DNA from: Coffea arabica
Lineage: Eukaryota > Streptophyta > Magnoliopsida > Gentianales > Rubiaceae
DNA: 64,000 nucleotides
Assembly: GCF_036785885.1 (NCBI RefSeq)
Contig: NC_092320.1
Span: 14,385,557-14,449,556, forward strand
Direction: 5' to 3'
The stretch's first letter is position 1, and every line of letters starts with the position of its first letter. Shown here piece after piece: positions 1-64,000 of this stretch. A program made the position numbers and the translations under genes. The notes under the pieces were generated by a model, which was not told the origin of the DNA, did not search any database, and worked only from the letters and a program-made list of their open reading frames with translations.

Positions 1-225
1 AATACTGTTGATATTTTCGAATAATGCAAGATATCCGAACTACGTGAAAATTTGTAATTTTAGTACTGTGAATGTTTAGCTAAAGGTTTTCGATATTTAG
101 TTGATTTTTTTTTTAGATCATTGAGCATGTGTTTGAAAGGCTTGCGTCATATTAAAGATTTGCTCTTATGTTGATTCTCCATTTGTTGATACTTTTTCTG
201 TTCTTTTCTTTGGAAAACCGTGTAG

Positions 226-3200
226 TATGTGAGACCTGGTGCGTCACCAATGCCTGGAGCAGCTGCTATGGGTCCCGGGGGCACTTCAGGTCAAGTTCGT
301 CCACCTGTGAGCATGGTTCCTGGTGCTGGACGTGGCAGAGGTGATTGGCGACCGACTGGAGTAAAGGGTCCTCCAGCAATGCAGAAAGGTTTTCATCCAG
401 GCTATGGAATGCCTATTTGGGGAAGTGGGGCTTCAGGACGTGGATTGGAGTTTACACTTCCATCACATAAGTATGTTTATTTTGATGAGGATACTGGTAG
501 TGCTATTCTATCACAAGCATTTTGCTCATTTTCTCAAAAATTTAAACAAAAAATGTCCATGGGGTGAATGGATTTGAAGTTAAAACTGTTACATCCACCT
601 GCTGAAAGCTGTTAAGGTTGGGGTTAAGACATTCTCATGTTCACCTGCCGAAAACTGTTATTTGGCAGGCAAATGTTTTGATCTTCTCAAGTTAAAGACC
701 TGTTTTTCTGCCTTAGTTGCTTTTCTGTAGAAGTGCCTTTTTGTAGCCTTTCATGGTGGAGATGTTTGCATGTTCTAATACAAACATCTTTTCCGATGCA
801 TACAAAGTCCAAAACAAGTGGTTGGTGGAAATCTTAAGCTTTTGTTAATTGTCGATAAGTTTATGCATGTATTTGATTATCTCATGCACATTTGGGATGC
901 GGATATTAAGGTAAAGTATGGGACTTTCACAATCCCTGGAGAGATTGTTCACTAATAGACTAGGGGATAAGTAATTCAACTTATTCACATCCAGATCATG
1001 AATGTTTGGAATCCATATTATGCAAGGAGACATTGCTTTTGCTAATTCAATTTGAAGAGTGATATAAAATTGGTCTATTTCTGGCATCATATCCATAGCG
1101 CATTCATCATGGTTAGCAGCTCCAGCTCCATATCAAGGCTATATTGTCTCTAGCATCAATATTGATTTATTTTTGCTGTTTAGCTGATTTGAGAAAGACA
1201 ATAGATACTTCTAATTTTAGATGAGCAAAATAACCAAGAATGCAAGTAGAAGGGACTTAATTCTTTTATTTTTTTTGTCAAACAGAAGGGACTTAATTCT
1301 TTTAGGAGAAGTGAAAAGTTGAAGGTCAACAGTAGTTTTGGGATTCTTACTCTTGGATCAGTTTAGACACTTGGTTACTGTCATGCTAGTCAAACTTGTC
1401 GAATCATTAAATCTTTCCCTTAGATTCTATACAGGTGTCGAGTCGGAGTTGCCTCTTCCATCTTTGGCTTTTACTCATGATTGGTACAAACGTATAAAGG
1501 AAATGGTGAGGTCGTCTAATCATATGTGCTTCCTTGTCTGCCATGTACATTCTGGTCTTGGTCACTTCTGTAACTTGTCTGTCAAATTAAACTTTTTTAC
1601 AGTAACTTTGTAATGTATATCTATAAAGGAAACAAGAAAGGGCAAAAATTGGGAAGAAGGGAGAGAGATACAGAAAGGCAGCAGAGGAAGTACATCTCTA
1701 GTTTGTATTTATGAACCAGTGATAGAATTTTTTTATTTCTGTGAGGGCCATGTTGAATTATGTTTGAAGTGTTTTTAATCCTAGACCATCTATTACCACT
1801 GATAGTATGCCTGTGTTTGGATATTAAGATCAGTAATCATCTTTACTTGACCTGGAGAATATCCCATTGGAGAAGTTTGACATCTAGCATTAGACTTGTA
1901 TGGGATTGAGAAAGATGAGGAGGGTTGTATATTACACTTCCTTAAACCTCAGAGAGCAAGAATGCAAATTCGACGAGGATACAGCTTGACATATGCAAGC
2001 TTGATCATTACACTGTAACAGAAGGTTATTAATTGAGGAAGATCACAAATTTCATAACATTGGACTGCCATAACATTGGACTGCAAGTGAAGCCTTATAG
2101 CATTTCACGTTGAAAATACTCATTATCCCGTAATGCGGTGAAAGGTTGACCCTTTGAGCTAGTATGTGAATGTGAATAAGTAAATAAGCACTGAAAACTC
2201 TTTTTTGTCCTTTTGACAAAAACTTTGTGGAAATTCTTATTTGAGTTTGTAAGTATCCCTTGTTAGAGATACTCCCACTTTAGGAAAAAATTTCTACCTC
2301 CTTGTAAAAGCTTGCTGCTTTAAACTTCATTGCCGGTCAGAGTTTCTGGGTTGTCTCGATGATAAATTGGTTTTGGTGTTTGTTAACATGTCTGTTTTGC
2401 TTTTTAAAAAGATATCTGCCTTTGGTTGTGCATGGCGGCCAAGTAGTATTTCTAGACAAAGATTTTGCCGTTTTCTATTTGTTTCTGTGCATGTAATGGT
2501 GAAGTTTTTTTTTTTAAATTAAAGTTTGTTATAATTGGCCTTTTAACCTTATGTTTTATTACCAGGACCATATTTGAAGTTGACATTGATGGTTTTGAGG
2601 AAAAACCATGGAGACATGCTGGTGTGGATATAACAGATTTTTTCAACTTTGGATTGATCGAGGAAAGTTGGAAAGATTATTGCAAACAGCTCGTAGGTTT
2701 CACCAACAGCTTTTTGCATGCCTTAAAAAGAATTTTACCTTGTGATTTATCCTTCTACTTTTATAATTTTGTGTGATTGTGTATCAATTCCTTGTTGGGT
2801 AAAATCTGATCTGCACAAAGTGTAATAAAAAATTGTGTGCACATTTTAAAATAAAAATTAATGCTAATTTTCAGGAGCAACTCCGTCTTGAAACAACAAT
2901 GCAAAGCAAAATTCGTGTTTATGAAAGTGGGAGAACAGAACAGGTACACAGTCTTTTAAAATTTGGATATGTAATATTCTGAATATTTGCATGAGATTTT
3001 TTGTGGTTGAGAAAGAAAATTGTATTTTATATCTGATTTGTTTTTCCTCTTGTATTATGTTCAGGAGTATGATCCAGATCTTCCACCTGAGCTTGCAGCA
3101 GCTGCTGGTATTCAAGATACTCCATCTGAAAGCTTGAAAGTTGGGAAGCCAGATGCTGTTCAAAATGACTTAGGAAGAGTACATGCTCGTGTGCGACCAC

Positions 3201-6200
3201 CCGTGGTATGTAGTTTTCTTAGACCTTTTGCTTTGCTACTCGTGAAACATTTTGACCATTTTATAAAATTCATGTTGTTATTTTACATCTAGGCTAAATT
3301 TTTGGTGCTAGGATCACTTCTTTCTCTACCTCATCTGATTGTGGAATATTTTACAGATTAAATAACCAAGAAAAGAAAATGCACCTATAGAGTTCATTCT
3401 CTCTACTGAATTGATTTAATTATTTACTTTTTAATCTGCCACCAGCCAACTGGAAGAGCAATACAAGTGGAAACTGGTTATGGTGAACGTCTGCCGTCTA
3501 TTGACACTAGAAAACCGCGGATTAGTGATTTAGATGTAATTATTGAGGTAAGTTTTCAGGTCTTCCTATTCTGTCTAACTCAACCTTCGTTTTTGTATCA
3601 ATTGTAATGTAGTTTTCATGTATTGATGTTTCTTTTCTATTTTCTTCCTTAACAGATTGTGTGTCAAGACCCTGCTGATGATGATACCAACACTGGAAAT
3701 GAGATGACAGAGCAAGCTGACAATGATCCTTCGAGGGAGGATCTTAGGGATGGTGATGAGTTTGAAGACCTTCCCAAAGAAGATACTGAAGATGTGGATC
3801 GTGTTCCACATGCTCACAGCAGTCGCAGGAGGGAAGTTGTGGGCGGAAGAGTGCCAATTTCGAAATCTGTTCACGATAACTTGGCTGAAGGAAATGGCGA
3901 TTTGCCTCTCTCTTCGGAAGCACCGTCAGCATCCCATCCTGACTCTAGAGAACAGACCCCTGTTTATCCTGGTAGAGATTTTGCTCATGAGGAGAGGTAT
4001 GAAAAATTGCTGGAAATTCAGTGCATTTTTATTTTTATCTTGAACTCTTTTTATGGCATAAGCATGTGAAACCACTTAATTGGATTTGAAATTTTGATAA
4101 ATTTTTCTCCTTATTATGCTGTATCACATTTTTAACTGTCGGTCTATATAGTAGACCGATTCAATCCAGAGCTTTGCTTGTTACTTGGTTAGTAGGTCCT
4201 ATCTGTATGCAGAAGGATGATGGCTTACTAGAGATTAATGATCATGAAATTCATAGAGGGACGAAGCTCATCTTGATGACAAGTCTGCTCCAGCATTTTT
4301 GTTAGTTAAATTTGCTTGCTGCAGCTCCCTTCCACAAAAGCTTCAGCTTTGTGTTTTGGCTGTTAGTGGACAACTAACTGTGCAACTTTTTAAGTTGTTG
4401 ACAATGTAGGAGACTATACATGAATTTTCTTCAAACATTCTTGTGATGAACTGTCGCTGATGTTATACACAAAAATTAGTTGTGACTTACATTTAGGTTT
4501 TGGCTTCATGATCATCATTGACTTGTTAAGTGACAGTAATTTTCTTTTTGTGAATCCAGGCGGACAAAGGAGAGAGCACGTGACAGTTCCCCCATGATTG
4601 CCAATAAGGATTGTACTGCTGAAGAACGAATAACTGATAATAAAGAATCTTCAGTTGAAAGTTTAGAAGGCAAACATAGTCTTCCATCATCTCCTTTAGC
4701 TGTTCGAGGTGCTAGTGAACAAAATAGTGAACCTAAAGATGCTATGAATGATGAAGTTGCCCTGACTGAGATAGGCTCTGACATGATTGACAAGGATGCG
4801 TCTTTGAATGCTAAAACAAGTAGTGATTCACTTACAGATGAAACAGGGAACCATGCTTTGAAAAAACAGAAAGTGAGTTCAAATGATGAACAGCATCTGC
4901 CTCAAGAAATTGATGAGGATGAAGACTCAAAAGCTGCAAGAAGTAGTGAAAATAGTAAAGCAAAATCAGGAAGTAGCAATTACCGGAAGCTACGGGACAG
5001 TGTTGAAGAAGAAGAGGTTCAAGGAGCGCGCTCAAAACACATGGGTAATCTTAAAAGGTCAACTGTGGGCAGCGAGGACAGTGTCCGAAGGAAACTTCGT
5101 GATGATAGACAAGAAAATGATAGACACCGCACCTCAGTGAAAGGGAGGGAAGATTTATATCAGCACAAAGGGTTGGATCCTTATTCTGCGCATCCTTCTC
5201 GAGGGAAATCTGTGAATATAGACCTGCGAAAGGATATGGATAGTATTGAGGGAGCCCGTCATCGCAGAGAAGAAGATTTGCATGGGAGGAGACCTAGAGC
5301 TGAAGACACAAGAAAAAGGGAGCATAGGGATGAGACTGATTCTAGACACCGCAGTAAGGTTCGAGAAATTGAAAGGAATGAAAAAGATGAACATTATCAA
5401 CTGAGAAAACAATTGGATAATGGGAATTGGAAAGGCGGTTATGATAAAGATGTGGGATTGAGGCACAGAGACAGGGAGGATAATGTGAAAAGTCGAAATG
5501 AAATAATAGATGACCTTCACAACAAGAGAAGGAAAGACGATGCACAGTTAAGGAGGGAGCATGCTGAAAAGGAAGAAATGTTGCATGCTCAGCGAGAAAG
5601 TAGCAGTCGTAGAAAGAGAGAAAGGGATGATGTGTTAGATCACCGGAGGAGGGATGACCAAGTAAGAATGAGAGATGATGATCAACATGGTGTTAGGTAC
5701 AAAGAAGAGGGATTGTTTCAGAGGGAAAGGGGCGAGAGGCAACGAGAGCGAGAGGAATGGCATAGGCTTAAACAATTGAATGAGGATATTCCATCAAAGA
5801 AGGAGAAAGAAGACTTGCGGGTTGGAATGAGGAGTGGGCGAGCTACTGAAGAGAAAACATGGGGCAGTCAATCTAGAGGCAAAGATGACCGCAGAAGTTC
5901 TGATAAGGAGTACCATTCAAAGGATGCATTGCGGCAGAGTGAGTTAATCAGCAGGAGGGATCGAGCTGAAAATGAGAGTCTTTCACAGCATAGGGGTCGT
6001 GAGGAGTATTATGCACATGGGAACCAGCTCAATACTGATGAGAGAAGAGGAGCAAGGCATGAGAGGATGAACACTCGTGATGATCGGGCTGCCAATGTTG
6101 AGAACTACAAGGTGCATGAGAGAAAACACAGAGAAAATCCAAGGAAGGGTAAGGAAACTGAGAGTGTTGATCGGAATTCCTTGGCCCGTTCTAGGAAGAA

Positions 6201-8318
6201 TCAAGATGAAATCAGTGCGCAGACAAGCGACATGGTATGTTACATTTCTGAACTGGCTTTTCTTTTTCTTCTTCCTGTTTTTCTGAAGGGATGGGAATTA
6301 TTGATTAAATAGCCTTGCAGGTATAGTTAGGCCATTTACTGCCTGACTTTCATTAACCAACTTCCCCTTGGGATGATTTCGAATCCTGTTGCCTGCCTTT
6401 GTGATTGGATGGGATTGAGTGGTTTTTTTATCTCATTTTCAAGGATTATGTGCTGAATGGTTCTGGATATTGTGACAAAGCTGACCTTGAATACATGAAA
6501 TGAACATTTTTGGACTTGAGATACTTAGTGGAAATTCATTGGCCGTCCATTCTCTAATAATTGATCATGGGAGGAATGCACGTTCAGTTTTTCATTACTA
6601 CTGGATTTTGCTTAATGAAGTGGAGATTTTCTAAACTTTCTCATGCCCATAGCTAGACGACCATTTGATGCGTCTTGATGTCTACGCTTTCCTGGTTGAC
6701 TATTTGTTTTCATATATCCTTTTACTCTTATGGTCTCTGTGAGGACCTTGTTTACTTTTGATCAACTACTTCTTTAGCACTTATCTTGAAACTTAATCGA
6801 ATATTTTTTCTTTTATTCCATGTTCTCTGGCACAGTATGCATATCATCAATGAGAATTGACTTTTTCATGATTTTTAGTTTTTCTTCTCCCTAGGCAAAT
6901 CTCTAAATTTTTGGTCATAGAACTGTAACTTCATACCTTTTCTAAGTTTAATTAGCAAATTAGTAACCCTGGGTGTGTTATCCCAAGCGAGACTGCCAAT
7001 GTTTGTAAAACTTGTATAATCCTTCAAACCATTTTTGTCTAAAGAAGCTTCTGGAAAGCTGATATTTCCAATGTACCATTTAACATGCAATTTCTGTGTA
7101 TGGTACCATATATTTCCTTGTGATGCACTGCTGATGTCAAAACAATTTTGAATGTCCTTCAATACCTTAATCTTTGAATCGGAAAAGGTGACTAACAGAT
7201 TTTTTTTTCTTTTATGATCAAGTTGTTATGCATTGCTGACTCAGGCAAAGCTTAGCATAGCAATAAAAATAGCTGGACTGTAATATCTTGTTGAACATGA
7301 TAGCACTTCTGAGAATGCTTGGCTAGTATTAATATGGTACACATCTAGATTCTTCTTGATCTTCTAGTAGAAGGGATTGTGTCTAGCTTTCAGCCTCTTT
7401 GTATGGTTTCATTGTATTTGTCAAACTGGAAATAGCAATATTTGCTTTGACTAGCTTATAAAATGGTAGCCAGTTAATCCCAATGAATAAGCGCGATATT
7501 AGTCAGAGTAATTCTTTGTGACCAAAACATCACCATGTGGATACTTCTTTTGCAAGATCTGCTTGTGTCGATTCTATAATGTATCTGTGGCTAGGCAGCC
7601 TTCTCCATTGATTGTAGCATGTGGGATATCCCTCGCACAGATCAGAATCATGCTGGCAAGTAAATGGGAAGTACATGTCAAGTTACATCACACAGATGCA
7701 TGGAAGTATTTGTATCTGTATGTATAGCTTCAAATTTATGATTTTCCTCTTTCTCAGGTGAGATTCAAAGGCAGAATTGAGCAGGGAAAAAGTGAAAATG
7801 AGATCCATGTGAATATTCCGCCATCTAAAAAGCATAGGGAAGAGGCTTCATCAGATGATGAAGTGTCGGAATCCAGGAGGGGACGCTCCAAACTAGAACG
7901 CTGGACCAGCCATAAGGAAAGGGATTTCAGTATCAGCAGCAAGGCTTCATCTTCCGTGAAGATGAAGCAGCCTGAGGCATACGGTAGTGGCGGGCCTTCC
8001 ATTGGCAGCAAACTTCGTGATGAAGCTTCTAACCCAGTGGAGGATAAGCAACACCCCTCAGGTAATGAGAAAGATGCTGCCAGTTTGGAGACGAATAACA
8101 CTGATAAGAAGCCCATAGAGGATAGACACTTGGACACTGTGGAAAAACTAAAGAAGCGAAGTGAACGTTTCAAACTTCCAATGCCGAGTGAGAAAGAAGC
8201 CACAACAGTCAAAAAGGTGGAAAATGAAGCTTTGTTGTCTGCCCAAAGTGAAAGTCGTGCAGATTTTGAAGTTAAAGCAGAGCGTCCAGCTCGTAAAAGG
8301 AGGTGGACTGGCAATTAA
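226..8318 (+). CDS. FIPS5: FIP1-like pre-mRNA polyadenylation factor (FIPS5-type), 3' part of gene
   Basis: Scaffold subunit of the CPSF pre-mRNA 3'-end processing complex in the nucleus; plant FIP1 homologues are known to bind poly(A) polymerase and other processing factors. The gene enters from the left edge, so the N-terminal part is missing. I place exons at 226-470, 2566-2692, 2875-2943, 3065-3205, 3446-3547, 3656-3996, 4560-6234 and 7758-8318. All junctions are GT-AG and keep one frame, giving 1086 codons plus TAA. The first visible exon is Gly/Pro-rich. The Fip1 motif is in the second ([14 protein letters not shown], then [10 protein letters not shown] and W..YC). An acidic stretch follows (about residues 230-340), then a very long Arg/Glu/Asp-rich, low-complexity charged domain, ending in RKRRWTGN. 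The motif and the length fit the long plant FIP1 type. Start phase at 226 assumes the acceptor AG at 224-225. Confidence 0.93.
471..2565 (+). other. Large intron of the FIP1-like gene
   Basis: Intron of 2.1 kb between the Gly/Pro-rich exon and the Fip1-motif exon. Donor GTATGT follows CATAA and acceptor ACCAG precedes GACCATATT; splicing rebuilds Lys-Thr-Ile-Phe as expected for the family. T-rich, with short chance reading frames only. I saw no transposon ends or RNA gene inside. Confidence 0.85.
6235..7757 (+). other. Last intron of the FIP1-like gene
   Basis: Intron of 1.5 kb before the last coding exon, donor GTATGT after ATG and acceptor TTTCTCAG before GTGAGATTC. It contains only stop-rich AT-rich sequence and no recognisable insertion. 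Confidence 0.85.
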
Positions 8319-9400
8319 TTGCGAGAAGACATTGATTTTAGGTGGATAAAGCAGTTCACTTCGTGGAGCAAATATCTCATTGGCTATCATATTTTTAAAT
8401 TTGGCACCCTCGTGGAGATGTCCTTCATATGTGATTTGAGTACCTCTTTGATTCAGAGTTCTGTACCTTTCAGCATAGAGGATACGACCTTGTGATGTGC
8501 TGCAGGCAGCCATCTATTTCAGTTCTAAACTTTCTGTTATTGTCATCTGAAGTATATGTATATACTGATAAATGTTGACATCATACCTCAGCAAGCTGGG
8601 TAATAGAAAGTTTGATAGTGTTTGTAGTTAGTGTATTACTAGTAGCTATTTGTATTGCATGGTCACCTAATGTTCCTGACCATGCCAAGATCGGATCTGG
8701 ATTGCCTGATGCCTCGGTGCTTTTGGAGGAGAAGCTCTTCATTTGCTGCTTTCCTCAAATTATAGTAAGGGAATGGGAGATACTGCGCAGCCAGAACATG
8801 GAGCCGGGGTCTTCGTGAAACCTGTAGGTAGGAGCTCGTAGGTTATTTGAATGAGATTAGATTTTACCTGTTTTAGATTGCAATGTATTCTAGATGTAGA
8901 GCCTTTTTGAGTCACAAAGGCAACAGGCTATATAGCGATTCATACATCTTCATTGTGCTGAGACCTCTAATGGACTGACAAACATATCGTCAAAAGCAAT
9001 ATAGAATGCAATATTTAGACCAGTTCGCTTTTTAGCATTGTTTACTTGGGGTTTGCCTGCAGATATAATATCAACTCCGACCAGGTGGTTAACACAACAT
9101 TCGTAGGGTTGAATTGGATTCCTGCAACCAAACCAAGTTCTTAGTTATGATTTGGGAGTATAAAGTATTCGGCCAAGCTGTGAGATTTTGGAAATGTGAT
9201 GGTTACCGTGGTGGGATATAAAGTATTCGACCATTAGAAATAATAACGAGTTTTTCCCTTCACCATTGAGTACATATTTGAGAAAGGTATTGCAAATTAG
9301 CTGTTGGCTACCACCATAGCTTGTAAGATTTGGTGGGGTGGGAGGTCAACGGTTTAAACGTTGTCTTTCACTATTTGCCACTATATGTGGCTTGTTATTT
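8319..9400 (+). other. 3' UTR and downstream intergenic DNA of the FIP1-like gene
   Basis: T-rich noncoding sequence after the TAA. The transcript probably ends within the first few hundred bases, but no single poly(A) site can be fixed by eye. No other gene is visible. Confidence 0.4.
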
Positions 9401-9416
9401 TAAGTGTTTTTTTAAA

Positions 9417-9515
9417 CAGGCGTACATCCGTCTGGGACGATGGCGATTCAGTCCTTTCCGATCTCTCATTAGTCTTATTCGGGTCCCTCTTCCCTTAGTA
9501 TAGATTAAGTGTAGG
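9417..9515 (+). repeat. SINE-like repeat fragment
   Basis: A C/T-rich block beginning CAGGCGTACATCCGTC and including GATTCAGTCC resembles a second block at 32713-32832 in the same word order (CAGGCG, GATTCAGTCC, CCCTC.TCCCTTA, GTAGG/GTCTAT). Two dispersed similar copies suggest a short retroelement fragment; its family is not identified. Confidence 0.35.
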
Positions 9516-9956
9516 TCTATTGTAAACGTGTAAACAAGTCGAGTTGAGTACAATTTTGACTTAATCGAGTCGAGTCTCAAATTAATTTTACGAAGTTCAA
9601 ACTTGAGATCGAACTCGATGAATTCAAAATGTCGAGCTCGAGACTCAAATTTGAGTTGAGCTTAAAAAATTTTTAAAAAATAATTAATTTATTTTAAAAA
9701 ATAAATAAATATTTTATTTTTTTAAAATAAATAAAATAATTATTTTTCTTAACAAATAATAAAATATTAAATATATATATGTAATTTTACTATTAAAATA
9801 AAAAAATATATAATCGAGCTCACGAGTCGCTCGCGAGCTAACAAACTTTGAATTTGAGTTCGACTTGATCCGGTCGAACTCGATATTGATTGAATTCGAC
9901 TTGAACTCGTATTTGAGCGGCTCGCGAGCGATTTGATTCGTTTGCAATCATAGTCT
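9505..9956. mobile_element. hAT-like MITE rich in CGAGTCGAG motifs
   Basis: Begins near TTGTAAACGTGTAAACAAG and ends near GATTCGTTTGCAATCATAG, so the outer ends are inverted (TTGTAAACG against CGTTTGCAA). Both subterminal regions are packed with GAGTTCGA, CTCGAG and CTCGCGAG words in inverted orientation around an AT-rich core. No clean target duplication was found, so the exact ends are approximate. Confidence 0.55.
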
Positions 9957-10446
9957 ATCGCGTCAGAAAAAAAAGGGAAGGTATTGCAAATTCTACCTAC
10001 ACGGCTTGGCTACAAATAATAATGATGGGATATATTTTTTTTATTTACAATTTGTCTATAACCGAGTGGATAAGATTTGACTCATTATCACTATTTGGCG
10101 ATATAATATTGATATTGACCCTAGTGCAGCGCATCAGAATTATTAGTGGTGTATGTGAAAAATCATATTTTTTTGTTTAAAAAAAAATTAATGAATGCTC
10201 ATGTCATTAAGACCAATCTTAGCAACTACACTAATAAATTGAGTGACTAGTGACTAAATTAATACCGGAAAAACAAATGGTGATTTTGGTGCAGAAATAA
10301 GCACAGTAATAACTTAGGTGCTTTTTCCTAATTTAGAGTATATGATTTTTAGTCTCATCACTATCTGACTAATATATATATTCCTAACAACTTAACTTAC
10401 GATGTCGGACATTTATGAAGTAACGATAAGCTTACGTCTTACCTAC
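9957..10446. other. Intergenic DNA without a recognised gene
   Basis: AT-rich sequence; nothing recognisable. Confidence 0.4.
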
Positions 10447-10848
10447 CTAGTCATGACTGGATTTACGAAGGGTTTGTAACGGACTCCATGAGTTTAGGAG
10501 ATAGATTAATCTAAAATGCGTGCAATTTAGCCTATGATTTCTACATAGCTGAAATAGGTTCGATTGGCTAGCCCCGTAGTCCAAAAATGTTACATAAACT
10601 GACTTGATTCTTGATGATTGAAATACTATTCCGCCCAAAAGACTTCTGTCTGATGAAACTGAAGTCGAAAAAAGATCAGAAACATTTGCATCTGAAACTT
10701 TCTTGAGCCGTCCCATTGATTTAACTTGTGCAGGGAATAAAGGAGCAGCATCAACCCAGCTAATAGAGGTCACGGGAAATTTCTTCATTGGGCAATCCAT
10801 CAATATCAGATGAAGCCGTAAGAGCAGTTTTTTACTTCCAATATTCAC
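10447..10848 (-). CDS. Unassigned 133-codon reading frame, doubtful
   Basis: Open frame on the - strand upstream of the CcmA gene. It starts MNIGSKKLLLRLHLILMDC, contains a Ser/Asp-rich middle (SDLFSTSVSSDRSLLGG) and ends in a Ser-rich tail. I recognise no family, domain or signal peptide. It may be an exon or remnant of a larger gene on that strand, or chance. Confidence 0.2.
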   Translation of the reverse strand: MNIGSKKLLLRLHLILMDCPMKKFPVTSISWVDAAPLFPAQVKSMGRLKKVSDANVSDLFSTSVSSDRSLLGGIVFQSSRIKSVYVTFLDYGASQSNLFQLCRNHRLNCTHFRLIYLLNSWSPLQTLRKSSHD

Positions 10849-11613
10849 TCACGTAATTTGCAGCTATACTCACCTCTATGTTTGTTCGTAATTAAGTTTG
10901 AGTTCTACTTTATCTTGAAGTTTTGCTCCAACTTTTCAGCAACTGCAGGAGAGTCGCCCCGTGACGTATCTGGGTTATAGAAATGTCACATGCGTATTAG
11001 GTGTTTGTGAGAATGACTGCTTGAAAGATGAGTATTCATAGTTGGGTTCTCTGCCTGGGATCGAGTTATTTAGCTTATTTGGTCTTCATTCCAGCTCTTT
11101 TTTCTTTTTTTTTGGTTGGGTCAATGATGATGTCAATAATGAGTAGTAATTACCTACTGCTGACTGTAAATTTTTAGTCTGGCAGTTCATTGATCATTTG
11201 TATCAATTTGCTAATCAGTCTACTTTACCATATGCACTTCCTTTACGGTTGTCCTTTGGCTTAAATGTTCATTAAGTTCAATTGAGATTGTTCATTGATC
11301 ATATTGACTAGGAAATCAATGCACGCAATAGAAATTTTGAAGAGTTTTGCAGACCGTGTTTCTGTCCTACGTCTGTATTTTACGCATTTCAATCTACTTC
11401 TTCGTCTAATTCATAATATTCTAATATCAAGTAATTGTTGTCTTTATAACCTAGTGGTGATTTTGTTTTCAAAATTGACAGGAAATCTCTTTGGCACATC
11501 TAAACTCCTGCAGCTCTTATAACTGGCTTTGGCGAAAGGGAAACTTTATTCATCGTATTATCCTGGACTTTTGGTACTGCTAAGAACATTGGCCGAGTAT
11601 TTTACAGATTATA
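10849..11613 (+). other. Upstream region and possible 5' UTR intron of the CcmA gene
   Basis: T-rich sequence with plausible splice signals, including TTTTACAG eight bases before the CcmA ATG, so a 5' UTR intron could end at 11607. The promoter is not evident by eye. Confidence 0.35.
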
Positions 11614-12303
11614 ATGTCCTTGCGTAGGCCTCCGCTTCCTCGCCTTCTCCTGAACAATGTCTCTTGCATGCGAAATGCTCAGCAAATACTTCGTCATGTA
11701 AATGTTTCTGTTCATGATGGTGGTGCACTTGTGCTGACAGGCACCAATGGCTCAGGCAAAACTACTTTCTTGCGCATGTTAGCAGGATTTTCCAAACCAT
11801 CAGCAGGTGAGATACTCTGGAATGGTCATGACGTCACAGAATCTGGCGTTTTCCATCAGTACAAGCTTCAGCTTAATTGGCTCTCTCTTAAAGATGCTAT
11901 CAAAGATAAGTTCACCGTCCTTGACAATGTTCAGTGGTTTGAAGTTCTTGAAGGCAAGCAAGGAAGGTCTCTGCCTGCTTTGGAGCTTATGGGACTTGGA
12001 CGATTGGCAAAAGAGAAAGCAAGAATGCTTTCTATGGGTCAACGAAAAAGGCTGCAGCTAGCAAGGCTGTTAGCAATTGATCGGCCAATTTGGTTACTTG
12101 ACGAGCCTTCCGTGGCATTGGACGATGATGGGGTGAAATTGCTAGAATATATAATTGCAGAGCACAGAAAGAAGGGAGGGATCGTCATTGTGGCCACTCA
12201 TCTGCCAATTAAGATTGACGATGCAATGATCTTAAGATTGCCGCCAAGGTTCCCAAGGAGGATGACTTTAGTAGACATGCTTGATCGAGGTGGATTAGAT
12301 TGA
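11614..12303 (+). CDS. ABCI1: CcmA-type ABC ATPase for cytochrome c maturation (ABCI1)
   Basis: ATP-binding subunit of the mitochondrial CcmAB transporter-like complex. In plants it energises System I cytochrome c biogenesis together with CcmB and the mitochondrial CcmC/CcmE/CcmF proteins. The 229-residue frame has no intron and matches the usual family length. Visible motifs: Walker A GTNGSGKTT (about residues 43-51), a Q-loop region around YKLQLNWLSL, ABC signature LSMGQRKRLQLARLL (about 139-153), Walker B IWLLDEPSVALD (about 158-169) and the H-loop VATHLP. The ATG at 11614 gives MSLRRPPLPRLLLNN, a typical family N-terminus; no long presequence is present. The protein is peripheral on the matrix side of the inner membrane according to knowledge of the family. 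Confidence 0.95.
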   Translation: MSLRRPPLPRLLLNNVSCMRNAQQILRHVNVSVHDGGALVLTGTNGSGKTTFLRMLAGFSKPSAGEILWNGHDVTESGVFHQYKLQLNWLSLKDAIKDKFTVLDNVQWFEVLEGKQGRSLPALELMGLGRLAKEKARMLSMGQRKRLQLARLLAIDRPIWLLDEPSVALDDDGVKLLEYIIAEHRKKGGIVIVATHLPIKIDDAMILRLPPRFPRRMTLVDMLDRGGLD

Positions 12304-13769
12304 GGATATTGATATTCCTAATCCAAACATGTGAAATGGTTTATTGGAGAAACGTCATGGATCAAACAAAAATCACAAGTAGGACTTCAGATAAAATGAA
12401 GATTCTTCATTAATTGTCACTGTAAGTTTAACATTTATGTACAGAGTTTGTGCTTGCTAAAAGGGCATCCGCATCTTTCATTTAAAGAAAACACAGTGAG
12501 ACAGAGGCATCTTATTCTATAACGGTCTTTCTTTTGTTTCTGGTTCTATTCTTTGGTGCATGGCCTCTAAATAACCATCCTTGCATGGACTAATCAGAAA
12601 TCCATCATGCAACACTTTTGTTGCCTTCATCCAACATTTCGTTGTTCATGTTGCATGATTTTAGTCTTCAATCTATATGGCTTTGTGATCATGGCAATAG
12701 CATCTTTGAAATCTTGTGCTGCAGAGCCTGTGCTCAAGGAAAACCAAATTAATTCTTGGGAAGTTGAGGATAAGTAGTTTCAGCAATCTGTACTTCATTC
12801 TCGCTCTCGCCACAACGCTGGGAAGGTTGGGCTGTTGGGTGATATGTCCAGCATTCCCATTTTGTATCGCATCAGAGCAAAATCTGAATTTGTTAGTGCC
12901 TCAATGTTAGATGGGATCTTTAGTTCCTCAATATATTTGCCTCAGTTGCACTAGAAATCAATGTCCGTACTTCCACAATTTTGCACTAAAAGTTACATCG
13001 TGTCAAAGATGATGGGATTTACACTTATTTCACTTACTTAACTTAAGATTTAATAGTATGAAAATGCATTCATTTCCTCTGCATTGATATGACATAATAC
13101 TATCGGAGTGAAACAGGGGGTCTAAAGGAGAACAGAGGTTAGACTATATTAGTAACAAGTAAACCTTTTGTGTGTATTTACAAATATTTGGGGAATAAAT
13201 ACCAATCGTAAGGTCTGAGACGACCCAGAAAGCACTTGATCATATCATGATTAATTTTGTAAGCCTACTTGGGTATTGAGTATTTACTTGTAAGAACTGA
13301 ATTCTTTGGAATCGATATTTGCAACTCCGGAAAAAGAATTCAGTAAAATTTTTCTTACATTGAACCCTTTATATTATATATGTGTGGATATAGGTAAACT
13401 TTAGCCGCACAACTTCATTAATTCTAGAAAAGTTAAAAGCTCTGAATGGAGATTTTGCGTCCGGTAATACATGGGATGCCTTCTCTTATTGATTATCAAT
13501 TGGAAACTGCTGATAGTGAAACTCAAACCCGAGCTTCTCTTGAACAAGGCGAACGATCTTTACTAGCTGTGGCAACTCTTATTGGCTTTATGGTTAGTCG
13601 CTATTCACTCAATAATCTAAAATACAAAACGTCCCAATGTCATAACTGAGGGAGTATTATAATTTTGATTTTGATTCAATGTCCTCAATAATGATAGTTG
13701 GAATGTTACAGAAGAAATATGGTCCTTGCAGCATTCTCAGCAAGACACATGTTTGTAGTTGGTTTTGAG
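12304..13769 (+). other. 3' flank of the CcmA gene and intergenic DNA
   Basis: Noncoding sequence. One short frame at 13446-13649 (MEILRPVIHGMPSLIDYQL..., with ERSLLAVATLIGFM) is followed by a GT donor-like site at 13592. It has some protein-like character and could be a gene fragment, but I do not recognise it. Confidence 0.35.
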
Positions 13770-14293
13770 TAGGCCTGTCATCGGGTCGGGTCTAGACCCG
13801 GATCCGGAGCGGATCCGTGAAATTATTGTGGGTATGGGTATGGATTTAATTCCATTTCCCAGATCCGTTTTGTCAAACAAAAAAACGGGTCGGATACGGA
13901 ATATAGTATTCCGACCCGTATTAGATCCGGATTCGGATATAAATGAATTAATAATTTAAAATATATATATTTATCAATATAATTTGATTAGGGTGATGTA
14001 TTTTAATAAAGTTAATTTGATTTCTTTTCTTATTTGGTTTTTTCTTTGCATTAGTTAGAAATTAGTTTACAAATATATTTTTTTCTCATTTTTATTAGAA
14101 ATTATAAATTTTGATAAATTTGTTCGGGTAGACCAGGATCCGGATCCGGATCCGGGACCCGCCGGATCCGGATCCGGAACATAGAATAAAAGACCCGTCG
14201 GATAAACGAGTCGGATCCGAATCCGGCATAGTAATTCGGGTCCGAGCCCGAAATAATGAATTTCGATCGAAACCCGACCCATTGACAGCCCTA
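13770..14293. mobile_element. hAT-like MITE, 524 bp, with 8-bp target duplication
   Basis: Terminal inverted repeats TAGGCCTGTCATCGGGTCGG and the imperfect inverse CGACCCATTGACAGCCCTA flank subterminal arrays of GGATCCGGATCC words and an AT-rich core. The 8-bp direct repeat GTTTTGAG lies at 13762-13769 and 14294-14301. An 8-bp target duplication with TAGGSNTGTCA-type ends is typical of hAT superfamily elements. No transposase is present. Confidence 0.88.
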
Positions 14294-14301
14294 GTTTTGA
14301 G

Positions 14302-15564
14302 TGCTTTGGAATCATAAATCTTCTTAGGTAGGACTCGTAATTGTGTATCTCAGGAAAAGTGAGCAGTTCTAGAAATTCTCCAGGAAATGATGGGACGACT
14401 TGTCCAATTTGCTATTTCTTGATTGCCGCCAATGCCAATTGGTAACATCATCAGCACCTTTCATATCTCTTGAAAAAGAGAATGATGGACCGGACCCGCC
14501 ATTGTTCATTTCTTCATCAAAATGGACATTATTGACCATAACCAACCAAACAACAAAAAGTTGTTGCCCGCGGGATAAGGAAACTATATATGACGAGACG
14601 TAATTGTAAAATTTATAACTATCAACACTCTCGAGTGTTGACTACATATTTTGATTCCAAATTTCGTACTAGTATTGGATGTTTTGTGATTTTTTTGTGT
14701 CAGTTTTCTCAATGTTGCCTTCAAATTTTTTTTTTTAAATTAATACATGTTTCACTCATTATAACAGTAGAATAAAATAGATAAGACTTAAAAATAAAGT
14801 AAAAGAAATCAATATAGAAGTAAATTTCTTACTGGTTTTAAAAAATTAGATTGTGCTAGAAACTAAGAGAGGATCTCAAGGCAAAAAAAAAAAAAAAAGA
14901 AAAAAGAAAGGGAATCACTAACATGGACGTTAATATAAATTTACTCTTATTTTCTCGAGGTGGCATTTAGGCTTTTTTTTCCTTTAATTTTTTTAACATT
15001 AATGGTTCCTCAACTTTGAAAGGTGATTTAACTATTTTTTTGAGTAGGCAAAAAAAGGTTTAAGAATTCTTTTGGGAGAAGAATGATTTAAAATACGTGT
15101 ATCATCAATACGTGTCCTTAGTAAGAATCTCATTTTATTCTTTTTTTTTTTTTGAAGTTTTAACAACTACTAACAAAGTAAAAAATAAATAAATATAGCA
15201 TACTACAAAAATAAAATGAAATAATTATTTTTTTTGCTATATTTTGTTTTTGTAGTCTATTGTATTTTATTTCTTACCCGGTTAAGAGTTATTGAAACTT
15301 TAAAAAGAAAATGAATTATGAAAAGTGAGACGGGGAAAAATTGAAAAAAAAAAAACACACACACACACACACCGTAATTGGAAGAGATATACGTAATGCC
15401 TGCGCAGTAAGAACTAGTGTTCCATTCTCAGTACTTATCGGACCTACAGGCCGCATTATGCGCATGTTCTTCCACTATCAGCAAAAAAAAATTAAGGGAA
15501 CTTAGTGGTGTTCTTTTTTATTGTTTCAGCCGTCTGGACTCTGAACTAAGTTCAGGCAATAATA
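14302..15564. other. Intergenic DNA upstream of the phosphatase-like gene
   Basis: AT-rich, with poly-A/T runs, an (AC)n microsatellite at about 15353-15371 and no recognisable gene. The right part should hold the promoter and 5' UTR of the next gene. Confidence 0.4.
15353..15371. repeat. (AC)n microsatellite
   Basis: About nine AC dinucleotides after a poly-A run. Confidence 0.9.
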
Positions 15565-18500
15565 ATGAAGGAACATTCATGGCTTTGCACTTTCATCACA
15601 CAGATTTCCCTCTGTTTCTGTGTTTACCTAGCATTTAACATGGGTGACAGAACTGAGAGTAGCAGCAGGCCTGTTGAGACGTACTTTATGAGTGTTGCAG
15701 GAGGTTTTAGGCCTGAAAATGAACAGACCCTTCTTCTCAAACTGGTCAGTTTCTCGTAGTTTGCATGGCTTTTCTATTGGTAATAAAGAAAATTTTGTGC
15801 TTTTTCATCCCTTTTCATTAGATACCGGGTTTTTAAATTAGAGGTTTGGATTATTGGGTTTGAACTGTTGGTCTAATCTGTTTTATTTGGTGACTTTGAA
15901 GGTTGTTTCTTGGCTGGATTTAATTACTGCTTTGTTGTTAGATTATGGCCGAAAGGCATTCTTGTACAGAGATCATTTTCTATTGTTCATCTGACAGTAC
16001 TATTACTGATAGGATTTTCTCTGTAGTTTTAATATGAATGTTTGTTTATTAGCTGTTCCAATTAAAGCCATCCAATTATGCGGTGAGAGTTTTGCTTTAT
16101 TGTCATCTTGCTTTTGGTGCTTGATTTGACTGGAAATTTCGATTCTCTGTAATGTTGATGCAGATGGAGAAGGTGGCAAAAGTGTACAAAGTACAATTTG
16201 TAGTGAGCATTAGTGAACTTGGGGAAAATGATCCTCTCGGCCTGAATGTAAGGCATGACTTTTTAATCGTTTAATGCACCTTTATGCTGGATTGTTCACC
16301 CAGTTCGAAGTTACCTAGATAAGCACAATTAGGTAAAATTTGCTTGGTTAGACGTGTACATATTGAAAAAATGACAGGCAATCAATAAACTCAATACAGG
16401 AATCGGCTAACATTAGAAACTAGCAATGGATATTTTCTCAGTCACCTACCTACCTGTCTCCTGCAGAAAAGATTACTGTTTTTGATATTGCTGTAAATAT
16501 ATGTACTAATGGTGGAACTGATTTCGTTGCTGTTGTAATAAATTCTACTTCTTCTTCAAAGTACGGTTTACTCTTGTGAGGAACGGTTGTTTGTAGTCAC
16601 CTACACCTGATTTATTTGTGCCAAATAGTTTCATGAATCTGATAATTTGTGCATGGTTCATCATCTCTTGAAGTTTCCTCATATATTCCGTTCTGTAGAG
16701 CAAAATACATTTCATCTTGAACTTGTTCTTTTGAAGTATCCTTGTGGTAGCAAAATTTAGTTTTTATAGCAAAAAATTACACCAGTCACATTATGGGTCT
16801 GATTGGGATCTCATCAGTTATTTAGGATCTTGTTTTACTTGGTAGTTTTAGCTATAAGCAACTAAAATGCATTTCTTTCCTAACAGGCCACGTGGTATTT
16901 TCAGTCTCTAAAACTTCCCTGGTATACCATCCTTTACCATGTCTGACTTTGGCAGTCTTAGTTGGAGGTTCAAATTTGTTTAAAGTCCTTTTTCCCAATT
17001 TCTCTTCAGCTGCTGTAACTTGTAGGTACACAACAAAATCATTCAAAGGACAAAGACCTGGTTCCTACCTCAAGCATACAAAAGTTCAATATGGGAAAAC
17101 CTTAGATATTGTAATTGTGAATACAGAGTTATTTCAGGTATGAATCATGCTTAACACATGAACTTGAATATTCCCTTTCTTGCAAATAATAGTAGTCATT
17201 TAATTTTCTGATGTATCATTAAAAGTCAATTGATGTTGAGGGTACATGTTTTTGGTTTGTTTGATTGGGAACAGTTCGTATACTAGCAGGGTCAAGGTAG
17301 GGTTGGCAACCCTTGACTTTTCAAATAGTGCTTTCTAGTTCTTTGAATCTACTGTTGTGTTTAAGGGGTATACATCATAGAAATCTGCAGAAGATCCTGT
17401 CCGTAATTGGTGGCCCCAGTTTCTGTGCTAGATGCATCTATACTATGAATTAGTTTCCCCATTTCAAGATTTTGCCTCCATCCCTGTTTTCAGTGAAACC
17501 ATTTAAGGACATTACCTGAAGTGTACAATTTTGAGACATGGTTTTGATGCATGGTTCTGATGATGAATTGAAATGAAGAAGAAATACCATGTGCAGGAAT
17601 GCTAGATGCATGAGCCTAAATGATACTCGAAACGTGTTATTCTCTTCGGAAAATAGATCATATAAGAACCTGGAAATCTCAAGGAAAAACCAAGTTTCCC
17701 AGTAAGATGGACATGGAAATTATCAAAGCTAAGGAGAAAGTGGCTTAAGTAGCATTTACTTTTGTCTTACAATTGCCTGGGGATTTGGATTTGATCTTAT
17801 TCTTTCTTTACTTGAACATAATCCCACCATTCACTTTATACCTTCTAAACTTGTTTGGTTTTAAGGGGAGTTCAATGTACTAATTAAAAGTTCAGGTCAA
17901 TATGTATAAATGTTCAAATTCGGAAGCAAAAAGCCTACATTCAAGAGATTACATCACATGGTAGGCATTGAAAATGTTCAGTTTCGGAATAAAGAGATGC
18001 CTATATATATTACACATAAGCGGTTCTCTTGCCCTCTCCAAAAGCATGGTTCGCAATATGTTTCAGTATCGGCTGAGTTGTAACCGGAACAGAGGGGACC
18101 GGTTTTATACCCATCCCCGAATCGCGAATATCACTATATCCACGACGACTCGCTCTGACTCGGCCGATATTGGCCGATTCAAATCCGTGATGCATGATAT
18201 CGGCCGATATATCCAAGTCAACTCGGAATTGACTCAGATTTTTTTAAAATTGTGTCTTTTTTTGGTATTTTCTAATTTTAGTAATTTTTTAAAAATTTTT
18301 GGAAACTTTCATGTGCTATAATGTGCATATCACCCAATATTCAACCGATATGCCGCGATGGATGTGGAACAACCAAGACCGCGACACAACCGTGACCCGC
18401 GATGGCGAACCATGCCCAAAATTATGCTCCACTGTAACTGCACAATCCCTGTTATTAAGCTCTTCTCATCCGTCTTATAGCCCCGCATTTATGAGTTTTG

Positions 18501-19988
18501 ACAGGTTTCCTAGAACTAGATTTCACTTGAACCTTTTTATACCTAGGTCCCACCCTTTTGGCAGTCCTTGCCTAATGTCATAGATCAGCTTGAGTGATGA
18601 AAGAGCTACTATGTTTTGCTCCGTACTTGAACCAGCTAATTGTTAATCTTGTAATGGTGTCCGCAACTGTTAAATGAATAAGAAGAGAAGAAGAAACATA
18701 CTTCCATTTCCTAGTGGACCATTATGGTCCTTAGCTGCATACTTCACTAACTATTTTCCTGCACTCTCGTTTTCATTACCTCTTAACAAACTTGTATTCT
18801 CCAGGGCCCTTCAGCTGGTGCTATTGAGCATCAGTTACTGTGGCTCATGAAGACACTGGAAGAAAGCACCAGTGACTGGTAAGCTATAGCTGGTAAGATA
18901 TTTATTGGAAATGGACAAAAATTAATTTAATGTGAACAATGATGTGGCTTATCTTCCTGGAAATAAGATTGTCAACTTTGGAACCAATTTCAAGGGTAAA
19001 TGAAAAGTAGCTTTTTTCTTCTGAAAATTTTTTGCGCAACTATTGTGTAGCTTAGTTGTATGACTATGCAGTAAAAGAATAAAAAACCAATGGTCTAAAG
19101 CTTAGAATCTTGCACTACTTCTTAAAGAGGATTACATTTCTTCTTTCAAGGCCTGTTGCTACCTTCCGTGGCAGCTTGCTCCATACTTTTTACATTCAAC
19201 CCACTGTCAATTATTAACATCTTCTGGTTTGCTTTTTGGTTTTCCTATTGGGGCAAAAGGCGCATTGTTGTTGGTTTCCACCCACTGTTAGCTTGTAATG
19301 GAAGTACGGAAGCTAAAGACAATCCTCTGTGTCTTCATGAAATGTTTTTGAATCATCGAGTGGTGAGTGGTAGTTTTGGCAATCAAATTCTGTCCATAGC
19401 ATTCAAATAGTAAACCTTCAATGCAAACACCTATTCCCAAAATTCCTGACATAACTGAATTCAAAGGCCCATACTTCTCTGATGTTTCATGTATCTTCAA
19501 GCTTCCTCCTGAATCTCCTGAATCTTTGCATATGAACTTTGTCCTAGTAGGACGCTTACCTCAGTGGCCATGCTTGTACCGAACATGTTCACAAACAGAG
19601 TGCAAAACAGCCTGGTAATGCTGATCAACCGGGCAAAGGACCTTGTCTTACTCCAATTCGTAGGATATTTGATCAAAACAAGTGAGTGCTTCATCCTTGT
19701 TCTAATCTTCTAAGGTGATGTTTATGCCTGAAGCATTATTGATAACCATCTTCTACTGTTTTGTATCTTTTCCAGGGAAAAGGTGAATGGTTTGCTTCTA
19801 CACAGAGTCAGTTCCCTAGAACTGGTGAGTGTTAACATGTTATGATTTGTCCTTTGAATAATCTAAATTTTGAACTTCTGTAACCTCCAATTTTTTTTTT
19901 TTTATAACAGGTAACTTATTCAATAAACTTGGAGGGGGATGTTGCACACAAGATTGAACTTCAACAAAGTGGTAGAGAAGCCATGTGA
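15565..19988 (+). CDS. Calcineurin-like metallophosphoesterase-fold protein, probable pseudoenzyme
   Basis: Nine exons joined in one frame: 15565-15744, 16164-16247, 16887-16921, 17026-17137, 18805-18878, 19260-19362, 19551-19681, 19776-19824 and 19911-19988; all junctions are GT-AG and give 281 residues. The N-terminus (MKEHSWLCTFITQISLCFC) is a plausible signal peptide, which decided the start. The order of motifs follows small plant purple acid phosphatases: YFMSVAGG (for GDWG), VVSISELGEN (for STGDNFYE), LPWYTTKSFKG (for PWY..LGNHD), WRIVVGFHPLL (for WKIVIGHHP) and VDAYLSGHACTEH (for VDLYVNGHDH). Almost all metal ligands are replaced, so catalysis is unlikely. The end VSSLELVTYSINLEG closes the beta-sandwich normally. 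The consistent splicing and lack of stops argue for a functional gene with a non-catalytic product. Confidence 0.85.
17138..18804 (+). other. Long intron of the phosphatase-like gene carrying a MITE
   Basis: Intron 4 (1.67 kb; donor GTATGA after TTTCAG, acceptor CTCCAG before GGCCCTTC). It hosts the element at 18044-18415; the rest is T-rich without features. Confidence 0.8.
18044..18415. mobile_element. MITE with GCATGGTTCGC terminal repeats, intronic
   Basis: Outer ends GCATGGTTCGCAAT and ATGGCGAACCATGC form an inverted repeat 372 bp apart. Internal GGCCGATAT and ACCGATATG words are also arranged in inverted fashion. CCAAAA directly flanks both ends (18038-18043 and 18416-18421), a partial target duplication. 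No coding capacity. Probably hAT-like. Confidence 0.7.
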
Positions 19989-21817
19989 TGTGCTCAAAGA
20001 CCTTATAATCATCCCAAAGCCTTGGTGCTTGTTTTGCTCTACCTTTTGTCTTCTGTATAGATTTTCAATTATTTTCATAATTTTAAATACCATGTCTTTG
20101 ATCTCTTTCTGAGTTTCTGGCTTAACAGTAACAATCTTTGATTTGGTTCCTGAGGTACCATATTAGGTCCTGCAATTTAAGCATACTGAGTGGTACATTT
20201 GCTGGAGTTGTTTCTTGTACCCTTTATGAGAGGCTTGTTATTCTTGCGTCTGGTCTTTGTGGATAAGGTCAGGAGATACACATCCTTTCCACTACCAATT
20301 GATATGCTAAAAGTCTTCCCTTTCCAAGATATGCAACCATGAGCAAGTCATTCCTTCCAAGATAAAGTTTTGAGCACTCCTATTAACATGACCTTACAGA
20401 AAACGGCTGAATTATATGGGTAAAATTTTTGCATGTTGCCCCCTTATATACCAAATAACTTTGAAGAATCTTGATTTACAAAGCATGTGAATGAACGTTC
20501 TTTATTCGAAACTGTAGAGAGATAGAATTTTCACATAGTCGACCTTTTGTTTTCTAGTCAAGTCCTACAAATTTATTCACTAGTAAGTTGTAAAATTCTA
20601 AAGTTGTCTTGACATTATCATTCCGATGGGATTAGAAACTGGGCTGTACAGTCTTCCAGTCGCTTTATTTTTCTATACATACGTGTTAATCGCCTTGCTT
20701 CTAAGTTACTCTTGAGCGTATGTTGGTTTTGGCCGACTTTAATTCTTATGTATGTGAACTGTTCTACTAGGTGCGGTTTTGGTGATATAGAATAGAGCTG
20801 GTTGCCTTCCAAAGGGCCTTGGTGCAATTCTTTCTTGATCTTTTTGTGCCATGATCATAAATCTCCGACAAGTGGAATTAGTCTTTCTAGGTATTCACTT
20901 GTTGGATTGTAGAAATTGATCCTAGGGTCTCCCAATTGTCAGGTTCCATAAATTGTAGAGAAATGATCCTAAGGTCTATTGTTGGAGAAATTGATCCTAG
21001 ACTATTTTGTTAAATTTTGTGTTCAAGAAATTGATCATTGTCTCCTGTTGAATTTTGGAGTCCTCGAACATCGAATATACTGGGGTTCTCAACTTCATAA
21101 AATTTGCCTAATCAGCAAATCGGCCAAAGATATCAAGGGAGGGATCCTGTAGAGATTATACTCGAAGTTATATTGTGTTTGGTGTTGAACAGTTGTCTAA
21201 GTTATTGGTTGTGCTCGCCTCGATTAAGCCATCTGCCAAGTGACACCCAATCCAATGTATGAAGTTGGAAGGGAAGGCGGCTATGAAAGGGAGGCGAAGC
21301 AGAGTTGACAACTACCCGAGATTGATCCTCTGCACACCGAGTCATGGCACTCACATTGATCCTCAGCGCACCCACGAAGAGGAAGCCTACCTTGGCATTG
21401 AAGACAATTCTTGGGATAGAGTGATAGACTTTTTGCCAAGAATCCGTTGGATATCAGTTTACAGTTCTATGTTTTGTTGCTAACAGGCGACTAAAGGAAT
21501 GCATGATACTTCAATGGCCCCAACATCAGGTGCCTTAGAATATGAGAAATGGTTGAGCTGCTTTATGGGGTTTAATCTGTTTAAGAGGCATCGGCAAGGC
21601 GGTGCATTTTGTGTACCTTGGAAGCACAACATCCAGACAGGTATTCAAGCTATTCACGATGCCGTGCAGATGAAAAGAATCATACCATGTGACCGGAAAA
21701 GCATTTTCTGAGAAGAAGATGTCTCCTGCTGAGAGTGGAAAGTCATGAGATACTCAGGATTTGGAAGCCTTTGGTGAACTCACTAGTGTTACTTGGGTTC
21801 ATCAATAACATCAGGTG
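19989..21817. other. 3' flank of the phosphatase-like gene and intergenic DNA
   Basis: No recognisable gene. Several loosely repeated ATTGATCCTAG words at about 20920-21040 and short frames at 21259-21483 and 21499-21711 that resemble no known family; these could be decayed retrotransposon sequence, but no retroelement motif is visible. Confidence 0.35.
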
Positions 21818-21825
21818 GTTTTACA

Positions 21826-22966
21826 TAGAGGTGGCAATATGGATAAATGGTTCATAATTGGTTTTGACTTAACGGATGGTGGATGAAATTTATCCAATCC
21901 ATTTAAATCCATTTAATAAATGGATCTAAATGGATGGATCTAAATGGATTAAATAAAAACCAATTATCCATTTATAATCCATTTAAATATTTTCATAACT
22001 TTTTTTTTTGTCAGATCCTTCGGTATGAAATAGCTACTTTGGGCCCTGACTAATCCGGAGTTGAGCCAGGTTGCACCCCATAAGAGGCGCAAGCTCTCCC
22101 CATAAGAGTTGTAGTGCTTCTAGTAAAAATGCATTTTTAGGTGCTAGAGGCAAAACGTTTGGTGAATATCATCCCATAAAATTAGGAGTAAAAATTTTTG
22201 TGTTAAAAACACTTTTAGCAAAAGGTTAAATTTGGTACTTTTATATTAGCTTTTGTGATTTAAAAAATAAAACATTGAATTTAATCATTTTATCCTATAT
22301 TATGAACTAAATAAAGAGATAAATACATTTAAAATTTTTTAAATTATATATTATCCAATACAACAAGTATTTATTGAACTATATCTCCAAATAATATATT
22401 TTAAAGCATTTAAATACTTACTTAGTATTTTTATTAAAAACTCTATTAAAAAATTATTTTTTAATAAGTTATTGTAACTCGCAACAGGCCCTTAGTAGAA
22501 GGCAAAGAACATGTGATTATTAAGCAATTAAAGGGAAAAATCTACAAAAAAAGAAAAAGAAAAAGACGAAAATATACTGAAGGAAGTACAAGACAATAAC
22601 AAAAAAAGACCCTTCTCAGATTTAACAAACTCATAGAGGCCAGTTGTCAATATTTTGGCTGTGTTTCTAGCTCCACTTCTTGTGAACGTGATGATGTTCT
22701 CTAGTTTTGTGGGCCCACAACAATGACGCATTCTGGAAGGAAGAGAAGAAGTTATTTGTGAGTCCTGGGTCCGTCTTCCCATTGCATGCTATTTTGCTAA
22801 ATGGATTTATATGGATCAAGTGGATAAACCATGTAAATCCATCAATTTAATTGGTTTTAAATGGTTATCCATTTAAAACCATCACATTTTTGTTAGTCAT
22901 CCAAATCCATTTAAACTTGGTTTATATGGATGGATAAATGGATTTGAATCCATTTTGCCACCTCTA
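21826..22966. mobile_element. hAT-like non-autonomous element, 1.14 kb
   Basis: Ends TAGAGGTGGCAA and TTGCCACCTCTA are perfect 12-bp inverted repeats. An 8-bp target duplication GTTTTACA lies at 21818-21825 and 22967-22974. Subterminal regions are full of ATCCATTTAAATGGAT words in both orientations. The core contains secondary material: a GGGCCCTGACTAATCC block at about 22045 and an AT-rich repeat. No transposase. Confidence 0.9.
22005..22115 (+). repeat. SINE-like fragment nested in the hAT-like element
   Basis: A poly-T run is followed by a higher-GC block (GGGCCCTGACTAATCCGGAG, GAGCCAGGTTGCACCCC, CTCTCCCC) unlike the surrounding AT-rich element, suggesting a small insertion. Family not identified. 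Confidence 0.3.
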
Positions 22967-22974
22967 GTTTTACA

Positions 22975-23685
22975 TAGAACTTTCCTCAGCATGAATTCAT
23001 GCAGGATTGTCTTTCTTTGACAGTCTCAAAACATTCAGCATTGGTCTGCTGTTACTGGTGATAACATTGTACTAGTTAAATATTTGATGGAAATAAATAT
23101 CCAAAAGAAGAACTTGTTTTTTTTTTTTTTTTTTGAACCATGTGAGCGTTGCGTCCTCATGAATGAACGGATCATCAATGTGATTTAACTACTCCAACTT
23201 CAATTCTCCACTTCCTCCAGATGGAGGAGCCTTAGGATTTACTTATTAATGTGCTTTAATTAGTTTGATCTAGCATGTTGAAGTATTATTTGACCTTTGC
23301 AACTGTGTCCAAATTTATTGAGTGGTTCTCTGCCTTGTGTTTGAAGGAATGCGAGTTCAAATTTTCCAATCAACGCCTTTCTTTCTTCTGTCTAATTGAA
23401 CTCTGGAAAATTTCCCAAGATTCTCACCGCATCTGTATCCTACCCTGCGGTGTAATTATAAATACAAACCCCATATAGTTTCACGTGGACAATGATCAAT
23501 CAGGAACGTACTTTTGTGTTCCATTTCTGAGAGAAATCCTTCACAGAATCGAACTCATCAAAAATTCAGAAAGCCCCATCTTCTGAGTCTAGCACCAAAA
23601 AAAAAGTAGTAATTCGTCTCAAACAGTTGATCAAGAAAACCAAACTTGAATCCTCTTATAAAAAGCATCCATCAAACATCTTAAG
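22975..23685. other. Intergenic DNA upstream of the first DUF1644 remnant
   Basis: AT-rich sequence with a poly-T run at about 23117-23134; nothing else recognised. Confidence 0.4.
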
Positions 23686-24243
23686 ATGCTGAAGGACAAA
23701 AGATTGAACCCCTCATCTTCCAATCAATATTCAAGGACATTTCCTTACAATTGCAACAAATCAAAGACTAATAGCAGGAATTGCAAGAACTCTGTGGAAA
23801 GTAGTTCTGCTCAAAAGAACCAGGAATTCATCTGTGACACAAGCTACCTCCATTCGAATTGCTTTGATCAGTTCTGTAAATTGCATGGGTTATCGCCATC
23901 AAAATCAACTTCCATTGATCAACCAAACGGGTCTTTTCCTTGTGCAAACAGACGGGTTCTTGAACTTGTGTGCCCTCTTTCTCGGGGAAACATCAGTGGT
24001 TGGATTGTGGTACAAGGTGCTCGCACGTACATGAACTCGGGAACACGGGGTTGTGCTCTGGAATCTTGTGATTTTTCTGGGAATTATGATGAATTAAGGA
24101 AACATGCTAGGATTCAACATCCATGGGTGAGGCCCAACGGAGGCAGATGACGAGAGGCGGTCTGTTTGGGATCGTTTGGAGCAGAATGATAATAGGCAGT
24201 ATGAATTTATGAATCAATACCTCTACAATGGAACTTCCACCTG
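23686..24243 (+). pseudogene. DUF1644 zinc-finger-like gene copy, decayed
   Basis: The frame from 23686 reads MLKDKRLNPSSSNQYSRTFP, then FICDTSYLHSNCFDQFCK, VCPLSRGNISGWIVVQGAR and CDFSGNYDELRKHARIQHP: the ordered motifs of the plant DUF1644 family (function unknown; Cys/His-rich, likely zinc-binding). Two lesions are visible. The conserved CPVCMDHPHNAVQLICPSNEKGCKP block seen in the second copy at 48.3 kb is absent between residues about 47 and 48, a deletion of roughly 105 bp. Near 24130 the frame shifts: the family-like continuation PTEADDERRSVWDRLEQND lies in another frame and runs to a stop near 24243. CPLSRG also replaces the usual CPLCRG, losing a Cys. Most likely a pseudogene. Confidence 0.72.
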
Positions 24244-25696
24244 AATCCATATCGAAATTACCAAATTCAGACACCTATCATGTCACCGTATGATAGGATT
24301 GCTGAAGTTCAGTACACTACAACTCTTACTTACTGAAGTTTGGCAGCAGGATGTTCGTCGAAGAAGTGTTCAAGACATTGCAGCTGGAGTACAAATTGCA
24401 ATTCTAGGTCATTTTATTAGCTTGTAGAGACACCCAAATATATTCTGTAAAGAATAGTTATACCTAATAACGTATTTGTATTCTGCAATCATCCTTTGTT
24501 TTTCCCCACTAGAGAAGGAAAGAGTGAATTAGCTAAGGCTCTCATAGGCTACACCAGAAACATCAGGAAAACAATTTTACCCTACATCAGTTGGTCACTT
24601 TGTCTTTGATAACATTCTTGTGGAGTGTGAAATTTGAAGCTTCAAATCTCTAAACTAAACTACCAAAACTCTAGATATGCAAACAGAGAGACTACCATTA
24701 GCCTATATTGCTGTCCTCAATATGTCCTTGAAACGAAACCTAACAGCAAAGGACAGCAATAAAGAACAATCAGGCTCTGTCTTCTTTAAAAATGTAAATG
24801 GATTTTGCTAATTTTTCACTACATATTGACATCATCTCTCTTCAGATATACCACAGTGCAAATTATCCAAAGTGACTTTTAAAGATCCTGCAAATTTTCG
24901 AAACTGAAATTTGCTGCATTTAGTAAAATGCTACCAAAATCATGCAACACACCAGAAAGGGGGAGGGGGGGGGACTCAGGAGAGAAACAAAGCACACCTG
25001 ATGTTCAAACTTGACCAGAAGTTGTATTGTCAAAGCCCAAAGTGTCCTCAGAGATGTTCATGCGATACCATTGAAGCAAACCGTTATAGCAGCAGGGTAA
25101 TTAAAGCAAAGCATAAGTCCATGTGCAAAACCAGTAAAATTAATATAACAAAGATTGCTGCAAAATGATTGAAGAGTGAGATACGTTAGTCTTTAGTCTC
25201 CTAATTAGGATCTGTCCATTGAATAATCCCCTTTCAAACTACCAATATATGGAACTCAGATGTGCTTATCTGTCCCGGAAATTAATCAATGCATGACCAG
25301 CATCAACTTCCTAAGACCAAAATTGAAACAGAAACCGAATTATATCAAACAAATCATGGTTGACTGCAGATTCTGCTTGTTGAGCCCCAAAACATATGGA
25401 AAACTAGTACCAAGACAGTAGGAGGTGGGAAAATACTCTTTTAACTGGTCTTTAGCCCTAACGAAGATGGTCACTAACATGACAAGGGGGTAAAAGTCAA
25501 AATTAATGTTTCATAACAGATAATTGCTGCATAAAATTTCTTGGTTGCTCCTGGCTTAATGACTTGATGCTTCTAGGTCCATCAATGTATTGTTTCCAAT
25601 GGAATTCATCCACCGACAAATCAACATACCACAAGACTGAAACAAAAACAATCGAGTAATTAAAAGATACAGAGAAGATACATACAATGATCAATC
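24244..25696. other. Intergenic DNA, no gene recognised
   Basis: 3' remnant of the DUF1644 copy, then AT-rich DNA with a G-run at about 24958-24973. Nothing else is supported. Confidence 0.4.
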
Positions 25697-25892
25697 AGGC
25701 TCAGATCTGTAAAAGGTGGAGGCAAAATGGAGGGAGACACCGCCATGGCTGCAAATTCCCAGTTACATATGCGGATGAGACCCATCTCATCCCACACGCC
25801 ATCTGGGTTGCCCAGCCAAGATACGGGCTCGAATTTACCTCCATGAATTTCGCCATCAATAACTCAAGAAAGGATTTTCATCGTCACTGCCC
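25697..25892 (-). ncRNA. Module B, unit m1 (C/D-box-like RNA)
   Basis: On the - strand the module runs from GGGCAGTGACGATG (box C slightly off consensus) to ACAGATCTGAGCC (box D). The block CCCGTATCTTGGCTGGGCAA and the block TTTGCAGCCATGGCGGTGTC are both intact, and CCCAG can pair with CTGGG inside the hairpin closed by TGGCTG/CAGCCA. Its module A partner lies upstream (on that strand) at 26089-26204. Confidence 0.65.
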
Positions 25893-26088
25893 GGAAATAT
25901 ACACAAACCTCAACGCCCAAATGCAAAAAGGCATCAGTAATTATGACTACACAGCAGAGCAGCAGCAGCAACAACAAAGAATTAAGGTTGGTGATGAAAC
26001 AAGCACTGCTATCTCAGCAGATCTTTCAGAAATAATCTCCAATCCAAACAGGCCTCGTTTGATAACATTTCCAGTTTCTGATTTCTGC

Positions 26089-26204
26089 AAAGGGATGTTA
26101 ATTTCTTTCTTTTTTCAAAAAGAATTGCCGAAATCATAGGCAGGAAAACAGAGAGGGGCAACAACCCTTTAGAAACTCCCCAGCTCTCTGCTGCCTCATT
26201 CATT
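26089..26204 (-). ncRNA. Module A, unit m1 (hairpin plus pseudoknot-like arm)
   Basis: Read on the - strand: AATGAGGCAGCAGAGAG...CTCTCTG...CTGCCTATGATTTC. AGGCAG pairs with CTGCCT and CAGAGAG with CTCTCTG, both perfect; this copy shows the hairpin best. The loop AAAGGGTTGTT is complementary to AACATCCCTTT downstream except for one position. No protein-coding capacity. Confidence 0.65.
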
Positions 26205-26293
26205 TTTCCTTCAGTTAATGGTGGCAGTGCAACCATCAGACTTCAATAAAAGTTCTCCAACTTTCATTTAAGCTGATTGATTGGGCAAATGAC

Positions 26294-27857
26294 GGTTACG
26301 TCTACGGTGGAAAGTTCACTTTTCTGCCCATAGTAGGCAGAAGCAATGCAACGAGGCCAATTGTGCCATGTGGGAACGCACAAAGAAGGACATCCGGGCA
26401 CCTAAGAAAACCGGTTGGGCCTGGATGAAAAACGTAATACATTTTAAAATCACAATAGAAGTTCTCTTAAAAATTTATTCATCCAATACTATATTTGATA
26501 AATTAAAATAGTTAATTAAATATTCTATTATAATATAAATAACTATATGTCATTGAGTTGATTGAATAATATTTTCTTTTTCTTTTTTTTTTTTGGTATT
26601 TCAACTAGTTGTCAATTAAGTTTCAATTGAAATAAATATTTTATAATTATTTAAATTATTCAATAAAATTATCAATTTAAGATGAACATAAATATAATAC
26701 ATTAAATTTTATTGTTGAAATATTTGATTTAATATAAAGGAAAGCCAAGAAGAAATAGCAAGAAATTTTTTAAAAATTCATGTGAACCCTCTATATTGGT
26801 AATCACCTTTACTTGTTATTATAATCACAATGCCTAACCATAACCAATTGAAACTCGTACGCACAAGTCATACAACAATTTGTGTTATACTGTTTACAAT
26901 TAAAGTTACTATACGCTCAAATTCAAATTCTCTTTTTTCCACTAAATTTTCTTTTATATATGATTTATGTGTTATTATTTATTTGTAATTAATTTAATGA
27001 AAAGATGCTCTTTAGGCTAAATGATATGTTTCGATAATGTGGATTACTTTTAAGGATTTTAATGAGATTTAGAACACATTTTTTATGAATTTAATCTAAT
27101 TCACATTTTATTTTATTTGAAATATAATTATTTAAAATATAAGGGACCATATTGAACAAATTTTCAAATATTAGAGACCAAAAAATATAAAGTCAAACTT
27201 TTGACTAATTCTTACTTGATTTTGACCGTTAGATATTGTAGTTTTCTATTAGTTGTCCTAAATTTGCCTAAAATAAAAAATTTGGGACCGTATTTATTTT
27301 GGTCAAAATATCAAGGGCTAGTTTAACTCATAGACCAAACGTTAGGGGACCAAAATTACACATATTTCTTTATTTTAATCATGTTTGATATCCCAACTTT
27401 TTCTTTTATATTTATGCTTCAATTATTTCAAATATTAAACTCAATTAAAATATAAAAACTACCACAATATTTGTTTTGACATGTATAAAATTTACTAAAT
27501 AATATTAAAAATTTTACCTATTTTTTGTTACAACAATTTCGTCTACCTTTTCGTACCTTTATTTTTCACGTTTTTTTGACATTCACTTTTTCGCTCTTCA
27601 CTTTTCATTGGGACCTGCATCTCGATTGGAGTGTTCACAAAATATTTTCTAAGTAATGGGTATTAGATAATGAACAAATTTTTAAGAGAACTTTTATCAT
27701 AATTTTAAAATGTATTGCATTATTTTATCCAAGCACAACCGGCGCTTTCTCCCGTGCCCGGTACATCATTTATCTGTCCGTCTTTGTGCGTCCCACAGAA
27801 CACAGTTGACCTCCTTGCATTGGGCAAAAAAGTGAACTTTCCACCGTAGGCGTAACC
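26294..27857. mobile_element. Mutator-like non-autonomous element, 1.56 kb, 10-bp target duplication
   Basis: Ends GGTTACGTCTACGGTGGAAA and TTTCCACCGTAGGCGTAACC belong to inverted repeats of about 36 bp. The direct repeat GGCAAATGAC flanks the element at 26284-26293 and 27858-27867; a 9-10 bp duplication is characteristic of Mutator-superfamily insertion. The core is AT-rich, without transposase, and is homologous in inverse orientation to the element at 40189-41703. Confidence 0.88.
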
Positions 27858-27929
27858 GGCAAATGACCAATGTAGTCGGTAGTCCTCCAACTTTAATGAA
27901 AGTTCCAGTTCTTGAGATTTCCGCCAAGG

Positions 27930-28005
27930 GCCTTCCTCTTTTTTTTTTTTTTTTTTTGACACCCCTTGGAAACTCCCCAGCCCCTGCTGCCTCATTTTTT
28001 ATTCG
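27930..28005 (-). ncRNA. Degenerate module A remnant
   Basis: On the - strand AATGAGGCAGCAGGGGCTGGGGAGTTTCC closely matches the 5' half of module A, but a poly-A tract follows instead of the TTGTTGCCCCTCTCTG strand and the pairing arm. No module B follows it. Probably a broken copy. Confidence 0.5.
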
Positions 28006-28354
28006 TGTATTCATTTTAATTTCAACCAGTGGAGAGCACGAATTCTGAGACAGTTTTAGGAAATCAAAACAAGAACAATTTCCCAAACACGGCCCAAGTC
28101 CAAACAAGATTTAACAAAACATACCACAGGACTGAAAGTGATATCACCACTACATTTTCATTCTACCTCAACTAAAAAGAGATGATGCATTCACTTGCGT
28201 AGCATCACAGAGAAAGAGCTCATGCACTGACCCAAGTAACATCAAAGAAAAATAGCTCAACCATACCACACAAACATAAATGTGATCATTTGATCGTCAA
28301 AAAACCTAAGCTTTCACTAGCTACTATCTAGCTTAAGTAGGCATATTACTCGAG

Positions 28355-28680
28355 TTCAGTCTTGTTTGGATTGCTCGTTTCTGTCGAAAAATATTGTATC
28401 GAAAAATATATTGAGTTTGTTTGGACAGGATATTATTTGGATGATTTATTTGAGATATTTACTGTAACATTTTTTATGATGTGATGTATGTGAGATAAAA
28501 AGGTGATTGGGATTTGTGAGAATAAATTTTGCAAACCAAATTATCTTTGTCCAAACAAACTCATTGTCATTTTCCGTGATTATATTTTCCAATCACCTTT
28601 TTCTCTCACATATATCAAATCGCTACAGTAATTTTTTCATAAAAAATGACGAAAAATGCAATCCAAACACAACCTTAGCT
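28355..28680. mobile_element. MITE with TTTGTTTGGA ends
   Basis: Contains TTTGTTTGGACAGGATATTA, ATTTACTGTAACA, GATGTGATGTATGTGAGATAAAAAGGTGATTGG, and an inverted second half ending AATGCAATCCAAACACAACC. The same core recurs at 46563-46728, 57428-57600 and 58076-58215, so this is a dispersed MITE family. Confidence 0.7.
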
Positions 28681-28917
28681 TGCAAGCCAGAATTATAGAG
28701 CAATAAGCAAGTTTGGTAGCCAGAAAATAAATTATCTTCCCTAGTGCCGATCAGATATTTCATTTTCTTGGGTCAAAATACTGATAGAATTATAGCATTC
28801 AAAAATTGAGTCTAAAAGCACGATAAAACATAGTAAAAATGTCGAATGCAAACTAAACAAACTGATTCCTTTCGGGAAGTTGAGAGAAGACAGTAAATCA
28901 TCATGTACAGTTCAACT

Positions 28918-29116
28918 AGGCTCAGATCCGCATCAAGAGGAGGCAAAATGGAGGAAGACACCGCCATGGCTGCAAAAATTCCCAGGTGCATATGAGAATG
29001 AGAAAATCTCAGCTCACATGCCATCAGGGTTGCCCAGCCATGATACGGGTCGGATGAACTCCGTGCCCCAACAACAACAACAAACTCAAGAAAAGATTCC
29101 TGCAATCATCACAGCC
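28918..29116 (-). ncRNA. Module B, unit m2 (C/D-box-like RNA)
   Basis: On the - strand it starts AGGCTGTGATGATTG and ends GATCTGAGCCT, so the terminal stem AGGCT/AGCCT is perfect and both box C (GTGATGA) and box D (CTGA) fit consensus. The internal blocks CCCGTATCATGGCTGGGCAA and TTTGCAGCCATGGCGGTGTC are kept. A (GTT)n stretch lies in the variable arm. Best-preserved - strand copy. Confidence 0.7.
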
Positions 29117-29345
29117 TGAATATTACTGAAGTCTCAGAGCCTTAAAAGCAAAAGAAAAGGCTTTATAGATTATGGTTGTGGAATAATACGGCAACAGCGA
29201 CAGCATCAACGATATTCTAAAGCAAACAAGACAGATTTTTGAGAAATAACCCAAAACGGTCCTCGATTTCAAAACACAAACATCACCAGTTACCAAACGC
29301 ACCCGGGAAACAACATGGTTCTTTTCAGCATCTTGATTTTTCTGC

Positions 29346-29447
29346 AAAGGGCTGTTTAAGCATGTATTTTTGGGCAGGAAATCATCGGCAATACAGAGAG
29401 GGGCAACAACCCTTTAAGAACTCCCCGGCTCTCCGCAGCCTCATACA
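29346..29447 (-). ncRNA. Module A, unit m2
   Basis: On the - strand: ATGAGGCTGCGGAGAGCCGGGG, then AAAGGGTTGTTGCCCCTCTCTG, TTGCCGATGATTTC and, after a variable loop, AAACAGCCCTTT. AAAGGGTTGTT and AACAGCCCTTT form 11 pairs (one G-U). It lies about 230 bp upstream of module B m2 on the same strand. Confidence 0.65.
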
Positions 29448-29970
29448 TTTTTCTTGAGTTTTGGCTGAGGCCTGAAGCCCTCAGATCAGATTATGAGTGT
29501 GTTTGGATTTAAGATTATTTGGGAAACCATTTTCCGTTTTATTCACAGACAAGATCGAAGTGACCCACTTCTATCTTCTTCTTTTATTAGCTAATTAGTG
29601 CTGCAGCAGAGAGAGCTCGAATCACGAGTGGAAAGTAAAAAAAAAGGAAACAACATTAAAAAATAAAAAAGGGAGGAAAATCTGGAAAATGAGGATGGGA
29701 AGATTCAATATCCATTAAAAAAATTTGCAAATGGTGCATAAGTTATGGTTCAGGCAATAATTACTAAATTTATTCTTAAATGATTGAATAAGGCTCAAAG
29801 TGATGTGCCTTTAAAAAAAATTTTGCAAGTTGATAAACAAAACTATGCATCCATGTAAAAGTGTGCATTTTGATATACTTGACATCTACAATATACAGAT
29901 ACAAATTTGCACAAATAAGCATATGCGCATCAATACAAACATGCAATTTGGTGAATTATGTGTACACGTC

Positions 29971-30019
<49 letters not shown>

Positions 30020-30100
30020 TCATGTGTATATGCTAGTAACCTATGACATATTTACAAAATTCCGAAAACTTATAGCTTTCTTATGAATGTTTAATCTTTC
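29448..30100. other. AT-rich intergenic DNA with (AT)n microsatellite
   Basis: Mainly AT-rich; the (AT)n tract at about 29975-30016 is about 21 repeats. No gene. Confidence 0.6.
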
Positions 30101-30103
30101 TTA

Positions 30104-31134
30104 TACCTGGCAATTGAGCGGATTGATATTGGATTTTCATTTAAATGGGTTACATCCAATCCACTCAACTTTATATTGGATTAATTCTGGGTTGGGTCAT
30201 ATTGGATTGTCTCAAATCCATGACCCAAATATGATTCAATATATTAAATAATAGATTTTGATACATAAGCTCTCTCAAATATATTTTCACATACAAAAAA
30301 AAAAAATTCACACACATAAATACATATTCACATAGATAGATATATTTTCACACACTCAGTTTTTAAGTTCTTTTGAAATACATTGTTATTTTTACACATA
30401 CAAACACACTAAAATACACACTAATATACTTTTATAAATACACACACATACTAACTGTTTAAACTACTTGGACTCAATCACACTTTAAAGAAAATTATAA
30501 ACTGAATTTTTGACCCAAAAAATAAACACAAAAGAATCATGCATGATAACACATCTGAACAGTTGTAAAATGGAGAAATTAGAAACATCTAAACAATACA
30601 CACATTAAGGCGCCTGTATCTCACCTTGGGCTGCCATTGGATTTGTATTGTGTAGCAATTGGACACCGTTATGATCTTATGTTCCCAGTGCACACAACTC
30701 ACAAACACCAACATTTAATAGTCATTAGGTCGCATCCCATCGAGCCGTTACAAGGCTTTAGCCACATGAGATTCCCGCTTGCTAAAACTAAAAGCCTACA
30801 TGCGGATATGATCTTGTTTGGATGGTCAAGATTTCGTGCACTGGGGTTACACCTGATTATACGATCTGTGGGACCCCACATATTGGGAAAGTCGTTGACT
30901 TAATAGATCAACTCCTGCGTGCGTGATCATGCATTTTGTGTTTAATTTGTTTAGTTATTTTTTAATTTAAGTTGGGTGATGGGTACTCAACACAAATACC
31001 CAAACCACCCAAAATATGTATGAATTTTTATTACCCAATCCAAAATTGATCCAATACCCAATTTACCCAACCTAACCTCTCAAATTAGTTGGTGAGTTAG
31101 GTGGGTTATTGGATTTTGGGTATAATTGTCAGGT
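30104..31134. mobile_element. Putative non-autonomous DNA transposon with ACCTGGCAATT ends
   Basis: ACCTGGCAATT near the left end and AATTGTCAGGT near the right end are imperfect inverted repeats; subterminal TGGGTTGGGT and ACCCAATCCA words are also in inverted arrangement. No target duplication could be identified, so the ends are tentative. The middle contains (CACA)n-like stretches and a GC-richer block at 30620-30910. Confidence 0.45.
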
Positions 31135-31274
31135 CTCAAATATATTAGATTTTGATTCTTCCCGTCTTCTATTTCACAAATCTTGCTATGGTATTCTTGA
31201 AAATGCGAGAAGAAGCAATTATAAGTAACTCCTTGAAGATAGACTGAAAATACAAAATTTATAACAATTGATTG

Positions 31275-31911
31275 AAGGGATAATTTTAGAAACCTCAATT
31301 GAGGTTTCTGATAATTGCAACCATCTTCTCTAAAGTTTGAAAAATTATAAAAACCTCCCCTACAAATTATATCTTGGTAGCAATCGATGATGCAAGTGAA
31401 AAAAATCCAATGAATATCCAATATTACCCCACTCTAATATGTAAAACAAATTAAATGCTAAAAAGTCAACTATCACCATTATCCGATGGGTAAAATTTCA
31501 AGTTAGTATTTTGTAGGAAAATTTAAGACATGTTTTAAAAGCATTCCTTTTTAGTACTTTATACTTTTTTTGGTTAAGTAATTTTTGAAAATACTTATTT
31601 TAATTAATGCCTCCCTAATTGGTTGGTCAAATTTTTGTAAATTGATTAACAAATCTAATTAAAAAAAATGGGAATGAAGTATAATGTACTAGATTAAATA
31701 ACATTAGAGTTTTAGGATAAAGAAGTATTACCAAACAAGAATTTCTATTTTTCTTTTTTAAACTCATTTTCACTTAAAATTTGTGAAGTTTGTGAAGGTT
31801 ATTATAGTTTTTTTTCATAGCATCAATGGAGATAAGCATAATTTTTCAAACCTTATGGGAGGTGGCCGAAATTGTTAGAAACTTCAAAAGAAGTTATTGA
31901 AATTATCCCTT
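31275..31911. mobile_element. MITE with AGGGATAATTT terminal repeats
   Basis: The left arm (AAGGGATAATTTTAGAAACC and on through AAAGTTTGAAAAATTAT) is inversely repeated at the right end (ATAATTTTTCAAACC ... AATTATCCCTT) with about 70 bp of imperfect arm. AT-rich core, no coding capacity. Confidence 0.7.
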
Positions 31912-32029
31912 GATTAAAATACAAATTTTAATGTGAGTTATTGAACTAATTTATTTTCAATGTGATAAACCTCAAAAGTAAGAACTAAGTATTTATCAAC
32001 TACGTCATTTTTCCAATAAAAATAAAAAT

Positions 32030-32180
32030 TGAGTATGTTTGAATAGAATATTATTTGAAATAATTATTATAACATTTTTTTTGTGACGTGATGTATGTCA
32101 GAAAAAATTAGAATATAAAAAAAATTGAAAAGCATATTTATGATGCAACTGAAAGCATATTTAAAACGTATTTTTAATAT
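32030..32180. mobile_element. Fragment of the TTTGTTTGGA MITE family
   Basis: TGAGTATGTTTGAATAGAATATTATTTGAAATAATTATTATAACATTTTTTTTGTGACGTGATGTATGT parallels the start and core of the element at 28355; the right end is lost. Confidence 0.45.
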
Positions 32181-32712
32181 CCTAACACACCCACTGATAC
32201 TTCTTTCATGGTAAATTGGAGTAGCAACTGTAGTTAAAGCATGACACATATACAATACAGTTGTTGAATTTATTATATATATATATATTTGTAATTTGTA
32301 CATTTAGATTATATTGTTATGCTTTATAAATATTTTTGTTGCAAGTCTTCTAATTATAAGTAGAATTAGTAAATGATGTAAAACTGGGGAAAAGAACGCA
32401 AGTAGGGGGATTCAAGTGCAAGTAAGTATGAGTTCGAGCCCTTCCACAAACACTAAAAAAACAAAAGAAAAACTATACCCAAGAAGACTATTATCCCATA
32501 CTCTATTGTTATTTATAATTAGTCATCATATTATTTTTTAAAAAAATAGAGGGCAAATTACTTGTATAACACCCTTTATGCATTCGTAAAACTTTTTAAT
32601 TTGGTATGATTTGCAATTAATTATTTATTTTTGGTTGTGGAATCCAAAAGATCAAGTTAATTTAGTTATACAAGCAGAAGCAACATCTAAGTGGTTTGTT
32701 TTTAAAAAAATC

Positions 32713-32832
32713 CAGGCGAGTATACTGTGCACCCGTTTGATCCGGTGGTGATTCAGTCCCCTCCGAATTATCCCTAAATCTCTTTAGATCCGTCCCCTCC
32801 TCCCTTAATGTAGGATAGAATAGGTTTATCAT
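32713..32832 (+). repeat. SINE-like repeat fragment, second copy
   Basis: CAGGCGAGTATACTGTGCACCC, GGTGGTGATTCAGTCCCCTCC and CCCTCCTCCCTTAATGTAGG share word order with 9417-9515. An AAAAAAAAA run follows, consistent with a short retroelement tail. Confidence 0.4.
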
Positions 32833-33000
32833 CTTAAAAAAAAAATACAAGCAGAAGCAACATCACTTGCTTTACTATAAGTTGACAAATTTGGCTTAGT
32901 ACTTAGTAGTAAGTCCTCAATCTTATACCAGTCGAGGGAGAGAGGTTCTTCTTACCTTACGAAATCCATTTCAGCCACAAAACCCAGCTGGTCCCCGTTT

Positions 33001-33014
33001 TGGGCCAATGGGCT
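33001..33014 (+). promoter_or_regulatory. Paired site II promoter motifs upstream of unit p1
   Basis: TGGGCC (33001-33006) and TGGGCT (33009-33014) lie 130-140 bp upstream of module A p1. Paired site II elements (TGGGCY) are known in plant promoters of snoRNA and ribosomal protein genes. Function here is inferred. Confidence 0.45.
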
Positions 33015-33141
33015 GGTGACTGGTGCACCGGTCCAAGACAATCGTGAAAGGGCAAAAACAGCCTCGACAGTAGGAGAGTTTCATAAACACCGGAGCCAGC
33101 TAATTTGTTTCGTCTCTGAGAACGAACTCAAGAAATGAACT

Positions 33142-33248
33142 GAGGCAGCACAGAGAAATAAAAAATGGGGGAATTCTCTGAGGGTTGTTGCCCACTCTCT
33201 GCATGCCAATGATTTCATTCAAATCGAAAGAAAAATTAACAACCCTTC
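33142..33248 (+). ncRNA. Module A, unit p1
   Basis: GAGGCAGCACAGAGA ... GAGGGTTGTTGCCCACTCTCTGCATGCCAATGATTTC ... TTAACAACCCTTC. The loop strand GGGTTGTT pairs with AACAACCC. First + strand unit; preceded by site II motifs. Confidence 0.62.
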
Positions 33249-33440
33249 TCAGTTTTTAAGTACTCGTGCATGTATTTATGTGTGTTTATGTATATATATA
33301 TATCTGTGTGTGATCTCTGGGGCGGTGGATCTCTGGTTATTGCTAATATGGAATACTGGCTTCTACTTCACATTTCCAACACCACCTTTACCAATCCAAT
33401 CTCCTTTTTTATCTCAGACTTAGCTCCTTTCCACTGTTAT

Positions 33441-33616
33441 AGGCTGTGACGATCGAATTCGATTGCTCTTGGGTTCATCTGGGCATTGAGGTTATTCGAC
33501 CCGCATCTTGGCGGGGCAACCCGGATGGCCTGTGGATTGATCTTGGGCAACTGTGGTTTTGCAGCCATGGCGGTGTCTCTCCTTCTTTGCCTGATTACAT
33601 CACGGATCTGAGCCTT
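33441..33616 (+). ncRNA. Module B, unit p1
   Basis: Starts AGGCTGTGACGAT (one change in box C) and ends GGATCTGAGCCTT; terminal stem AGGCT/AGCCT. CCCGCATCTTGGCGGGGCAA and TTTGCAGCCATGGCGGTGTC are present; at 176 nt it is among the shortest full copies, the shortening being in the arm tip of the hairpin. Confidence 0.65.
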
Positions 33617-35617
33617 ACTTATATCCACATTTTAAAAATAAATATCCACACGGGGCGGACACGAAGCTCAATGCTTTCAAGTCAGCCCGCACCATTTCTT
33701 TGATTGGCTATGGCTTTTCTCCCACTGAGGACTGAGACAATAAGCAATTGGCAGGTTTTACGTCCTTCATGTCTAGTTTAAAGGTACATATAACCTATAT
33801 TTGATTTCCTGAATTTTTCATGCTAGAGTTATCTGCTGCATTTCGCTTCAACTAAGTAGTAGCATACAATGTAGTAACAATCGACTTTATTCGACAATAG
33901 ACTTGCTTATGTGTTAATTCTATAAATGACGTCTTTTTTTTTTTTTGGGAAAATTTCCCTCGGTTTTCTGTGTTACTTTGAGAATTTCATTATCAGTGTT
34001 TAACCAGGAAATAAAGGAGAACAACCTCCAAACACTAATCTTTACGATAACTAATGCAGCTTCACCAGTTGCAGGCTAAAAAAAGAGGTTTGTAAACAAT
34101 TTATTGCGGCCAATATTTTTGGAGTGCTCTATGAATTACAAATGTAACTAGTTTGGCTTAAAAGATTTGCTTTCTTTTTTTCATTTTCTGTTCTTTTTGG
34201 AATTTTTATAAGGGCTCACATGTGATTGTGTTGTCCATGCAGCTGTACATTGTAAGTATTTTAATAAACAGGTGCATGCAATTTTTTGTGGAATAGGAGC
34301 TAAATCGGTGGATACCTTTTTTTAAAAGGGTAGTTGGTAGTTCAGGAGTCTTACTGCTCAAATCTAATTTTAGTGACTTGTTAGCATTTACAATCTATAG
34401 AGAAGTTTAGTTTTGAGAAGTATAATCATTGTCCTAGGCTACTTGAAAGCATTTTGTTTTGGTTATGGTCTTATCTTTGTATGAGTAATGGATTATGCTT
34501 TGCTTAACTTGTTTTAGCTATTAAACTACAAATTTAATTGAAATTCTTATACAGATGATGGGTATGAATTCTGCTTCTTAACGACATACTTAACTAGTTT
34601 TCGGTATGCTGAGGAAGTTTATGGCTTGCTTTTCAGTAAGCTTATTTTTGTAGTCACGGATGATGCAACGTGTCAACTGGTTTTTAACAAAGCTTTAGCA
34701 TAATTTCGTAGTTTCTTTGGAAAGAGTTTGTTGGATTCACATGTCTTTTCATTTAACAGGGTAGGCAATCATGTGTAAGGTTCGTAATTCCTTGTGTCAC
34801 TTGTATACCCATACACATGTAGAGATAGAATACGAATACATATATAATATGTGTCAGTGTGTGCTTACAAGAAAAGGAAAAAATGAAAGTGTTTTGAGTG
34901 CTTATATTGATTCTTATTATGCTTAAAGTGTAATGGTCGCTTTTTGAGCAATGCCGGGATGGGTGAGGGTCGCATTTCACAAATGAAACATTCAATGGAG
35001 GTTGCATTCAAATGGCATTGCATTCGAATGCGACCACCTTTGTAATATAGAAAAGGAAAAGGAAACAAAGGGAGGGTAAGAAATCCTGAAAGGAGGTCAC
35101 CTTTTATAAATGATATAATATTGCACCTAGCAATTGCGACTGTCCTTATTTGGTGGTGGTAGCAATTTAAAATTTGGCCTCCTAGATCCTTTCAGATCCA
35201 TTGCATTACAAATAATGAGGACTAGGCTTTGGATAAAGATAGTACTAACAGTAATAAGTTTTGAATAAAAAGCTACTAGCTTAGCCGTCAGGTTTAGATG
35301 AATGCATTATGTTTAGGTTTGCATACCAATCTTCAACATGTAAGTTTGTAGATCTAGGTTTTGTTGTGAGTGTTGATTAAATACCACTATAGGGTTTATG
35401 ATCTTTGTAACTAATTACTTGAAACAAGTTGGTTAAGTTATTGTGTTCAGCCTAAGGATCTTGTCCACCTTGCGTGCAAGTAGGACGGCCATGTCCGGAC
35501 TTCTTGAGTTTGAGAATCATGTTTGGCTTGCACGTCAGCAGGAGGATCAAGCACGAGTATACCACGTCTTGTGGTGGTGGTGTTTGTTAATTATTCTTGC
35601 TGGGAAAAGGAAAGAGA
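33617..35617. other. Intergenic DNA, no gene recognised
   Basis: T-rich sequence without recognisable coding, repeats or array modules; the next array unit lies 11 kb away. Confidence 0.45.
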
Positions 35618-35752
35618 TTAAGGAAAGTCTTTTCCTATTATGGATTTGGTGTATGGGTGCACCAAGACACAAATATGTGGGTCAAGTTATGATTCCACAT
35701 GTTTGTGTCTTGGTGCACCCATGCACGGGGTCCATAACAGACCTTTCCTTAA
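35618..35752 (+). ncRNA. Near-perfect 135-nt hairpin, microRNA-precursor-like
   Basis: The arms 35653-35680 and 35695-35722 (ATGGGTGCACCAAGACACAA and its inverse TTGTGTCTTGGTGCACCCAT) pair at 27 of 28 positions around a 14-nt loop. An outer stem TTAAGGAAAG/CTTTCCTTAA (35618-35627 with 35743-35752) extends the fold, with partly paired sequence between. This is the size and shape of a young plant MIRNA locus or an inverted-duplication hairpin. No match to a known microRNA is claimed, and a palindromic MITE remnant is an alternative. Confidence 0.55.
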
Positions 35753-37820
35753 GGAAGGGATCTCTAAAAGCATCTTCCTTCTCAATGTCGGTAGTCATTC
35801 ATAGGCCCTTTCGATTAACAGACTTCACACAATATAAAGAATAGGAGATGGGAGGAAGTGCTGCGGCTTGGTTTAGGGAGGGAAAGGGAGACAAACGACA
35901 GGGTAGGGAGGAGGAAAACCAGTGTTTGTTTACTGAATAGAGGTCGCATTTCATGTATACGACAATCAAACTAATAAAAAGCTGTCATGTTTACAAAATG
36001 CAAGCTTTCAACAATTTTCATCAGTTTAGCGTCCAGTGTCGTGTAGACACCAAATTGTTGCTATTTTTCAAAATTTTCTTGAAATTTTTATCTATTTATT
36101 GGTAATTTATTTTCATAATTCTAACATGAATTTTTCTTATTTTGTAGGTTTTTTGAAAAAAAAAATGAAGAAAGAAAAAGAGGGAAGAGGAAGGGCAAAT
36201 TGATAATCTTAATTAAATAATGTGACTTTTATTTTATGTCTTGGGCACTAAGTTTGGTCTTTTAATTTTAAGAAAATGAAAAAAATTATAATAATTTTAC
36301 TCTCCCCCATCCCTCCTCTCTCGGTTTTCACACTCACTTATATTTCCCTCTCTTTCGGCTTTCTCTCTCCATCACCAGCATGCACTCATTACACACATTA
36401 ACATATACTCACACACGCAGTTCTCACGCGTACACACAGATTACACACACACACACACACCAGAAAACACATGCACACACTAACACAAACAAATCTGCAC
36501 ACACACCTCACTTTTTCCCTTTGCACTCTCTCACAAATCACACACTGAAAAAGGAACAAAAGAAGAAGAAAGTGGGACAAAGGACAGCTGGGACTCATGG
36601 ATTTCTTCACCAAATTCTCCTTGTTCGAGTTGAAAGGCTACCAATTTAATGAAGGTCTTTTCTTTCATTCCCTTTTGTGCAAACTTTGCTTTGTCTTTCT
36701 TGGCTGAGTGTTGAGTGATGATGCTTTTTCCTTTGTGACTATAACTTGAACATCCTGTTTTGTGAACAAAGAATAAATGATTAAATTTTTTTGTTAGAAA
36801 ATCACGTTGAATATTGGAAGAGCCATTGACAAATTGGTTCTTGAGTCATTCTGATGGTTATCGTTTGGTGAGAATGTTTAGGATGGGAACTTGCAGTTTT
36901 CATGCATAAAAACAAAGGAAATTAATCTCCTATGAGAATCTTGATTTTTACTTTAACTTGTGAAATTTTTGCTTTGGTTTGATAATTTAGAGTTTTGGCT
37001 GTATCATAGAATCGAGGAAGGTCGTTTTAGTGCGTTTTTTTGTTGATTTTGGGCTTGATGTGGGTAAGTTTGGGAAAAGGAGATCCAGCTGTAAATGGTT
37101 CGTTTGACCACCTTTCAATCATTTTATGTGAAGAGTAATGCCGCGAATGAAATCTACGCCAAAAACTTCAGTGGGAGCGAGATTTTAGGGTAAATTTGTG
37201 ACCAGAGGTGGTAATGGGTGGTGGTGATGGTGGGTGGTGAGTGGTGACCGTGCGTGCTGGTGGTAGATGGTGGTGTTATTTTTTATTTTTAAAATATATC
37301 CTAAATTTTAAATTCTAAAATGTCTCAAAATACATCCTCAAAAACACCGTCAAAAATATTCCTAAAAGCAACTAATTATTTATAGTAAAAGTTTTTTAAA
37401 GACGTCGTTATAGTAAAATTTTTGAAAAACACCCTACAAAAATAGCTAATCCAAATAGACCCATTGGTAAAACGACATATAGGCTTTTGATTTTTTCCAA
37501 CAAACGACAGCATATAGGCTTTTGATGATTTGGTAGAAAAGTGTATACAAGATCATGCACTTAAAAGTAAAATGCCCTTAAGGTTAGTCTCTTGTTGAGG
37601 AGCCCTACGGGTTTAAGGTGGTTATACCAGTGTGCTAATAGTAATTCAAACAGACACAAAATATTTGAAAATTTTCAAGAACAAGGCATAGAATAAAATA
37701 GGAGTACGAACATTGCAAATTTCCTAGCAAACATCAAAATGGGAGTATCATATTGCAATCTCCCTAGTAAACATAGACTAGGGACATTTGTGCTTTTTAT
37801 TTTGTGTGTAAAATTCAACT
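35753..37820. other. Intergenic DNA with (CA)n-rich and T-rich stretches
   Basis: Contains a C/T-rich segment at 36300-36375 and a (CA)n-rich stretch at 36380-36540 whose reading frames are simple-sequence artefacts. GGTGGTGATGGTGG repeats lie at 37207-37270. No gene. Confidence 0.5.
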
Positions 37821-38786
37821 TGTACTAAGGGCATCGATGATGGAATCCATATGCCATATCATTATTTCATTATCCCTTCTTTCATTGAAGCATCCACAGT
37901 GGGGTGTGATAGGAGTATTTTCCCCACTACATGCACAATCCCCTATCATACGGATAATAATGAAGGGACAAAAGCTGAAAAGTGGATTCGCCTTGTCCAA
38001 TTATTCAATATTTGTAATGGTCCAATTTTAGAAAGTTTTGCATCATCATTTTTAACATGTTTGCAACAAAAATATTTTTTTTCACTTTCAATCTTTAAAA
38101 TTTTGTCTATAAATATTGCTAACATTTTCTCAATTTCTCACTCTCCTACTTCATAATTCATTTTCGTTAATCGCTTATCTAATTTTTTAAAGTTTCAATA
38201 TTTTCTCATTATGGATGAGAGTTTTAATAATTTTATAAAGAAAATTCTTCCTTTTATTCAATGATTAAGTTATGATGGAGTTAATTACTTAATTATTTTT
38301 TAGAAAATAGCAATGTACTATTTTTGAGGGAACTTAATATATATCATTGAAAGTAAAAAATTAATAATATTCTTTTTTAGCAAATTAAAAATTTGAAAAG
38401 TAAAAAATTTCCAACAAAAGTTAATAAATTATTTTTCAAGAGCAATGGAATTAAGTATTTTTTAGAAAATAAATTTATTTATTTATGAGATATGTATTGT
38501 GAATTATTAACATAAATGTGTGATTTAATTGTAGATTCATACTATTATATATACTATTATATTGCGTAGAATGTAATCCTGGGATAGTGTAATGGGCGAG
38601 ATGAAAGAAGAGCTAGTGGAATCCTGTGATATTGTAATGGAAGAGATAGTGGATTACACTCTAGAGTGTAATCCTTCGTGATGTGGCAAATTCTTTAGAA
38701 TATAGGAATATGGGCATTTGCCAAAAAAAGGTCAAATGTGGTTGCGTGGAACTCATGTCTTAATCTATGTCCGCTGTGGTTACATG

Positions 38787-39184
38787 CATAGTTGTCAAAA
38801 TCGCGATCCGGATCGATCGTAGGATCGTACGATCCTACGATCCGGATAACCAAAATCGATCCGGATCGTATGCAGAGTCGCAAATCATATTAATTTTTTG
38901 CAGGATCGCATAGAATCGTAGCAGGATCGTGCAGGATCGTGCAGGATCGTGTAGGATCGTAGGATCGGTAGGATCGTACGATCCTACAATTTTTTTGTAA
39001 ATTTGTGAAATACGAAGCTCCATTTTGCAAATAAATGAAAATATTTGTGGTATATTTATAATTTATCAAAGAATTGCAACCTTTAATTGCAATTAAGAGC
39101 TTTTGGTAGGATCTTACGATTCTACGATCCGATCCTGTGAAACTAAAATCGATCCTACGTAGGATCCCGATTTTACAAACCTTG
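38787..39184. mobile_element. MITE, 398 bp, with 8-bp target duplication, inside foldback arm
   Basis: CATAGTTGTCAAAATCGCGATC and GGATCCCGATTTTACAAACCTTG form imperfect inverted ends. GTTACATG is duplicated at 38779-38786 and 39185-39192. Packed with AGGATCGTACGATCC words. Probably hAT-like. Confidence 0.85.
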
Positions 39185-40188
39185 GTTACATGACACGATG
39201 GGACAAAAAGAATTTTTTTTTCTTAACCCAAAGGGCCACCATGCCATGTTGATGGGACAGTCCAAAATTTTAAGCAATCGCTTGTTGCGTCAACATGGCT
39301 ATATTTAAGTAAGTTATAAGTGACTATATTTAATATTAATAAATTGTAAACTCTAAACCTTTTATAATAAATCGTAAATCCTAAATTTGCTAAAACTTAA
39401 TAAACCCAAAACACTCTTTACAAAACTTAACAAACCTTACACTTAAAAAAAAATGGAATGTTTTGTAAACCAAATGGTTTTTTTTTTTTCTTGTAAACCA
39501 AATGGGCCTGACACAATCTGAAAAAAAAAATGTCAGACTCTGTTGCCATGGGCCTGACACATTCTTAAAGCTGGAACGTTATGTTGGCGCAAAGGGCATT
39601 GTTTTAATTTTTGGATCGTTGCGCTTACATGGCGCAACAGCTCTTTGGGTTTTTTTTTTTTTTTTTTTTTAAATTTCTTTTTGTCCCATTGTATCATGTA
39701 GACATGAAAGATATAGATTATATTACGAGTTTCAAACAATTACATTTTATCATTTTTTTAAAAAGCAAATGCCTATATTCAGCTAATTATTCAGAATATC
39801 GTTGAAAAAAAGAAAATTCGGACATCTATTGCTCTGACATTAGTCTGGTGCAAATCTATGGGTATCGGGCTGTGTCAGTCCGGCATCCAAAAGTCAGTCA
39901 ATTTTTTTTTCAGCTCTGACATCGCTGTCGGGCTGGCAGCGAATTTTTATTTTATTATTATTTTTTTTTATAAAGTTGTCGGCTGCTGGGCTGACAAGGC
40001 CTGGTAGCTGACAACTTCTGCTAAAAGCTGGCTGCCGGGCTGAGAGAGTCTGGCAATCAGTCCAATTTTTTTTTAAAAAAAAGTGTCACTCAAACATTCC
40101 GACTCTTATCAAGGCAGAAGCATTTAAGCAATACATTTAAGCAATGGGAGTTAAAGAAGAATGCATTTAAGCAGAAGCTGAAGCAATA

Positions 40189-41703
40189 GGTTATGTCTAC
40201 AGTGGAAAGTTCATTTCGGGATAATTATGATAGAAATTGTATATGACTATTTTGTTTTTATATTGCATAATAAATTTATATTTATAAAATTATATTGTAC
40301 ATTAAAAATTACATAACAATTTTAACAAATAATTTTTCAACAATTTGAGAACTGCATCTTATTGTAAAATGAATGAGATTTTTTGTTTAAAACGACCTTT
40401 GTTTAGTTTAACATCTTATAAAAGTAATTATTGATTTAACAAACCTGTTTTCATCTATTTCTGCTGTTCGAATTTTGAAACGTCATTTAATTAACTTAAA
40501 AGACTGTCGGATTTAGTACGTTAAGTGATATAAGTTTTTAATAAAAAAAAGGGTGAAATTTTCAACATTATTTAGTGAATTTTGTACATGTCAAATATTG
40601 TGGCAGATTTTATTTTTTAATTGAGCTTCATATTTCAAATAATTGAGGCGTAAATATAAAAGAAAGGGTTGGGATATCAAATATGATTAAAATAAAGGAA
40701 CATGTGCAATTTTGGTCCCCCCAACATTTGGTCTATCAGTTAAACTAATCCGTGATATTTTGACCAAAATAATTATGATAGCAAATTTTTTATTTTAGCT
40801 AAATTTAGGACAACTAATACAAAACTATAATATATAACGGTCAAAACAAGTTAGAATTAGTCAAAAGTTTTACTTCATATTTTTTGGTCCCTTTTGTTAT
40901 AAATAATTATATTTCAAATGACATAAAATGTGAATTAGATTGAATCCATAAAAAATGTGGTTTAATTCTCATTAAAATCTTTCAAAGTAATCCACATTGT
41001 CAAGACATATTAGCCTAAATAGCATCTTTTCTTTATATTAATTATCAACAAATGATAACACATACATCATATATAAAAGAAAATTTTAATTGGAGTATAT
41101 AGTAACTTTAGTTGTAAATAGTATTAGGATATGAGTTTCAATCGGTTATGATCAGGTATTATGATTATAATAGCAAATAAAGGTGATTACCAATATAAAG
41201 AACTCACATGAATTTTTAAAAATTTTCTTGCCATTTCTTCTTGGCTTTCATTCATATGAAATCAAATATTTCAATAATACAATTTAATGTACTTATATTT
41301 ATGTTCATCTTAAATTGATTATTTTATTGAATAATTTAAATAATTATAAAATCTTTATTTCAATTAAAACTTGATAGACAAATAGTTGAAATGCCAAACA
41401 AAGAAAAAATAAATTATTATTCAATTGACTCAATCACATATAGTTACTTATATTATAATAGAATATTTAATTAACTATTTTAATTTACCAAATATAAGTA
41501 TTGGACATTAGATGATGAATAAATTTTTAAGAGGTCTTTTATTATAATTTTAAAATATATAACATTTTTTATTTATGCATAATCCGCTTTCTCCAGTGCC
41601 CCAATATACTTATTTGTGCGTCTCCACATATTACAATTGGCCTCCTTGCATTGCTTCTGCTAATTATGCGTAGAAAAATGAACTTTTCACTGTAGACGTA
41701 ACC
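40189..41703. mobile_element. Second Mutator-like element of the 26.3-kb family, opposite orientation
   Basis: Ends GGTTATGTCTACAGTGGAAA and TTTTCACTGTAGACGTAACC match the terminal repeats of the element at 26294-27857. Internal sequence is homologous along its length in inverse orientation, for example the GGGATATCAAATATGATTAA region at about 40672 against its complement at about 27379. No target duplication is visible because the flanks merge with the surrounding palindrome. Confidence 0.75.
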
Positions 41704-42849
41704 TGTTAGACATAACCTATTGCTTTTACTTCTGCTTAAATGCATTCTTCTTTAATCCCCATCACTTTGCCTTGATTAGAGTAGAGATGTTGACTGACAC
41801 TTTTTTTTTTTTAAATTGGACTGGCTGCCGGGCTCTCTCAGCCCGGCAGCCAGCTTTTTGCAGAAGTTGTTGGCTACCGGGCCTTGTCAGCCCGACAGCC
41901 GACAACTTTATAAAAAAAAAAAAAAAAAAAATTTGGCTGCCAGGTTGACACAGTTCGGCAGAAATGTCAGAGCTGAAAAAAAAATTTGACTGACTTTTGG
42001 GTGTCGAGCTAACACGGCTCGGTATCCATAGATTTGCACCAGACCAATGTCAGAGCAATAGATGTCCGAGTTTTCTTTTTTTCAACTATATTCTGAGTAA
42101 TAAGAAATTGCTCTCGTGATGCCGTTACACTATCACTCACTAGATTGGGGATGCTCTTATACAATCACTTACAATGGATGTAAACATTTTACACTGTATA
42201 ATAATATGGACACATAATTAAATTACATATTTATTTTAATAACATACAATACATATCTCATAAGTAAATAATTTTATTTTCTAAAAAATAATCTCATTAT
42301 TCTAGGAAAAATAATTTATTAATTTTTATTGAAAATTTTACTTTCCTAATATTTTTTTTAAAAAATTATTATTAATTTTTTATTTTCAATAATATATATT
42401 TTGAGGTCTCTCAAAAATAATACATTGTTATAACTCTATCATAACTTAAGCATTAGATAATAGGAAAAATTTTCTATATTTAGAGCAATAAATACATTTC
42501 TAAAATTATTAAAATTCTCATCCATAATGAGAAAATATTGAAACTTTAGAAAATTGAATAAGAGTTTGAAGAAAATAGATAATGAAGTAGGAGAAATGAT
42601 GGAATAGGAAAGTGAGAAATTAAAAAAATTTTAATGATATATATAGACAAAATTTTGAGGATTAGAAATAAGCAAAATACTTCCGTTGCAAATATGTTGA
42701 AAATAATCATGCAAAACTTTCAAGAATTGAACCGTTGCAAGCATTGAATGATTGGCCAGAGTGGCTCACTTCTCAACTTTTATACCATTATTGTCCGTAA
42801 TGGAGCAAATACTCCAACAATGGGCTAATTCTTTTGATTATTGCCAAAA

Positions 42850-44195
42850 AAAAATCGCAATTATATTGTCTTGACAATGTTCTGGTGTAGAAATATGTCT
42901 ATTGGACTGAATAAATAAATCCGGTAAGCAAGCGAATTTTTAAAAAGAAGTTAGGCTACCGGACTGTTAGCTCGATAGCCCACAACAATTTTTTTTTTTT
43001 TTAAAATATTTGGCTGCTGGGCTAATTAAACCTGGCAGCCATTGGAAATTTTCAGAAAAACTATGGGCTATCAGCCCGACGGCCTGTAGCCTCACTTCGA
43101 AAAAAAAAAGAAAAACGTGGAGGCTGTTGGGCTTTTTGGCTAACTTTTTAAGCATTGAGTCCCTCGTATAACAATTCAAGCATTGAGTCTCTCCAGCTAG
43201 CTGCTGATGCTTGATATAGATCAAAATTGCTATTATATGACATTTTTCTTGCTAAGTCGTGGGTATTTCTTCACCTCAGTTTCTTGTTCATGCAACTGAT
43301 GGGTACCCTCAATGATTGTTTAAAACGCTGGAATCCCATCATTGACAATCTGGAAGAACCCCCATTCTTCAGAAGCACTCTTTATTTTAGAAATGATTTC
43401 TTCTCACCGAGCTGCATCTTTAGCCAGGCCCCGGAGATCTATTCTTATATTGCACAATAACTTCACCATTTTTATATTGCACAATAATGTTATATTTGTC
43501 AAATTATAGTTTAGATTAATAATTACTTTTTATGTTTGATTACCCAATATCATATTTGCTTCTACCTCTATTCTTATAACTACCCACTATCAAATAATAA
43601 TTTCTTTGTATATTTTATTTAGGTAAATATCAATTTTTTATATGTTTTATAAAAATATAAAACCAAATCTTATACATAATAATTTCAATGATTATCTTTC
43701 AAAGATTTTTAAATATGCATTGACTGTTGCACATTAAGATTTGGGGAATGCATCTTCGTATAAATTGAATGAGATTTTTTTATCTAAAACCTTTTCTTAG
43801 GGTTGAATATAAAATAAAAATAATTGATTTAGCAAATCTGCTTGAACTTTTTTCTTATGTTTGAACATTAAAAAAAAATCAAAAAGGAAGTTCGGCAGCC
43901 TCCAAGTTTTCTCTTTTTTTTTTTTTTAAAAAAAAGATAAGTCATAAGCTGTCAGTTAGGCCTCACCTTTTTTGAAAATTTTCGATGATTACCGGATTTA
44001 GTCAGCCCGACAGCCAAACATTTAAACAAAAAATTGTTGCGGACAATTGAACTGACAGTCCAATAGCCTACCTTTTTAAAAAAATTTTTTTCTCTTACCT
44101 ATCGGGTTTAGTTAGTCTAGTAGGTATAATTCTATACTAGACCATTGTCAGAATAATATTATTGTTGCGATTTTTTCTTCTTTGACAATAATAAA
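42850..44195. mobile_element. Second foldback element with GGCTGCTGGGCT arms
   Basis: The segment 42850-43150 (from AAAATCGCAATTATATTGTC through TAGGCTACCGGACTG and GGAGGCTGTTGGGC) is inversely repeated at about 43880-44190 (CAGCCTCC ... GTCCAATAGCCTACC ... GTTGCGATTTTTTC). Poly-A/T tracts lie at equivalent places in both arms. It shares CCGGGCTG-type motifs with the adjacent foldback, so the two are related. Confidence 0.65.
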
Positions 44196-44450
44196 AGGAA
44201 TTAGCTCAAACAGTGGGAGTGGATTCAATACATGCGTGTAATAGAGTGTGTTACACCCTATTCTTTCTCGATGCTCTAACTCTAAGGACTTGCCTGGTCA
44301 ATTTTGCTGTTGTAGCATCCGCACTGTATCGGTGTTCGTGCCCTTCTCCTTGGGGAAGAGACACCGCTAGCATAAATATGGTTCAGTGTTATGATAAAGT
44401 CTCAGCCTCCTGGGGCTTGAGACCTTAAAGAGTCGAAACTCAAGAAAAAT

Positions 44451-44576
44451 GAATGGATGAGGCAGCCAGAGGGGCCGGGGAGTTTTTCAAAGGGTTGTTG
44501 CCCCTCTCTGTTCTGCCGATGACTTCCAATTTTTGTTCTATATACAGAAAGAAAAAAGAAAATCAACAGCCCTTTC
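44451..44576 (+). ncRNA. Module A, unit p2
   Basis: GATGAGGCAGCCAGAGGGGCCGGGG, then AAAGGGTTGTTGCCCCTCTCTG, CTGCCGATGAC and AATCAACAGCCCTTT. AAAGGGTTGTTG and CAACAGCCCTTT give 12 pairs with one G-U. Confidence 0.66.
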
Positions 44577-44778
44577 CAAGCAGACAGACAGATACAGTAG
44601 TATTATTTCTTGAATTGTGCGTCTGGAAATGAAATGTGAACTGGGGACTTCGTTTGATTATCTCTGAAAGTGCTTGTCAAGAAGTCATCACATTTCATGA
44701 AAACTTTTCATTGTTGATGTGATCAACTTCGACAAAGCATTTTTCTTCATCAGGGCTTTGTTGCTTAGTGAAGGTTTC

Positions 44779-44987
44779 AGGCTGTGATGATAGAGTTATT
44801 TTCTTGAGTTGTTGGCGTGGAGTTGAATCCGACCCGTATCTTGGCTGGGCAACCCTGATGGCATGTGATCTGAGAGCGGGTGGGCTTCAATTAGCTCCTC
44901 CTTTCTCCTTCACATATGCAACTGGGAAATTGCAGCCATGGCGCTGTCGCCTTCTCTTTTGCCTCGTCTTGTTACAGATCTGAGCCT
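44779..44987 (+). ncRNA. Module B, unit p2
   Basis: AGGCTGTGATGAT at the start and ACAGATCTGAGCCT at the end give a perfect terminal stem and consensus boxes C and D. CCCGTATCTTGGCTGGGCAA is intact; the downstream block reads TTGCAGCCATGGCGCTGTC. 209 nt. Confidence 0.7.
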
Positions 44988-45173
44988 ACGTCAGTACTCA
45001 CCCAGTGTATGATGATGATGCTTTAGCTTCGTTCTTTAAATTTTTCATGAAAGATTTCCCCTGTTTAAATTCCTTAAATTTTCTAACCCTTTAGTATCTG
45101 TGTAGAAGAGAATGGCTCCACCAAAAAGCCTCTTTTTTTTTTTTTTTGACCAGAATGAACTCAGGGATGAATT

Positions 45174-45281
45174 GAGGCTGCAGAGAGAAAAATGGGGAAT
45201 TTTCTAAAGGGTTGTTGCCGTCTTTCTGCATGCCAATGATTTCATCAAAGAACAAAGAAAGAAAAAAATCAACAGCCCTTT
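45174..45281 (+). ncRNA. Module A, unit p3
   Basis: GAGGCTGCAGAGAGAAAAATGGGG, AAAGGGTTGTTGCCGTCTTTCTGC, ATGCCAATGATTTC and ATCAACAGCCCTTT. Loop and downstream arm complementary over 12 positions. Confidence 0.62.
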
Positions 45282-45435
45282 TTCAGCTCTGGTTTCTGAG
45301 ATTCTGAATACTCCGGCAGAGAAAGGTATCTACTATTTGTTTGTGCCCGCGCGTGTAAAAACGTGTCTCCACCGTCACCACCAGCGTGAATGGGTCCAGT
45401 CTTTCAGCTGGTTTTCGGGTCCCCTCCATTGTTAT

Positions 45436-45634
45436 AGGCTGTGAAGATCAGATTCTTTAATTCTTGAGTTCTTACTTCTTGTGGGCATTGGGGTGACACG
45501 ACCCGTATCTTGGCGGGGCAACATGGGCGCCTAGTAGATTGCTCATGGACCAATGTGTGGTTTTGCAGCCATGGCGGAGTCTGTCCCCCTCTGCCTGATT
45601 CTTTCACAGATGACAGATCTGAATTCTGAGCCTT
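45436..45634 (+). ncRNA. Module B, unit p3
   Basis: AGGCTGTGAAGAT (one change in box C). CCCGTATCTTGGCGGGGCAA and TTTGCAGCCATGGCGGAGTC are present. The 3' end carries a short duplication, with GATCTGA followed by a second CTGAGCCTT, so two candidate D boxes lie 9 nt apart. Confidence 0.6.
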
Positions 45635-46360
45635 ACTACTTCCCTGACTGAAATATCCTGAATTGTTCACGGCCAGATTTTGGCAAAAAAAAAAAAAAAA
45701 AATTGTGCGATTCAGATCACTAGTTGTACATTAATTTTCATAATATGTGGAGCTCGTAAAATTTTGTACTAAAGTTAAATGTTGTTCAAATAAAGTTATG
45801 TTGTGTGTAACCAAAGTTACGCGTTGTTAAAAATGATCAAAACTGCAAAAAATGGTGACTCCTGCAACCGTTCCTGCCCTTGTCCCAATTATCCAAGTTA
45901 GTTGGTGGGGTATGGATTGCAGAAATTTTTTGTTCAACCCGGGCTATTGGCATGTCTCATTTATGTGATCCTGAATTTTCATGCTATAGATATCTTCTTG
46001 ATTTTTTTTTCCCTTCTACCCTCCCACCCTTTTCATCCGTAATTATCTTCTTGATGATTCACATCAGCTTTGCATTCTTAGCTAAAGAATTAGCGTTTGC
46101 ATTCTTAGCTAGAGAAATAAGGGGTTCAAGTTTGAATCTCTTTTAAGCCAATGCTTTTCCTTTCCGTGTTTGTTTAATGGGACAATTATATTGAAAAAGG
46201 GACTAGATGCGAAACATGCTTGCATTTTTTTAAAAAAAAATATTTAGCAGGGAAAGGGTGGGACATAAGAAACGTAAAAGAGATATGGGAATTTGAATCT
46301 AAAGTCTTTAATTTTTGAAATTTTAACTTTAATCATTAGATCAATCCTTACTCGCAGCGT
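45635..46360. other. Intergenic DNA, no gene recognised
   Basis: AT-rich sequence without features beyond poly-A runs. Confidence 0.4.
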
Positions 46361-46367
46361 GCGTATG

Positions 46368-46457
46368 TATGTATGTATTTGAATACAAGCTGGGTAGGTC
46401 AATGAGTGGTTTAATCTATGTATGTATTTGAATACAAGCTGGGTAGGTCAATGAGTG
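46368..46457 (+). repeat. Short tandem duplication
   Basis: A 41-bp sequence starting TATGTATGTATTTGAATACA occurs at 46368-46408 and again at 46417-46457, period 49 bp, without change. Confidence 0.9.
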
Positions 46458-46562
46458 TTTTAAGATTAAACCGTTAGAAAAATTACTTCTTTTAGTTCTT
46501 TCACAAAATAACTTGTAGCGCTTGATTTGCAGGATACAAAAATGAACTTAGCAGAGTATCAT

Positions 46563-46728
46563 TGTTTGGATTGTGAATTATTAGAGATATTTTTACTGTA
46601 ACACTTTTTGTAATGTGATGTATGTGAGATAAAAAGGTAATTGGGAAGATAAAAAGGTGTGTTGAAAATTGTAATGATGATGTAAGCAAATATATTTTGA
46701 CAAATAAACAGCAATCCAAACAAACCCG
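46563..46728. mobile_element. MITE of the TTTGTTTGGA family, short intact copy
   Basis: TGTTTGGATTGTGAATTATT at the left and ACAGCAATCCAAACAAACCC at the right are inverted ends; the core has TTTTTACTGTAACACTTTTT and ATGTGATGTATGTGAGATAA. 166 bp. Confidence 0.8.
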
Positions 46729-48122
46729 ATCACCATGGATGAATTGAGCTGATTCAGATCATCTGCTTTTTCTTGCATTGCTCCTTTATATATATTTTTC
46801 TTTAGTAGAAGTAAGAGAAGTTTTTTTTTTTAAATTGTTCTTTCTTGTTAATACTGTCGCCTGACAATGATCGCTGTACTTTACATCCCAAAGAAAGGAC
46901 TAGGGGCTCAAATAGTTGTTGGAAAAATCGTTTGGGCCAATTCTTGTTTAAACACATAGGATGTAATCTCCTTTGTTTGTTCAAAATGTAATTTAGTTTC
47001 AATACCGTGTAAATGTAAAACAACAAAATGTCGTGGGGTTCATACATGATGTTAAAATTCATGTAAAAAAATGTAATTTGGGTCTAACATTTTTCATTTT
47101 TACCAAATCATGACTATTAACCTTTCAGAATACCTGCCCCATTTTCTTAAAGAAACCCTCAAGGCAGGCCAAATCCATCACCAAGAAGTTGTTGGGTTGT
47201 GAAATTGAAAAAGTAACTTGTACAGAGAAAAGTGATTAAAAAATATATTTATAATGTAATTAATTTTTTTCAAACTACTAAGCTATAAATTGAATACTAA
47301 AGTACCAAATTGTGTAACTTGCATCACATCTATCGGAAAGGAACCACCATATTTATAACATGAACCAAAAAATTGCACGAAAGTTTTTGCGCCAAGTGGT
47401 AGCTACTTCATTAAGCCCTTTGTAGTAAGTTTCGATTGCGCAATTAAATGTCATTAAAGTGAATGGCAGCCTCGGCCGTCTTTTGGCAAATTATAAAATA
47501 GTTGTGCCCTACTTAGTACCGTCCATTCTACCTCTCTAAGCAGCTTATGGTGTCAAAAACATGCTCCGATCTGTGGTGTGGCGGTGATCGAAGCCGGAGT
47601 TACCTAAATTTTTCCTTTAAAAAAAAGAAAAAAAAGAAACTGTCCGTTCTACATTTCCTCTTGGGCCAAAACTTTGCGGAAAGTTGAAAGCAAGATGAAC
47701 GAAATTAAGTTTCACTATAGTAATTTCCTAAATTGCTGGCACGACAAAATTGTAGTTGTCCTAAATTTTTGGGTCAAGTAATTAGTTGTCCACTTAGAAT
47801 TAGAATCCTTAAGATTAGATTAAAGACCTACTGTGACGATGTAGTCCACTTAGGATTATACAGAACTGAAATCCTAAGATTAATTTTAGAGATTATAACC
47901 GCCATAATTATCTGCAAACTTTTCCTAGTGAAAAAATAAACACCCTTTAGCTTCATTGCCTCCTGTCCTATAAATAATTACCACCACTTCGTTTTTCAAA
48001 ACCTTGGAGGTAATCCTCGACTCAAGAAACTGAGAAAAGCCGTAGAGCATTTTGTCAGTCCTGCAAAGGAAAATTGTGTTCAACAAAGCCTTTTAGCAGC
48101 ATAGCATCGATCAGCATCAAGG
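46729..48122. other. Intergenic DNA, no gene recognised
   Basis: AT-rich, no recognisable genes or modules. Confidence 0.4.
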
Positions 48123-48516
48123 ATGCCGAAAGGATCTCACAGGAACCCGAATTCCTTAACTTATTCTCATCGACAAAAGGGCATCTCCTTACGATGTCAA
48201 CTCAAGCAATAATCATCGCAGAAGTTGCAAGAACAAGTTAGAAAATAGTACTAGTTCTGAGGAAAAGTTAGAGGAAGACTCAGAGTGGAAAGAAGCAAGA
48301 TGCCCCGTATGCATGGATCATCCGCATAACGCTGTGCAGTTAATTTGTCCATCCAATGAAAAAGGCTGTAAACCCTTCATCTGTGACACAAGCTACCGCC
48401 ATTCAAATTGCTTCGATCAGTTCTGTAAGGTGCATGGACTAACCCCATCAAAACCAACTTCTGATCATCAGCCAAACGGGTTTTCACCCCTTGAAAACAG
48501 GCAGGTTCGGGAACTT
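48123..48516 (+). pseudogene. Second DUF1644 copy, frameshifted and truncated by insertion
   Basis: Begins MPKGSHRNPNSLTYSHRQKG, shifts frame near 48180, then continues SPYDVNSSNNHRRSC..., EDSEWKEARCPVCMDHPHNAV and FICDTSYRHSNCFDQFCK to NRQVREL. This keeps the CPVCMDHPHNAV zinc-ligand block that the 23.7-kb copy lacks. The gene stops matching at about 48516, where transposon sequence starts; the CPLCRG and HAR.EHP parts are missing. No remainder was found right of the insertion. Confidence 0.8.
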
Positions 48517-49798
48517 TGGGGGTGTTTTTTAAATATTTTAAAGTACCAATATATGTGAACATTTTTTATTATAAGTATTAAGTGTTTTTAGGGGTGTTTT
48601 TAAAGGTGTTTTAGGAGAGGAAGGTGGGGCGACGAGATGGGGGAGGAGGAGAAGGAAGGAGGGAGAAAAAAAAAAAAGAGAGAGGATAGGGGTGGCGCAA
48701 CTGTGATGGGTGGTGGTAATGTGTGGAAGGAAAAAAAGTGGTATGATTGATTTTTTTTTTTTTAATTTTTTGTGTATTTGTAAGTTGTTTTTGAGATATT
48801 AGGTATTTTTGGAGTTGTTTTTTGTTTGTGTATTGTTTGGAAAAATTAGGATTATCAATGGGGTTGGGTATGTCCGAACTCAGCCTGTTCAGCCCGAAAA
48901 AGCTCACTAAATTTAAGCTTTAGTTGGTGTGGATAGAGTTTGGATCTAAATATTAGACTCGAACTAAATGTGAGCCGACCTTAGGTCATACTAGGCTTAG
49001 GTTTGATTAAAACCCGACTCATATATGAGTATAATTATATATGTAATAATATATATAATAATATCTATAATTTATAATTATCTATACTATATATAAAGGG
49101 AGGGAGGGGGGTTTGGGGTAAACAAAAATTTGTTACTTTATATACTTCCTAAACTATCCTTGATGGTGCGGGAATTTTTGGTATAAACAAAAGTCTATTT
49201 ATCTTTGATAACTACCCATTAACAATATGATTTTTTACCAAGTAATATGTATTTTTTTCATATTTTATTTTTTAACTCATTTAGTAAATCTTAATTTTAA
49301 TTAGCAACTACCAATTATGGTTATGAATAACTACCAAATAACTACTTTTTATAAATTTTATTTTGGTGAATTTTTTACATATGTATTTTCAAAATATAAA
49401 ACCAATTTTCTTGAAAATGATTTCAATTAATATACTCAAAATATTTCAAAAATATTTTTTCTATTAGTCTCACACACATTAATATGTGCCTTGAATACTA
49501 GTATATATTACGACATAAAATATTAATAATTTATATGTAAATTTGTATTAATTTATAATTATAATTATAGATTATATATAATTATGTATTTAATTATGAG
49601 TTTGGATCAAACCTGATTTGAACCCAAACTTCATATGATCATGTGAATTGATATTGAACCTTTTTAATTTCAGCTCAAAATCCAAAAGTTCATATAACTT
49701 GTGAGATGAGTTTGAACTTGCTGGATCCGATTCAGAAAAACCCGATTGACACCCCTAGGCAAAAAAACTAGCTTGTAAAAAGTAGTCCAATCCAAACG
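48517..49798. mobile_element. Transposon insertion truncating the DUF1644 copy, outer element
   Basis: Starts at TGGGGGTGTTTTTTAAATATT, similar in style to the AT-rich sequences at 22130-22495 and 37270-37470, and probably ends near CAATCCAAACGG. It contains a nested element at 48847-49757. The right boundary is uncertain. Confidence 0.4.
48847..49757. mobile_element. hAT-like non-autonomous element, nested
   Basis: Ends TAGGATTATCAATGGGGTTGG and CCCGATTGACACCCCTA are imperfect inverted repeats of the TAGGGGTGTCAAT type. Flanks GGAAAAAT and GGCAAAAA match at 6 of 8 positions, consistent with a worn 8-bp duplication. AT-rich core. Confidence 0.65.
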
Positions 49799-50003
49799 GT
49801 GGGTAATGTACCAAAAGGCTACTAATTTGCCATTTACCCGCGAAGAAAAGAATATGAGAAGAAATCAATTAGTCTAACACAAACATGTTAGGCCAAACGT
49901 TACCGTGTCTGGAGCCACTCACGTCGGTCCTGTTCCGTTTCGATTAGTGTCTTTGGGTTTCGCGCCACAGGAATATATAAGGGTCTACTCGCAGAAATTG
50001 GTC

Positions 50004-50036
50004 GGTTACATCTACGGTGGAAAGTTCACTTTTCTG
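50004..50036 (+). mobile_element. Solo terminal repeat of the Mutator-like family
   Basis: GGTTACATCTACGGTGGAAA followed by GTTCACTTTTCTG matches the left terminal repeat of the element at 26294 almost exactly, but no inverse copy or element body follows. It lies 32 bp upstream of module A p4. Confidence 0.8.
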
Positions 50037-50067
50037 TCCACAAAGACTGAAAAAACTCAAGAGATGC

Positions 50068-50182
50068 GAATGAGGCAGCAGAGGGCCGGGGAGTTTTTAA
50101 AGGGTTGTTGCCCCCCTCTGTTCTTTTTTGGCCAATGATTTCCTTCCAAAAAGAGAAGGGGGGAAAATATGAACAACCCTTT
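50068..50182 (+). ncRNA. Module A, unit p4
   Basis: GAATGAGGCAGCAGAGGGCCGGGG, AAAGGGTTGTTGCCCCCCTCTG, GGCCAATGATTTCC and GAACAACCCTTT. AAAGGGTTGTT (50099-50109) and AACAACCCTTT (50172-50182) are fully Watson-Crick complementary; CAGAGGG pairs with CCCTCTG in the hairpin. Confidence 0.68.
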
Positions 50183-50423
50183 GCAGAACGAAAAGAAAAA
50201 CATTTCCCAATTCCTGCTGGAAGCATTTGATAATCTTGATATTCGTTGAGATTGAGGATGTTCTTGGAAGCTTAAATTATTGCCTTTTTGGTTTCTGCTT
50301 CTGCTTCTGTTACTCGATGCAATCTTCTTTGATCGTTCTCGACAAATGGCTTAATTATCAGCAGTTTACGAAAGCCTTCTGGTGTTTCGGTTTAGGGTTT
50401 AAGGTCGTGTTGGATATAGTTTT

Positions 50424-50635
50424 TGGCCGTGATGATAAAAATCTTTTCTTGAGTTTGTTCGTGGTGGGGCATGTGGAGTTTAAATCCAACCCGTATCTTG
50501 GCTGGGCAACCCGGATGGCATCTGAGCTGAAACGGGGGCATGTGTTCTTTCTCATTGACTTTTGCAACTGGGATTTTGCAGCCATGGCGGTGTTGTTGCT
50601 CCATTTTGCCTCATCCCACTACATATCTGAGCCTA
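50424..50635 (+). ncRNA. Module B, unit p4
   Basis: TGGCCGTGATGAT to TATCTGAGCCTA, 212 nt. CCCGTATCTTGGCTGGGCAA and TTTGCAGCCATGGCGGTGTT both intact; CCCGG of the first faces CTGGG upstream of the second. Confidence 0.68.
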
Positions 50636-51770
50636 GTTAAACTATCTATGGAAGTGATGCCTTGGTGTCTTTTTAAAATTCTCCGATGAAAGGATTGTCT
50701 GTCCGAATTATATCATTGCTAGATGCCTAGGTATAACATTTCTTTTTGTACTTTTGACTACTTTTGAATGTACCTCAACTAATCATGAATCAAGAAAAAC
50801 AAAAAACTAGCGTGTATTGGAGAAGGGAGTGTTAGTCTCTATTGGTTTTGCTATTGAGCTTGTTTATTGGAGAATTTCATGCATGGAAAAGTTCTTAAGA
50901 TCATAATTAGTTTTTGTTGTGCTTGAATCTTATTGTTGGAGAGCATCCTATAGAAGATTAAGTGACTATTAGTTGCTTCCCTATGTTACCTTTCTGAACG
51001 GAGCTTAGACAAGTCCACTTTTGTTTATTTTTCAGACGGCTTAAGATTAGGTAATTGCTTGTTCTTTAGCACCCTTGATTTTAATGGTCAACCTTTTTCA
51101 GGGCCTAACAAATCTAGTTTGCCACTGGATCTTGAATTATGATACTATAACTTAGTTTCCCTGTCAATTTTGCGCGAGCTTGGTTTGAAGATGTGGGTAA
51201 TTAGTAATAGTATGATTTACCATATGAGTTATGCCATGCCATGTGACAGAGTTAATGTAGTTTGTTGGGTTATTGATAAAAATCATTTGTTAGAACTTTT
51301 GGACTTATTTGCCTACCATTGAATGGTGAATCACTTTTTAGTAATGAGAGACTGCTGACCCATTTGCCTACCATCGCAAAATGTGAAAAGCAATACCATT
51401 ATCGCCAGTTTCTTGAGGCATTCTTGGATGGTTTTGTTATTTTATATGAATTTATGCAGGAGGGAATGCATTCTTCCTCAGAAGCGAAATAAACTCCAAG
51501 AATAAAAATGAGGTCTATTCATGATAAATATTACATAGATCTTCAAGTTTGTGGAATTTGTTGATTGCTTTGTAAGAATTTAATGGAAAAACCACTACTG
51601 TTCTTTGTAAGATTAGTGAAGGAAAATTTGGTCATAAATTTGGAGAGTTTACTTTTACATGGAAATGAACACCTTGAGAATAAATATTGGACCAGGAAGA
51701 AAAAGTTGGAAAGAGTACATGTGGTGCTGAAAGAAATCCAACTTTGATAAGACATTCAAAACTTAAGAGA
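50636..51770. other. Spacer between array units, no gene recognised
   Basis: T-rich sequence; nothing recognisable. Confidence 0.4.
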
Positions 51771-51893
51771 AATGAATGAGGTTGCTAGAGTGCTGGGAGA
51801 GTTTCTAAATGCTTGTTGCTTCCCTCTGTTTCTGCCAATGATTTTCAATTTTTTCTTTTTCAATTTTTTCTTTAAAAAAATTAACAGCCCTTT
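51771..51893 (+). ncRNA. Module A, unit p5 (diverged)
   Basis: AATGAATGAGGTTGCTAGAG, CTAAATGCTTGTTGCTTCCCTCTGTTTCTGCCAATGATTTTC and TTAACAGCCCTTTGG. The GGG of the loop strand has become TGC, weakening the pairing, so this copy may be decaying. Confidence 0.5.
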
Positions 51894-52062
51894 GGATGAC
51901 TGAGACAGAAACAGCAGTCTGTTTTGTAATGCTGATGCTTATGCCATATTCCTCTTTGCGAAGAATTTTGAAACGGCATGGTGGTATATGTATTTGATAA
52001 TCCCTTGTATTAATTGACAAGCTTTCTTTTGCTTGATCAGGTTTTAGGTTTCTGAAATGCTT

Positions 52063-52268
52063 GAGGATTTAATGATAAAAATCTATTCTGGTGCTTGTAA
52101 TGGGGTCTGGAGTTCAATCTGACCCATATCTTGGCTGGCAAACCGGATTGCAACTGAGCTGAGATGGGTTGGTTCTATTTGTCTAAATTCACTTATGCAA
52201 CTGGAATTTTGTAGCCATGGTGGTACTGACTCTACATTTTGCCTCTTCTTATTACAAGATCTGAGCCT
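52063..52268 (+). ncRNA. Module B, unit p5 (diverged)
   Basis: Box C region reads GAGGATTTAATGATA, off consensus; box D is ATCTGAGCCT. CCCATATCTTGGCTGGCAAA and TTTGTAGCCATGGTGGTACT show several changes in otherwise invariant positions, including loss of one G of CAGCCA. Likely decaying along with its module A. Confidence 0.5.
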
Positions 52269-54952
52269 GGTTAAACCGTGCATATGATGGTTTATTACCT
52301 TGTCTAAACTCTTTAGTATATAGTTTGTCTATTGGATTTGTAGTTATACTGGATATGCTGGATTTACTTTCAAGGTCGCATTTTCTTTCAATAATCTTGA
52401 CCTAAAGTGGGAAAGAGACCCTGCTTTTGATTGAATAATTCTGAACTTGCTCATGAACATCCAGACATTGATTCTGGTGGTCATACATACCTGTTTAGCA
52501 GATCTTCTGCTGAAAGCCTTCAAAAGACTCTTCCAGTTGATTACCTACCTCGAGGAGTTAGTCTTTTTCTGGTGTGCCAGTATCAACCAACATGGTTTTA
52601 CCAGCTTAGCAAAAGGGTGCCCGTAAGTAAAAAGAAGAAAGAGCTTCTCTTGAGGCCTTAAGAGTTTTCTACATTTTTCTCAATCTTTCTCTTTCTGTTA
52701 TCGTCCTTAGACCAGTGAAAGTTGAGTTCTGTTGATGAGCATGTACCACACATGTAATTGTGTGGTTGAATTCTTTCTTTGCTATACTCTTGGCTGGAAG
52801 CATCATCTATTTCTACTTGAGGTCATTGAAAATTTGGAATGTTGATTGTTCTGTCTTGTTATATGTTTGATGAATTATGGTTCTTTGCTGATAATCATGG
52901 CAATGGTCGCCTAACAAGGAAAAGAAAGAAGAAAAATTAATCTTGGTAGTGTCAATTTTCCCAAGGGTTGAGCTATGTATCTTAAGCAACCAACTTTGCG
53001 TCAAGCAATGCATATTTCATCTCATTTAGTACTTCAAATTGTAGATGAGGGCCTAAAGGTCCTCATAACTCTATTATTAATCACAAACTATTTTTTATGC
53101 ATGTAGGAATTCCAAGTAATAGTTGGCTTTTATAGAAAACATGCCTTAGCTAGGATTGATAAATCTTAAGATATTTTGTGCCTATCAATGGAAAACAATC
53201 CTTCTGAAAAAAGAAAAAAAGAAAAAAGAAATTGCACATTTTGGAACTTATTACACTCATGAGCCGAGATGATTTCTAAAGTAAAACCTTCTTTGTGATT
53301 TTATTGTTATGGAAGTCTTGTAAACTCCCCTCTAAATGGGGTTTAATTAGAAAGAGATTTAGCCTTATATTTGTTTGAGATGAAGTTTAGATACATTATT
53401 GGAGGAGTTTTGCTTTTTCCATGCTAGTTAAGAATCAGATGGACCTTTACGTGAATGAGAATTTTAACCAAGTCCACTGTTGTGATGATTGATTTTATTT
53501 AAATTTAGGCTTTAAATCACATTATTGTGGGAACGTCTGGGTTTTCCATTCTAGTTAATAATCAGATGGATCTTTACATTGGGAGAATTTAAACCACCAG
53601 TTCACTGTTTTGGCAATTTAGGGGACAAAAGCTTGCTAAAAGTTTGTTTTGAGCTCCATTGATTTTCAAATTCCACATTTATGCAGGGTTAACGGAATTG
53701 AATTTGCTTTCAGTCATGCATTATCTGACAATTAATTTCATTTTGGTAGGGAAGTAATATGGACTGTGTTTTGCTAAATGTTTGGTACGTGGAAAATGTG
53801 TGTAGCTGTGAATTATACCTTGGTCCTTCAGTTGAGTTTATTGGATTAAAAGTTGCAGTTAGTGACAGTTAGCTGTCAGACATCATTGGATCTGCACGAG
53901 CAATCGTTTTGCACTTGTAGGATTTTAAAACAGTTTTATAGTTTGAGGATGTTGAGCGAAATTATGTGTTTTACATGTCCTGCCTGCTGCTCTAATGTTG
54001 TTTTGAATGGATACACTTGATTTGAATATCATGGGTGAGTTTTATTACTCTTTCAAGCTGCTTTTGGGATGCGTTTGAAACAGATTCCTTACAGGATCTT
54101 ATAGCATCTACCAGGTATAAGAAGCGAGGGCAATACAATTCAGCTTCGGTTAAATCCAGGATTTGCAGCATTTACATTTTCATGATGGATCACTGTGGTA
54201 CAAAAGGATATGATTGTAGTAGCCAGAGGGTAATGAGTAGATTTCTGATTCCTTTTGTGGTGTATTTTCTTGCTGAAGCAGCCCTTCCAATGTGAGAGCC
54301 TCTTTTGTTGCTGCCGTATGTATGTTTGTTCAGGTTTTGTTTTTAAGATGCAGAAGAGTGTATCGACTACTGCTCATAGGGGGAATAGAGACATGACAAT
54401 GTTGTGCATTGCTGAGGCAAGATGAAGGAAGTCATTTTTGTAAGCTGAGGACTGACTGACTCCATCCCTCTGAAGGATGTACCATTTATCTCATTTCAAA
54501 CCAGGCTTCAACACGAAGTGCATTTTGTAAATCCCAAGTTTATTTGTTCGTTTTCCATATATCATGGTTCATGGAGATTAACCAATCAGGAGTTTGTATA
54601 CTGGTAAAAAGGCGAGGTTTGTGGGCCAATCAGTGTCTGGTTTTCACTCTTCAGTAACATTTGGTTGCTATTGCATTGAATATGGCTCTGAAGTTACCAT
54701 TGCAATGGACAGTGGTAAAATGTGAAGTTACTATTGCATCAGACTTCCTGTGTTACGTTTTATTAGTAGTTAATTTACCCTTTTTCCTACAAAAAAAAAG
54801 AATATGGTTATAAAGAATCGAGATCTCCTGGGTCTTTGGAGGAGCACCATCCATCTTAACAAGTAATGCAAGTCAATTTGGAGAAAATTTAATGTACAGT
54901 ATGTATCTTTTTTAGGCCTGCGTAGTTCAAGAAAAGCTGATGGTGTGTTATA
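52269..54952. other. Intergenic DNA, no gene recognised
   Basis: T-rich sequence with short reading frames without family resemblance. No array modules found here. Confidence 0.4.
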
Positions 54953-55116
54953 TATATATTTTCGGGTCTGGAGGCTAATCCTTCCAGGTTGGGTTGGGCA
55001 GAGCTTTGTCCCAAAAATATCCAACAAAAATCCTCAACAACGGTAACATGTGGGATCGAACCTGAGATCTTGTTGTAACTACAGACGATCAGTCTCAATC
55101 GGGTTATCTGCTGGGA
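54953..55116 (-). mobile_element. tRNA-derived SINE with 16-bp target duplication
   Basis: The perfect direct repeat CTGATGGTGTGTTATA lies at 54937-54952 and 55117-55132. On the - strand the insert starts GTCCCAGCAGATAACCCG, contains a pol III box B-like GGTTCGATCCC (at about 55056) and ends in a TATATATA tail next to the left duplication. These are the marks of a recent SINE. Confidence 0.87.
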
Positions 55117-55433
55117 CTGATGGTGTGTTATACAGTCCAACAATTTCATAACACAAAATATTAGCTTCTACAAATATTTACGTTAATCTAAATGGAGCAA
55201 AATGCTAGAATGGTGGCTTGGGTCTTTGTTAACTCCATATTTGGATTGGAGTATAATCTCAAATTCAAAGTCTGAATAAGGTGTACTAAAAGTAAATAAT
55301 GCAGTCTTTTTTGATTAGACAAACAAGCCCTTGTTCGAGGAAACCGCGCAACCCTTTTCACTCTGCTTGTATATGGTCCGCCCGCAATTCACACCTCAGT
55401 AAGAATAATACTACTGGAAGAATCAACTCAGAA

Positions 55434-55544
55434 GAATGAGGGCGCTGGGAGAGAGCTGGGGAGTTTGTAAGGGTGGTTGCCCCTCTCTCTGCATTTCCCC
55501 GATGATTTCTGTCAGACCCGCTAAAGTAAAAATCAACAGCCCTT
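55434..55544 (+). ncRNA. Module A, unit p6
   Basis: GAATGAGGGCGCTGGGAGAGAGCTGGGG, AAGGGTGGTTGCCCCTCTCTCTGC, CCCGATGATTTCT and ATCAACAGCCCTT. First unit of the GGTGGTTG subtype that fills 55-64 kb. Confidence 0.66.
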
Positions 55545-55569
55545 CGGAGAGAAGACGAAAGAATGCATT

Positions 55570-55650
55570 GTTATTATTATTATTATTATCATCATTTCAC
55601 TCTTTCTCTGCATCAAGATCATCACCGTCATCTTCGTCATCATCATCATC
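55570..55650. repeat. Trinucleotide repeats between modules A and B of p6
   Basis: (TTA)n and (ATC)n/(TCA)n/(TCT)n runs fill the spacer. Confidence 0.85.
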
Positions 55651-55667
55651 TTCTTCTTGTTTGATAT

Positions 55668-55859
55668 AAGGCTGTGATGATATTTCTCTTTCTTTCTGAG
55701 TTATAAATCGGGCATGGAGTTTACGGGTCCCGTAACTTGGCTGGGCAAACTCCTGATGGCATTATTTGAGATGGGTTCTCCATGCTAAAATGCACCTGGG
55801 TTTGCAGCCATGGCGGTGCTCCTCCCTCTTTGCCTGACCTTTTGACAGATCTGAGCCTT
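55668..55859 (+). ncRNA. Module B, unit p6
   Basis: AAGGCTGTGATGAT to ACAGATCTGAGCCTT: 6-bp terminal stem AAGGCT/AGCCTT, consensus boxes. GGGCAAAC in the 5' strand faces GGTTTGC in the 3' strand, a paired change relative to copies with GGCAACCC. 192 nt. Confidence 0.72.
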
Positions 55860-55894
55860 TCTTTTTGTCTGGTTTTGCTCGTCTAGTTTTAGCT

Positions 55895-55968
55895 TGAGAA
55901 AACGAAGCAGCCGAGAGATGGGGTTTTGCTCCTTCTCTCTGCTAAGCTTATGATTTCTTCATTACCCG
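55895..55968 (+). ncRNA. Partial module A between units p6 and p7
   Basis: GAAGCAGCCGAGAGATGGGG, CTTCTCTCTGCTAAGC and TTATGATTTCTTCATTACCC match module A, but the AAGGGTGGTTG loop strand and the complementary arm are missing and no module B follows. Confidence 0.45.
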
Positions 55969-56061
55969 GTTCGAGGTTCCACCGGGTTGATATCCGGGTC
56001 GGTTTTTTATTGACTATGTTCTGAACTGCGAGCCCTGAAGAAGAAGGGATATTAGACAGAA

Positions 56062-56177
56062 AGGATGAGGTTGTGGAGAGAGTTTGAGGGAGTTTCTAAG
56101 GGTGGTTACCCCTCTTTCCACAATGCCGATGATTCTCAGCAATTTTTCGCCAAAAAAAAAAAAATCAACAGCCCTTG
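56062..56177 (+). ncRNA. Module A, unit p7
   Basis: GGATGAGGTTGTGGAGAGAG, TAAGGGTGGTTACCCCTCTTTCC, TGCCGATGATTCTC and ATCAACAGCCCTT. Box-like GATGATT is kept; the loop strand has one change (GTTA). Confidence 0.6.
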
Positions 56178-56306
56178 ACTGAAAAGAAAAGGCAATAAAA
56201 ATAGAAAAGCTATTGCGCGGTTTATACACCTAGTCATCGTCCTCGTTATGGTTATCCTGCTCATCCTCATCGGCCGTCATCAGCATCAGCAGGGGTCACT
56301 ACTCAT

Positions 56307-56514
56307 AAGGCTGTGATGGTACTAGAAATTTTGTTGTGTTGGAATCTGTGAATGGAGGCAACCGGACCCGTATGTTGGCTGGGCAAAACCCAGATGGCAT
56401 TATTTCAAAATGGGTTCTTTTCCTCCTCGTCACAAGCAACTGGGCTTTGCAGCCATGGTTGTCTCCTTCCTCCTTTTCCTAATTTATTTATTTTTTCTAT
56501 ATTATCTGAGCCTT
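56307..56514 (+). ncRNA. Module B, unit p7
   Basis: AAGGCTGTGATGGT to ATCTGAGCCTT with a 6-bp terminal stem. GCAAAACCCAG and CTGGGCTTTGC oppose each other with 10 of 11 positions paired, the clearest internal helix of the family. The block after CAGCCATGG is altered (TTGTCTCC). Confidence 0.67.
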
Positions 56515-56664
56515 ACTCTAGAAGTACTCTAACTCCATCGTTAGTGTGTGTTGTTTGAGATAGACATTTTACTTTGCAATTTTTATCTGGAAGCAAGCAT
56601 ATTGCTCTGGCATTATGGAAATCCTCAAAATGGTGGTTTATATATTACTGGTCGATAGCTCAGA

Positions 56665-56774
56665 GAATGAGGCAAACAGAGTGGTGGGATTTATTTTAGA
56701 AGGGTGGTTGCCCCTCTCTGTTTGAGCCTATGATTTCTTCATTAATTATCCAAAAATAAATACCAACAACCCTT
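56665..56774 (+). ncRNA. Module A, unit p8
   Basis: GAATGAGGCAAACAGAGTGGTGGG, AAGGGTGGTTGCCCCTCTCTG, GAGCCTATGATTTCTTC and CCAACAACCCTT. Confidence 0.63.
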
Positions 56775-56873
56775 AATTTCTGGTACTTACTTTTCAGCTT
56801 CTACTATTACTACTTCTAGCTGAACCAAAGACTGCGGATGTATTTTTCCATTGTTTGCTTTGCTAAGATGTTA

Positions 56874-57075
56874 AAGGCCGTGATGATATTTCTAGATGAG
56901 CTAGGCACTAAGGGATTGATGATATAAAGTGACCTGTATCTTGGTTGGGCAACCCGGACGGTATCATTTTGGGGGGTGTTTTGATGAATCACAAACTTTT
57001 CTTTGATGCAACCGGTGTTTTGCAGCCATGGCAGTGTCACAAACTCAATGCCTGATCAATTACAGACCTGAGCCT
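56874..57075 (+). ncRNA. Module B, unit p8
   Basis: AAGGCCGTGATGAT to ACAGACCTGAGCCT. CCTGTATCTTGGTTGGGCAA and TTTGCAGCCATGGCAGTGTC; CCCGG faces CCGGTG. The 5' T in TGGTTG still pairs (G-U) with CAGCCA. Confidence 0.66.
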
Positions 57076-57420
57076 GATGTTTTTCTTGTTGTAGACGCAT
57101 GCAAAAAGGATCCCTTATTCGTTCCACCTTAAATGCCTTTTCAACAACATTCACTAAACAACTTAAGCCTACTAGCGTGTTGCCAGTACCTACTCCACTC
57201 CAACCCAAGGGTCACTTCCCCTCTCCTCTCCATCACACTGCCCACTCCCTCCCCGCAATGACCTTCTCCTTGCTCAATGAAGCTTCAGTTGCACTTGACG
57301 TTCCCCTTCCCCTTCTCTCCCACCCACTTACTGCTCTTTTTAGGGTATTTGAGGAGACAAGTTTGGCCCGAAGATGAGTATGGAGATTAGTTTCTTATTT
57401 TTTTGGGGATTTTTGTTTTA
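57076..57420 (+). other. C-rich spacer with an unassigned 92-codon frame
   Basis: A frame at 57099-57377 is Pro/Leu/Ser-rich (for example LPVPTPLQPKGHFPSPLHH) because the DNA is C/T-rich. It could be a fragment of a terpenoid or other gene, but I recognise nothing and it is not supported as a gene. Confidence 0.25.
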
Positions 57421-57427
57421 TAAATTA

Positions 57428-57600
57428 GGTGTTTCTGGATGGAGAACTGTTTGGAAAATTTTATATTGTAACAGTCTAGCACATTTTATGATGTGATGTA
57501 TGTGAGAAAAAAGGTGATTGAAAAGATGAAAAGCTGATTGGAAAATGTGTTGATGATGCAATTAGTAATGTTTTCCAAATACTGTTGTATCCAAACAAAC
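57428..57600. mobile_element. MITE of the TTTGTTTGGA family
   Basis: GTTTCTGGATGGAGAACTGTTTGG, ATTGTAACAGTCTAGCACATTTTATGATGTGATGTATGTGAG and the end TGTATCCAAACAAACTG parallel the 46.56-kb copy. Confidence 0.65.
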
Positions 57601-57901
57601 TGATTGTTTTTCGGATGTTCTTGGAGGATTATTGTTACCTTTCCATAAATTTTAGTAAAGCAGAAAGTTTTTTGTTTTTTTTTTTTGGCCTCTGTTGCAA
57701 TGGGTAGACTTGGATATTTAGCTTCTTTTTTTACTCACTCAGTGGACTCAATATAAATAGTCTGAGTTCGAGCAAGTTGCCATCAATTCTGGATTCTGCA
57801 AATTTTAGGGGCTTCCATGTTGACTCCTATTTGCCCGAGTCTTTGAACCATGAATATAAGTGGGCATCAGGAGGCATTTCTCTCTCGACAGAAAGAATGA
57901 A

Positions 57902-58023
57902 GAATGAGGGTGCAGGGAGAGATTCTGGTGGAGTTTCCAAGGGTGGTTGCCCCTCTCTCTCTCTGCTTTTTTCCCAATGATTTCTCAGTCTTTGAACAAA
58001 AATAAAAATGAAAAATAGCCCTT
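57902..58023 (+). ncRNA. Module A, unit p9
   Basis: GAATGAGGGTGCAGGGAGAG, CAAGGGTGGTTGCCCCTCTCTCTCTCTGC, CCAATGATTTCTC and AAATAGCCCTT. The 3' arm has lost part of the CAAC half. Confidence 0.58.
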
Positions 58024-58075
58024 ATTAGAAACAGAAGAAAATGGAGTTATTCTATATGCTATAGCATCATTAATG

Positions 58076-58215
58076 GGTTTGTTTGGATTGTAAGTTATTT
58101 GAGATATTTTTACTGTAGCACTTTTTGTGATGTGATGTATGTGAGATAAAAAGGTAATTGGGAAGATTAAAAAGGTGTATTGAAAATTGTAATGATGATG
58201 CAAGTAAATATATTT
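58076..58215. mobile_element. MITE inserted between modules A and B of p9
   Basis: GGGTTTGTTTGGATTGTAAG, TTTTTACTGTAGCACTTTTT and ATGTGATGTATGTGAGATAA match the family at 46563; the right end (CAATCCAAACAAACC) is missing, so it is truncated or its end has decayed. Confidence 0.7.
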
Positions 58216-58322
58216 GGAAAAATAATCAGCTGTTATCAGCAGCAGCAGCAGTACCTCATAGTAACAGCACAAAACCCTTAATCACTCTGCCCTCTTTTCC
58301 TGTGTGCTAGTATATGCATTTC

Positions 58323-58540
58323 TAGGTTGTGATGGTACTTCACTATTTGTTTTTGAGTTGTGAATATCAGGAAGGGAGCTAATTGGACTTGTATCTTTTT
58401 GTGGGGGTTGGGGGTGGGGGCAACCCTGATGGCATTTTTTGAGATGGGTTTTCCGGAGTCCATGACATGCAATTGGGTTTGCAGCCATGTTGGTTCCCAT
58501 TCCTCTTAGCCTGATTTTTACTGTGCATATCTGGGCCTTT
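58323..58540 (+). ncRNA. Module B, unit p9 (diverged)
   Basis: TAGGTTGTGATGGT to ATCTGGGCCTTT: box D carries a change (CTGG). The GTATCTT block is followed by a G-rich expansion (TTTGTGGGGGTTGGGGGTGG) before GGCAACCCTGATGGCA. TTTGCAGCCATG is kept. Probably losing function. Confidence 0.5.
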
Positions 58541-58549
58541 CTCTAGTTA

Positions 58550-58558
<9 letters not shown>

Positions 58559-58606
<48 letters not shown>
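58559..58606. repeat. (GA)n microsatellite
   Basis: About 24 GA/AG dinucleotides after a short (TG)n. Confidence 0.95.
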
Positions 58607-58612
<6 letters not shown>

Positions 58613-58684
58613 TGTGATTTAGTTGGCAGTAGGAACAAGTGGCTCTGCCATGGTGGGAATCTTTAGCTAGTAAATTTAGCTCAG

Positions 58685-58778
58685 AGAATGACGCAAATAG
58701 AGAGATGGGATTCCCTCATTGTTTTATGCCTATGATTTCTTCATTAATTAACCAAATTTAGAAACCAACTGTTCTTGA
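58685..58778 (+). ncRNA. Module A, unit p10 (degenerate)
   Basis: GAATGACGCAAATAGAGAGATGGGATT, then GCCTATGATTTCTTC and CCAACTGTTCTTG. The AAGGGTGGTTGCCCCTCTCTG strand is deleted, so neither the hairpin nor the pseudoknot-like pairing can form. Confidence 0.5.
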
Positions 58779-58792
58779 TTTCCAGTAATCAG

Positions 58793-58822
58793 TGCTGCTG
58801 CTGCTGCTACTACTACTACTAC
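58793..58822. repeat. (CTG)n(CTA)n trinucleotide repeat
   Basis: CTGCTGCTGCTGCTACTACTAC in the A-B spacer of unit p10. Confidence 0.9.
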
Positions 58823-58922
58823 TAATTGAAACTTAGACTGTAGTTATAATTCTATGTTATTTGGTTTGCTCTTTGACCAAAGGCCTTGGAGAAGTATAGG
58901 AAAGAAAAGACTAAAGTGTTGA

Positions 58923-59126
58923 GGGCTAGGATGATATTTGTAATGAGCTAGGAAAAAAAGGCATTGATTTTATAAATTGACCCATATCTTGGTAGGCAAC
59001 CTGGATGGCACAGTTATTACTTGGGTGTTTCTGTGTATTAGTTTCTTTCACTATAGCGCAACTAGTGATTTGCATCCATGGCGGTGTCACAAACTTAATA
59101 CTTGGTCAAATTCAGATCTGAGCCTT
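58923..59126 (+). ncRNA. Module B, unit p10
   Basis: GGGCTAGGATGATAT to TCAGATCTGAGCCTT. CCCATATCTTGGTAGGCAAC and TTTGCATCCATGGCGGTGTC; box C region changed (AGGATGAT). Partner module A is degenerate. Confidence 0.55.
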
Positions 59127-59410
59127 GTGTTCTTGTTGTTTGCAGTATTCTTGTGTTGAAGTCACAGGCATAGAGTGGCCATGCATTTATGCAGCTTGTG
59201 CATTTCTGCTTATCCTTGTTCAAATAAGATCTCTTTGCGACTTATGATTCTGGGTTTTCTTCAGGAGTTTTTCTCATTTCTGATGTGCTAAATGCTGCTA
59301 TTTGCACTTGTTTAGCATTTTACCAGTTCTGTAAAAGTGGATAGCTCATTGTTTTGGTGAATTGGGTCTTTTAGTCCCTGGGTTGATAGTCTCCTTGTTT
59401 TGGTGCCAAT

Positions 59411-59536
59411 GAGGCCTTGGTCTAGTGGCTAAGGTTGAGGCCCTAGGAATTAGAAGTCCTGGGTTCAAATCCCCCTGTCCCCTCATGCTTCTTAAGTCCT
59501 GCCCCTTCCCTGCTGGAAAAAAATTAAAAAATAAAA
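59411..59536 (+). mobile_element. tRNA-derived SINE with pol III boxes A and B
   Basis: TTGGTCTAGTGGCT (59418-59431) fits box A and GGTTCAAATCC (59462-59472) fits box B with tRNA-like spacing. An A-rich tail follows at 59517-59536. No tRNA fold with an acceptor stem is present, so it is a SINE rather than a tRNA gene. Target duplication not clear. Confidence 0.75.
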
Positions 59537-60002
59537 GAAGTGGTGATTTTGGTTCAATATAGATTTTTCTACCTCTGTCGTTTTCAATGTAATTATTTAC
59601 AAGTCTGCATTCATTGTAGATGATTTGTTGTGTTTTGGTTGCTCTCTAGTGCTACTTGCATTAGGTGGATTTGATTTTTTGTGGGTTACTGGATATGAAC
59701 ATACATTTTTTAAGCTGTAATTATTCAATTTTTGGAATTTTGAAGTGTATTTTCCAAGGCTTCTGTCACTCCACCCAAGCTGTTGTAGCACAATCTGCAT
59801 TCTTTCATAATCAAAAGTTGAAGACTCAGGCGCAAGAGAAATAGGGATTTTCAATGGTGGTCAATTTCTCCCTAATCAGATTTTTCAGAGGCTGTGGTGT
59901 TACTCACTTCCTTCTAATGTAAGGAATGAATGAGGGTTATGATCGGGTTTGAACCTCCATGATAAAACAACCAGAGGACTGAAAACTAGGAGCTCCAAGA
60001 CT
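59537..60002. other. Spacer between array units p10 and p11
   Basis: T-rich sequence; no gene or repeat recognised. Confidence 0.4.
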
Positions 60003-60110
60003 GATTGAGGCATCAGAGAGATGTGGGATTTCTTCAAGCAGTGTTGCCTCTCTCTGTTTTTAGCCAATGATGTCTTCTTCTTCTTCTTCTTCAAAAGCCA
60101 ACAACCCTTC
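60003..60110 (+). ncRNA. Module A, unit p11
   Basis: GATTGAGGCATCAGAGAGATGTGGG, CAAGCAGTGTTGCCTCTCTCTG, TAGCCAATGATGTC and GCCAACAACCCTT. CAGAGAGA pairs with TCTCTCTG, but the loop strand has lost its GGG, so the long-range pairing is weak. (TTC)n fills the apical loop. Confidence 0.57.
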
Positions 60111-60285
60111 TGTTTAATTTAGTGTCCATCCTTCTCAGGGTTTAATTTCACTGATCACCCTTTTGTACTACTACTGCTAGCATTCACTGGAACCAAACAT
60201 GGCGTCCGACAACTTTGCAAAGTTTCTTGGGCCTAGTTTGGGAGTTTGAGAGAGAGAGAGAGATTTTGTATGGTCCCATAAAAAA

Positions 60286-60476
60286 TGGCTGTGATGATTT
60301 TACATCTCTGAATGGGAGCTGAGTTGTTTTTTTCTCCCTCAGGGCAATTGAGGTGAACCGACCCGCATCTTGGCAGGGCAACCCTGATGGCCTGCATGCA
60401 ACAGGGTTTTGCAGCCATGGCGGTGTTTCTCTACTTCTTTGCCCAAAGCCTAAAGTTTTTAAAAGATCTGAGCCCA
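60286..60476 (+). ncRNA. Module B, unit p11
   Basis: TGGCTGTGATGAT to AGATCTGAGCCCA: terminal stem TGGCT/AGCCCA. CCCGCATCTTGGCAGGGCAA and TTTGCAGCCATGGCGGTGTT intact; 191 nt with a short hairpin tip. Confidence 0.68.
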
Positions 60477-60583
60477 TTTTTCTCAAGGTTCACATCCTTA
60501 GCATGCCTTTCTGAAATTGTCCCTTTACTCATGTAGCCTCTAAGGGATGAGGCATTATACTTCTTTCAACTGAAAGATCGAAA

Positions 60584-60703
60584 GAATGATGGGGCAGAGA
60601 GAGTGTACTGTTGGGGCGAGTTTCTAAGGGTGGCTGCCCCTCTCTGCATTTCCCCCAATGATTTCTCAGTCCTCAAACAAGGAAGAAAGAATAAACCACC
60701 CTT
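60584..60703 (+). ncRNA. Module A, unit p12
   Basis: GAATGATGGGGCAGAGAGAG, AAGGGTGGCTGCCCCTCTCTGC, CCCCAATGATTTCTC and AAACCACCCTT. AAGGGTGG (60626-60633) is fully complementary to CCACCCTT (60696-60703), a compensated variant of the usual arm. Confidence 0.66.
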
Positions 60704-60762
60704 GGAAAACGAAAAAGAAAGGAATACACAAATATCGTATTATTTGTTCTGGTTCTGGTACT

Positions 60763-60906
60763 GTAACTGTGATGCAATTCACACGTGCTTTGTGATGCAA
60801 TCCGGATGGTATGTTTTTATGGGTTATCCCTTCTCACATGCAACTCGATTTGCAGCCATTGCGGAACCTTTCCCCCTTTACCCATTTCTTTTATAAAACT
60901 GAGCCT
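60763..60906 (+). ncRNA. Module B, unit p12 (internally deleted)
   Basis: ACTGTGATGCA to AACTGAGCC, only 144 nt. The CCCGTATCTTGGCTGGGCAA block is missing; the copy resumes at GCAATCCGGATGGTATG and keeps TTTGCAGCCATTGCGG. Boxes C and D remain recognisable, but the terminal stem is poor. Likely non-functional. Confidence 0.5.
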
Positions 60907-60984
60907 CGTTTTTTGTGTGTGTTCGAATCTTGTAGAAATCCTCCTTGAATAGTGGTACCTGTCACTGGTAATTTTTAGCTCCAA

Positions 60985-61084
60985 GAATGAGGCATCAGGG
61001 AGATGGGATTTCTTTGAAGGGTCGTTGCCCCTCTCTGTTTCGCCTGTGATTTCTTCATTACCCAATGCAAAACCAACGGCCCTT
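60985..61084 (+). ncRNA. Module A, unit p13
   Basis: GAATGAGGCATCAGGGAGATGGG, GAAGGGTCGTTGCCCCTCTCTG, CGCCTGTGATTTCTTC and CCAACGGCCCTT. AAGGGTCGTTG (61017-61027) pairs with CAACGGCCCTT (61074-61084) over all 11 positions with one G-U, through a T-to-C and A-to-G double change. AGGC also pairs with GCCT. Confidence 0.7.
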
Positions 61085-61444
61085 CATTACTAGTATCTAG
61101 TAGTAGTAGTGATAATAATAATAATCAGACTTCAGAATGCAGCTGATATTGAGCTTGTTCTTGTATGCTTTAGATTTTGTAAATGCTTATGGAAAGTGGC
61201 ACTAGAGAATAATCATAATCAGCTGAGGCTACTCATTGGTGGATTTTGCATTTCAGATTTTTTGGCCATTAACAAATGTAAAATGCAGATGCAAAAAAAC
61301 ATTATAAAAAATGATTATCCAAAATTAGAATCTATGATCAGGTGAAATAATAGACTGAGAACAAGCCTGTTGTTTCTGCTGCTGCTGGTGTTGTTGTTTT
61401 TGCTCTTTGATGAATCCAAAACAGAAAGAGGGTAGAAGAAAGTA

Positions 61445-61647
61445 AAGGCTGTGATGATGTTTCTTATGAGCAATGGAATCAGGCATTGATTGATGAGAAG
61501 TTGACCCGCATCTTGGTAGGGCAACTCAGATGGCATACTGTTTCTATGGGAGTGGTTGATGACTGATTATGTTCCCTTTCAGGTAACCGGTGATTTGCAG
61601 CCATGGCGGTGTCACATACTCAATGCCTGATGTACAAATCTGAGCCT
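61445..61647 (+). ncRNA. Module B, unit p13
   Basis: AAGGCTGTGATGATG to AAATCTGAGCCT. CCCGCATCTTGGTAGGGCAA and TTTGCAGCCATGGCGGTGTC intact. 203 nt; its module A lies about 360 bp upstream, one of the longer spacers. Confidence 0.7.
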
Positions 61648-61949
61648 CATATTCATCTTGTGGGATTCCTTTTTCACATTACTGGTCTTATTGGAAATAG
61701 AGTTTTTTTTTCCCAGTTTAGTCTTCTAGCATTTATAGGTTGCTCTTTTTATTTTGATATTTTGTTTTGGTAGAAGGATTTTCTGATCTTTTCTTTTATT
61801 GTATATATATATTTTTTTCCTGAAACGTTAGAAGGTTTTCTTTTATTGTATATGCTTTTTGGTTTTTCTCATTTCTCTGCCAGCTTTTCTCATAACTGCA
61901 TGGCCCAATATGAATGACCACCATGGCTTCATTGGCTTTTTGTTTCTAT
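61648..61949. other. Spacer left of the ATP synthase pseudogene
   Basis: T-rich, no feature seen. Confidence 0.4.
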
Positions 61950-62325
61950 ACACCAACACTGAGTTTTACTGGAAAGGGTGCTATTCTGCAAGTTTGTCAA
62001 GTGATTGATGCTGTCCTTGATATTAGGTTCAAGGAAGGAGGGGTGCCAATTTGATGGCGCTGGAGGTGGTTTGATAATCAGATCCAACTTGTATTTGAGT
62101 TGGCTCAGCATACAAGGGAGAATTTGTTAGGTGTATCTATGGGCTACTCCAGGTCTTGTTTGTAGGCAGCAGGTGCCCAACAACTACTCCCGTATTACAG
62201 TGCCTGTTGGTCGAGCTGCTCTTGGCCGTATCATAAGCGTCATTGGAGAAGCTATTGATGATTAGAGGTGAAATTAAAACTGAAATTATTTGCCAATCTG
62301 ATGTTAGGCCTCAGCTTTCGCTGGT
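61950..62325 (+). pseudogene. Mitochondrial ATP synthase beta-subunit pseudogene fragment
   Basis: Three-frame reading shows, in order, [59 protein letters not shown] and RGEIKTEI. These follow the N-terminal region of F1-ATPase beta ([21 protein letters not shown] ... [25 protein letters not shown]). In-frame stops (for example TGA at 62053) and frameshifts break it, no introns interrupt it, and the rest of the gene including the P-loop is absent. A truncated retrocopy is likely. Confidence 0.85.
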
Positions 62326-63477
62326 CAGTCTAGTGAACCAGAAATTCTTGTTACTTGAACTAAGGTTTCACAATTCTGCAGTTCTGCGCAGTTCAACTTG
62401 TCCTTGCACGTGTGTGATGCTATTCATGGCTCTTGTGATTTTGTGCTCTGTTAGAGAGTTTTCTAGTTTCTACTGTGCTAAATACTTCAACTGTAGTTGA
62501 TATTTTCATTTTGGGTTTTCTTATTTCTGTCGTCTTATTGCAGATATCTGTGTTAAGTGTCTGTAGAATTGTTCTTTCTAAAACCGGTGTATTTCTTATT
62601 GAAATTTCTAGTGCAAATATGTAGGGCTAGTGTTGCTGCACCACACTCTTCTGATCATATTCTTGTTATTTATGGCTAGGTAAAATTATCTAGAATCGGA
62701 TCAGTTTTAGTCTCTCCATGTACATCTTCAAGGAGATCAGTTTCTCTCTTCCCAGCTTCCTGCAAGGAATCATATATCCTATTTCCATTTGTCCACTTTC
62801 TCTGGATAGGCAGAGCTTATACTACATGGATCTTGGGACGATACTGAAGGGACCTTGGATGCCCCTCTCTTTGGCAGCAACATCTTCTCTTCAACATCAT
62901 GCAAAAATGCTACCACAGCTTCCCAGTTCCCAGAGCCATGAAAATGAAAATGAATCCTGTCGAGAAAGAAAATAGAAAGGAAGCATTGGCCCAGTTGCAA
63001 AAACTAACCAACCCGGCCAAAAATTTATTACAAACTTCGCCAGGAACTTGTTTCCTTTGTGATTCTGGTTTCTCAAGTCCAAGCCCAGCCAAGCACTAAT
63101 TAGAAGCATAGGTGAAATTTTTTTTTTTTTTTTTTAATCAAAATGCACATAAAAGGCATATACTCATAAAAATTTAAATCATTGTATTATACTTTTAACT
63201 AATCAATGTGCAAGGCAAATTTTATTTTTTGCCTTTTAATCCCTGAAAAGCAAAGTGTTGTTCCAAGCCAGTAACTGAGATGGGCTGCACCAGTAGATAA
63301 AGACGACTTGCCCAAAGCTCAGGAAACCAGGCAACAATGACTAGGTCAACCCAAATCCGACGAGTAAATTGGGAAAGTATTAAACGTATTTCCAGAGCAC
63401 ATTAACATCATTGTCACCCATACAAATATTACGCAGGAATGACTGGAAAAAGTGAAAACTGGGAGCTCCGAGACTGG
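62326..63477. other. Spacer between pseudogene and unit p14
   Basis: Mixed sequence, including short frames around 62718-63100 on both strands that resemble no family; a poly-T run at 63119-63136. No gene supported. Confidence 0.4.
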
Positions 63478-63593
63478 AATGAGGCGAGCAGGGAGACGGG
63501 ATTTCTTCAAGGGTGGTTGCCCCTCTCTGCTTCTTAGCCTGTGATTTCTTTCTCTATCACGTTACAGCAAAACCAGCATCCCTTCATCGTTTG
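63478..63593 (+). ncRNA. Module A, unit p14
   Basis: GAATGAGGCGAGCAGGGAGACGGG, CAAGGGTGGTTGCCCCTCTCTGC, TTAGCCTGTGATTTC and CCAGCATCCCTT. Hairpin strands intact; the long-range arm has two mismatches. Confidence 0.6.
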
Positions 63594-63735
63594 AGAGAAG
63601 GGTTAATTACACTGAGCGCCTCCTTTTTTTTCGACTGAGTCGAACCAAACGGGCCCTTGTATTCATATTCCCTGGAAAACTTCCCAGGAGCTTTAGTTTG
63701 CGAGTTTAGGAAAGAAAAGAAAAGAAAGCATCAAA

Positions 63736-63946
63736 AAGGCTGTGATGATTACTTTTCATTCTCAGAATCGGAGCAAGTTTTTCTTTTGCAGGGTAATTTG
63801 AGGTGAACCGACCCGTATCTTGGCAGGGCAACCCTGATGGCCTGAAAATGGGGGATTCTTTCCCGTCTCCCTTTTGCATGCAACTGGGTTTTTGCAGCCA
63901 TGGCGGTGTTTCTCTCCCTCTTTTGCTCTGATGAAAGATCTGAGCC
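63736..63946 (+). ncRNA. Module B, unit p14
   Basis: AAGGCTGTGATGAT to AGATCTGAGCCA. CCCGTATCTTGGCAGGGCAA, GCAACTGGGT and TTTGCAGCCATGGCGGTGTT are all intact; 211 nt. One of the best + strand copies. Confidence 0.72.
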
Positions 63947-63957
63947 ATTTTCTTTGA

Positions 63958-64000
63958 GGCGAAATGAGGTAATCAGAGAGATTGGGATTTTCTTGAATTA
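63958..64000 (+). ncRNA. Start of another module A at the right edge
   Basis: GCGAAATGAGGTAATCAGAGAG followed by ATTGGGATTTTCTTGAA matches the 5' half of module A (compare p11). The array therefore continues beyond the window. Confidence 0.6.

Follow-up and report, generated by a model that had tools for sequence, protein, structure and literature searches.

Array of two-module units

Using iterated nhmmer (E<0.01), we screened the window, i.e. the whole stretch of 64,000 nucleotides of Coffea arabica DNA analysed, for two recurring modules, A and B. The search yielded 17 matches to A and 16 to B, all within 25.7-64 kb, and no A or B match in 1-25 kb. The matches form 16 A+B units in 25.7-63.9 kb, two on the - strand (29.5-28.9 kb and 26.2-25.7 kb) and 14 consecutive ones on the + strand, with A preceding B in 16/16 units, in agreement with the earlier note on this DNA. 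One of the 17 A matches is a remnant, and in U12 the match to A covers only the second half of the module. The further module A that had been noticed at the window edge is present in full at genome locus L020. The limits given for the array hold inside the window; the array itself continues outside it and spans about 86 kb in the home genome (1.2 Gb). Module B, previously put at about 200 nt, is present, but the core delimited for it was too short: B starts at GGCUGUGAUGAU and comprises 173-213 nt.

Pairwise local alignments of the units against shuffles gave z>5 in 95% of 120 unit pairs for A and in 99% for B, compared with 6% for the A-B spacer, 4% for the upstream flank and 9% for the downstream flank in the same pairs. 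The spacers vary freely in length and sequence between units, some of which are tightly packed (e.g. U08-U10, U13-U15). The statement that spacers differ completely is nevertheless true of distant units only, since close relatives at other sites in the genome have spacers that can still be aligned.

Table 1. Positions of modules A and B in the window and state of their candidate kink-turns (k-turns).
Feature	Position	Strand	Remark
U01 module A	26080..26220	-	full k-turn
U01 module B	25698..25891	-	full k-turn
U02 module A	29337..29465	-	k-turn full by rule (2/3 outer pairs)
U02 module B	28919..29116	-	full k-turn
U03 module A	33119..33257	+	k-turn not full, outer stem 1/3
U03 module B	33442..33614	+	full k-turn
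U04 module A	44436..44584	+	full k-turn
U04 module B	44780..44986	+	full k-turn
U05 module A	45151..45290	+	k-turn not full, outer stem 1/3
U05 module B	45437..45632	+	k-turn full by rule (2/3)
U06 module A	50049..50191	+	full k-turn
U06 module B	50425..50633	+	full k-turn
U07 module A	51755..51902	+	full k-turn; changed apical loop
U07 module B	52065..52267	+	k-turn broken
U08 module A	55415..55554	+	full k-turn
U08 module B	55670..55857	+	full k-turn
Module A remnant without own B	55904..55966	+	nhmmer 1.8e-7; second search E 0.015
U09 module A	56044..56186	+	full k-turn
U09 module B	56309..56512	+	full k-turn
U10 module A	56646..56784	+	full k-turn
U10 module B	56876..57074	+	k-turn full by rule (2/3)
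U11 module A	57883..58033	+	full k-turn
U11 module B	58325..58537	+	k-turn not full: box D GA to GG
U12 module A	58665..58786	+	hairpin partly deleted; k-turn not full
U12 module B	58924..59124	+	full k-turn
U13 module A	59984..60119	+	full k-turn, with compensatory change
U13 module B	60287..60474	+	full k-turn
U14 module A	60565..60713	+	k-turn not full, canonical stem 2/3
U14 module B	60730..60905	+	box C lost, k-turn broken
U15 module A	60966..61094	+	full k-turn
U15 module B	61447..61646	+	full k-turn; P2 helix long
U16 module A	63458..63594	+	likely transcript start at 63461 (from retrocopy)
U16 module B	63738..63946	+	full k-turn
Next module A, start only	63965..64000	+	window edge; locus L020 1575-1674

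Candidate kink-turns and covariation

We propose that each module carries a candidate kink-turn. The ends of B read GGC-UGU-GA-U-GAU ... AUC-U-GA-GCC, thus containing RUGAUGA and CUGA boxes, and are laid out as a canonical stem, a 3-nt bulge, tandem G.A, U.U and a second stem. The strands in A are GCC-NAU-GA / GA-GGC, the D-like one preceding the C-like one. The k-turn is full in 13/16 window rows and 11/16 non-window rows of B (two cut rows dropped from the latter count) and in 12/16 and 10/15 rows, respectively, of A. Requiring exact stems of 3+3 bp, we find the motif in 12/16 A and 11/16 B, against 4.5% (A) and 3.3% (B) in shuffles and 6.5% and 6.1% in random segments from 1-24 kb; with U.U required as well, it occurs in 10/16 A and 9/16 B, against 0.41% and 0.28% in shuffles and 0.67% and 0.33% in random segments.

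All copies compared come from one genome and are related, and alignments A3-A6 had been adjusted to the structure. In 32 non-redundant rows of B, 85.8% of 816 cells in 26 pairs were paired, with 24 doubly changed cells in 13 pairs, and none of 1000 shuffles was as high on either measure, a test that is generous because the copies are relatives. The 16 non-window rows gave 86.3% paired cells and 16 doubly changed cells in 9 pairs (shuffles as high: 1/1000 and 0/1000, respectively), and sliding the partner strand lowered pairing in the window rows from 84.7% to 29-44%. Cognate arms outpaired swapped arms in P2 (p printed as 0.0000, 20,000 permutations), the top helix (p 0.006), P3 (p 0.04) and helix S1 of A (p 0.007). 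In A, the canonical stem and S1 were 84.4% paired over 31 rows, with 12 doubly changed cells in 7 pairs and 0/1000 shuffles as high. The non-window rows of A were weaker (33/1000 and 78/1000), two of five measures in its window rows were not above shuffles (192/500 and 282/500), and pairing of S2 was no better than shuffles in the non-window rows (872/1000; 174/1000 over all rows). For A's loop and the stretch upstream of A (p 0.99), and for the 5' stretch of B and the stretch that follows the ATG (p 0.85), pairing was no better than in swapped pairs. Folding energy was discarded as evidence, the single-sequence signal being too weak (mean z -0.07 for A, -1.22 for B and -0.91 for the reverse complement of B). 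These comparisons support a predicted hairpin of about 200 nt for B, with helices P1-P4 and a box C/D-like kink-turn that closes it, and for A a predicted hairpin standing on a kink-turn. Of the earlier interpretation, which is partly supported, the structured RNA is backed by the covariation in B and the k-turns in both modules.

Copies elsewhere in the genome

The array has a partner on C12 in the home genome, which also holds scattered copies. Divergence between homoeologues was 1.75% in A, 1.30% in B, 1.49% in the A-B spacer and 2.51% outside, and the modules did not differ from the A-B spacer; in the best conserved columns 22/1664 were changed (1.32% versus 2.31% outside). Selection on RNA structure, as earlier suggested, is supported by the deep paralogues, whereas the homoeologues indicate mild constraint only. 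Unit by unit, the homoeologue changes appeared heterogeneous in a post hoc look that was not used as a test.

Even divergence, which had been named as a sign against the RNA reading, was seen in the dispersed U01-type copies: between U01 and the copies on C19, C20 and C6, modules and spacer are equally diverged (13-20%). An origin of these three copies by retroposition was rejected, as they share sequence upstream of A (judged by eye). Four dispersed copies (C7, C13, C14, C22) apparently lie within a transposon that carries repeats of its own, and both capture and retrocopying were seen among dispersed copies. Redundancy is probable for many copies, and some are decaying.

If the units were a mobile element in decay or an array of pseudogenes, their conservation would stem from shared ancestry and gene conversion and not from RNA function. 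This would accommodate the dispersed copies, four of them transposon-borne, the one retrocopy described below, the even divergence of the U01-type copies and the mild homoeologue constraint. Against this improbable reading, 14 consecutive units share one strand, blocks are kept while flanks and spacers are mostly unalignable, and B has compensatory changes; moreover, relative to the array, the retrocopy and the transposon-borne copies seem secondary. A transposable element would be expected to show common termini or target-site duplications around each unit of the array; the flanks were alignable in 4% (upstream) and 9% (downstream) of pairs.

Probable retrocopy and putative transcript

An insert of 684/685 nt (C1/C2), whose start in C1 matches window position 63461, looks like a retrocopy: its 5' end lies 17 nt before the core of A, it carries an A-tail absent from the source, its flanking 12 nt match at 11/12 (target-site duplication) and it holds A-B-A in one RNA. 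These features suggest a polyadenylated transcript, and from this one retrocopy we infer that units are transcribed; a likely transcript start and A-tail are thereby obtained from the DNA sequence alone. Compared with U16, the retrocopies differ by 3.3-3.8% in B, 9.8-12.0% in A and 11.2% in the spacer. A scan upstream of 47 of the 49 A matches, the other two offering too little sequence, found TGGGCY in 10 and TATA in 10, versus 9% and 26%, respectively, of background segments, a telo box in 1 and USE in 0, hence no consistent promoter motif among the 47.

Coding, miRNA and splice-site readings

An ATG (GCAGCCATGG) is kept in 15/16 window units, as ATGG in 14 and ATGT in U11, with ATT in U14. 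A short-peptide gene starting there, many of whose products would begin MAV, is very improbable: the distance from the ATG to the next conserved block shifts by 1-2 nt from unit to unit (alignment A1), so a protein frame is not kept, as the earlier note had also concluded, the peptides diverge at once, and the ATG sits in a helical region of B. We also dropped a miR169 site, which we took CUUGGCUG in B to be, because that stretch varies among units, and a splice-site reading of GUAUCUU/UUUGCAG, because 3/16 units have GC there.

Comparison with known RNA families

In agreement with the earlier note, which could match the modules to no RNA family, Rfam 15 at gathering scores gave zero matches over the whole window, including none to a described snoRNA family for B. 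At E<=5, searched in 44.3-64 kb only, there were 8 sub-threshold matches, no family twice and none convincing. Six conserved strings had no text match in the literature searched, and a pattern search gave no match in viral contigs and one bacterial match in genome contigs, taken as chance.

B resembles a box C/D snoRNA in having RUGAUGA and CUGA closed by a terminal stem, but differs in its length and in the long covarying hairpin between the boxes. Right-justified columns upstream of its k-turn reach maxima of 0.34-0.81, versus 0.91-0.97 in CUGA (32 rows), and no family-wide guide was found upstream of box D in these rows; unit-specific guides could still exist. A has, by inspection, one hairpin, unlike an H/ACA snoRNA, and the ACA in its tail, which is part of the S2 arm, is not constant across units.

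The units might be polycistronic orphan snoRNA genes, with A (~130 nt) and B (~200 nt) processed from one shared precursor into separate box C/D-like snoRNPs and the polyadenylated RNA behind the retrocopy as that precursor. Box C, box D and the closing stem of B, the tight packing and the free spacers would fit, and plant snoRNA precursors are as a rule polycistronic (PMC5122169) and can be polyadenylated (PMC4140647). The size of B, the unconserved stretch next to box D, the single hairpin of A with its D-like before its C-like strand and the absence of an Rfam snoRNA above threshold make this somewhat unlikely.

In the 3' domain of U3 snoRNA a C'/D-type k-turn closes a large folded domain. 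B shares this arrangement but gave no Rfam match at gathering score. The strands GCC-NAU-GA / GA-GGC of A are those of the 15.5K site of U4; the hairpin of A, however, lies on the other side of the k-turn than in the U4 5' stem-loop, and there was no Rfam match. In SAM-I-type riboswitches a k-turn allows a hairpin loop to fold back on a strand far away. The k-turn of A could do the same, although its S2 pseudoknot found no independent support in the non-window rows and Rfam gave no match.

A short ORF and a structured region, both conserved, characterize CR20/GUT15 RNAs. An amplification of this known angiosperm lncRNA family in this plant, judged from its description, is unlikely. CR20/GUT15 is, like the proposed RNA, a conserved plant lncRNA (PMC10226578), yet a tRNA-like product is reported for GUT15 (in a title cited there) and ARAGORN found no tRNA in the window. 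Viridi-trans and Brassica-trans are likewise structured plant RNAs, which PMC12218528 describes as lacking consistent gene context. Viridi-trans, many copies of which adjoin snoRNAs, is a long hairpin with an H-box-like tail and Brassica-trans is limited to Brassicaceae; both are set apart from A and B on the basis of these descriptions.

Proposed ribonucleoprotein RNA

Our best reading, at even odds (about 0.5), is a tandemly amplified plant family of k-turn RNP noncoding RNAs, snoRNA-like and probably without a guide. Judged from the one retrocopy, a polyadenylated transcript would start 17 nt before the core of A and run through A and the spacer into B. The L7Ae-family protein 15.5K/SNU13, to which two k-turns per RNA point as candidate partner, would bind each kink-turn, bend the RNA and nucleate a snoRNP-like particle, and the bend in A may bring its apical loop into a pseudoknot with the tail downstream. 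The role of the RNA would be that of an RNP scaffold and not of a methylation guide, because the stretch adjoining box D is not conserved. More tentatively, it could represent an undescribed class of plant RNP RNA, polyadenylated and tandem-amplified, with two separate kink-turn domains, of which the one nearer the 5' end could form a pseudoknot assisted by its k-turn, and with snoRNP core proteins employed in a job other than guiding rRNA modification. Structured RNAs supported by covariation are rare finds in plants: PMC12218528 gives 16 motifs from 130 genomes, for which covariation was modest in general. Within this one genome, the numerous diverged copies provide natural variation for structure tests.

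Array and its modules

The modules make up a genuine family of structured RNA genes, non-coding and amplified locally. The sixteen two-module units claimed by the earlier note (U01-U16) are present at 25.7-63.9 kb: iterated nhmmer over the whole window gave 17 A matches, one of them a remnant, and 16 B matches, with neither module matched at 1-25 kb. In the A of U12 nhmmer caught the second half only, and the rest was added by eye. B proper extends from GGCUGUGAUGAU to CUGAGCC (173-213 nt) and starts 27-363 nt after the end of A. The proposed covariance models recovered all 16 A and all 16 B of the window; next ranked the A remnant (E 0.015), followed by three antisense A matches (E 0.12-0.46) and two B matches (E 0.12 and 0.49), which, the remnant excepted, are taken as chance. 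By eye we also saw a degenerate module A (ATGAGGCAGCAGGGGCTGGGGAGTTTCC) that the models did not report. Across the 120 unit pairs the modules are kept as claimed (z>5 in 95% for A and 99% for B), and the supposedly wholly unlike spacers are mostly so, the A-B spacer being alignable in 6%, the upstream flank in 4% and the downstream flank in 9% of pairs. In the tree, U01/02/04/06/07, U03/05 and U10/12/15 cluster, with U13 and U16 close to the last, and U08/09/11/14 cluster weakly.

Structure of the modules

RNAalifold of the 16 window copies of B gave a long hairpin (helix P3), 4 of whose 16 pairs are doubly changed in some unit; the B ends and helix P2 were added by hand. On window rows 84.7% of 411 cells were paired and 8 pairs carried double changes, each reached by 1/500 shuffles, and sliding the partner left only 29-44% paired. 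The wider set comprised 53 matches from 24 of 48 sequence sources, reduced to 34 (18 non-window) by removing rows of ≥88% identity and to 32 counted by leaving out two cut rows. With the alignment fitted to the structure being scored, these 32 had 85.8% of 816 cells paired, and 13 of the 26 pairs held doubly changed cells, 24 such cells in all (0/1000 shuffles as high for either). The 16 non-window rows, among them the partner copies L009/L022, L043/L044 and L041/L042, had 86.3% paired (1/1000) and 16 doubly changed cells in 9 pairs (0/1000). Per helix, the covariation lies in P2 and P3; P1 is nearly invariant and gave no signal, nor did the P3 base and P4 in non-window rows. Swapped-arm tests on window rows gave 0.0000 for P2, 0.006 for the top helix, 0.04 for P3, 0.08 for the P3 base and 0.94 for P1, with control stretches at 0.85 and 0.99.

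For module A, window rows including S2 (the proposed loop-to-tail pseudoknot) had 83.8% of 359 cells paired (15/500 shuffles), falling to 40-62% with the partner slid; the covariation score was reached by 3/500 shuffles, double-change pairs by 192/500 and pair types by 282/500. In a larger set (31 rows used out of 49 matches), the canonical stem plus hairpin S1 had 84.4% of 390 cells paired and 12 doubly changed cells (0/1000 shuffles); for the 15 non-window rows, which contain two apparently transposon-borne loci (L007, L008), the same two measures were reached by 33 and 78 of 1000 shuffles. S2 itself is a possible candidate helix, since its high pairing (88.9% of cells) comes with almost no variation and shuffles were often as high (174/1000 on all rows, 872/1000 outside the window); its swapped-arm test within the window gave p=0.03.

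Predicted kink-turns

The kink-turn of B reads GGC-UGU-GA-U-GAU/AUC-U-GA-GCC and that of A GAA-U-GA-GGC/GCC-NAU-GA-U-UUC. A kink-turn was counted where three canonical pairs and both GA are present and no more than one of the next three pairs is missing; this gave 13/16 B and 12/16 A in the window and 11/16 B and 10/15 A outside it, counts that are not independent events because the copies are homologous. Under a stricter stem rule the window had 12/16 (A) and 11/16 (B), against 4.5% (A) and 3.3% (B) of shuffled modules and 6.5% (A) and 6.1% (B) of random 1-24 kb segments. Compensatory changes, e.g. GAU/GUC in U13 and GGA/UCU in U09, are better evidence for the putative kink-turns than copy counts. 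Judged from its sequence, the family's putative RNA would probably bind k-turn proteins; its ends are box C/D snoRNA-like, but by the tests made the family stands outside the box C/D guide snoRNAs.

Copies elsewhere and constraint

The window lies at C11:14385557-14449556 of a 1.198-Gb assembly (131 contigs), in which an 18-base core with ≤1 mismatch matched 72 sites (55 forward, 17 reverse), counted as core matches, each a candidate unit; the reversed control gave 0. Sites span C11 14.411-14.498 Mb and, on its homoeologue C12, 13.247-13.369 Mb, others being scattered; collinear C12 segments are 92.5-97.0% identical to the window. As queries, U06 (at least 40 matches) and U15 (at least 12) brought up more scattered copies. 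In a set of 13 loci, all matched B and 9 matched A, with A preceding B in 9/9 having both. Loci L048 and L050-L053 (C5, C10, C9, C11, C17) form a subgroup of near-identical A-B copies, by eye also sharing sequence 5' of A over the region compared. L007, L008, L012 and L040 (C14, C13, C7, C22) carry an array fragment; these copies have common flanks built of repeated GTGCCCAGTCAGCACGTCC motifs and look like captures by a DNA transposon.

Between C11 and C12, substitutions numbered 38/2166 in A, 39/2995 in B, 41/2743 in the A-B spacer and 286/11385 elsewhere; B differed from elsewhere (p 3e-5), A more weakly (p 0.04), and neither was distinct from the A-B spacer (p 0.49 for A, 0.57 for B). The most conserved columns changed at 22/1664 versus 327/14128 outside the modules (p 0.008). 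The uneven module-versus-spacer divergence previously proposed failed for U01 against C19, C20 and C6 (A, spacer and B alike, 13-20%); other pairs behaved differently. U16 differs from its C1/C2 copies by 3.3-3.8% in B, 9.8-12.0% in A and 11.2% in the spacer; L006 from L005 by 0.7% in A, 0.5% in B, 2.3% in the spacer and 2.3-3.5% in the flanks; U09 from its C14 copy by 0-2% in all parts. On these homoeologue and paralogue figures, the suggested selection on the modules is clear as constraint over deep time and uneven recently, which redundancy between copies could explain.

A putative fossil transcript

The U16 region has a copy of 685 nt on C2 (L011) and 684 nt on its partner C1 (L010), containing A, B and the next A. 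The match starts at window 63461 on C1, 17 nt 5' of module A's AAUGAGGC, and by BLAST at 63478 on C2. The copy ends 3' in an A-run where the source has GTTGTTG, and the stretches on either side of it, AACTAGGCATGA and AACTAYGCATGA (C1 has T where C2 has C), are identical at 11/12 positions, of which the first two A may belong to the A-tail. We read it as a putative LINE-type retroposition of a polyadenylated RNA with target-site duplication and, as a single event, as one presumed fossil transcript.

Coordinates of features (window positions unless a contig is named)
Feature	Position	Strand	Remark
A remnant	55904-55966		among the 17 nhmmer A matches
Degenerate module A	27930-28000	-	by eye
Array fragment in four loci	~55543-56518/56761
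Retrocopy locus L010	C1:3415790-3418807
Retrocopy locus L011	C2:21068052-21071069
ABC-transporter ATPase ORF	11584-12303	+	239 codons
DUF1644 ORF	23662-24150	+
DUF1644 ORF	48160-48558	+	within array
~1.2-kb repeat, inverted copies	26294-27473; 40592-41703		probably a mobile element
~94-nt repeat, four copies	28428; 32035; 46562; 58079		MITE-like
tRNA-like stretch	59412-59480		perhaps a SINE

Literature and other features of the window

Six conserved module strings had no match in a text search of one literature library. The rival identity considered, the angiosperm lncRNA family CR20/GUT15, is treated in sections of PMC10226578, PMC4140647, PMC3269984, PMC9753222 and PMC4370693. PMC12218528 lists 16 plant structured RNA motifs, none of which would be the A/B family, judged by the descriptions consulted.

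ARAGORN called no tRNA at the tRNA-like stretch, which has A- and B-box-like motifs. Pieces of the ~1.2-kb repeat are 79-91% identical, copies of the ~94-nt repeat are 63-94% identical to the reference copy, and the two DUF1644 ORFs share 82% identity across 141 nt.
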